Origin: Deltaproteobacteria bacterium RIFOXYD12_FULL_55_16
GTDB taxonomy: Bacteria > Desulfobacterota > Desulfobulbia > Desulfobulbales > Desulfurivibrionaceae
NCBI GenBank assembly: GCA_001799255.1
Contig: MGTC01000041.1
Coordinates: 1-34,039 of the forward strand
Reading direction: 5' to 3'
DNA length: 34,039 bases
Part shown: positions 1 to 34,039 of the stretch, piece by piece
Layout: each line of letters opens with the position of its first letter
Numbering within the stretch: the stretch's first letter is position 1
Notes under the pieces: generated by a model
Database searches by the model: none
What the model saw: the letters and a program-made list of their open reading frames with translations, nothing else
Told to the model about the DNA's origin: nothing
Made by a program: the position numbers and the translations under genes

Positions 1-33
1 GAGGACATCTTTGCCGCTCGCTGTTCGTGCCAT
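1..33 (-). CDS. N-terminal fragment of a small protein, possibly HicA-like toxin (runs off the window)
   Basis: Only the first 11 codons are inside the window, reading MARTASGKDVL from an ATG at 33..31. The start is well supported by a GGAGGTGAG Shine-Dalgarno a few bases upstream and by a promoter further up. N-termini of the form M-x-R-x-SGK-x-(V/L) are common in the HicA/YcfA family of mRNA-cleaving toxins, and that resemblance is the only reason for the name. Eleven residues cannot establish the family. The neighbouring sequence to the left would settle it at once, by showing the double-stranded-RNA-binding-like HicA fold and a hicB partner. Confidence 0.35.
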   Translation of the reverse strand, partial: MARTASGKDVL

Positions 34-36
34 AGT

Positions 37-56
37 CTCACCTCCGTTTTGGTGAG
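37..56. promoter_or_regulatory. inverted repeat over the transcription start of the leftmost gene
   Basis: CTCACC and GGTGAG face each other across 8 nt, between the predicted -10 box and the ATG of the leftmost gene. The left arm overlaps its Shine-Dalgarno. The position fits an operator for autoregulation or a hairpin that masks the ribosome site; the sequence cannot tell which. Confidence 0.4.
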
Positions 57-59
57 GGT

Positions 60-68
60 ATTATAGCA
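60..68 (-). promoter_or_regulatory. extended -10 promoter of the leftmost gene
   Basis: On the minus strand this reads TGCTATAAT, a perfect extended -10 element, about 27 nt upstream of the ATG. A weak -35 (TTCCAT) lies 17 nt further up. The surrounding stretch (about 60-110) is clearly AT-rich compared with its neighbours. A start of transcription near 53 would leave a leader of only about 20 nt. Confidence 0.55.
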
Positions 69-225
69 TATTTGATTTAGAAATGGAATAAGTTATCAAT
101 ACTGGAGTTTGCCCAAAACCTTGAATTTTCGTCCGGCCCGTTACCGCTGTGGGATGAAACGACGGGCGTCTTTCAGGAGGAGCAGAAGTTGGTGGTGTTG
201 CAAGGGGCGGAACGGGGGGCAGGAC

Positions 226-1740
226 TCAGCAGAAAAAAGCGGCATGGTTGGAGGTGAAAAGCGGCGGATCGCGGTGAAGAATCCGGGCAATGGCCGGGTG
301 ACGCTTGAACTCCTGGTCGAGAAACCGCCGGATTTCCTTGCGCGACCAGCCTCTGGGATGTTCGAAATCGGTGTACAGGGAGAGGTCGCCCCCGTAAAAC
401 GCGCTGCGCGCTACAGCTGGCGCTTCCGGGCTGCCGACGGGCATGTTGAACACGGCCAGATTGAGAAAGGTGATGGCCTGGTGATGCCGGGCCACAAAGT
501 CCAGGGTGTGTCGCGCTTCGCTCAGGGATTCCGCAGGGGTGCCGAAGAGCAGATAGATGTAGGTGGCAATCCCGGCCGCAGCCAAGGTTTGCAGAACCTT
601 TGCGCTCAGGGCCAGATCCTGGCCCTTGTGCATGGCCGCCAGCACGGACTGATCGCCTGATTCCAGACCCAGCTTCAGCATCCGGCAGCCGGAACGGCGC
701 AGGGCCTGGCAGAAATCAATCTCAGCCAGCAGGGGGCTGATCCGGGCAAAGCCGTACCAGTCGAGGCCCGGTGGGTCGGCGGCCAGGGCCTGCATCAGAG
801 CCGGGCTCACCGCGTTGTCGAGAAAATGGAGCAGGGCCGGCTGGCCAGGCTGGCTGGCGGCCTTGAGCCTGGCGATATCCGCCAGCACCGTGGCCGGGGG
901 AAGCTGTTGATAGGGGTTGCCTTCGGCCTTTTCCGGGCAGAACAGGCAGCGGTTCCAGTAGCAGCCCGCAGAGGCGGCATAAGGCAGGATGAGGCCGGGG
1001 GCCAGATAGTTGGCCAGCGGCAGGCCGGAATAGGAAGGGGTCTGGTGAGACGGGGAAAAATCACCGGCAAGGAGGCGGATCAGCGCCTCTTCTCCTGGCC
1101 CGGCCAGGCAATGATCCACCAATCCGGCAAAGGGGCTGCGAAAGTTCGGGTTGCGCAGCCAGGAGGTAACCAGCCCGCCGCCTAAGGCGATGGGCAGCCC
1201 AGGATAACGTTTTTTAAGAAAGCCCAGCATGGCAAAGGTGGTTGGGGCCTGACTCAGGTAGTTCAGGGAGAAGCCAATAAGGGCAGGGCGGCTCTCTTCA
1301 ATAAGACCAGGGAGCCGGGCCGCGAAATAGGGAAAGAAGATGTTTGCCTCCGGGTTCTCGGCCGCCCGGATAAGATCGGCGCTGCTCAAGGGAGAGAGTC
1401 CCTGTTCCTGATAGTTGGCCAGGCTGAGGGCCAGATGGTGTCCTCGACCGCTCTGCTCCAGCACCCGGTTGACATCCGCCACCGCCCGCCGGTAGCGGGA
1501 AGGATTCTGGTACAGTACCGGGGTTCGCAAGGCGGCCAGATTAGCGTTGAGATTTCTGCCCGCGCGCAGGCTCCAGGTGTCCGTGCCAGCAGGAGAACCG
1601 GCAAGCAGGAACAACTGGCCTTCCAGATTAGCGTCCAGCAGGGTGCAGGGCAGGCCATGCCCGCGTAAGGCTCCGGCCAGACGGGCAATCCCGGCGGGAG
1701 GTTCGCAGGCCTTGGCGGCGGGGGGATGGATGAGAAGCAT
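226..1740 (-). CDS. B12-binding-domain radical SAM protein
   Basis: A 504-residue protein that starts MLLIHPP, typical of the cobalamin-binding Rossmann domain placed in front of a radical SAM core. The [4Fe-4S]/SAM cluster motif reads CYWNRCLFC (Cx4Cx2C), preceded by PYAASAG; this spacing occurs in several B12-radical SAM subfamilies. A later LKLGLESGDQ stretch matches the core barrel of radical SAM enzymes. Members of this superfamily carry out methyl transfers or ring rearrangements, but the substrate cannot be read from sequence and no pathway gene lies next to it. The start has only a weak ribosome site. No terminator is visible in the 190 nt between its stop and the next gene on the same strand. 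Confidence 0.85.
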   Translation of the reverse strand: MLLIHPPAAKACEPPAGIARLAGALRGHGLPCTLLDANLEGQLFLLAGSPAGTDTWSLRAGRNLNANLAALRTPVLYQNPSRYRRAVADVNRVLEQSGRGHHLALSLANYQEQGLSPLSSADLIRAAENPEANIFFPYFAARLPGLIEESRPALIGFSLNYLSQAPTTFAMLGFLKKRYPGLPIALGGGLVTSWLRNPNFRSPFAGLVDHCLAGPGEEALIRLLAGDFSPSHQTPSYSGLPLANYLAPGLILPYAASAGCYWNRCLFCPEKAEGNPYQQLPPATVLADIARLKAASQPGQPALLHFLDNAVSPALMQALAADPPGLDWYGFARISPLLAEIDFCQALRRSGCRMLKLGLESGDQSVLAAMHKGQDLALSAKVLQTLAAAGIATYIYLLFGTPAESLSEARHTLDFVARHHQAITFLNLAVFNMPVGSPEAPAVARSAFYGGDLSLYTDFEHPRGWSRKEIRRFLDQEFKRHPAIARILHRDPPLFTSNHAAFFC

Positions 1741-1786
1741 GGGAGTGAAGATACCCGAATTAGGGCGGGAACGCCATGAGCAGCTG

Positions 1787-1815
1787 AAAAAAACGGGCGC
1801 TTAAATGAGCGCCCG
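1787..1815 (-). terminator. rho-independent terminator of the uspA/tauE operon
   Basis: Read on the minus strand, a perfect 7-bp GC stem (CGGGCGC / GCGCCCG, loop of 8) is followed directly by seven U. It lies about 180 nt beyond the uspA stop, past repeat element A, and closes the minus-strand operon before the radical SAM gene. Confidence 0.85.
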
Positions 1816-1889
1816 CAGAGAACCTGTTGTTTACAAAAAAAGGCGGCAACTATTCAGCGTTGACCCAGAAATTGGAAAAACCCAAAAAA

Positions 1890-1997
1890 CGTAACTGTTC
1901 AGCAGTGCCGTAGCTGCTAGGAAAAGGCCTGCGAAGTGTGCTTTTGCACACGAGCAGGCCGATGACAACGCAGATGCGGTGCTGCTGGACAGTTACG
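1890..1997. repeat. interspersed inverted-repeat element, copy A
   Basis: A 108-bp imperfect palindrome bounded by CGTAACTGTTCAGCAG and CTGCTGGACAGTTACG. The centre is a strong nested hairpin: GGCCTGC (1926-1932) pairs with GCAGGCC (1954-1960), and GTGTGC with GCACAC around a TTTT loop. Its right end overlaps the uspA stop codon, which is the TAA inside the terminal CGTAAC read on the minus strand. Copies B and E are in the opposite orientation and recognisably similar through the middle. Confidence 0.85.
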
Positions 1998-2850
1998 ACA
2001 GGTGGCAGACCAGAACCGGGCAATCCGCATAGCCGATAACCCGCTCGGTGACGCTGCCCATGAGCAGGCGGGTCAAGCCTTTCCTGCCATGGGAACCCAT
2101 GACGATCAGGCTGGCGGAGATTTCCGCCGCCATGGCGGTGATGGCCTGATGGGGTTCGCCGTCGCGGACGAACAGCTCCGTCTGCACCCCAAGATCACTG
2201 GCCCATTTTTTGACCTTGTCCAGAACCTTGTCCGCTTCCTGATACAATTCCTTCACCACCTCCTGACCAACCGCGTAAAACTCGTCATTGGTATAGACCA
2301 CGGAAACGGCGGAAAGCCTGGCTTTCCGTTCCTGGGCAATCTCTAACGCCCTGGCCAGGGCGTTGTCGCAGCAGGTGGAGCCGTCCGTGGCCAGCAGCAG
2401 GTTCTCCCAGGAGAGCCTGCTGTTTTCCGGGATCACCAGGACATCCTTGCTGGTATGCCCGATGACCCTGGCGGTGACGCTGCCGATGAGCGCCCGTTCC
2501 ACTGTGCCCTTGCCCCGGCGACCCATGACAATGAGATCGCAGTTCTCCTCTTCGGCGACCTGGACGATCTGCTCGTAGGGTTCGCCCTGTTCCAGGTTGC
2601 TCAGGATGTGAACCCCCTCCTGATCCGCAATGCGCTTGGCTTCGGCCAGCAGCTCAAGCCCTGGCCCGGTGATGGCCTCCTTGATATTGGAAACCCCGAT
2701 GAGGTCCAGGTCTCCCTGGTAGGAAGGAACAACAGCCAGCACCTTGATCCAGCTCTTGTCCTCCCTGGCCACCTGGCTTGCCAGGGAGAGGGCGTTTTTA
2801 GCAGAGGGAGAACCATCATAGGCAACGAGAATCTTTCGATATTTAGCCAT
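1993..2850 (-). CDS. tandem-domain universal stress protein (UspA family)
   Basis: A 285-residue protein of two Usp domains. Each domain starts with a nucleotide-binding strand (ILVAYDGS near residue 8; LLLATDGS near 152). Each ends with the ATP-type G-x2-G-x9-G-(S) loop: MGRRGKGTVERALIGS in the first and MGSHGRKGLTRLLMGS in the second. Both therefore look competent for ATP binding. It is the last gene of the sigma-54 operon; its ATG overlaps the tauE stop by 8 nt and has a GGGAG ribosome site, so translation is probably coupled. The stop codon lies inside repeat element A. The physiological role is inferred only from the family: stress or energy-limitation response, here tied to anion export. 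Confidence 0.93.
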   Translation of the reverse strand: MAKYRKILVAYDGSPSAKNALSLASQVAREDKSWIKVLAVVPSYQGDLDLIGVSNIKEAITGPGLELLAEAKRIADQEGVHILSNLEQGEPYEQIVQVAEEENCDLIVMGRRGKGTVERALIGSVTARVIGHTSKDVLVIPENSRLSWENLLLATDGSTCCDNALARALEIAQERKARLSAVSVVYTNDEFYAVGQEVVKELYQEADKVLDKVKKWASDLGVQTELFVRDGEPHQAITAMAAEISASLIVMGSHGRKGLTRLLMGSVTERVIGYADCPVLVCHLS

Positions 2851-4183
2851 GATTGACTCCCGCGAGGGCCCTTTTGCTGTGGCGGTCGGCGGTCATCCCC
2901 TTGACCATGGCCACGATGATGATGAGAGCGGCAGAGCCCAGGGCAGTAACCAGAGACCAGAAGCTGATCCCTTCGAGCAGGGCAAGAGTGCCCGCGTCAA
3001 TGGGGCTCATCAGGTCAAGATCGATCAGGTAACCGGGGATCTTGACTCCACGACTGACCGCAACGATGAGCATGGTGGTGGCCATGACCACCTTGATGAT
3101 GTAGTCCTTGACATAGGTGGTGCCTAAGGCGCCGAGCTGCACGCCGATCAGGGAGGTGGCCAGGAGCAGCAGGGCGAGGCGAATATCGATCAGACCGGAC
3201 AGGCCCCACTGCACGGAACCCCAGGCACCCATGACAAAGGCGATAATCAACTCGGTGGCGCTGGCCACCATGGCGGAGGCGCCGATCACATAGATCATGC
3301 CGGGGACGCCGACAAAGCCGCCTACGGCGATGGTGGCGGCGAGCATGCCGGTGAGCAGGCCGACCGGGATGGTGATCCAGGCGGAGATGGTCACCTTGGC
3401 GGTTTTGAAGTGCATCATGGGGGGGAGATTGATCTTCTGCATGGCAATGGCCAGTTTGCTCACGGTCTCTTTGCCGCCGCCCTTGGCGAGCTTCCAGGCA
3501 TCATAAAAGACATAGCCGCCGACAAAAACAAGAACCACCATAAAAACCGCGCTGATGTAGAGGTTGGAGCCCGCGCCGCCGAATTGATTCAGGATGTGTT
3601 TCTGGATCTTGATCCCGATCTGCACGCCAATGACGGCGGTGGAGGCCATGACCAGGCCGAGCTTGATATCCGCCTGACCGTATTTCCAGCGCTTGTAGGC
3701 GCCGACCATAGCCTTGGGGAATTTATGGCACATGTTGCTGGCCACCGCCACTGCGCCGGGCACGCCCAGAGACATCATGGCCGGGGTCATGACAAAGGCG
3801 CCACCGGAGCCGATGAAGCCGGAAAGCAAGCCGCCCACCGCGCCGATAACCAGCAGGGCAAGAAGCTTGCTGACGCTCATGTCTATAAACATGATGGAGA
3901 CATCCTTCATCACCTTGTCAGCAGCGGCATGTTTGTCCAGATTGATCAGCACCTTCTGGTTCATTTTCATGTCCTCGGGCTGCATCTTCTCGCCCAGGGT
4001 AAGGGTCATAAATTCCTTGGTGTCATCTTTCTGAAAGACAAGGGTGCGCTCTGCGGCATTCACTTCGGTGATAATGCCTTTGAGCATATCCTTGGACGGC
4101 CCGTCCCCAGCGGCCAGGGCCGACTGGGCAACCATGGCCAGGGGAAGCAGGGCGAACATGAGTATAAACAGTAACTTTTTCAT
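2843..4183 (-). CDS. TauE/SafE-family anion exporter with an extra periplasmic N-terminal domain
   Basis: A 446-residue protein. Residues 1-25 are a signal peptide (MKKLL, hydrophobic core, ALA-A). Residues about 30-100 form a soluble domain rich in beta strands (KGIITEV, RTLVFQKDD, KVLINLD) that resembles small OB-like barrels. Then comes the multi-helix TauE core, with the paired family motifs GGLLSGFIGSGGAFVMTP and GMLAATIAVGGFVGVPGM. Family members export sulfite, sulfoacetate or similar organosulfur anions, so sulfite is a natural guess in a sulfur-metabolising organism, but the substrate is inference. An AAGGAG ribosome site supports the start. It is the fourth gene of the sigma-54 operon. 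Confidence 0.9.
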   Translation of the reverse strand: MKKLLFILMFALLPLAMVAQSALAAGDGPSKDMLKGIITEVNAAERTLVFQKDDTKEFMTLTLGEKMQPEDMKMNQKVLINLDKHAAADKVMKDVSIMFIDMSVSKLLALLVIGAVGGLLSGFIGSGGAFVMTPAMMSLGVPGAVAVASNMCHKFPKAMVGAYKRWKYGQADIKLGLVMASTAVIGVQIGIKIQKHILNQFGGAGSNLYISAVFMVVLVFVGGYVFYDAWKLAKGGGKETVSKLAIAMQKINLPPMMHFKTAKVTISAWITIPVGLLTGMLAATIAVGGFVGVPGMIYVIGASAMVASATELIIAFVMGAWGSVQWGLSGLIDIRLALLLLATSLIGVQLGALGTTYVKDYIIKVVMATTMLIVAVSRGVKIPGYLIDLDLMSPIDAGTLALLEGISFWSLVTALGSAALIIIVAMVKGMTADRHSKRALAGVNHG

Positions 4184-4219
4184 GAGGGTAGATCTCCTTT
4201 AGCTAAGCTGGGCAGGTGT

Positions 4220-4567
4220 TTATTTTTTTGCTTCAAGACCAAGGGTGCTCAGCAGGTTGCTGGCAAAGGCCCCGTGGATGAAGGAAAAGAAGAAGGCCGC
4301 CCCTACCGGGTACACCCAGCGCCAGCCGCCCATGGTGAAGATCTCGGTGACCAGCTTTTCGTTGGTAAAGAGCAGGACATAGGCGGAAATCGACAGCATC
4401 CCGAAAATAATGGTTTTTGAGTATGGTTTGGGTCTTCCCGCCGGAACCGGAGATTTACCGGCCTGCTTTTTAGCGCTTTCACTCAGAATCTGGCGGGCGG
4501 TGTCGCCTTCTCCTGCCTCGGCAAAGGCGATAGCCGACATGTTTTTGTCAAAGGTGGTGAGGTTCAT
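4220..4567 (-). CDS. small two-TM protein with an N-terminal FAEA mini-domain
   Basis: A 115-residue protein of no recognised family. Residues 1-28 carry the pattern M-S-A-I-A-FAEA-GE-x3-AR-x-IL, which recurs in the two genes directly upstream. A basic, proline-rich linker follows (about 35-50). Two hydrophobic segments come next, at about 51-67 (TIIFGMLSISAYVLLF) and 84-100 (VYPVGAAFFFSFIHGAF). The start has a clear GGGAG site 5 nt upstream. It lies 36 nt before tauE in the same operon, so it may be an accessory or anchoring subunit of the exporter; that role is inference from position alone. Confidence 0.8.
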   Translation of the reverse strand: MNLTTFDKNMSAIAFAEAGEGDTARQILSESAKKQAGKSPVPAGRPKPYSKTIIFGMLSISAYVLLFTNEKLVTEIFTMGGWRWVYPVGAAFFFSFIHGAFASNLLSTLGLEAKK

Positions 4568-4605
4568 TTTTGCTCCCTTTTTGCTTGATATTTCTAGTTA
4601 TAGTG

Positions 4606-5130
4606 TCAGACTCTGCCCGATCCCGCGTACATCACGACAGGACAGTGCAAGGCCTGAAATTTGGCGATCATGTTTTCTTTTGCCTTGCGGCAGCTCATGC
4701 CGTCTGGCTCCAAGACATCGAAGACCACGCAGAGGATATCCCGGCGAGCGCTGGCATGGCGAAGCAGCTCATCCGCCAGACAGCCCAGCCCGCTGACCGG
4801 TTGATAGATAACGCCCTTTTCCTGCAAGGCGGTATTCAGGGCGACGAGGGGCTCTTTTTCCTGATTCAGCCAGGACGCTGTTTCGTTCTCCGGCAGGCGC
4901 AGCATGTGGAAGATCTCCAGGCCGCCGCCAAGACGCTGGCAGAGGTGCAGGGCGTAGCTGATGGTTCTGGTCGCAATCTCCGGCTTGTCGGTTCCCAGAA
5001 GCACCCGTTTGCGGGCATTCTTGCTGGTTGTGAGGAACTGGCGCGCCGTCTCGAATTCGCCGGCCTCGGCAAAGGTCGCCGCAGTCATGGCCTCTTCAAG
5101 TTTTTTGAACATTGTCGTCAGGGCGCTCAT
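4606..5130 (-). CDS. Usp-like protein with an N-terminal FAEA mini-domain
   Basis: The 174-residue protein starts at the ATG 5130..5128. A longer open frame exists upstream, but that extension overlaps the preceding small gene and looks noncoding. Residues 1-33 hold the repeated mini-domain (M-x-AATFAEA-GEFETARQFL). From about residue 40 there is a Usp-like Rossmann fold: RVLLGTDKPEIATRTISYAL, later LCVVFDVLEPDG and a closing CPVVMYAG. The G-x2-G-x9-G-S ATP loop of classical Usp proteins is missing, so it is a degenerate or AMP-independent Usp relative. No strong Shine-Dalgarno is visible; expression may depend on coupling to the gene 29 nt upstream. Confidence 0.75.
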   Translation of the reverse strand: MSALTTMFKKLEEAMTAATFAEAGEFETARQFLTTSKNARKRVLLGTDKPEIATRTISYALHLCQRLGGGLEIFHMLRLPENETASWLNQEKEPLVALNTALQEKGVIYQPVSGLGCLADELLRHASARRDILCVVFDVLEPDGMSCRKAKENMIAKFQALHCPVVMYAGSGRV

Positions 5131-5159
5131 GGGGCGTGCCAAGGTCAAGAGTCTTCGCT

Positions 5160-5339
5160 TCAATGGGCGGAGTGGCGCGCCACGATCTGGCCGCCAGTCA
5201 TCTTGGTGTTCTGCTTCGTCTGCCTGTTCAGCGCCGCTTTCCTGTGGCCAAGGCATTCTTGCGCCAGTTCCGGTTCATTGGCCTCGGCAAAGGTGATGGC
5301 CATCATCAGGCGGTCGATTCTGGTCAGGATGGTGTTCAT
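5160..5339 (-). CDS. 59-aa FAEA mini-domain protein, first gene of the sigma-54 operon
   Basis: It starts at the ATG 5339..5337, with a GGGGAG ribosome site 7 nt upstream; the longer open frame that precedes it crosses the promoter and is not coding. The protein is little more than the shared mini-domain (residues 1-30, MMAITFAEANEPELAQECL) plus a basic, probably disordered tail. It is the promoter-proximal gene, about 63 nt downstream of the predicted sigma-54 start. The function is unknown. Because the same module heads the next two proteins, it may serve as a docking or dimerisation element; that is inference. Confidence 0.7.
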   Translation of the reverse strand: MNTILTRIDRLMMAITFAEANEPELAQECLGHRKAALNRQTKQNTKMTGGQIVARHSAH

Positions 5340-5390
5340 GATTTTTCTCCCCTGGATATGGATGTGGTGATGAAACAGGATAAATTTTCG

Positions 5391-5418
5391 GTTGCTCTTG
5401 CCTGGTTCGTTGAGCAAC
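5391..5418. promoter_or_regulatory. inverted repeat across the sigma-54 start site
   Basis: GTTGCTC and GAGCAAC, perfect 7-bp arms 14 nt apart, run from the -12 box of the sigma-54 promoter into the first transcribed bases. The arms repeat the GTTGC/GCAAC theme of the two upstream palindromes. It could be a site where the regulator, or a repressor, blocks the promoter. Confidence 0.4.
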
Positions 5419-5428
5419 AAGTGTGCCA
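5413..5428 (-). promoter_or_regulatory. sigma-54 promoter of the tauE/usp operon
   Basis: On the minus strand it reads TGGCAC-ACTTG-TTGCT, an exact match to the sigma-54 -24/-12 consensus (TGGCAC-N5-TTGCW). Transcription would start near 5402 and reach the first ATG at 5339 after about 63 nt. The divergently encoded regulator at 7258-8625 has the sigma-54-contacting GAFTGA loop, so cognate control is the natural reading. The rest of the 322-nt gap (5340-5662) holds GTTGC/GCAAC palindromes, an AT-rich stretch and the kinase ribosome site. Confidence 0.85.
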
Positions 5429-5564
5429 GTCTCTGGTTTTTATGGATTATCGTTTTATTTCGAGCAGTTATCCTGATTGGTGGCTGCCAGGCATGATGTT
5501 TCTGTTTCGCAACATTATTTTTGTTGATAAAATAATTTTTAATAAAATCAGAGAGATAATCTGG

Positions 5565-5600
5565 TGTTGCAACAATAAAGATGGCGTTGCCAAATGCAAC
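5565..5600. promoter_or_regulatory. tandem palindromes, candidate enhancer (UAS) for the NtrC-type regulator
   Basis: Two sites share the arms GTTGC/GCAAC: the perfect palindrome TGTTGCAACA at 5565-5574, and GTTGC-N5-GCAAC at 5586-5600. They are centred about 168 and 191 nt upstream of the predicted start at 5402, the usual range for bacterial enhancer-binding proteins. Their centres are about 23 nt apart, roughly two helical turns, as expected for cooperative binding. Confidence 0.55.
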
Positions 5601-5662
5601 CTCTGGACTTTGTTTTTCGCTGGGAGTATGGTGTGCCTGAAGAGAAAAAAGGAAGATAAAAC

Positions 5663-7153
5663 ATGTTTCAGCTCGGCATCCGCAAAAAGATCACCTATGG
5701 CTTCTATCTGTTGCTCCTCCTCATGATGGGCTCCGCTGTTCTGACTTATGGCATCGTCAAGCGGGTGGAAGAGCAGGTGGCCTTCGGCGAGGTGGTTGAG
5801 GATTTTTTCAATACGACGCTTGAGCTGCGCAGGTTTGAGAAGAATTATTTTCTTTACCGGCAGGAAAAGGATTTTCAGGAAAATCAGCTTTACTGGCAGA
5901 AGGTCAGGGAGCTCTTTGCCAATAACGCGGCGGCCCTGCGCCTGACAGTTTCCGCCTTGGAGCTGGAGCAGCTGGGAAGGGTGATCGAGGCCTATAACGG
6001 AAACATGGCGCAGCTTCATGCCCATTACCTGGGGATTGTTCAGGGAGTGAAGTATCCCGGAAGCGGTCAGACCCAGGAGCAGCTGGAGGAGCAGCTCCGC
6101 TCCACGGGCAAGGAACTTACCGAGTTCGGGGAAAAAACCAGGGAGGCGGTGAAGAATAAGATCACGACCCTTCTGAAAACCACCCGCAAGATCCTTCTGG
6201 TTTCCATGGCCTGTCTTTTTGTTTCCGCCCTGAGCATTGCCGCCCTTCTGGGGAGGAAGGTGATGAGTTCCCTGAAGATTCTTGAGGGATACACCAAGAG
6301 GATCTCTCAGGGTGATTTTGTCGAGATCGGCGTGGGGGAGGGGGAGCCGGAGATTCGTTCGCTGCTTACGGCCTTCAACCGGATGACCAAGGAGCTGAGG
6401 ATGCGGCAGCATCAACTGGTGCAATCGGAAAAACTGGCGGCCTTGGGCACCCTGTTGTCCGGGGTGGCCCATGAGCTGAACAACCCCCTGTCCAATATCT
6501 CCACCTCGGCCCAGATTTTGGGCGAGGAGATTGCAGAAGACGATGTGGAGTTCAAGAAGAATCTCATCGGCCAGATAGAGATTCAGGCGGACAAGGCCCG
6601 TGATATCGTCCGCACCCTGCTGGAATTTTCCCGGATCAAGGAATTCCACAAGGAGAAGCTGCTGCTGAAAAAGCTGGTGGAGGAAACGATCCTGCTTATC
6701 CGGGGGCACGCATCCACCGAAGTGGTCATTGCCGTGGACATCCCGGAGGATCTCACCATCATCGTGGACAAGCAGCGGATGCAGCAGGTTCTGCTCAACC
6801 TGATCAAGAATGGAATCGACGCGGTGCAAGGCCACGGGCATCTCTGGATTTCCGCCCTTGGCACCGGGTGCGGCACCGGGCTTGACGAGGTAGAAATCCT
6901 TATCGAAGATGACGGGCCAGGCATCGAGGCGGAACATGTCAAGAGGATCTTTGACCCGTTTTTTACCACCAAGGATGTGGGCAAGGGCTCCGGCCTCGGG
7001 CTGTTCATTGTGCATGACATCATTGAGTGGCATGGCGGGGCCATCACCGTGGACAGCAGGCCCGGTCTTGGTACCACCTTCATTATCTGGCTGCCGGGTA
7101 ACTGTCCAGCAGCACCACATCTGCTTTGTCTTCGGCCTGCTCATGTGCAATAG
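5663..7153 (+). CDS. membrane sensor histidine kinase
   Basis: A 496-residue kinase. TM1 spans about residues 12-32. A periplasmic, mostly helical sensor region covers 33-175, TM2 177-197 and HAMP about 198-250. The phospho-acceptor is His270 in GVAHELNNPLSN. The ATPase shows the N box (LNLIKNGIDAV), the G1 box (EDDGPGI), the F box (FDPFFTTK) and the G2 box (GKGSGLGLF). It is divergent from the sigma-54 operon and followed by its response regulator. The signal is not evident; the operon suggests an envelope or sulfur-anion cue. Oddly, the natural end (FIIWLPG) runs straight into repeat element B, which adds about 18 non-family residues before the stop. Confidence 0.93.
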   Translation: MFQLGIRKKITYGFYLLLLLMMGSAVLTYGIVKRVEEQVAFGEVVEDFFNTTLELRRFEKNYFLYRQEKDFQENQLYWQKVRELFANNAAALRLTVSALELEQLGRVIEAYNGNMAQLHAHYLGIVQGVKYPGSGQTQEQLEEQLRSTGKELTEFGEKTREAVKNKITTLLKTTRKILLVSMACLFVSALSIAALLGRKVMSSLKILEGYTKRISQGDFVEIGVGEGEPEIRSLLTAFNRMTKELRMRQHQLVQSEKLAALGTLLSGVAHELNNPLSNISTSAQILGEEIAEDDVEFKKNLIGQIEIQADKARDIVRTLLEFSRIKEFHKEKLLLKKLVEETILLIRGHASTEVVIAVDIPEDLTIIVDKQRMQQVLLNLIKNGIDAVQGHGHLWISALGTGCGTGLDEVEILIEDDGPGIEAEHVKRIFDPFFTTKDVGKGSGLGLFIVHDIIEWHGGAITVDSRPGLGTTFIIWLPGNCPAAPHLLCLRPAHVQ

Positions 7154-7205
7154 CACACTTTGCAAACCTCTTTCGCGCATCTGCGGCACTGCTGAACAGT
7201 TACCC
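7096..7205. repeat. interspersed inverted-repeat element, copy B
   Basis: About 110 bp between GGGTAACTGTCCAGCAG and CTGCTGAACAGTTACCC. The outermost GGG/CCC pair differs from the C/G pair of copy A but still pairs. The middle contains ACCACATCTGC, TTCGGCCTGC and a GTGC-AATA-GCAC hairpin, shared with copy E in the same orientation. It lies between the kinase and its response regulator. The kinase reading frame runs through it, because the terminal GTAAC falls in the wrong frame to stop translation. Confidence 0.85.
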
Positions 7206-7257
7206 CCAATTCCGGCCTCAAGCTGGATAATTATGCTCCCAGGAGAGCAAGAGGAAC

Positions 7258-8625
7258 ATGGTTATGAATGACGAGCCCACCAGGATTCTGGTCGTTGACG
7301 ACGAAGAAATAGCCCTGCACAATCTCAAGCATGTTTTGAAGAAAGAGGGCTACGAGGTCACCTCCTCCCAGAGTGGGCCTAAGGCTCTGCATCTGTTGGA
7401 GGAGAATAGCTTCGACCTTGTCCTGACCGATCTGAAGATGGAAAAGGTCGGCGGCATGCAGATTTTGCAGCGCTCCAGGGAGCTGTATCCCGACACGGAG
7501 GTGATAATGATCACCGGCTACGCCACGGTGGATTCCGCCATCGAGGCCATGAAGGGCGGGGCCTACCATTATATCGCCAAACCATACAAGCTGGATGAGG
7601 TTCGCAAGGTGGTGCGGGAAGCCCTGGAGAAAACCAGGCTCAAGCGAGAGAACAGCAGGTTGCGGGAGCATCTCAAGGTCTTTCAGGGAGAGGCCCGAAT
7701 TATCACCGACAACCCAAGGCTGAAAAAACTGCTGGCCACGGCAGCCCAGGTCGCCACCTCGGACAGCAATGTGGTGATCTGTGGTGAGTCGGGCACGGGC
7801 AAGGAGCTGCTGGCCCGCTTTGTCCATGCCTGCAGCAACCGCCGGAACGGCCCCTTGCTGTCCGTCAATTGCGGGGCCTTTCAGGAGGAGTTGCTGGCCA
7901 ATGAACTTTTCGGCCATGAGAAGGGGGCTTTTACCGGCGCGGTGGAGATGAAAAAAGGCCTGGTGGAGATGGCCGATGGCGGCACCCTTTTTCTCGATGA
8001 GATTACCGAGATGTCATTGTCCATGCAGGTGAAGCTCCTGCGGGTGATCCAGGAAAAAGAGGTGCTGCATCTCGGCGGGGTTACGCCAATCAAGGTTAAT
8101 GTCCGTTTTCTCGCGGCTACCAACCGGAATCTGGCGGAGGAGGTGAAGCTGGGGAATTTTCGCCAGGATCTGTTCTTTCGCATCAACGTGGTGGCACTCC
8201 AGATCCCGCCCCTGGCCGAGCGCAAGGATGACCTGCCCCTGTTGATTCAGCATTTTATCAGGAAATACGGGGTATTGATGCATAAGGAGGTGCGCAACAT
8301 CGAGCCAGAAGTGGTGGATATTCTCCTGCGCTACGATTTTCCGGGCAATGTCCGGGAGCTGGAAAACATCATCGAGCGCGGGGTGGCGCTGGCCAGCGGC
8401 GATACCATCGAGGTGGGGCATCTGCCTGAAGACCTGCGCGGCGCCTGTTTCCAGACCTTCCGCCGGAAAAGCGGCACAATCCCGAGTCTGGCTGATCAGG
8501 AACGGGCTTATATCGAGTGGGTTTTAAAGGAGCATGGGGACAACAAGAGCCTGGCCGCCCAGTCACTGGGCATTGACCGGGTTTCCCTGTGGCGCAAAAT
8601 CAAGAAATACGAGATGGAGGGCTGA
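7258..8625 (+). CDS. NtrC-family sigma-54-dependent response regulator
   Basis: A 455-residue activator with the three classical modules. The receiver domain (about 1-125) has acidic pocket residues DDEE at 14-17, phospho-acceptor Asp58 (TDLKM) and the conserved Lys in YIAKPYK. The AAA+ domain (about 150-385) shows Walker A GESGTGKE, the sigma-54-contacting GAFTGA loop and Walker [10 protein letters not shown], so it should remodel sigma-54 holoenzyme. A C-terminal Fis-type helix-turn-helix follows ([20 protein letters not shown]). GAGG lies just upstream of the first ATG; a second in-frame ATG follows two codons later. Its most likely target is the adjacent tauE/usp operon. Confidence 0.96.
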
Positions 8626-8634
8626 GCGCCGCCA

Positions 8635-9123
8635 TTAATGAGTTGCGGCCCCATCGGTGTTGGGCAGGGGCGGCAACAGCAGGCCAAAGACGCTGCCCAG
8701 CCTGCGAACCAGCTCGATGAAGCTGTGAGGCAGCGGCAGGTCGCGCTCAGGCAGAAGGATTCCCAGGTCTTGCGCCTGCAGGAGGGTGGCGGTGCTGTTC
8801 TGACCCTCCTGGTGGTCGCACAGGGCCTGGATGCGGAGGGCGTCGGTGAGAGGAATCCGCAGCTCCTCAAGCATGGCCCCGATCCTGGCCTGTTCATGGG
8901 CAATGAGGTTGGCATGGCTTCGGGCAAAGACGGCAAAGGGCTCCTCATAGGCCGGAGCGCCAAAGATCGTATTGGTCAATGCCCCGGCAAGCTTGGCAAG
9001 AAAAGCCGTCTCCCGATCGGGATGTTTCTTCGCCAGGGCTTCTTTCAACTTTTTAAAAGAAATCATCTTTACGATCTCTACTCCCTCGCGCAGAATGGGA
9101 ATCAGCTTGCTTTCAAAGGTCAT
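8635..9123 (-). CDS. conserved-looking protein of unknown function
   Basis: A 162-residue soluble, helix-rich protein with no signal peptide or TM segment. I recognise no family motif. Visible features are a basic N-terminal segment (SFKKLKEALAKKHPDRET), a central acidic/helical part and a hydrophobic, proline-rich C-terminus (FGLLLPPLPNTDG). A GGAGG ribosome site 9 nt before the ATG supports the start. It lies downstream of a UspA gene, with repeat element C between them, so the two may share a transcript. It converges on the response regulator with only 9 nt between their stops. Confidence 0.7.
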   Translation of the reverse strand: MTFESKLIPILREGVEIVKMISFKKLKEALAKKHPDRETAFLAKLAGALTNTIFGAPAYEEPFAVFARSHANLIAHEQARIGAMLEELRIPLTDALRIQALCDHQEGQNSTATLLQAQDLGILLPERDLPLPHSFIELVRRLGSVFGLLLPPLPNTDGAATH

Positions 9124-9175
9124 GGACAGAATCCTCCGAATCTTTCCAGCTTGAGGCCGGAAAGGTTCGCATAAC

Positions 9176-9276
9176 CATAACTGTTCGACAGTGCCGCAAG
9201 CGCCAGGCAGAGGCCGACGAAGTGTGCCGAGGCCAAGCCGATGACCACGCAGAGGCGGCGCGGTTGGACAGTTACG
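9176..9276. repeat. interspersed inverted-repeat element, copy C
   Basis: A 101-bp copy between CATAACTGTTCGACAG and GGACAGTTACG, in the same orientation as copy A. The inner part has diverged (GGCCGACGAAGTGTGCC, GCCGATGACCACGCAGA) but follows the same order of blocks. The right end supplies the TAA stop of the uspA gene at 9272, as copy A does for the other usp gene. Confidence 0.8.
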
Positions 9277-9721
9277 ACCGGTAGGGGTTGATGGTCAGCA
9301 CTGGACAGGGCGCGGTTTTAACGATTTTTTCCGCCACGCTGCCAAAGAGGATTTTATCCAGACCTTTGTAGCCATGGGTGCCCATGACAATCAGATCGGC
9401 CTTCTGCTCGCTGGCAAAGCGATTGATCTCCTCGACCACATCGCCGCTCAGAATCGCTGTCGCATGCCTCACGGTGTCATCCAGGGTTTCCGTTACGAAA
9501 CCCTTCATTTTCTCCCTGGCGCTGTTGACCATCTCTTCCTCAAGCTGAATGATGGGCATGTGGGGTACGAAGAACCCGGAATAATCGTCAAAGTTCTGCA
9601 CTACAAAAACAACCGCCAGCTCCGCCTTGAATCTGGCGGCAAAATCCGCAGCCGTGCGAAGGATCTTCTGCGAATTTTCCGAAAAATCCACGGGCACCAT
9701 AATCTTTTTAATTTCGTTCAT
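9272..9721 (-). CDS. single-domain universal stress protein (UspA family)
   Basis: A 149-residue, one-domain Usp. The N-terminal strand is KIMVPVDFSENS and the ATP loop MGTHGYKGLDKILFGS closes the fold, followed by the usual CPVLTI strand. ATP binding is therefore likely. The ribosome site AAGGAGGGG immediately before the ATG is one of the strongest in the window. Its stop codon comes from the terminal CGTAAC of repeat element C. It is divergent from the DinG gene, with an 11-bp inverted repeat in the shared upstream region. Confidence 0.95.
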   Translation of the reverse strand: MNEIKKIMVPVDFSENSQKILRTAADFAARFKAELAVVFVVQNFDDYSGFFVPHMPIIQLEEEMVNSAREKMKGFVTETLDDTVRHATAILSGDVVEEINRFASEQKADLIVMGTHGYKGLDKILFGSVAEKIVKTAPCPVLTINPYRS

Positions 9722-9775
9722 TTCCCCTCCTTATGGTATAGATAGCAAACTTCAGCTAAGATCTGGACTGAGTCT

Positions 9776-9820
9776 GAAGGCATTCTCCTCTTACCATGAT
9801 CAGGCTAGCAGAATGCCTTC
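9776..9820. promoter_or_regulatory. long inverted repeat between divergent uspA and dinG
   Basis: GAAGGCATTCT (9776-9786) and AGAATGCCTTC (9810-9820) are perfect 11-bp complements 23 nt apart, about midway between the two divergent starts. There is no U-run, so a terminator is unlikely. A shared operator is the simplest reading. Confidence 0.5.
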
Positions 9821-9874
9821 TTCCTTGTCAACAGAAGAGATAACCCCTTGAACCCGCACCCGGAGCAAAGCCAG

Positions 9875-11845
9875 ATGGCCACCTCTCTGCCTGAAGCCAT
9901 GGCCGACATCTTTGCCGCAGGCGGCATCCTGGCCCAGAGGCTGCCCGGCTACGAATCGCGCCCCAGCCAGTTGCGCATGGCCGAAGCCATTGCCGCCACC
10001 CTGGAGCTGCCGGAAGACGAGTGGCCTGACCAGGCGGGGATGCTGGCGGTTGAGGCGGGCACCGGCACAGGCAAGACCTTGGCCTATCTGGTTCCGGCCA
10101 TTCTGAGCGGCCAGAAGGTGGTCGTTTCCACCAATACCCTGAACCTGCAAGACCAGATTCTCACCAAGGAAATCCCCTTTATCAAAAAATACCTGGCCCC
10201 GAGGCTGAACGTCATCTGCATCAAGGGGCGTCAGAATTACCTCTGCCTCTATCGCTGGCAGCAGCTTCTGGCCTCGCCCCAGCGCCATCTCTTTGCCGAT
10301 GATCGTGACACCCAGCGGGTCGCGGACTGGCTTGGCGAAACCGAGACCGGCGACCGGAGCGAACTCTCCTGGCTGGCGGACAATGCCCCCCTCTGGCAGG
10401 CCATCACCGCCTCGGCCAGCCAGTGTCTGGGCGGCAACTGCCCGGATGCCTCCGCCTGCTTTATCAGTCGGCTGCGGAAAAAGGCGGGCCAGGCCCAGCT
10501 GCTGGTGGTCAATCATCATCTGTTCTTTTCCGACCTGGCCCTGCGCCGTTTCGGGCATGCCGAGGTTCTGCCCCGCTACGAATCGGTGATCTTCGACGAG
10601 GCCCATCATCTGGAGGGGGTGGCAACCAGGTACTTCGGCACCTCCTTCAGCCATTATCAGGTGGTGGATCTGGTCAAGGATCTGGAGGCTGCGGCCCAGG
10701 CCGATCTGGTAGGCCGGGTCAAGGAAGGGGTGGTGCAGACCGCCAGGGCGCTGGTCAAACAGGTTGATCTTTTTGCCGAGCTCTTTCCCAGGGAGCGGGG
10801 CCGGTTTTCCCTGTTGCAATTTATCGACCGCTTCCCGGCTTGGGAAGAAGAGCGGCAGCGTCTCGCCGACCAGATCAAGGCTCTCTCCAAGCAACTGGTT
10901 AAAGCAGCCATGGCAGGAGAAAGCTGGCAGGGCATGCAGCGCAGGGCGGATGAGATGCTGTCCGCCTTCACCGCCATCACCGAAGCGCGGGATCCCTCCT
11001 CGGTCTACTGGTACGAACGGCGGGAAAAAACCGTGGCCCTGTCCGCCTCGCCCATTGATATTGCCGATGAGTTGCAGAAATTTCTCTACGAGCAAACCAG
11101 GAAGGTGATTTTCACCTCCGCCACCCTCACCACCGACAACACCTTCACCTATTTTTTCAGCCGCCTCGGCCTGCCCGGCGACACCCCGACCCTGACCCTG
11201 GCCACCCCCTTTGATTACGCCAGCCGCACCCTGTTGTTTGTGCCGGGCAAGGGCTTTCCCGAACCAATGGCCCGCGAGTTTCCGACCGCCACCCAGCAAC
11301 TGATGCAGGAGCTGATCCTGGCGGCCAAGGGCCGAACCCTGGTGTTGTTCACCAGCCTCAGCGCCATGCGCGCCGCTCAGGAGGTTCTGTTTAGTCGGCT
11401 GCCCTTTCCGGTTCTGATGCAGGGGGAGGCGCCCAAGGCCCGGCTGCTTGAGCAGTTTCGGGATCAGACCCATTCCGTCCTGCTGGCGGTGGCCAGCTTC
11501 TGGGAGGGGGTGGATGTGGTGGGTGAATCGCTCAGCTGCGTGATCATCGACAAACTTCCGTTTGAAGTCCCCTCAGACCCGGTTATTATGGCCCGCATGG
11601 AACGGATCAAAGGCGAGGGTGGCAACCCTTTTTACGATTTTCAAATTCCCAGGGCTATCCTGACCCTGCGCCAGGGCGTGGGCCGCCTGATGCGCAGCTC
11701 CACCGACCGGGGCGTCCTGGCCATCTGCGATGTCCGTCTCTTCAGCAAGCAGTATGGCAGAACCTTCCTGAAAAGCCTGCCCCAGAGCCCGGTCTGCCGC
11801 GAGCTTAAAGGCGTGAGGGATTTTTTTGCGGAGGAAACACCATGA
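9875..11845 (+). CDS. dinG: DinG/XPD-type ATP-dependent DNA helicase
   Basis: A superfamily-2 helicase of 656 residues. It has Walker A (EAGTGTGKT), a DEAH box (IFDEAHHLE) and the C-terminal motif VI (QGVGRLMRS). Four cysteines expected to hold the [4Fe-4S] cluster are present: one in NYLCLY and three in QCLGGNCPDASACF. DinG-type enzymes unwind R-loops, forks and other repair structures 5' to 3'. I chose the ATG at 9875 because GGAG lies 9 nt upstream and homologues begin near this point; a TTG at 9848 would add nine residues. The stop overlaps the next start (ATGA), so the three genes that follow one another here are probably co-transcribed. Confidence 0.93.
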   Translation: MATSLPEAMADIFAAGGILAQRLPGYESRPSQLRMAEAIAATLELPEDEWPDQAGMLAVEAGTGTGKTLAYLVPAILSGQKVVVSTNTLNLQDQILTKEIPFIKKYLAPRLNVICIKGRQNYLCLYRWQQLLASPQRHLFADDRDTQRVADWLGETETGDRSELSWLADNAPLWQAITASASQCLGGNCPDASACFISRLRKKAGQAQLLVVNHHLFFSDLALRRFGHAEVLPRYESVIFDEAHHLEGVATRYFGTSFSHYQVVDLVKDLEAAAQADLVGRVKEGVVQTARALVKQVDLFAELFPRERGRFSLLQFIDRFPAWEEERQRLADQIKALSKQLVKAAMAGESWQGMQRRADEMLSAFTAITEARDPSSVYWYERREKTVALSASPIDIADELQKFLYEQTRKVIFTSATLTTDNTFTYFFSRLGLPGDTPTLTLATPFDYASRTLLFVPGKGFPEPMAREFPTATQQLMQELILAAKGRTLVLFTSLSAMRAAQEVLFSRLPFPVLMQGEAPKARLLEQFRDQTHSVLLAVASFWEGVDVVGESLSCVIIDKLPFEVPSDPVIMARMERIKGEGGNPFYDFQIPRAILTLRQGVGRLMRSSTDRGVLAICDVRLFSKQYGRTFLKSLPQSPVCRELKGVRDFFAEETP

Positions 11846-12822
11846 CCAATGCCGAGCTGATGGCGGCCCTCAAAGAACAGGCCGCTGGAATTGATGCGCT
11901 GATGGCAGAGGATCTGGCCAGCATCGAAAGCCCTTTGCTGGCTAAGATCATCCGCCATGCCATTTTTCAGGGCGGCAAACGTATTCGGCCCCTGCTCACC
12001 CTGCTGGCCGCAAACCTGGTTGGTACTTCTCCCCCGGACACGGCGCGGCTGGCTATCTCTTTTGAGTATCTCCACGCGGCCAGCCTGCTGCATGATGATG
12101 TTATCGACCATGCCAGCCTGCGGCGGGGCGCCAGAACCGCCAACACCATCTGGGGCATGGAGCCGGTGATTCTGGCGGGTGATTATCTGCATGCCCATGC
12201 CATGGCCCTGGCCAGTGAGGTGGGCGGCCCCGCAGCCATGGCCCTGCTTGGCCGTGCCGCTGCCGCCATGGTCGAGTCGGAATTTTTGCAGATGCACAAC
12301 GCCCAGGAGATCCAGGTCTCTGAGGAAAATTATTTTTCGGTATTAAGAGGCAAAACCGCAGCCCTTATTGCCGCCGCTTGCGAGGCTGGCATTGCCCACA
12401 GCCAGGGCAGCGCCGCCCAGCGTCTCGCCCTGCGCGCCTACGGAATCAATCTGGGTCTGGCCTTTCAGATTGTGGACGACCTGCTGGATTATCTGGGAGA
12501 TCCGGCAAAAACCGGCAAGGCCGTGGGCAACGATTTTCAGGAGGGCAAGATGACCCTGCCCCTGATCAAAACCCTGGCCCTGGCCAGGGCCGAGGAGCGC
12601 GAAACGCTGCTGGCCCTGCTCCGGGCAACGCCGCAGGAGCGAAGCAGGCAGCTGGCCTTGGCCCACGGCCTGATGGCAAAATATCAGGGTTTTGCTCTGG
12701 CTTCGGCGCAGGCCGAAGCGCTGCTCGCCGAAGCCCTGGCCGGGCTGGGTATTTTTGGCGAGACCCCGGCGAAAGAGGCCTTGGCCGGACTGGCTCATTA
12801 TGTCTTGACTCGGGACAAGTAG
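11842..12822 (+). CDS. all-trans polyprenyl diphosphate synthase
   Basis: A 326-residue prenyl elongase. The first aspartate-rich motif is DDVIDHASLRRG (Asp85, 86 and 89), the second DDLLDYLGD (Asp212, 213 and 216). The substrate-binding GGKRIRP is near residue 40. These define the IspB/heptaprenyl synthase group, which makes the side chain of quinones from IPP and allylic diphosphates. Chain length cannot be read here; in an anaerobe the product is most likely the menaquinone tail. It overlaps the helicase stop by 4 nt. Confidence 0.93.
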   Translation: MTNAELMAALKEQAAGIDALMAEDLASIESPLLAKIIRHAIFQGGKRIRPLLTLLAANLVGTSPPDTARLAISFEYLHAASLLHDDVIDHASLRRGARTANTIWGMEPVILAGDYLHAHAMALASEVGGPAAMALLGRAAAAMVESEFLQMHNAQEIQVSEENYFSVLRGKTAALIAAACEAGIAHSQGSAAQRLALRAYGINLGLAFQIVDDLLDYLGDPAKTGKAVGNDFQEGKMTLPLIKTLALARAEERETLLALLRATPQERSRQLALAHGLMAKYQGFALASAQAEALLAEALAGLGIFGETPAKEALAGLAHYVLTRDK

Positions 12823-12824
12823 AC

Positions 12825-13745
12825 GTGGCCAGGATTTCTCCGAAAAAACCCGCCCGCAAGGGCGCGGGAAAAAAGACGGGGCAACGGCTTGGCCTGTTCG
12901 CTCTGTTTCTTTTTGTGGCAGCGACTCTGGTCGCTGGCTTGTATTTCATGGTTCTCTATCCAGACGCACCTGCGAAAATCCCGGCGCCGCAACTAAGCGG
13001 GCAGGCCCAAAAAACTCCCTTGCCTCAGACGGGTGAAGCGCTGCCACCAAAAGTGCCGCCACCGGCTGCCGCTCAAAGCAAAGCGGGTCGGCCTCTGCTG
13101 GCTATCATCATCGATGATATGGGCTACCAGCAGAATACCGGCCAAGCCCTTCTCGCCCTTGACCTGCCCCTCTCCTTTGCCTTCCTGCCCTTTACCCCTT
13201 TCTCCGTTGAGCTGCAAAAAGAGGCCCAGGCAAGGGGCCGCGATATCCTTCTGCATCTGCCCCTTGAACCCATAGACCCAAAATGGAATCCCGGCCCCGG
13301 CGCTCTAACCATTGCCATGAACCCGGAAACCATGAAAAGTATCTTTCAGGAAGACCTGCGGGCGGTTCCCAAAGCCATCGGGGTCAGCAACCACATGGGC
13401 TCGCGCTTTACCGCCCACTCTCAGGCCATGCGCACCCTGCTCTCCCTTGTGCGGGCGCGCGGCCTTTTTTTTCTGGACAGCGTGACCAGCGCCGAAACTG
13501 TTGCCGGTGATCTTGCCCGCGAAATGGGGGTAAAGACGGAACGCCGCACCGTTTTTCTCGACAACGACCAGGAACCGGAAAAAATCCTGATTCAGCTTAA
13601 TCTTTTAGTTCAACTTGCCGATAAGCACGGCCAGGCTGTGGGTATCGGGCATCCTTATCCAGCCACCCTGGAGGCCCTGCGCCGGTATCAGACCGAGTTG
13701 CATACCCGGACTGAAATGGTTGGGGTTTCCCGCTTGGTTCATTGA
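12825..13745 (+). CDS. divergent polysaccharide deacetylase (YibQ family), membrane-anchored
   Basis: A 306-residue protein starting at a GTG 2 nt after the preceding stop. An open frame continues about 450 nt further upstream, but that part lies inside the prenyl synthase gene. Residues 1-25 are strongly basic, followed by one TM segment (LFALFLFVAATLVAGLYF) and a proline-rich linker. The catalytic-like domain begins LLAIIIDDMGY and contains LLHLPLEP, SNHMGSRFT and GIGHPYP, the signature pattern of the divergent deacetylase/YibQ family. Members act in the periplasm on an unestablished sugar substrate, often near murein hydrolase genes. The ribosome site is weak, so expression probably relies on coupling. 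Confidence 0.88.
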   Translation: MARISPKKPARKGAGKKTGQRLGLFALFLFVAATLVAGLYFMVLYPDAPAKIPAPQLSGQAQKTPLPQTGEALPPKVPPPAAAQSKAGRPLLAIIIDDMGYQQNTGQALLALDLPLSFAFLPFTPFSVELQKEAQARGRDILLHLPLEPIDPKWNPGPGALTIAMNPETMKSIFQEDLRAVPKAIGVSNHMGSRFTAHSQAMRTLLSLVRARGLFFLDSVTSAETVAGDLAREMGVKTERRTVFLDNDQEPEKILIQLNLLVQLADKHGQAVGIGHPYPATLEALRRYQTELHTRTEMVGVSRLVH

Positions 13746-13809
13746 GGCTTGCGGCTGGCAGGGGGAAAAGCACAAACTTTTCTCTTTACAGACAAGACCC
13801 ACCCGCATA

Positions 13810-13828
13810 AAGTCTCACTTTGAGACTT
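13810..13828. promoter_or_regulatory. perfect inverted repeat, candidate ArsR operator
   Basis: AAGTCTCA-CTT-TGAGACTT, with 8-bp arms around 3 nt, ends 29 nt before the ArsR-family start codon. Size and position fit an autoregulatory site of a winged-helix ArsR protein. A terminator for the upstream gene is less likely, because the following GTTTAACTT is not a proper U-run. Confidence 0.6.
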
Positions 13829-13857
13829 GTTTAACTTCAAGAGAAGGAAACATCTCC

Positions 13858-14145
13858 ATGCAGGATCATCATATCGAAGATATCGCTAAACTTCTCAAGA
13901 CCATGTCGCACCCTATCCGCCTGAAGATCCTCTGCCTGCTGCAGAACAGGGAACTGACCGTAGGCGATATCCACAAGGAGGTGCGCACCACCAATGCCAA
14001 TGTTTCCCAGCATCTCTCCATCCTCCGCAATCAGGGGATAATCGCCTGCCGCAAGGAAGCGAACTTCATCTATAACCGGATCTCGGAAGGCCGGGTGACT
14101 GAGTTAATCAAAACCATGCGGGAGCTCTTCTGTGGCCAATTCTGA
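13858..14145 (+). CDS. ArsR-family regulator with SqrR/BigR-type cysteine pair
   Basis: A 95-residue winged-helix repressor starting at the ATG at 13858, which has AAGGA at good spacing; a longer open frame upstream is ignored. The DNA-recognition helix is TTNANVSQHLSILRNQG. Cys26 (KILCLL, helix 2) and Cys92 (ELFCG, last helix) are 66 residues apart. That is the spacing of the persulfide-sensing pair in SqrR (Cys41/Cys107) and BigR (Cys42/Cys108). A third Cys64 is extra. No arsenite (ELCVCDL) motif is present. The protein therefore probably senses sulfide or reactive sulfur and represses its own operon; that is inference from family knowledge. The next gene overlaps it. Confidence 0.88.
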   Translation: MQDHHIEDIAKLLKTMSHPIRLKILCLLQNRELTVGDIHKEVRTTNANVSQHLSILRNQGIIACRKEANFIYNRISEGRVTELIKTMRELFCGQF

Positions 14146-14395
14146 TTCCCGGCCACCAGACCAGAAAGACGGCGTCATGATCATCACGGACTGGGTTCAT
14201 GTTCTTGCCGGGGCCTTCATCCTGATCAGCCTGGCCCTGGGAACCTGGGTGCATCCCGGCTGGTATTTCTTCACCGCCTTTGTCGGGGCCAACCTCCTCC
14301 AGTACGGCTTCAGCAAGTTCTGCCCGCTGGCCACCATCCTCAAGAAACTCGGGGTGCCGGAAACCCGTACTAACCAGGGTTGCTGCCGGAAATAA
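14132..14395 (+). CDS. DUF2892 (YgaP-like) inner-membrane protein
   Basis: An 87-residue protein with two hydrophobic helices (VLAGAFILISLALGTWV and WYFFTAFVGANLLQYGF), followed by the family ending FCPLATILKKLGV. This is the membrane part found at the C-terminus of E. coli YgaP, here without its rhodanese domain. The called start is a GTG with GGGAG 7 nt upstream, overlapping the ArsR gene by 14 nt. An ATG at 14177 would match the usual family start better and cannot be excluded. The ArsR-DUF2892 pair mirrors E. coli ygaV-ygaP, a reactive-sulfur-responsive operon. Its stop is 2 nt from the end of the convergent bioD. Confidence 0.85.
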   Translation: MANSDSRPPDQKDGVMIITDWVHVLAGAFILISLALGTWVHPGWYFFTAFVGANLLQYGFSKFCPLATILKKLGVPETRTNQGCCRK

Positions 14396-14397
14396 GC

Positions 14398-15087
14398 CTA
14401 CAAGCCCAGGGTCTCGACCATCGCCAGGCCAACCGGGACAAAATCCGCGCGGGCCTGAGCCGGATCAGGGCAACGCCGCAAGCGGCCAAAAACCCGCACC
14501 TTCCCCATTTCGGCAATGGTTCGCATGTTGTCTTCAACCAGCAGTTCATCTTCAGCCAGCGCGGCCTCGGAAAACACCACTCCCAGCACCGGGATATCCC
14601 TGTGGCGCAGGGCCGCAAGGCTCAAGAGGGTATGATTGATGGTGCCAAGACCGCTTTTTGCCACCAGCAGAGTGGGGATCTTCAGCTCCCGCAGCAGATC
14701 CACCAGCAGCAGTTCCCGGTTGAGCGGCACCATCAACCCGCCGACCCCCTCGACAATGAGCAGCTCATAGCGGGCCAGCATCTCCTGATAGCGGGCCCGG
14801 ATCAGTTCCGGCTTGATTACCTCCCCTGCCCGTTCGGCAGCGAGATGGGGCGAGGCGGGCAGGGCGAAATGATAGACTACCTGGCTGGGGAGCAACTCCG
14901 GAGCAAGAGGAAGCCGCGCCATTTTCAAGCAGGCCGCCAGATCAGCGGGTGGAGATTCCGGCCCGGTGGCCACCCATTTCTGATATCCGGCGGCCAGACC
15001 TTTTTTCCGCAGAAAATCAAGGAGCAGGCCGCAGATATGGGTCTTGCCCACATTGGTGTCCGTGCCAGCGACAAAGATCGCGCTCAT
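14398..15087 (-). CDS. bioD: dethiobiotin synthetase
   Basis: A 229-residue ATP-dependent synthetase that closes the ureido ring of dethiobiotin from diaminopelargonate and CO2. The P-loop is at the very N-terminus, GTDTNVGKTHICG. The conserved VEGVGGLMVPL and LVAKSGLGTINHTLL stretches follow. The length is typical. It is the last gene of the minus-strand run bioH-bioC-bioD, separated from bioC by the 189-bp repeat element D that lies directly against its start. Inside element D and up to the ATG there is no obvious Shine-Dalgarno, so the element may influence its translation. No bioA, bioB or bioF is in the window. Confidence 0.95.
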   Translation of the reverse strand: MSAIFVAGTDTNVGKTHICGLLLDFLRKKGLAAGYQKWVATGPESPPADLAACLKMARLPLAPELLPSQVVYHFALPASPHLAAERAGEVIKPELIRARYQEMLARYELLIVEGVGGLMVPLNRELLLVDLLRELKIPTLLVAKSGLGTINHTLLSLAALRHRDIPVLGVVFSEAALAEDELLVEDNMRTIAEMGKVRVFGRLRRCPDPAQARADFVPVGLAMVETLGL

Positions 15088-15091
15088 TTCT

Positions 15092-15280
15092 CGTAACCGT
15101 TCAGCAGCACCGCACCTGCTTTATCGGCACTGCTGCCGATGATTGACAGTCATCGTCCTGCTTGCATAGGCTGGCTATAGCGCACAGGACTCTTTGTCGG
15201 CACTGCTGCCGACGATGATCGGGCGCTACCGCCGATGATTGACAGACACGCTGCATCTGCAGCACTGCTGAACGGTTACA
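15092..15280. repeat. interspersed inverted-repeat element, copy D (enlarged)
   Basis: A 189-bp copy bounded by perfect 15-bp inverted ends, GTAACCGTTCAGCAG and its complement. The second T/A pair of the other copies is replaced by C/G on both sides, so pairing is kept. The interior is longer than in the other copies. It contains repeated GCCGATGATTGACAG (two near-identical occurrences) and TCGGCACTGCTGCCGA palindromes. It fills most of the 237-nt gap between bioC and bioD. Confidence 0.85.
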
Positions 15281-15324
15281 TTTCAGAGATTGAGCCACGT
15301 TTTTTCGTTCCTGGTAAACAATTA

Positions 15325-16107
15325 TCATTTCTCACCCCTGACCACAAAAGCCTGATAGGTGGCGGGATACCCGCCATAGGTTGTCTGAAACCAGGCGTCA
15401 AGCTGGCGCAGCCGTCCCCTGGTCAAGACGCCTGGCAGCTGGCCGCCGCCGGTGCCGGTCTTGCGGATATGATCCAGCAGCGCAAGAAGCGTGGGATAGT
15501 TTTTTATGCGGAGCTCTTCCTGCACGGAAAAGCTGGGGAAAATCTCTCCTAGTATGGCCTGCAGCTGTTCCCCGGCAGGAAAGGCATGGGGCGGCAGGCG
15601 CACCTCCTGGGCAAAGACCTGGCTCAACCCCTGAGCCAGCTCGGTGAAGGTGCGGGGGCCGAACAGCACCCCGGCAAAACAGCCTCTGGCCGGGAGCAGG
15701 CGGCCAATTTGTTGCAGAGCCGCACCGGGGTCAGCAAACCATTGCAGGGTGGAATTGGCGCAGATCAGCGCAAAGAAATCCGGGCAGTCAGTCAGGAATG
15801 GTTCCCCATCCTGGCAGAGTACAGAAACCTGGCTCTTGCCTTCCAGCCGCTTTCTGGCCCGTCGCGCCATGCCTTCGGCAAAATCAAGGGCGATGATTCG
15901 CGCCTCTGGATAGCGTTGGGCAAGCAGGGCGGTGAAATGCCCGGTGCCGCAGCCGATCTCCAGAATCTGCCGGATCCGTTCGCCATCCTCAGGAAGCTCT
16001 CGAAGCAGGCGGAGCCCCAGAGCTTTCTGCACCTCGGCATGGGCGTCATAGGTTCCGGCGGCGCGGGAAAACCGCTGGCGGATTCCTTGTTTTCGAAAAT
16101 CAAGCAC
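15325..16107 (-). CDS. bioC: malonyl-ACP O-methyltransferase
   Basis: A 260-residue SAM methyltransferase that caps malonyl-ACP to prime pimelate synthesis for biotin. The SAM-binding motif is ILEIGCGTGHFTALLAQ, followed by an acidic loop (IIALDFAEGM). The N-terminal RQRFSRAAGTYD is diagnostic of BioC. I place the start at the GTG 16107..16105, which overlaps the bioH stop by 8 nt, has AGGAG 10 nt upstream and matches where BioC proteins begin. An ATG at 16149 would add 14 residues inside bioH. Coupled translation with bioH is likely, which suits a pair of enzymes that put on and remove the same methyl ester. Confidence 0.93.
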   Translation of the reverse strand: MLDFRKQGIRQRFSRAAGTYDAHAEVQKALGLRLLRELPEDGERIRQILEIGCGTGHFTALLAQRYPEARIIALDFAEGMARRARKRLEGKSQVSVLCQDGEPFLTDCPDFFALICANSTLQWFADPGAALQQIGRLLPARGCFAGVLFGPRTFTELAQGLSQVFAQEVRLPPHAFPAGEQLQAILGEIFPSFSVQEELRIKNYPTLLALLDHIRKTGTGGGQLPGVLTRGRLRQLDAWFQTTYGGYPATYQAFVVRGEK

Positions 16108-16876
16108 CTGGGGCAAGCTCCTGCTCAAGAAAAAGGGCATGCCCGCCATGCTCGATGATGGTGGCGCAGGCGCCGGGGATCATAATCCGCTCCGCCACCG
16201 GCGCGATGAGATCCCGCCGCCCATGCCAGCAAAAGACCGGACATTGCGGCCCCTGCGCTGGCAAACGCCAGTAGCCAAGATAGTCGAGACCCCGGTCAAG
16301 GGCCTGCCTGTCCAGAGATTTAAGGAGTTCTTCCTGCTGGCCGCTTACAAAGCGCCGGAATTCTTTTTTATAGCCCAGAAGGCTTTTCCGGTAAAAATCC
16401 CGTAAAAAGGCCGCCGGTTCGGTGGCAAGGGCCAGGCGAAGGGCTGCGATCTTCGCAGGCGGCCAGGAAGCCCGCATGCCCAGCAGGGTCAGGCTTGTAA
16501 TTTTTTCGGGGAAAGCGCAGGCAAAATCAAAAGCCAGGAAGGCGCCCATGGACCAGCCAATCAGCTGGATGGTGTCAAGATGATGTTCGGCAAGAAAAGC
16601 CAGAATCTCCGGCCGGGCGGTGGCCGGATCCAGCGGGGCCGCCAGAGCTGCCCAGGGCCGGGGATTTTCCGCCAGCTCCAGCACCTGCCCGGAAAAGCCC
16701 CAGCCGGGCAGGAAAAGAACTGGGGCGGCGGGCTGCGGCGCAATCTCTGGCAAACTGGGGACTGTACCGCTTTGCTGCGGCAGTTTCGGGGGCTGTACCG
16801 CTTCGCTGCTTTTTGCCGGGCCATCTGCCTCAAAAACAGTGACAGCTCCAGTTGTTGAAGGTTGTCTCAAGCTCAT
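16100..16876 (-). CDS. bioH: BioH-like pimeloyl-ACP methyl ester esterase
   Basis: An alpha/beta hydrolase of 258 residues. The nucleophile is Ser109 in GWSMG; the acid is in HGRRDLIAP and the base in EHGGHALF. The oxyanion-side motif is LFLPGWGF, as in BioH. With bioC overlapping downstream and bioD beyond, release of pimeloyl-ACP by demethylation is the clear role. Residues 1-50 are an unusual proline- and glutamine-rich extension not needed for the fold, and its DNA contains an imperfect 17-bp direct repeat. A later start would restore normal length, but no ATG follows before the active site. GGAG precedes the ATG at a slightly long distance. Confidence 0.85.
   Translation of the reverse strand: MSLRQPSTTGAVTVFEADGPAKSSEAVQPPKLPQQSGTVPSLPEIAPQPAAPVLFLPGWGFSGQVLELAENPRPWAALAAPLDPATARPEILAFLAEHHLDTIQLIGWSMGAFLAFDFACAFPEKITSLTLLGMRASWPPAKIAALRLALATEPAAFLRDFYRKSLLGYKKEFRRFVSGQQEELLKSLDRQALDRGLDYLGYWRLPAQGPQCPVFCWHGRRDLIAPVAERIMIPGACATIIEHGGHALFLEQELAPGA
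16762..16809. repeat. imperfect direct repeat inside the 5' end of bioH
   Basis: CTGTACCGCTTTGCTGC (16762-16778) returns as CTGTACCGCTTCGCTGC (16793-16809), with one mismatch and a 31-nt period. The period is not a multiple of three, so the copies encode different residues. This points to an inserted or duplicated noncoding segment in the N-terminal extension. Confidence 0.6.
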
Positions 16877-16900
16877 TTTGTAAGAGGCTCCGACAAATCC

Positions 16901-18742
16901 TTATTCCACCGTAACGCTCTTGGCCAGATTGCGTGGCTGATCAACGTCGCAGCCGCGCAGCACGGCCATCTCATAGGCCAGCAGTTGCAGGGGCAGAGCC
17001 AGGAGAATCGGATTCAGCTCCTCGTGGCAGACCGGCACCGTAATCACCTGCTGGGCGATGCGCTGGCAGTTCTTGTCACCCGCATTGGCAACGAGAATGA
17101 TCCTGCCGTTTCTGGCCTTGACCTCTTCTACGTTGGAAATGAGCTTTTCGTAGACGCTGTCCCTGGGGGCCAGGGCCAGAACCGGCATATCCCGGTCGAT
17201 GAGGGCGATGGGCCCATGTTTGAGTTCTCCCGCCGCATAGCCTTCGGCGTGGATATAGGAGATCTCCTTAAGCTTCAAAGCCCCTTCCAGGGCAATGGGG
17301 AAATTGCTCCCCCGGCCCAGATAGAGGAAATCCCGGCTGTGGGCAAAGGCCTCGGCAATGCGGGCTGTTTCCTCCTGCAGGCGGGGCAGTTCCTGTTCCA
17401 TGAGGCCGGGCAGATTAAGAAGGGCCTGGCCAATGGCCTTGCGGTCTTTGGCGGTCATGGTCTTGCGGATCTCGCCCAGAAAGAGGGTGAGCAGCAACAG
17501 GGCGGTGAGCTGGCAGGTGAAGGCCTTGGTGGAGGCCACCCCGATCTCCGGCCCGGCATGGGTGTAAATGGTGCCGTGCGCCTCCCGGGTGATGGTGCTG
17601 CCCAGCACATTGCAGATGGCGATGACCTTGGCCCCCATCTTCTTGGCCAGGCGCAGACCCGCCAGGGTGTCGGCGGTTTCTCCGGACTGGGAGATGGGCA
17701 CCACCATTACGGTTTCATCAAGCAGCAGGCGGCGATAACGGAATTCCGAGGCAATATCCACCTCCACCGGAATGCCCACCCATTTTTCCAGCCAGTATTT
17801 AGCCACCAGAGCCGCATGCCAGGAGGTGCCGCAGGCCACCAGGGAGATGCGGCTGATCTTCTGCAGCTCCGCCGCGTTCAAGCCTATCTCCGGTAACTGC
17901 ACCCTGCCGGTTTCCGGATTGAGCCGCCCCCGGAAGGTGTTGAGAATGGCCTGGGGCTGTTCAAAGATCTCCTTGAGCATGAAATGCCGGTAGCCACCCT
18001 TTTCGGCCATGGCCGCGTTCCAGGCGATGGTCTTGACCTCCTTGACGAGCTTGCGGCCATTGGCCAGGTTCATCACCTGCCATTCTCCCTGTTTCAGGAC
18101 GGCAAGTTCCCCATCCTCCAGAAAGACCACCTGATTGGTATAAGGAAGCAGTGCCGGAATATCCGAGGCCATCAGGCAACCGCCCCCTTCGACCAGCCCC
18201 AGAACGAGAGGGCTCTGGTTTCTTACCGCCACTAACCTGTCCGGCTGGCCAGCCCACAAAACCCCGATGGCATAGGAGCCTACCACCTTTTTCAGGGCCT
18301 GGCGCACCGCCTTGACCAGATCTCCTGCAAGCTGTTCTTCAATGAGATGGGCCAGAACTTCCGTGTCGGTTTCCGAGCGGAAAATATGCCCACGGGCCTG
18401 CAATTCCTCCCGGAGGGTATGGTAGTTTTCGATGATGCCGTTATGGACGACAACCAGGTCGCCGCTGCAATCACAGTGCGGATGGGCATTGGCTTCAGAA
18501 GGCGCGCCATGGGTGGCCCAGCGGGTATGACCCAGGCCGATATGGCTGTCGCGATCCCGCACCGTTTCAAGCAGCTCTTCGAGCTTGCCGAGCTTGCCGG
18601 CGGCCCGGTGCTTCTGGAGTTTGCCGCCATGGACATATACCACTCCGGCCGAGTCATAGCCCCGGTACTCCAGGCGCTTCATGCCCTCGAGAAGAATGGG
18701 CAGAACATGCCGCTGGCCCACATAACCGACTATTCCGCACAT
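16901..18742 (-). CDS. glmS: glucosamine-fructose-6-phosphate aminotransferase
   Basis: A full-length 613-residue enzyme that makes glucosamine-6-phosphate from fructose-6-phosphate and glutamine, the first step to UDP-GlcNAc. After removal of Met1 the N-terminal nucleophile is Cys2 (MCGIVGYVG). The glutaminase half includes LEYRGYDSAGV, GHTRWATHG and HNGIIENY. The isomerase half has two SIS domains (SQSGETADTL, GPEIGVASTKAFTCQ) and ends in the conserved PRNLAKSVTVE. AAGGAG supports the start. No glmS ribozyme is visible in the 29 nt upstream, as expected outside Firmicutes. Confidence 0.98.
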   Translation of the reverse strand: MCGIVGYVGQRHVLPILLEGMKRLEYRGYDSAGVVYVHGGKLQKHRAAGKLGKLEELLETVRDRDSHIGLGHTRWATHGAPSEANAHPHCDCSGDLVVVHNGIIENYHTLREELQARGHIFRSETDTEVLAHLIEEQLAGDLVKAVRQALKKVVGSYAIGVLWAGQPDRLVAVRNQSPLVLGLVEGGGCLMASDIPALLPYTNQVVFLEDGELAVLKQGEWQVMNLANGRKLVKEVKTIAWNAAMAEKGGYRHFMLKEIFEQPQAILNTFRGRLNPETGRVQLPEIGLNAAELQKISRISLVACGTSWHAALVAKYWLEKWVGIPVEVDIASEFRYRRLLLDETVMVVPISQSGETADTLAGLRLAKKMGAKVIAICNVLGSTITREAHGTIYTHAGPEIGVASTKAFTCQLTALLLLTLFLGEIRKTMTAKDRKAIGQALLNLPGLMEQELPRLQEETARIAEAFAHSRDFLYLGRGSNFPIALEGALKLKEISYIHAEGYAAGELKHGPIALIDRDMPVLALAPRDSVYEKLISNVEEVKARNGRIILVANAGDKNCQRIAQQVITVPVCHEELNPILLALPLQLLAYEMAVLRGCDVDQPRNLAKSVTVE

Positions 18743-18771
18743 ACGATGCTCCTTATTCTGTTTTTCGGGTG

Positions 18772-19920
18772 CTAGAGAGCGAACCCCTGTCTTGATCTGG
18801 CAACCGCTTTTGGCAAAAGAGTCAACAGGGCTTCAACCTCTGCCGCAGTATTGAAGCGGCTGAGACTAAGGCGCAGGGTGCCGTGCAGAAAATCCTCCGG
18901 CACCCGCATGGCCCGCAGCACATGCGAAGGATCCAGGTCGCCGCTTTCGCAGGCGGCATGGGCCGAAACAGCGATGCCGCCTGCGTCGAGATCCTGAATA
19001 AGCCCGGCTGAGGCGGCATGCCGGAAACTGACGTTGCTGGTGTTGATCAGCCTGGGGGAGGCCGCGCCGTTGATCCGCGTCTCGGGAATTGCGGCGATAA
19101 TCCCTGTCTCCAGACGGTCTCGCAGAGCGGCCAGCCGTTGATGCGCCGCAGGGTCTACAGCCTGGGCCAAGGCGCAGGCCTGGCCCAGGCCAACGAGGCC
19201 GGGGACGTTTTCGGTGCCGGCCCGCCGACCCTCTTCCTGACCGGAACCCATGATCAGCGGGGTGAAGGGTGCGGCGCGGCGGACATAAAGAGCCCCGGCC
19301 CCTTTTGGCCCATGCAGCTTATGGGCGGCGATAGTAAGATAATCCACCCCCAGCGCCTCCGCCGAAAAAAACGCCTTGCCCGCCAACTGAATGGCGTCGC
19401 AGTGAAACAATACCCCCCGTTCCCGGCAGATGGCGGCGATCTCGGCGATGGGCCAGATAACCCCGGTTTCGTTGTTCGCTCCCATGAGGGAAACCAGAGC
19501 GGTGTCCGCCCGAATCGCGCCCTTGAGCGCCTCCAGATCAAGGGCGCCGTTTTCGTTCACCCTCAGCAGCTCCACCTCGTAGCCCTGGCCCGCCAGGAAT
19601 TTCAACGGGGCCAGAACCGAGCCGTGTTCAACCTGGGCCGAGATGAGGTGCTTTTTCGCGGGATTGGCCCGGGCCGCGCTGAGGATGGCGGTATTGTTGC
19701 CTTCGCTGCCGCCGCTGTTAAAGATAATCCGCCCCGGCTGGCAGCCCAGCAGCCCGGCCACCTGTTCTCTGGCCAGATTAAGACCCCGCCGGGCAGCCTC
19801 GCCAAAAAAGTGGGAGCTGGCCGGGTTGCCGAAGCATTTGCTCAGATAGGGAGCCATGGCCTCCCGCACCGTTGGATCGAGCGGGGTGGAAGCGTTGTTG
19901 TCGAAATAGATCTTTTGCAT
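18772..19920 (-). CDS. cysteine desulfurase (NifS/IscS family)
   Basis: A 382-residue PLP enzyme that moves sulfur from cysteine to a persulfide on its own catalytic cysteine. Lys201 in IAAHKLHGPKGAG is the PLP anchor. Cys324 in AACESGDLDPSHVL is the sulfur carrier, in the short-loop group-I form. GSEGNNTAI and RAGTENVPG are conserved. It starts 5 nt after the nadA stop. Pairing with quinolinate synthase, an oxygen-sensitive [4Fe-4S] enzyme, suggests a dedicated cluster-assembly desulfurase, as known for NifS with NAD biosynthesis in Bacillus. Confidence 0.95.
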   Translation of the reverse strand: MQKIYFDNNASTPLDPTVREAMAPYLSKCFGNPASSHFFGEAARRGLNLAREQVAGLLGCQPGRIIFNSGGSEGNNTAILSAARANPAKKHLISAQVEHGSVLAPLKFLAGQGYEVELLRVNENGALDLEALKGAIRADTALVSLMGANNETGVIWPIAEIAAICRERGVLFHCDAIQLAGKAFFSAEALGVDYLTIAAHKLHGPKGAGALYVRRAAPFTPLIMGSGQEEGRRAGTENVPGLVGLGQACALAQAVDPAAHQRLAALRDRLETGIIAAIPETRINGAASPRLINTSNVSFRHAASAGLIQDLDAGGIAVSAHAACESGDLDPSHVLRAMRVPEDFLHGTLRLSLSRFNTAAEVEALLTLLPKAVARSRQGFAL

Positions 19921-19925
19921 GGGGG

Positions 19926-21017
19926 TCAGATCCGCAGCATTCTGTCCAGGGATAGTCTGGCCTCAGCCGCAACCTCGGGCTCCACGGTGATCCGGTTGAC
20001 TACCCGACCCTGGGCCAGATGGTCAAGTACCCACAACAGGTAGCCGGGCTTGATCCGGTACATGGTGGAGCACAGGCATTGAAAGGGCGAGAGCGAATGG
20101 ATCTCTTTGTCCGGATACTGCTGCTTGAGCCGGTTGACCAGATTGACCTCGGTGCCGATGGCCCACTTGCTGCCTGGTGGAGATTCGCGCACTGCGGTGA
20201 TGATCGCCTCGGTGGAGCCGTACTGATCGGCCTGGCTCACCACCTCGTGGCGGCACTCGGGATGAACGATGACCCGCACCTCGGAGTCGCGCGCACGCCA
20301 GGCGGCGACATGGGCGGCGGTGAACTGCATGTGCACCGTGCAGTAGCCGTCCCAGAGGATCACCCTTGCCTTCTGCAACTGGGCCGGGGTGTTGCCGCCC
20401 AGCGGCTTGCCGCGCTGCCACAGCACGACCTCGTCTGCGGCAAGGCCTAAGGCGCTGGCGGAGTTGCGGCCCAGATGCTCGTCGGGAAAAAAGAAAACCT
20501 TGTCGCCTTGGGCCAGGGCCCAGGTCAAAACCCGCTCGGCGTTAGCAGAGGTGCAGACCGAGCCGCCGTGCCTGCCGACAAAGGCCTTGAGCAGGGCCGA
20601 GGAATTTACATAGGTCACGGGGATAACCCGTCCGCTGGTCACCTGGGCCAGATCCTCCCAGGCCCAGGTGACCTCTGCGCTGCTGGCCATGTCGGCCATG
20701 GGGCAACCGGCCCGCAGATCGGGCAGGATAACCACCTGCTCTGGGGCGGTCAGGATGTCGGCGGACTCCGCCATGAAATGCACGCCGCAAAAGACGATAT
20801 ACTTCCGGTCCCTGGCCTCGGCGGCATTACGGGCAAGCTTAAGGGAATCCCCGGTCAGGTCGGCGAACTGAAAGGTCGCCTCCTGCTGGTAGTGATGCCC
20901 TAAAATTAAAAGATTGCCGCCCAGCTCTTTCTTGCGGGCGGCAATCTTTTGGCAGATTATCTCTTCATTTTCCTGCAGGTATTCAGAGTCAAGCTCAACC
21001 TGCTGCAACACAGCCAT
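19926..21017 (-). CDS. nadA: quinolinate synthase A
   Basis: A 363-residue [4Fe-4S] enzyme that condenses iminoaspartate with dihydroxyacetone phosphate to quinolinate for NAD. Recognisable motifs are LGHHYQQ, FCGVHFMAESADIL, CPMADMAS, VHPECRHEV and LCSTMYRI; cysteines in three of these would bind the cluster. I prefer the second ATG (21017..21015), because AAGGA sits 8 nt before it and the first ATG at 21032 has no ribosome site. nadB or an aspartate dehydrogenase is not in the window. Confidence 0.96.
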   Translation of the reverse strand: MAVLQQVELDSEYLQENEEIICQKIAARKKELGGNLLILGHHYQQEATFQFADLTGDSLKLARNAAEARDRKYIVFCGVHFMAESADILTAPEQVVILPDLRAGCPMADMASSAEVTWAWEDLAQVTSGRVIPVTYVNSSALLKAFVGRHGGSVCTSANAERVLTWALAQGDKVFFFPDEHLGRNSASALGLAADEVVLWQRGKPLGGNTPAQLQKARVILWDGYCTVHMQFTAAHVAAWRARDSEVRVIVHPECRHEVVSQADQYGSTEAIITAVRESPPGSKWAIGTEVNLVNRLKQQYPDKEIHSLSPFQCLCSTMYRIKPGYLLWVLDHLAQGRVVNRITVEPEVAAEARLSLDRMLRI

Positions 21018-21037
21018 CTCTCTGTCCTTCATTTTTT

Positions 21038-21099
21038 AACGCAGAGGCGCAAAGTCGCAAAGTTTTAAGCCTTTTATTTCAGCGCGTTGCCTTTGCGTT
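21038..21099. repeat. imperfect hairpin of CGCAAAG-type sequence between hpf and nadA
   Basis: AACGCAGAGGC (21038-21048) pairs with GCCTTTGCGTT (21089-21099) with one mismatch. The 40-nt loop also contains GCGCAAAG-TCGCAAAG. It fills the gap between two genes of the same strand. There is no U-run, so it is more a small repeat or processing site than a terminator. Confidence 0.45.
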
Positions 21100-21113
21100 T
21101 GCTTTTTACGCCG

Positions 21114-21647
21114 TTATTTTGCCAGCCGTACCCAGGCAGCGGTCGGCCCCTTGTCCCCTTCACCTTCAGCGAAACGAACCTCGTCGCCTTCGGCCAGCTG
21201 GGCCATGCTCACGTCCTTCAGGGCGTTTTCATGAAAATACACCTCCTGGCCGTCCATGGTCACAAGAAATCCATAGGCTTCATAGGGAAACAGGCTCTTG
21301 ATCGTAGCCATGGCCGGGCCAGCAGCCGCAGCCTCCGGCTCCTTGCCGTTCTGCCGCCGCTTGCGCTGCAACTCCTTCAACTGCAGGCCAAGGGTGTCAA
21401 ACGCCTCCACCAGCAGGGGCCGTACCGTCTCCCCCTTTCTTTTTACTACCACCGTGTCATTGGGAACGGAGGCAACCAGGCGAACCTCATGTCCCCCGGT
21501 CTTATGCCCGGAGGTCTCCTCAATGGAGATCCGCAGATGATGAACAAGCCCGGGGTGGTGGCGAGCAAGGCGTCCCTTCTCCTCTTCGATCTTTTCCTGC
21601 CAGGCCTTACGAATTTCCAGATTCCGTCCTTCAACTTGAAGTTCCAT
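21114..21647 (-). CDS. HPF/RaiA-type ribosome-associated domain fused to a cold-shock-like domain
   Basis: A 177-residue, two-part protein. Residues 1-100 resemble the S30AE/sigma-54-modulation fold of hibernation factors (MELQVEGRNLEI, VRLVASVPNDTVVVKRKG, AFDTLGLQLKEL). Residues about 112-177 resemble a cold-shock OB fold (GFLVTMDGQEVYFHENAL, EGDEVRFAEGEGDKGP). Typical long HPF proteins carry a dimerisation domain here instead. It should act on the 30S decoding region under stress, with the second domain contacting RNA; the exact effect is inferred. It lies upstream of nadA on the same strand, separated by a hairpin repeat. Confidence 0.85.
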   Translation of the reverse strand: MELQVEGRNLEIRKAWQEKIEEEKGRLARHHPGLVHHLRISIEETSGHKTGGHEVRLVASVPNDTVVVKRKGETVRPLLVEAFDTLGLQLKELQRKRRQNGKEPEAAAAGPAMATIKSLFPYEAYGFLVTMDGQEVYFHENALKDVSMAQLAEGDEVRFAEGEGDKGPTAAWVRLAK

Positions 21648-21883
21648 GCATTTCCTCCATCACAGGGATTAAATTGCCGCCCGCTAAAGAGCAGCCGACT
21701 GGAGAGCTTTCACTGGTATTCTACCATGGATGCCGGGTAAAAAACAGCTTCTCTTCATGCTGGTTGCAAGAAAAAAACTGGCGCAGTCTCCTTTTTTTGC
21801 TATTCTGAATCTGAAGCAAATCCCCCCCCTGCCCATGATGGGTTGGCCCCTAATCATATTGATCCCAAAAGAGGTGGCTCTGC

Positions 21884-23998
21884 ATGAAAGTTTATGACGA
21901 CAAGCACATCAAGAACATCGTGTTGCTGGGCAGCGTCAAGTCCGGCAAGACAACCCTGGCCGAGACCATGGTTTTTGAAGCAGGGCTTAGCAAGAGACGC
22001 GGCGCGGTTGAGGATCGAAACACCATCTCCGATTATCACCAGATCGAACACGAACGCGGCAACTCAGTCTACGCCACCTCCCTGCACACCGAATGGCGGG
22101 ATTATAAGATCAATATCATCGACACCCCTGGCCTGGACGATTTTGTGGGCGAGATTGTCTCCGCTCTGCGGGTGGCCGACACCTGCATCATGCTGATCAA
22201 CGCTCAGTACGGGGTGGAGGTGGGCACGGAGCTGGTCTGGAATTCGGTGGAAAGATTCGCTAAGCCGGTCATCTTTGCGATCAATCAGGTCGATCATCCC
22301 AAGGCCGCCTTTGACGAGGCGGTTTCTTCCATCCAGGAGCGTTTCGGCAAGGCGGCGGTGCTTATGCAGTATCCGGCCAATCAGGGCGCTGGTTTCAACG
22401 CCATCATCGATCTGCTCAAGATGACCATGTACCGGTTTCCGCCCGAAGGCGGCAAGCCGGAGAAGCTGCCCATCCCCGAGAGCGAAAAGGAACGGGCCGA
22501 GCAGCTGCATAACGAGCTGGTGGAAAAGGCGGCGGAAAACGATGAAGCCCTGATGGAACTTTATTTTGAAAAGGGCAGCCTGGATGAGGATGAGATGCGG
22601 GCTGGACTGAAGATCGGCATGCGCAACCGGGAGCTCTTCCCGATCTTCTGTCTGTCCGCCAAGCAGAATATGGGCAGTGGCCGGATGATGGGCTTTATCG
22701 ATAACGTGGCTCCCACAGCTCTTGAGATGCTGCCGGAGCCCACTCTGGACGGCGGAGAGCTTGCCTGCGATCCGGCAGGCCCCCCGGTACTCTTTGTCTT
22801 TAAAACCCTGGTCGAGCCCTATCTTGGCAAGATCACCTTCTTCAAGGTCTGTTCCGGCGAGGTGAGCGAGGGGCAGGATTTGCTCAACTACCAGACCGGC
22901 GACAGTGAACGCCTGACCCAGTTGTTCATCATGGATGGCAAGGAGCGCAACCAGGTGAAAAAGCTCTCCGCCGGAGACATCGGCGCGACCTTGAAGCTGA
23001 AAGGCACCAAGACCAACCATACTCTGCACGCCAAGGAGAAACAGGTAGGCTTGGCGCCCATTGAATTTCCTGCGCCCCGCCTCCGTCTGGGAATCGTGGC
23101 CAAGGAGAAGAAAGACGACGAAAAGCTGGCCGAAGCGCTGCGCGACATGCAGACCGAGGATCAGACTCTCAAGGCCGAGTTTGCCGCAGAGGTGAAACAG
23201 TTGATCCTCTGGGGCCAGGGCGAACTGCACCTGCAGGTGGCGCGCTGGCGCCTGGAGCATCTCTACGGGATCAAGACGGAATTTGTCGAGCCGAAGATCC
23301 CCTATCGGGAGACGATCCAGAAGGCAGCCACCGCCATGTACCGTCACAAGAAACAGTCCGGCGGCTCAGGCCAGTTCGCCGAGGTGCATCTGCGCATCGA
23401 ACCCCATCTGGAGGGGGCGCCCGACCCCACGGATCTCAATGTGCGCGCCAAGGAAGAGGTCGATCTGCCCTGGGGTGGCAAGCTGGTGTTTTACAACTGC
23501 ATCGTGGGCGGGGTTATCGACGGCAAGTACCTGCCTTCCATCCAGAGGGGGGTGATGGAGAAGATGCAGGAAGGCCCCATGACCGGTTCCCATGTGCGGG
23601 ATGTGCGGGTCATGGTTTTTGACGGCAAGATGCACGCGGTGGATTCCAACGATATCTCCTTTAAAATCGCTGGGGCCGCAGCCTTCAAGGAGGCCTTCAA
23701 AATGGCTGATCCGTTGATTCTTGAGCCTATTTACGAAATGGAGATCATGGTGCCGGAAGAGGTGATGGGTGAGGTGATGGGTGATCTCCAGACCAGGCGG
23801 TCAGTCATCAGCGGCATGGAAACTCAAGGCCGGTATCAGGTGATCAAGGCCCTGACCCCGTTGGCCGAGCAGTACAAGTACACCACCGCCCTCAAATCAC
23901 TTACCCAGGGGCGGGCCAGTTTCAAACGGCAGTTCAAGGAGTACGCGCCAGTGCCTTTTGAGGTGCAGAAAGCCTTGGCTGCCAAGAGCGCTGAGTAG
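21884..23998 (+). CDS. elongation factor G-like translational GTPase
   Basis: A 704-residue protein with the complete EF-G domain order. G1 is GSVKSGKTTL rather than the canonical AHIDAGKTT. Switch I reads HERGNSV rather than RGITI. G3 is DTPG (80-83). G4 is NQVD (134-137), where NKxD would be usual. Later domains are recognisable: LWGQGELHLQVA, PYRETIQKAA, KKQSGGSGQFAEV, and a domain V with GMETQGRYQVIKA. The pattern marks the EF-G-like paralogue group rather than the housekeeping factor. Which step it serves, whether ribosome recycling or a stress function, is not known from sequence. GAGGTGG precedes the ATG. A bidirectional terminator follows. Confidence 0.93.
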   Translation: MKVYDDKHIKNIVLLGSVKSGKTTLAETMVFEAGLSKRRGAVEDRNTISDYHQIEHERGNSVYATSLHTEWRDYKINIIDTPGLDDFVGEIVSALRVADTCIMLINAQYGVEVGTELVWNSVERFAKPVIFAINQVDHPKAAFDEAVSSIQERFGKAAVLMQYPANQGAGFNAIIDLLKMTMYRFPPEGGKPEKLPIPESEKERAEQLHNELVEKAAENDEALMELYFEKGSLDEDEMRAGLKIGMRNRELFPIFCLSAKQNMGSGRMMGFIDNVAPTALEMLPEPTLDGGELACDPAGPPVLFVFKTLVEPYLGKITFFKVCSGEVSEGQDLLNYQTGDSERLTQLFIMDGKERNQVKKLSAGDIGATLKLKGTKTNHTLHAKEKQVGLAPIEFPAPRLRLGIVAKEKKDDEKLAEALRDMQTEDQTLKAEFAAEVKQLILWGQGELHLQVARWRLEHLYGIKTEFVEPKIPYRETIQKAATAMYRHKKQSGGSGQFAEVHLRIEPHLEGAPDPTDLNVRAKEEVDLPWGGKLVFYNCIVGGVIDGKYLPSIQRGVMEKMQEGPMTGSHVRDVRVMVFDGKMHAVDSNDISFKIAGAAAFKEAFKMADPLILEPIYEMEIMVPEEVMGEVMGDLQTRRSVISGMETQGRYQVIKALTPLAEQYKYTTALKSLTQGRASFKRQFKEYAPVPFEVQKALAAKSAE

Positions 23999-24026
23999 GC
24001 CAGGCAGTCCAGGAGAGGTAGACAAA

Positions 24027-24069
24027 CAGGGGGGAAACGAGAGTTTGAACTCGTCTCCCCCCTGCTTTT
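24027..24069. terminator. bidirectional rho-independent terminator
   Basis: CAGGGGGG...ACGAG pairs with CTCGT...CCCCCCTG across a short loop, with TTTT just after the stem on the plus strand. It stands between the convergent EF-G-like and AcsE-like genes and should stop transcription mainly from the left. Confidence 0.85.
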
Positions 24070-24077
24070 AAACAATC

Positions 24078-24968
24078 TTACAGGCTCAGCCAGGACTCGC
24101 TGAACACGTTCTGGCCACTCAAAACCTTATAGGTTTTATAATGCTCCAGCGCGGTGCCGGTGAGGCCTGCGGAATCTGGGTCGTTGCCATCCATCATGCC
24201 GTGGACCAGATCCACCAGATTCTGGCGCTCGCCCTTGCAGATGGCCATGAGCTCGGTGTCGTAGGAATTAACGATGGCGGTGGTGATCCCGTACTTCATC
24301 AGCATGATGAGGTAGGTGCGGTCGAGATATTTACGCAGATGTTCGGCCACCCCGTTGGAGACATTGGACAGACCCACGGTGGAGCCGGCGCCAGGGGCGA
24401 TATCCTGTAGCATGCTCATGAACTCCAGGCCCGAGGCAATCTGATCCGCACCTAAGGTAATGGGGGTGCCGATCGGGTCAAAGAGCATCTTTTCATTGGG
24501 AATGCCGGCCTCGGCCAGGGCCATCATCAGGTCAACCGCCATGGCTGCCCGCTCGTTGGAGTCACGGGGCATGCCCTCCGGGCCCCAAAGCAGGGCGATG
24601 ACGTTACAGCCCGCCTCAGCGGCAACCGGGATGAGTTTTTGCATCCGCTCAGGCTGGGCGGAGATAGAGTTCATAATCGCGGCTTCACGGTTTTTCACCA
24701 CCTTAAACCCGGCGGCCATGGCCTCGGTGTTGGTGGTGTCCAGGCAAAGGGGCAGGGAGCTTGCCGCCTCTACGGTCTGCACCGCCCAGGGCATCAACTC
24801 GATCCCATCCTTGCGGGCCGGGCCGATGTTAAGATCCAGGTAGGAGGCGCCGGCGGCGGTTTCTTCCCTGGCCATCTCCTGCACCGGGCCAGGATTTCTT
24901 TCCTTCATGGCGCTGCCGCTTCTTTTTCCCATGATGTTGATGCTTTCCGCAATGGCTGCTACCTTCAT
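24078..24968 (-). CDS. methyltetrahydrofolate:corrinoid methyltransferase (AcsE type)
   Basis: A 296-residue TIM-barrel protein of the pterin-binding (dihydropteroate synthase-like) family. Visible motifs are GASYLDLNIGPAR, LPLCLDTTNTEAM, NSISAQPERM, MLFDPIGTPI and STVGLSNVSNG. The Asp/Asn residues in these segments bind methyl-tetrahydrofolate. AcsE passes the methyl group to the corrinoid iron-sulfur protein in the Wood-Ljungdahl pathway, used by many sulfate reducers. No acsABCD genes are nearby, so a different corrinoid partner is possible. GGGAG lies 6 nt before the ATG. Confidence 0.88.
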   Translation of the reverse strand: MKVAAIAESINIMGKRSGSAMKERNPGPVQEMAREETAAGASYLDLNIGPARKDGIELMPWAVQTVEAASSLPLCLDTTNTEAMAAGFKVVKNREAAIMNSISAQPERMQKLIPVAAEAGCNVIALLWGPEGMPRDSNERAAMAVDLMMALAEAGIPNEKMLFDPIGTPITLGADQIASGLEFMSMLQDIAPGAGSTVGLSNVSNGVAEHLRKYLDRTYLIMLMKYGITTAIVNSYDTELMAICKGERQNLVDLVHGMMDGNDPDSAGLTGTALEHYKTYKVLSGQNVFSESWLSL

Positions 24969-24993
24969 TGTTTTCTCCCGTGCTGTAGTTGCA

Positions 24994-25063
24994 AACTATA
25001 GTTAGTGTCCGTCTGGAAACGGCGGTTTTCCCAAGTGTAAGAGGGCATGGTAACGTGGGAAAA
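24994..25063. promoter_or_regulatory. palindromes between acsE and the mgtA leader
   Basis: Two separate symmetric sites lie here: AACTATAGTT (24994-25003), and TTTTCCCA (25026-25033) facing TGGGAAAA (25056-25063). They stand between the divergent acsE and mgtA transcription units and may be operators. I see no convincing -35/-10 pair. The rest of 25064-25202 holds nothing I can name. Confidence 0.3.
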
Positions 25064-25202
25064 TAGCGTTTTAGCAAAAGGATGTCAACAGGCAACAGGG
25101 CAGGGGTGCGCAAAAAATATCGTTTTGCCGCGAAAACCGGCGAATACCTCCCCGGGCCTGATTGCGCTGGAATACGCAAGCGACCATGAGAAGGAGGATT
25201 TT

Positions 25203-25247
25203 ATGATTGAAAGATTCCAGATAAAAGGGTATGACCTTTTCAGGTAA
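25203..25247 (+). CDS. 14-aa leader ORF upstream of mgtA
   Basis: The peptide is MIERFQIKGYDLFR. It is too short for normal gene calling, but has a very strong AAGGAGG site 5 nt before its ATG. Its last codons lie within an AAAAGG/CCTTTT hairpin (25223-25240), and a second hairpin (GGTGGA/TCCACC, 25250-25265) follows directly. Arrangement and size fit a regulatory leader peptide; the LFR ending also occurs in enterobacterial MgtL, which may be coincidence. Confidence 0.5.
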   Translation: MIERFQIKGYDLFR

Positions 25248-25265
25248 ATGGTGGAGCTGTCCACC
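25223..25265 (+). promoter_or_regulatory. two hairpins in the mgtA leader
   Basis: Stem 1 is AAAAGG (25223-25228) with CCTTTT (25235-25240), inside the first leader ORF. Stem 2 is GGTGGA (25250-25255) with TCCACC (25260-25265), right after its stop. A ribosome on the leader ORF would open stem 1, so a translation-dependent switch is conceivable. Confidence 0.45.
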
Positions 25266-25292
25266 TGTTTGAGATTAAATTCTGGAGGAATT

Positions 25293-25427
25293 ATGAGTAG
25301 CCCTGATGGCTGTAGCAGCCCGACTGTGACTCAACCCGTAACTCAAAACGAAGACGAAGACCCTGGCGCGTGGTGTTGTAGTTGCGCGGCTGTTTTGACG
25401 AATCGTTCCCTTCTCCTGCTTATCTGA
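25293..25427 (+). CDS. 44-aa leader ORF with an acidic-proline cluster, upstream of mgtA
   Basis: It starts at an ATG with TGGAGGAA at ideal spacing and encodes MSSPDGCSSPTV..., then the cluster NEDEDPGAW (residues 19-27), then a cysteine group (CCSC) and a leucine-rich end. It ends 54 nt before mgtA. Alternating acidic and proline residues are known to destabilise translating ribosomes when Mg2+ is low, which is how MgtL controls mgtA in enterobacteria. This ORF may work in the same way, though its sequence is unrelated to MgtL. A GCCGC/GCGGC hairpin follows before the mgtA ribosome site. Confidence 0.5.
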   Translation: MSSPDGCSSPTVTQPVTQNEDEDPGAWCCSCAAVLTNRSLLLLI

Positions 25428-25481
25428 ACGACGGTTCGCCTCCAGCCGCCTGCTTTCCTTGCGGCCTTCATGAGGTGAACC

Positions 25482-28133
25482 ATGAAAATCCCTGCCCCTG
25501 TCAAGGGGGGCCAAAAACCCCTCAACAAAGATAGTCGCTCCGTTACGCACGACGAACGCAGCCTCATCGAGATCTGCGTGCTTGCCCCGCAGGAGGCGCT
25601 GGCAAGACTCGGCGTCACGGCCCAAGGACTTGAGGCGAAAGAGGCGGCCAGCCGTCTGGACGAATACGGCCTGAATGATCTGGCCCACGCCGCGCGCCTG
25701 GGATTCTGGGCGGATATCTTCCGCCGTCTGCGCAACCCCCTGAACATCCAGCTGTTCCTGATCGCCGCTATCTCGGGGGCGATTGGCGAACTCAAGTCGA
25801 CCTTTATCGTCAGCGCCATGATCGTTTTGAGTCTCGGCCTCTCCTACATCCTCGACCGTCGTTCCGGTCGCGCGGTGGAGACCCTTGGCAAGCGGGTGCA
25901 ATCACGCAGCATCGTGCTTCGGGATGGCCAGAAAACCGAGATCGCCATCTCAGAGATTGTGCCTGGGGATATTGTCCTGCTCCAGGCAGGCTCCATCGTG
26001 CCGGCGGATCTGCGCCTGCTCTCGGCCAAGGATTTCTTTGTCAGCGAATCGGTGCTTACTGGAGAATCCATGGCTGTGGAAAAGTCTGCGGTGGCAGAAA
26101 CGTTTCACGGGCAAAATACCACGGAATTGGCCAACATCTGCTTTTACGGCACCAATGTCACCAGTGGTACGGCGCACGGCCTGGTGATTAACACCGGGAG
26201 GCGCACCGCCTTTGGGGCCATCTCCGAAAGCCTGGTCGGGCAGCGCGAGGAGACCAGCTTTGACCACGGGGTGCGTTCCTTCACCTGGCTCATGATCAAA
26301 TTTATGGTGGTTATGGTCTCGGCGGTGTTTTTTATTGTTGGACTGAGCAAGGGGAATTGGACCGAAGCCCTGCTCTTCGGGCTGTCTATCGCGGTGGGGC
26401 TCACCCCGGAAATGCTGCCCATGATTGTCACCGTGAATCTGGCCAAGGGCGCACTGACCATGGCCAAGAAGAAGGTTATTGTCAAACGGCTTCCCTCTAT
26501 CCAGAATCTCGGAGCCATCGATATCCTGTGCACGGATAAGACCGGCACCCTTACCCAGGACAGGGTTGTCCTCGAGCGGCATCTGGACATCACCGGGCAC
26601 ACCAGCGAAGATGTCCTGAGTTACGTCTACCTGAACAGTTACTACCAGACAGGCCTGCGCAGTCTGATCGATCGCGCCGTGCTCGATTCTGCCGTGCTGG
26701 ACGCGGAGGCCAACTGCCGACTGGTGGACGAGCTGCCTTTTGATTTCCAGCGGCGTCGCATGTCGGTGGTGGTAGACTACGAGAATGACCATGTTCTGAT
26801 CTGCAAGGGGGCGGTCGAAGAGATTTACGAATGCTGCGGCCACTACCAGATTGGCGATGAGGTTTTCCCCCTCATCCCTATGATTCGTGACAACCTTTTC
26901 GAGGAGGTGGATCGTCTCAACAAGGACGGGTTTCGCGTGCTGGGCGTTGCCTACCAGGAGTTTCCCCGTGAGAAGGCGACCTTTGCCACCACAGATGAGC
27001 GCAATCTGATTCTGTTGGGCTACATTGCCTTTTATGATCCGCCCAAGCCCTCGGCTCTGGAGGCCATCGGCCAGCTGCGGGACGCCGGGGTCAAGGTCAA
27101 GGTGCTTACCGGCGACAACGCTCTGGTCACCCGCAAGGTCTGCCGCGACGTATCCTTCAAGATTGAAAAGCTGGTCACCGGGGCGGAACTGGCTGCGCTG
27201 TCCGACCTTGATTTCAAACGGGTGGTTGAAGAGGTGGACGTTTTTGTCAAGCTCAGCCCGGCGCAGAAGGAACAGATTGTGCGGCAACTGCGCGAAAACG
27301 GACATGTGGTGGGTTTCATGGGAGACGGCATCAACGATGCCCCTGCCCTCAAGGCCGCCGACGTTGGCATCTCCGTGGATTCCGCCGTCGATGTGGCCAA
27401 GGAAGCGGCAGATATCATCCTGCTGGAAAAAAGCCTCCTGGTTCTTGAAGAGGGGATCATTGAGGGGCGGCGGGTCTTTGCCAACATCGTTAAATATATC
27501 CGGATGGGGGCGAGCTCCAATTTCGGGAATATGTTCAGCGTGCTTGGCGCGAGTTATCTCTTTCCCTTCCTGCCCATGCTGCCGGTGCAGATTCTGGCTA
27601 ACAACCTGCTCTATGATTTTTCACAAACCGGTATCCCCACCGACAATGTAGACGAAGAGCTGGTCGCGAAACCTCTGAAATGGGATATCACCAATATCAA
27701 ACGGTTCATGATGTTTATCGGGCCGATCAGCTCGGTTTTCGATTATGCCACCTATGCGCTGATGTGGTATTTCTTCGGTTGCAGCGCCTTCAACGACCCT
27801 CAGGTTGCGGCGGCCTCCAAGGAGGGTCTGGCCCGGCTCTTCCAGACCGGCTGGTTTGTGGAATCCCTGTTGACCCAGACCTTGATTGTGCATATCATCA
27901 GGACGAAGCGGATTCCCTTTTTTGGCAGTCAGGCCTCCTGGCACATGACCCTGACCACGCTGCTCATCATGGCCATCGCCGTCTGGCTCCCGTATTCGCC
28001 ATTTGCAAAAGAGTTGAGCCTGGTGGCGCTGCCACCTGTGTACTGGCTGTGGATCACCGGTTTTCTGTTGTGCTACTCAATTATGACTCATTATGTGAAA
28101 ACGTGGTTTTTCAAGCGTTATGGAGGTGAATAA
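25482..28133 (+). CDS. mgtA: Mg2+-transporting P-type ATPase
   Basis: An 883-residue P3-type (P3B) ATPase of the inner membrane that imports Mg2+. The phosphorylation site is Asp352 in CTDKTGTLT. The actuator loop is LTGESM, and the nucleotide and hinge motifs are KGAVEE, TGDN and MGDGINDAPAL. The MgtA-specific SYYQTGLRSLIDRAVL and the Asn-rich helix ILANNLLYDFSQTGIPTD separate it from Ca2+ and heavy-metal pumps. GAGGTG precedes the ATG. A leader of nearly 300 nt with two small ORFs suggests post-initiation control. The next gene begins 2 nt after its stop. Confidence 0.96.
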   Translation: MKIPAPVKGGQKPLNKDSRSVTHDERSLIEICVLAPQEALARLGVTAQGLEAKEAASRLDEYGLNDLAHAARLGFWADIFRRLRNPLNIQLFLIAAISGAIGELKSTFIVSAMIVLSLGLSYILDRRSGRAVETLGKRVQSRSIVLRDGQKTEIAISEIVPGDIVLLQAGSIVPADLRLLSAKDFFVSESVLTGESMAVEKSAVAETFHGQNTTELANICFYGTNVTSGTAHGLVINTGRRTAFGAISESLVGQREETSFDHGVRSFTWLMIKFMVVMVSAVFFIVGLSKGNWTEALLFGLSIAVGLTPEMLPMIVTVNLAKGALTMAKKKVIVKRLPSIQNLGAIDILCTDKTGTLTQDRVVLERHLDITGHTSEDVLSYVYLNSYYQTGLRSLIDRAVLDSAVLDAEANCRLVDELPFDFQRRRMSVVVDYENDHVLICKGAVEEIYECCGHYQIGDEVFPLIPMIRDNLFEEVDRLNKDGFRVLGVAYQEFPREKATFATTDERNLILLGYIAFYDPPKPSALEAIGQLRDAGVKVKVLTGDNALVTRKVCRDVSFKIEKLVTGAELAALSDLDFKRVVEEVDVFVKLSPAQKEQIVRQLRENGHVVGFMGDGINDAPALKAADVGISVDSAVDVAKEAADIILLEKSLLVLEEGIIEGRRVFANIVKYIRMGASSNFGNMFSVLGASYLFPFLPMLPVQILANNLLYDFSQTGIPTDNVDEELVAKPLKWDITNIKRFMMFIGPISSVFDYATYALMWYFFGCSAFNDPQVAAASKEGLARLFQTGWFVESLLTQTLIVHIIRTKRIPFFGSQASWHMTLTTLLIMAIAVWLPYSPFAKELSLVALPPVYWLWITGFLLCYSIMTHYVKTWFFKRYGGE

Positions 28134-28135
28134 CT

Positions 28136-28939
28136 ATGGATAGCCTGCTGGATGCTTTGCAGGAAGGGCGCTTGATCGAGCTGCCTGACAACGATAAGAT
28201 GGATGCCCTGCAGTTTCTCGCCCATATTATTGAGGCGATTCCGTCGCTTCCGGCAGGAACCGATGTGGCCGGGTTGATCCTGGCCAAGGAACAGACCAGC
28301 CAGACCGCGCTGGGCATGGGCTGGGCCTGCCCTGATGCCAGAATGCCCTTTGACGAAGATCTGATCTGCGTGGTCGGCTGGAGCCCGCAGGGGATTAACT
28401 ACGGCGCCCCGGATGGCATTCCGGTGTCCATTATTGCCATGTACCTGGTGCCCGAGAATCAGCGCAATCATTACCTGCGGGAGGTCTCTTTACTGGCAAA
28501 GGCCCTGACCGTCTATCCCGGGGTGGAAGGATTGAGGGCGGCCAAGGAACTGAACGAGGTTCGTGACCATCTGCTCGACCTGATCACTTCGACCAAGGAA
28601 ACCATCAGGCCAGACAGCCGGGCAAGGATGATCCGGCTCCAGGCCAGGCCAACCCTGGAATCCTTGCCTGCCGGTGATCTCTCCAATCTGATTGTGGAGC
28701 CGGTAACCCTGGTCGGCGCCCCAGGCCTCAGGCACCTTGTCCTCACCCAGCATGCTGGCCTGGCGCAAAGCCTGGAGGCCGCGACAGGACTGCTGGAGAA
28801 GATCGAAACAGAGGGGGTATTCCAGGCTGGCGCCTGGCGGATTGCCAAACGGGGGAAGGTTGCCTATCAAAATGGCCGGTTCACCTACGATTGTCTCGCC
28901 ATAACAACAGCCGGGTTCCTTGAAAAAAAGGCCTCGTGA
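28136..28939 (+). CDS. PTS EIIA (fructose/Ntr type)-like protein lacking the catalytic histidine
   Basis: A 267-residue soluble protein. Residues about 1-140 follow the EIIA-2 (PtsN/FruA) pattern: a central K-E-Q-T-x-Q-T-x-LGMGWACPDAR segment, then VVGWSPQGINYGAPDG and MYLVPENQRNHYLREVSLLAKAL. The invariant phospho-accepting His of the usual PHAR motif is replaced by Asp67 (CPDAR), so phosphotransfer from NPr/HPr is not possible in the normal way. Residues 160-267 form a second region I do not recognise. It is translated with mgtA (2-nt gap), so it may bind and regulate the pump or signal Mg2+ state. EIIA-Ntr proteins elsewhere bind ion transporters and kinases; the present role is inference. 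Confidence 0.75.
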   Translation: MDSLLDALQEGRLIELPDNDKMDALQFLAHIIEAIPSLPAGTDVAGLILAKEQTSQTALGMGWACPDARMPFDEDLICVVGWSPQGINYGAPDGIPVSIIAMYLVPENQRNHYLREVSLLAKALTVYPGVEGLRAAKELNEVRDHLLDLITSTKETIRPDSRARMIRLQARPTLESLPAGDLSNLIVEPVTLVGAPGLRHLVLTQHAGLAQSLEAATGLLEKIETEGVFQAGAWRIAKRGKVAYQNGRFTYDCLAITTAGFLEKKAS

Positions 28940-29070
28940 GCTTGCCTCGGCTCAAAAACCATGCCATTGGCATGCCCGCCTGAGCTTTCTTGGCAAATTA
29001 TGTTTTCAGGTAAGGATTGCGCAATCTGGACTGAACATGACATCCATCCATGCAGAAGGAATGAACCGCC

Positions 29071-29466
29071 ATGCTGGATCAGAAAAAACTCGCCGTAATC
29101 CATATTGTCAAAAAGGAACTGGGGATAAGCGATGAGGAATACCGGGCCACCCTGGAAAAAATTGCGGGAGTCCGTTCGGCCAGGGAGCTGGACAACCAGG
29201 GTTTTCAAAGGCTCATGCGTTATTTTGCCGGAAGTCGGCATTATCGCCAGAGTTTGACAGGCATAACCTTCCGGCAGAAGATGTACATCAAGCATCTTCT
29301 GGCAGATCTTGCCTGGGATGCGACGCATTACCTCAATTTCTTGAAAAAATACTACAAGACCTCCGAGCAGGGGACTCTTTCCCGAAAGGAGGCAGGCAAG
29401 GTGATCGAATCACTGAAGCATATTCTCGCGGGCCATGAAAAACAGGGAGGACAAGGACAGCAATGA
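29071..29466 (+). CDS. orphan Mu gp16/GemA-like (DUF1018) protein
   Basis: A 131-residue protein whose N-terminal half matches the phage Mu GemA/gp16 pattern: KLAVIHIVKKELGISDEEYRATLEKIAGVRSARELDNQGFQRLM in the order seen in prophages. The C-terminal half, with FRQKMYIKHLLADLAW and YYKTSEQGTLSRKEAGKVI, also fits the longer family members. Mu GemA modulates host gene expression and DNA gyrase-related functions. There is no other phage gene around, so it looks like a remnant or domesticated copy. It overlaps the next gene by 4 nt (ATGA). AAGGA precedes the ATG at long spacing. Confidence 0.75.
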   Translation: MLDQKKLAVIHIVKKELGISDEEYRATLEKIAGVRSARELDNQGFQRLMRYFAGSRHYRQSLTGITFRQKMYIKHLLADLAWDATHYLNFLKKYYKTSEQGTLSRKEAGKVIESLKHILAGHEKQGGQGQQ

Positions 29467-29813
29467 TCGCCTTCAAGAATGAATTTGATCTGAGCATGGC
29501 TCTTGAGATTCTGCACAGCGAAACCGTGGACCCCAAGGTCTGGGCCGAAGCGGTTAAATGGCTGTTTCTCTTTGGCCCCCCGGCGATCAGGGAGATGATC
29601 AGCCAGGCCTCAAGTCTGGCAACCGACAGGTTCTTTCCAGAGCTTTTCCCCATTGGCTATACCGCGCAGGGGGAACCCCTGTATGATATCAGAAAACTTG
29701 CCTTGAGTCTGGGGATGAGCGAAGAGGAGGCCCTGGCCAGGATGGCGGAACTGGACGCAAAACATGAGATCCAGAGTCTTTATGAGGCGCCGGAAACGCG
29801 GAAGATTCAGTAA
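29463..29813 (+). CDS. 116-aa protein of unknown function, overlapping the GemA-like gene
   Basis: No recognised family. The protein is soluble, helix-rich and mildly acidic. It begins MIAFKNEFDLSMALEILHSET and contains DIRKLALSLGMSEEEALARMAELDAKH split over its last third, a helical segment that could mediate dimerisation or DNA contact. Coupling to the GemA-like gene by an ATGA overlap suggests a joint function. A terminator-like hairpin follows. Confidence 0.65.
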   Translation: MIAFKNEFDLSMALEILHSETVDPKVWAEAVKWLFLFGPPAIREMISQASSLATDRFFPELFPIGYTAQGEPLYDIRKLALSLGMSEEEALARMAELDAKHEIQSLYEAPETRKIQ

Positions 29814-29847
29814 GCTTGCTCTTTGAGTCGCCTCAGACCACTAACGC

Positions 29848-29875
29848 TGGGGCTGTCCCCACCCACATTTTTTTT
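29848..29875 (+). terminator. probable rho-independent terminator
   Basis: TGGGG-CTGT-CCCCA (5-bp stem, 29848-29861) is followed, after 6 nt, by eight T (29868-29875). The spacing to the T-run is longer than ideal, so strength is uncertain. Confidence 0.55.
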
Positions 29876-29889
29876 GGAAAACAGCAGAG

Positions 29890-30327
29890 ATGATTCATTC
29901 AGGCAAGACCTCTCCGACAGACTGGAACCTCCTTTTTCTCTGCTGGCTGCTCGCCGGGATCTCAACCCTGGGAAGCCTGTTTTTCAGTGAAATAATGCGA
30001 TTTCCTCCCTGCATTCTCTGCTGGTATCAAAGAATCTTTCTCTTTCCCCTGGTTTTCCTCTTTACAACCGGGCTCTTTTCCGGCGATAAAAGTGTGGCGC
30101 GCTATGCCCTGCCTCTGGCTGCGGCAGGCTGGCTGGTTGCCGCCTACCACAACCTGCTCTATGCCGGAATTATTCCGGAAAGCATTCAGCCTTGCAGTCA
30201 GGGTGTTTCCTGTACCGAGGATTATATTTCCCTGTTTGGTTTTTTGACCATTCCTCTGCTCTCGTTGCTGTCCTTTTCCCTTATTCTGGCGCTGTTGCTT
30301 ATACTTAACCGGAGGTTTGGCCGATGA
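29890..30327 (+). CDS. DsbB/BdbC-type disulfide-bond oxidoreductase
   Basis: A 145-residue membrane protein with about four TM helices. The quinone-linked redox pair is Cys41/Cys44 in PPCILCWYQR, the hallmark of the short DsbB/BdbC family. The second periplasmic pair is Cys102/Cys108 (QPCSQGVSC). It would reoxidise the thioredoxin-like partner encoded next and pass electrons to quinone. The stop overlaps the next start by 4 nt (ATGA). No strong Shine-Dalgarno is visible. Confidence 0.92.
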   Translation: MIHSGKTSPTDWNLLFLCWLLAGISTLGSLFFSEIMRFPPCILCWYQRIFLFPLVFLFTTGLFSGDKSVARYALPLAAAGWLVAAYHNLLYAGIIPESIQPCSQGVSCTEDYISLFGFLTIPLLSLLSFSLILALLLILNRRFGR

Positions 30328-30977
30328 AAAAAGAGGTTGTTTACCTTGCAGGCGTTTTTCTGATTCTTTTGTTTGTGCTGGGCGGCTATATCTATAAAAA
30401 TCAGCAGACAAAAAAACTTGGCTTTCTGAGCAGGGAACATGCTGAGATCTTTGTGCGCAAACATTCACCGACCCTTGGCAGCGACGAGGCAAAGGTTTAT
30501 CTTGTGGAATTCATGGATCCTGCCTGCGAGACCTGCCGCGCCTTTGCCCCCTTTGTGAAAAAGCTGCTGGCGGATAACCCGGGCAGGATCAAACTTGTAA
30601 TCAGGTATGCGCCGTTTCATGACGGAGCGGATTATTTTGTAAGAATCCTTGAGGCGGCGAAAAAACAGGGTAAATACTGGGAAACCCTGGAGGTTATGTA
30701 TCAAACCCAACCCTACTGGGCCAGCCACCACAACCCGCAACCCGAGTTGATCTGGCGCTTTCTTCCCGGGGCCGGCCTTGATCTTGAAAGACTCAAAAAT
30801 GACCTGAACGACCCGGCCATCGGACAGATCATTGCCCAGGATCTTGCCGACGCAAAAACCCTCAACGTCACCAAGACTCCGGGTTATTTTGTCAATGGCA
30901 AGCCGCTGGTAACCTTTGGCGATATCCAGTTGCGAGAATTGCTCGAAGCTGAAATTGCGGCGCAGTACCCGAGATAG
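30324..30977 (+). CDS. membrane-anchored DsbA/BdbD-type thiol oxidase
   Basis: A 217-residue protein with an N-terminal membrane anchor (LAGVFLILLFVLGGYIY, about 8-24) and a periplasmic DsbA-like thioredoxin fold. The active site is Cys68-Glu-Thr-Cys71 in MDPACETC. The cis-proline loop is KTPGYFVNGKPL. It would introduce disulfides into exported proteins and be recycled by the DsbB-type gene just upstream. GGAGG lies 8 nt before the ATG. Confidence 0.92.
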   Translation: MKKEVVYLAGVFLILLFVLGGYIYKNQQTKKLGFLSREHAEIFVRKHSPTLGSDEAKVYLVEFMDPACETCRAFAPFVKKLLADNPGRIKLVIRYAPFHDGADYFVRILEAAKKQGKYWETLEVMYQTQPYWASHHNPQPELIWRFLPGAGLDLERLKNDLNDPAIGQIIAQDLADAKTLNVTKTPGYFVNGKPLVTFGDIQLRELLEAEIAAQYPR

Positions 30978-31029
30978 GCCGCTAGAATAAACCACGCCAG
31001 AGAGCGTACTGATTTGGAGACCATGGATT

Positions 31030-31536
31030 ATGAAAAGATTATGCTTCTTAAGCATTGTTATTTGTCTCACCCTTCTTCTTGTCGCCTGTGGCCAGCCCCC
31101 AAAGATGGCGGAAATGAACAAGCCGGCTCCGGACTTCACCCTGGTTGACACCAAGGGCAGAACCTGGAATCTTGCCGAACTCAAAGGCCGGGTGGTGTTT
31201 CTCAATTTCTGGGCCACCTGGTGCCCGCCCTGCCGGGAAGAGATGCCTTCGATGCAGGAGGTGCATGCCTCGCTGCCAGAGGACAAATTCACCATGCTGG
31301 CGGTTCTCAGCAATGATGATCCTGCCCTGGCCGACTCCCTGGCCGCAAAGATCGGCGCCACCTTTCCCATCCTCATTGATCCGGAAGGCAAGGTCGCCAA
31401 GGCTTACGGCCTGACCGGGGTGCCGGAAACCTGCATCATCGACAAACAGGGGGTGCTCCGGGAAAAATTCATCGGCCCGGTTCCCTGGAACTCTTTAGAG
31501 GCTCTGCAAATGCTGAGGAAATACCTGGCTCAGTGA
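31030..31536 (+). CDS. TlpA/ResA-type thioredoxin lipoprotein
   Basis: A 168-residue protein with a lipobox (LLLVAC, Cys20), so it is a lipoprotein facing the periplasm. The redox site is Cys65-Pro-Pro-Cys68 in FWATWCPPC. The TlpA-type insertion and the cis-proline loop GVPETCIID follow. Family members reduce disulfides for cytochrome c maturation or copper-centre assembly. With the oxidising pair upstream, this makes an oxidase plus reductase thiol set in 1.7 kb. It is 52 nt downstream of the DsbA-type gene, so probably in the same transcript. Confidence 0.92.
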   Translation: MKRLCFLSIVICLTLLLVACGQPPKMAEMNKPAPDFTLVDTKGRTWNLAELKGRVVFLNFWATWCPPCREEMPSMQEVHASLPEDKFTMLAVLSNDDPALADSLAAKIGATFPILIDPEGKVAKAYGLTGVPETCIIDKQGVLREKFIGPVPWNSLEALQMLRKYLAQ

Positions 31537-31597
31537 CAGGTTTTCGGCGCTTGCCTGTGCAGGCGCCAACCCTGACTAGAATTTACCGGAACTCACC

Positions 31598-31843
31598 ATG
31601 AACACCAGGAAAACACCCCCTGCGCCCCTGAAAGCAGGTGAACTCTGCTTCGGCCTCAACCGGGAAACCGACGAACGTTCTCTGGAGGCCTTTCTGCATC
31701 GCTTCGCCGAACCAGCCTTCCTGCGGGCCCTCATCCCCCGCCTGGAAGAAGAGGAAATCACCACGCTTCTTGATTTTCTTTCCCGCCTGATGCACAGGCA
31801 TTGCAGTGAAAAGGAATATCATCGTCTGTTCCTCAAGGATTGA
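31598..31843 (+). CDS. 81-aa protein of unknown function upstream of ubiD
   Basis: A small soluble protein, mostly helical, of no family I recognise. Residues 17-70 carry the pattern CFGLNRETDERSLEAFL..., with an acidic LEEEEITTLLDFLSRL helix and a histidine pair (MHRHCSEKEYHRLF). It is preceded by a GGCG/CGCC hairpin without a U-run and followed by ubiD. The ribosome site is weak (CCGGAA). Stop and downstream gene are 47 nt apart, so co-expression is plausible. Confidence 0.6.
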   Translation: MNTRKTPPAPLKAGELCFGLNRETDERSLEAFLHRFAEPAFLRALIPRLEEEEITTLLDFLSRLMHRHCSEKEYHRLFLKD

Positions 31844-31890
31844 GGCGCCTTGCCGCAAGACCACTAATCATCAAGAAGGAGAGCGTAAAG

Positions 31891-33675
31891 GTGAGCCAGA
31901 ATATGGTTAAAGATCTCCGGGCCTTTCTCGAAATCCTGCGTCGGGAAGATGCCCTGCTCGAGGTTGACACCCCGGTTGATCCTTATCTGGAGATAGCAGA
32001 GATTCATCGCCGGGTAATCGCCCAGGGTGGCCCGGCCCTGCTCTTCACCAGGGTCAAGGGCAGCAGTTTCCCGGTGGTCACCAACCTCTTTGGCACGGCT
32101 CGCCGGCTGGAGCTGGCCTTTGGCAAACGGCCCCAGCAATTCGTGGCCGATCTGGTACGAACGGCGGAGACCCTCATGCCGCCAAGTTTAAGCAAGATCT
32201 GGGAGATGCGTTCTCTGTTGGGCCAGGCCGCCAGGGTGGGCACAAAAAATATCCCGGCGGACAAGGCCCCCATCCTGGAGGTCTGTCAGACTCCGGCCCG
32301 GCTGAGCGAACTGCCCCTGCTCACCTCCTGGGCCACGGACGGCGGCGCCTTTGTCACCTTGCCCCTGGTCTACACCGAACATCCGGAGGGCAAAGGCCAC
32401 AACCTGGGTATGTACCGCATCCAGCGTTACGACGACCAGACCACCGGCATCCACTGGCAGATCCACAAGGGCGGCGGCTACCATTACCATGCCGCAGAAA
32501 GCCGCAACGAGGCCCTGCCTCTGACCCTGTTCATCGGGGGGCCGCCGGCCCTGATGCTGGCCGCTATTGCCCCCCTGCCGGAAAACATCCCGGAGCTGAT
32601 GCTGGCCTCTCTGCTGCTGGGGGAAAAACTGCCCCTTACCCGCGATCCGGCAGGCGGCCACCTGCTGGTTGCCCATGCCGAATTTGCGGCCAAGGGCTTT
32701 GTCCCGCCTCACATAAGGCGGCCAGAAGGCCCCTTTGGCGATCATTATGGCTACAATTCCCTCACCCACGACTATCCGGTCTTCCATCTCGAACGGCTGT
32801 ACCATCGCCGCGACGCCATCTATCCGGCTACAGTGGTGGGCCGCCCCCGGCAGGAGGATTTTTACATCGGGGATTATCTCCAGGATCTGTTGTCCCCGCT
32901 CTTCCCCCTGGTGATGAACGGGGTGCGCCAGCTCAAGACCTTCGGCGAGACCGGCTTTCACTGCCTGGCCGCAGCCAAAGTCAGCAACCGTTATCCCCGG
33001 GAGGCCTTTGCCGCTGGCCTGCGCATCCTGGGCGAAGGCCAGTTGTCGCTCACCAAATTCCTGATCCTCACCGACGGCGAGATTGAGGTGACGGATTTCA
33101 AAAAGCTCTGGGTTCATGTGCTGGAACGAATCAACTGGCAGACCGACCTCTTTGTCTTTGCCAATGTCTCCCAGGATACCCTGGATTATACCGGCCCTTC
33201 GGTGAATAACGGCTCCAAGGCCATGATGATGGGCCTGGGCAAGGAGCCTCGCCGCATTCTGCCAGAGTCTTTTTGCGGCCAGCTGCCCCAGGGCTGCGAC
33301 CGGGCAGAGGTCTTCCTTCCCGGCACCCTGGTGGTGCAGGGGGAGGGCTTCAGCGCAGCGCAGGATCTTCCCGCCCGGTTGGCCCATTGCCCGGCTCTGG
33401 CCGACTGGCCGGTAGTGGTGCTGGTGGATGATGCCAGGGCCGCCACCGAAAACCTGCAGGAATTTCTCTGGACCGTTTTTACCCGCTTCGACCCGGCCGC
33501 AGATATCCATGCGGCTGCCACCGAGACCCGCCGCTTCCACCCAGGCCTGACCCCGCCCCTCATCTTTGACTGTCGCCTGAAGCCCTGGTACCCGGAGGTT
33601 CTTGAGGTGGACGCTAAAACCAGATGCCTGGTGGATGGTAAAATCAGCCAGATTCTGCCGCCCCGCTACCGCTGA
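31891..33675 (+). CDS. ubiD: UbiD-family prenylated-FMN decarboxylase
   Basis: A 594-residue decarboxylase that uses prenylated FMN. The family signature PEGPFGDHYGYNS carries the catalytic glutamate region, and NLGMYRIQ with GIHWQIHKGGGYHY forms the cofactor pocket. The start is the GTG at 31891, with AAGGAG 8 nt upstream; a longer open frame to 31840 would overlap the gene before it. The protein is about 100 residues longer than E. coli UbiD, as seen in menaquinone-pathway (futalosine, MqnL-like) homologues. A role in menaquinone synthesis is thus likely but not proved; aromatic-acid decarboxylation is the alternative. Confidence 0.92.
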   Translation: MSQNMVKDLRAFLEILRREDALLEVDTPVDPYLEIAEIHRRVIAQGGPALLFTRVKGSSFPVVTNLFGTARRLELAFGKRPQQFVADLVRTAETLMPPSLSKIWEMRSLLGQAARVGTKNIPADKAPILEVCQTPARLSELPLLTSWATDGGAFVTLPLVYTEHPEGKGHNLGMYRIQRYDDQTTGIHWQIHKGGGYHYHAAESRNEALPLTLFIGGPPALMLAAIAPLPENIPELMLASLLLGEKLPLTRDPAGGHLLVAHAEFAAKGFVPPHIRRPEGPFGDHYGYNSLTHDYPVFHLERLYHRRDAIYPATVVGRPRQEDFYIGDYLQDLLSPLFPLVMNGVRQLKTFGETGFHCLAAAKVSNRYPREAFAAGLRILGEGQLSLTKFLILTDGEIEVTDFKKLWVHVLERINWQTDLFVFANVSQDTLDYTGPSVNNGSKAMMMGLGKEPRRILPESFCGQLPQGCDRAEVFLPGTLVVQGEGFSAAQDLPARLAHCPALADWPVVVLVDDARAATENLQEFLWTVFTRFDPAADIHAAATETRRFHPGLTPPLIFDCRLKPWYPEVLEVDAKTRCLVDGKISQILPPRYR

Positions 33676-33681
33676 ATAAAG

Positions 33682-33779
33682 GTAAACGTGCAGCAGCACC
33701 ACATCTGCGTTGTCATCGGCCTGCTCATGTGCGATAGCCCACTTCGCCGACCTCTTCCTAGCATCTGCGGCACGTTTAC
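33682..33779. repeat. interspersed inverted-repeat element, copy E
   Basis: A 98-bp copy with ends GTAAACGTG and CACGTTTAC, perfect complements that differ from the GTAACTGTC ends of the other copies. The interior (CAGCAGCACCACATCTGC, ATCGGCCTGCTCATGTGC, GCATCTGCGG) is very close to copy B and has the same orientation. It begins 6 nt after the ubiD stop. Confidence 0.85.
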
Positions 33780-33809
33780 AAACCAATAAATTTTGTCACC
33801 TCTTTCTCT

Positions 33810-33837
33810 TAAAGATTGACGAGCCTTCTGCCGAATA
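33810..33837 (+). promoter_or_regulatory. possible sigma-28 (FliA) promoter
   Basis: TAAAGATT and GCCGAATA resemble the flagellar consensus TAAAGTTT and GCCGATAA. The gap from TAAA to GCCG is 16 nt, one more than ideal. It lies about 100 nt before the last start codon in the window. The remaining 33838-33933 contains no other feature I can support. Confidence 0.35.
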
Positions 33838-33933
33838 GCTATGGTGTAAGCAGGAAATTGAAGCTGAGTTGAGTAGCTTGCCTGCTCAAACGAAACTTAT
33901 ACCCTCTGGGCACAAAAATCATGAGGATATCCT

Positions 33934-34039
33934 ATGAAGATCACCGCGATTACTCCTGGCCAGCAGGATCTTACCACCATCGGCAAAGGCTCCACCACGG
34001 GGCCCTCTTTTCAGGATATCCTCGCCCAGCAACTGAAGG
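33934..34039 (+). CDS. N-terminal fragment of an unidentified protein, possibly flagellar (runs off the window)
   Basis: Thirty-five codons are visible, starting MKITAITPGQQ and continuing to SFQDILAQQLK. GAGGATAT just upstream supports the start. A polar, glycine/threonine-rich N-terminus followed by an amphipathic F-x-D-I-L-x-x-Q-L helix is seen in several small axial flagellar proteins, and the possible sigma-28 promoter points the same way. The fragment is too short to name the gene. Confidence 0.6.
   Translation, partial: MKITAITPGQQDLTTIGKGSTTGPSFQDILAQQLK

Follow-up and report, generated by a model that had tools for sequence, protein, structure and literature searches.

Probable miniature transposable elements with co-changing hairpin arms, often at stop codons, in a Desulfurivibrionaceae genome and its relatives

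A contig of Deltaproteobacteria bacterium RIFOXYD12_FULL_55_16 (MGTC01000041.1), analysed here over its whole stretch of 34,039 nucleotides (the window), carries five interspersed palindromic repeats. The initial annotation, made from the sequence alone, noted that the terminal sequence differs between copies and that both ends change together. The locus thus raises two questions: what kind of element this is, and how the arms of its palindrome stay matched as they change. The reading that we prefer, with a probability of about 0.85, is a non-autonomous miniature inverted-repeat transposable element (MITE), often situated at stop codons, whose hairpin arms change together through template switching and some selection.

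Results

Repeat copies in the window

All five copies proposed as a palindromic family were found, with limits within a base or two of the first positions. Those limits had missed an arm outside each palindrome, and hence the true ends of the element. Copies 2, 4 and 5 share one orientation, and copies 1 and 3 have the opposite one. Mean column identity is 83% in an alignment of the four simple copies; copy 4 has the ends and outer stem common to the family, and a different and longer middle. With ORFs called mechanically, four copies lie between genes of the same direction, rather than the three first counted.

The palindrome of copy 1 (1891–1996, plus strand, 106 bp) supplies with its right end the TAA stop of an ORF at 1993–2850, and is preceded by an outer arm (1846–1890, plus strand) with the outer end GCAACTATTC. 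Copy 3 has the same arrangement in decayed form. Its diverged palindrome (9177–9275, plus strand) supplies the TAA stop of an ORF at 9272–9721, and the limits of its decayed outer arm (9138–9176, plus strand) were set by eye. No target duplication was recognised at either copy.

The palindrome of copy 2 (7098–7203, minus strand) lies between ORFs that, named from their translations only, are histidine-kinase-like and response-regulator-like. Its outer arm (7204–7234, minus strand) has the outer end ATAATTATCC, and the whole is flanked by the target-site duplications GCTGCCGG (7090–7097) and GCTCCCAG (7235–7242), which match at 6 of 8 bases. The frame of the kinase-like ORF enters copy 2 (7098–7153), gains about 17 residues from it and then stops.

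Copy 4 is a long palindrome of 187 bp (15093–15279, minus strand) with extra stem-loops in mid-element and an outer arm (15280–15325, minus strand) ending in ATAATTGTTTACC. Its two target-site duplications, both CATTTCTC, are identical (15085–15092 and 15326–15333), and the first contains the start codon of a bioD-like ORF. The insertion point (15085–15333) lies where the stop codon of a bioC-like ORF overlaps the start codon of this one. Because copy 4 duplicated those codons, both ORFs are intact, as judged by reading the frames. Copy 5 (33682–33779, minus strand) has one palindrome arm short by 8 bases and ends that are still paired, GTAAACGTGC/GCACGTTTAC; neither an outer arm nor a duplication was recognised in the adjoining DNA.

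Size and spread of the family

The source genome (2.46 Mb in 90 contigs, 85% complete) gave at least 44 matches in a DNA search in which 40 of 115 candidates were scored. A set of 31 copies, made up of 29 of the 30 loci of that search (L028, of 125 bp, was omitted) together with window copies 3 and 5, aligned with a mean column identity of 89%. A covariance model built from this set gave 109 matches in the same genome, with 150 of 1795 candidates scored. As 20 places were matched on both strands, these represent at least 89 distinct places, two of which were matched only in part; copy 4 is absent from them. The concern that a genome search might find no further copies thus fell away.

The initial annotation suggested that the family may be particular to this lineage. 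Model matches at E 0.001 or better were instead found in 52 of 58 genomes, the source genome included, and in 26 of 30 genera. An exact 27-base piece occurs in at least 101 stretches of named contigs; the 80 titles listed for it comprise Desulfobulbaceae, Desulfurivibrio, Desulfobacterales and metagenome-assembled genomes of Deltaproteobacteria or Proteobacteria. Removal of duplicates and of matches with short flanks from the 204 listed left 173 unique copies for comparison. One congener (G014) has 44 matches to the arm-end pattern, the highest number among the genomes compared, most of them reading GTAACTATCCAGCTCAAGGCCGG or near it; a related subfamily may have undergone a burst there. Viral contigs gave no match to one exact pattern, plasmids gave none to copy 1 as sole query, and the two Rfam matches in the window up to E 1 both lie off the copies. 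No description of the family was found in the open-access literature searched.

The mobile unit and its target sites

On the better-folding strand, called S and recognised by its start GTAACTGTTCAGCAGTGCCGCAGATGC, many copies have to the left of the hairpin an arm of about 45 bp starting GTAACTATCCAGCTTRATGCCGG or a variant such as GTAATCGTTCACC. Since the arm adjoins the hairpin on the left, the true outer ends are the start of the arm and the end of the hairpin. The unit therefore comprises an arm of about 31–47 bp and a palindrome of about 106 bp, with a total length near 150 bp (in copy 4, at 15093–15325, it is 233 bp), too short for a transposase gene, as in a MITE. Both outer ends start with GTAA in well-kept copies and form terminal inverted repeats; in L002, for example, the outer end GTAACTATCCAGC equals the right end. 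Many copies have these repeats in loose or decayed form. Because the outer end recurs as the inner end of the hairpin, arm and hairpin start as direct repeats and each unit holds three copies of the end.

Target duplications of 8 bases, matching at 7 or 8 positions, were present at offsets 45, 46 and 47 in 25, 16 and 9 of the 173 copies, where shuffled sequences lead one to expect 0.24, 0.37 and 0.34 (50 observed in total, about 1 expected); the first run of this test omitted 5 of 215 matches, which had short flanks. Over offsets 43–48 a duplication was found in 54 of the 173 copies, 32 of them perfect. The other 119 copies have no good duplication and the outer and right ends often differ, which counts against the MITE reading. 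Around the insertions there is weak A/T richness and no further target motif.

Empty sites in relatives, proposed at the outset as a check, were found. Locus L177 has flanks 95.7 and 97.2% identical to those of L117, lacks the unit and has one copy of the duplicated bases. Three window sites were read by searching for the neighbouring gene across the genus and inspecting the adjoining DNA. The copy 4 site is occupied in two of 13 genomes and empty in 11; ten of the empty sites have ATTTCTC once, and the remaining one has ATTGTTC. Fifteen sites could be read for copy 2: the window is occupied, 12 are empty, and the other two carry a separate insertion 16 bp beyond this point. Of 16 genomes in which the gene next to copy 1 was matched, six, the source genome among them, have an insertion at the same base, and the other ten are empty.

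A few hairpins lack the arm. Four hairpins carry near-duplications (7 of 8) directly at their own ends, and were first read as hairpins that had moved alone. This reading was dropped, since L091, the ortholog of one of them (L006), retains the arm; it is simpler to suppose that the arm was lost between the two direct copies of the end.

A candidate source transposon

No IS66 transposase was found in the source genome or in 16 congeners (0 of 17, many of them incomplete drafts), and PF03050 gave nothing in the source genome. Such a transposase was detected in 18 of the 58 genomes overall, and in 7 of the 58 with the L068 protein as query. This protein (475 amino acids; NF033517, IS66 transposase, 290 bits against a cut-off of 180) is encoded between GTAACTATCCAGCT ends flanked by the duplication GAATATTT (L068, positions 1343–3071), in a genome of another family of the order that has 33 covariance-model matches (G048). 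A similar IS66-type element with the ends GTAACTGTTCAGG occurs at locus L080 of genome G030. The L080 element (positions 1240–3653) has 8-bp duplications, and between its ends there is also an ORF in which the DruA (Druantia) domain PF14236 was matched. A genome of the same family as the source genome (G022) has three IS66 transposase gene copies, each matched as two neighbouring pieces.

ISDge4 of the ISBst12 group transposed in Deinococcus (excerpt of PMC12898284); it has a single transposase ORF and a direct repeat of 8 bases, and its ends are GTGACTACTCAGCA and GTAACTGCTCAGCA. The latter is the exact hairpin end in L006 and L091. Classic IS66 ends are quoted as GTAAGCGTCC and GTAACCGTCC in an excerpt of PMC12888890, and the family's end variants GTAACCGTCC and GTAAGCGT resemble these. 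The family thus shares with ISBst12-type elements, as described for ISDge4 (PMC12898284), the end GTAACTGCTCAGCA and the 8-base direct repeat; L068 is such an element, with the single transposase ORF. The window copies differ in having no transposase gene, and in that one of their ends is a hairpin of about 106 bp that repeats the end sequence. The ends of the family are likely to derive from ISBst12-type transposons, and a transposase of the L068 type may move the units.

Arms of the hairpin change together

An alignment of four copies folded to a poor consensus, whereas the better-folding strand of 31 copies gave a good one, a single long stem with a central hairpin. Compared with shuffled sequences, copies 1–3 fold with z of about –12, –12 and –3.6 on the better strand, and copy 5 weakly, with z –1.6; copy 4 was folded without a shuffle control. 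Among the 31 copies, two-sided changes occupy 34 cells, against a shuffle mean of 6.3, and none of 500 shuffles reached 34. When the partners were slid the signal was gone, with 0 to 3 cells remaining. The paired change of the two ends first noticed in the window thus holds across the family.

It also takes place at single insertion sites. Of the 173 unique copies, 61 belong to 25 groups, each with an insertion site common to several genomes. In the outer ten pairs, 12 of these groups contain 16 extra Watson–Crick states with both sides changed, L099 being excluded from these counts. The window version of copy 1 has GTAACTG/CAGTTAC where five other genomes have GTAACGG/CCGTTAC, and L187 and L188 differ by a C-G to A-T pair change. 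In L099, one substitution and one inserted base are mirrored in both arms, as judged by eye. The same groups also contain one-sided states, 11 mismatches and 31 G-U pairs, and copy 4 differs from its ortholog L288 on one side only; both observations count against copying as the main cause.

Template switching, selection on an RNA hairpin and gene conversion are not mutually exclusive, and each could contribute to paired change. We favour template switching with some selection. Single mutation events can produce multibase compensatory stem changes in RNA genes (excerpt of PMC8794818). The hairpin maintenance by template switching described there involves the same kind of change; it is reported for RNA genes, and the excerpt makes no mention of transposon hairpins. 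Unrestrained switching is disfavoured, because the arms are not identical and it should erase the non-Watson–Crick pairs that persist: among 107 copies, pair 16 is T-G in 96 and pair 17 G-T in 98, and pair 9 is likewise mismatched in 62.

Conservation, strand bias and stop codons

In 52 ortholog pairs, median identity was 0.87 in the left flank, 0.65 in the arm, 0.86 in the hairpin interior and 0.89 in the right flank; in the 22 pairs of equal length the interior reached 0.91. These figures favour the hairpin, since a hairpin match was required on both sides of each pair. Copies 1, 2 and 4 have a complete, folding hairpin in all 11 occupied sites, occupation being recognised by the hairpin itself. 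The arm of copy 1 is lost in two and partly lost in one of its six occupied sites, as judged by eye. Among the 107 copies of 106 bp (the 66 of other length were left out), pairs of the outer stem with a Watson–Crick consensus show 96 G-U and 18 A-C deviations on S. Position 20 alone contributes 43 of the former and three of the latter, and the copies share ancestry; the bias is for these reasons a lead for a role as RNA or single strand, and not proof.

In 101 of 154 copies a stop codon ends close to the palindromic end, within –7 to +4 bases, compared with 23 of 810 control points placed 150–450 bp away. The test used mechanical ORFs of at least 90 codons arriving from the right, and dropped 19 of the 173 copies, which had short flanks; antisense shadow ORFs make the counts noisier, for the controls as well as for the copies. 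In 38 of the 101, the TAA that serves as stop belongs to the element itself. The arm side shows the effect to a much smaller degree. Between tandem genes S is antisense in 48 copies and sense in 26, and other copies lie between convergent genes (33), between divergent genes (23) or inside an ORF (16). The worse-pairing strand is the one read by every gene that ends at the palindromic end.

Discussion

Does selection alone explain the matched arms? The hairpin might be maintained because it acts in RNA at the 3′ ends of genes, as an mRNA stabiliser, an attenuator or a processing site, with the paired changes as ordinary compensatory selection. Such a role is compatible with a MITE origin. It would account for the G-U excess on S, for hairpins that stay complete while the arm of copy 1 decays, for an interior better conserved than the arm and nearly as well as the flanks, and for the stop codons at the palindromic end. 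Set against this, the better-pairing strand is mostly antisense to tandem genes, the genes that end at the palindromic end transcribe the other strand, and the G-U excess owes much to one position in copies of common descent. Occupied sites and ortholog pairs were both picked via the hairpin. Moreover, ten of the 16 in-place two-sided changes are transversions, which have no G-U step between. We consider this account possible, if on balance doubtful, as the main cause.

Gene conversion, in which hairpins are replaced from other copies in the genome, is a further way for both ends to change at once. Orthologous hairpins are no more alike than paralogs of one genome (median 0.907 for each, against 0.884 for other pairs), as would be expected from slow change, from conversion or from the two together. 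At three shared sites (L201/L203, L107/L168 and L163/L055) the core differs by an added stretch, a stem-loop in L203 and L168, and the ends agree. Conversion would explain such same-site switches of the interior among types of 106, 120, 125 and 132 bp. For L107/L168 and L163/L055, however, the interior type changes and the ends stay, and window copy 1 shares AGCTGCTA and CACACGAG with its ortholog L240 although their ends differ. We think conversion unlikely to be the chief source of paired change.

The initial annotation called the family REP/MITE-like, and only the second half of that name has held. REP/BIME elements mobilised by a Y1 (RAYT) transposase are likewise palindromic, mostly intergenic and numerous, and the genome has two Y1 matches. 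A REP is defined as a palindrome of 20–40 bp with a GTAG or CGTC tag at one end (excerpt of PMC3733652). Here the palindromes are of 106 bp or longer and the insertions have 8-bp duplications, GTAG lies near the hairpin end in just five of 173 copies, and neither of the two Y1 genes, which the annotation had suggested looking for, has a copy within about 1.5 kb on either side. Membership of the REP/RAYT group was thus rejected as very improbable. Integron attC-like recombination sites, which as imperfect palindromes the window repeats presumably resemble, are likewise considered very improbable in view of the empty sites and the 8-bp duplications.

There is good support for the MITE reading. 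GTAA-type ends, inverted and matched by those of an element with an ISBst12-type transposase, 8-bp duplications and empty sites together identify the family as a MITE and not a REP/Y1 element. RUP is a small bacterial MITE. So are ERIC and Correia, copies of which can alter transcript stability (excerpt of PMC10969869); paired arm change in place goes unmentioned for these three in the excerpts. QMITE2 of Coxiella burnetii is similar by its description, 150–190 bp long with duplications of 7–11 nt, a strong stem and a location mainly in 3′ untranslated regions, but holds a GTAG REP (excerpts of PMC5896051 and PMC10969869). The excerpts of the open-access literature searched describe no IS66/ISBst12 MITE; the MITEs in them (161 bp, 4-bp repeat) are doubtfully IS5-like or unassigned.

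On the reading that we prefer, the arm of about 45 bp and the hairpin of about 106 bp would form one non-autonomous mobile unit that inserts with an 8-bp duplication. A mutation in one arm would be copied to the other by template switching during replication, and this would be the main reason that the arms stay matched, with some selection for the folded stem adding to it. Copies would be kept, or would land, at places that bring the palindromic end directly against a stop codon; the stop would then be either the original one or one provided by the GTAA of the element. We offer more tentatively the idea that the mobile hairpin has turned into a device at gene ends. It would be a MITE with three ends that prefers one orientation when it settles on stop codons and then persists at the same sites across species as a folded stem, its arms rewritten in place by template switching, its outer arm shed between direct end copies and its core gaining and losing stem-loops that other copies share.

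A repeat of Desulfobulbaceae-type genomes is now tied to IS66/ISBst12 transposases, and a palindromic transposon end is found placed at stop codons with almost codon precision. Nature has replicated a single hairpin dozens of times in this family, often at one site in several genomes, and some relatives are without it. Replicates and empty relatives together make a question of long standing testable, namely whether compensatory changes arise via selected mismatched intermediates or by one-step template switching.
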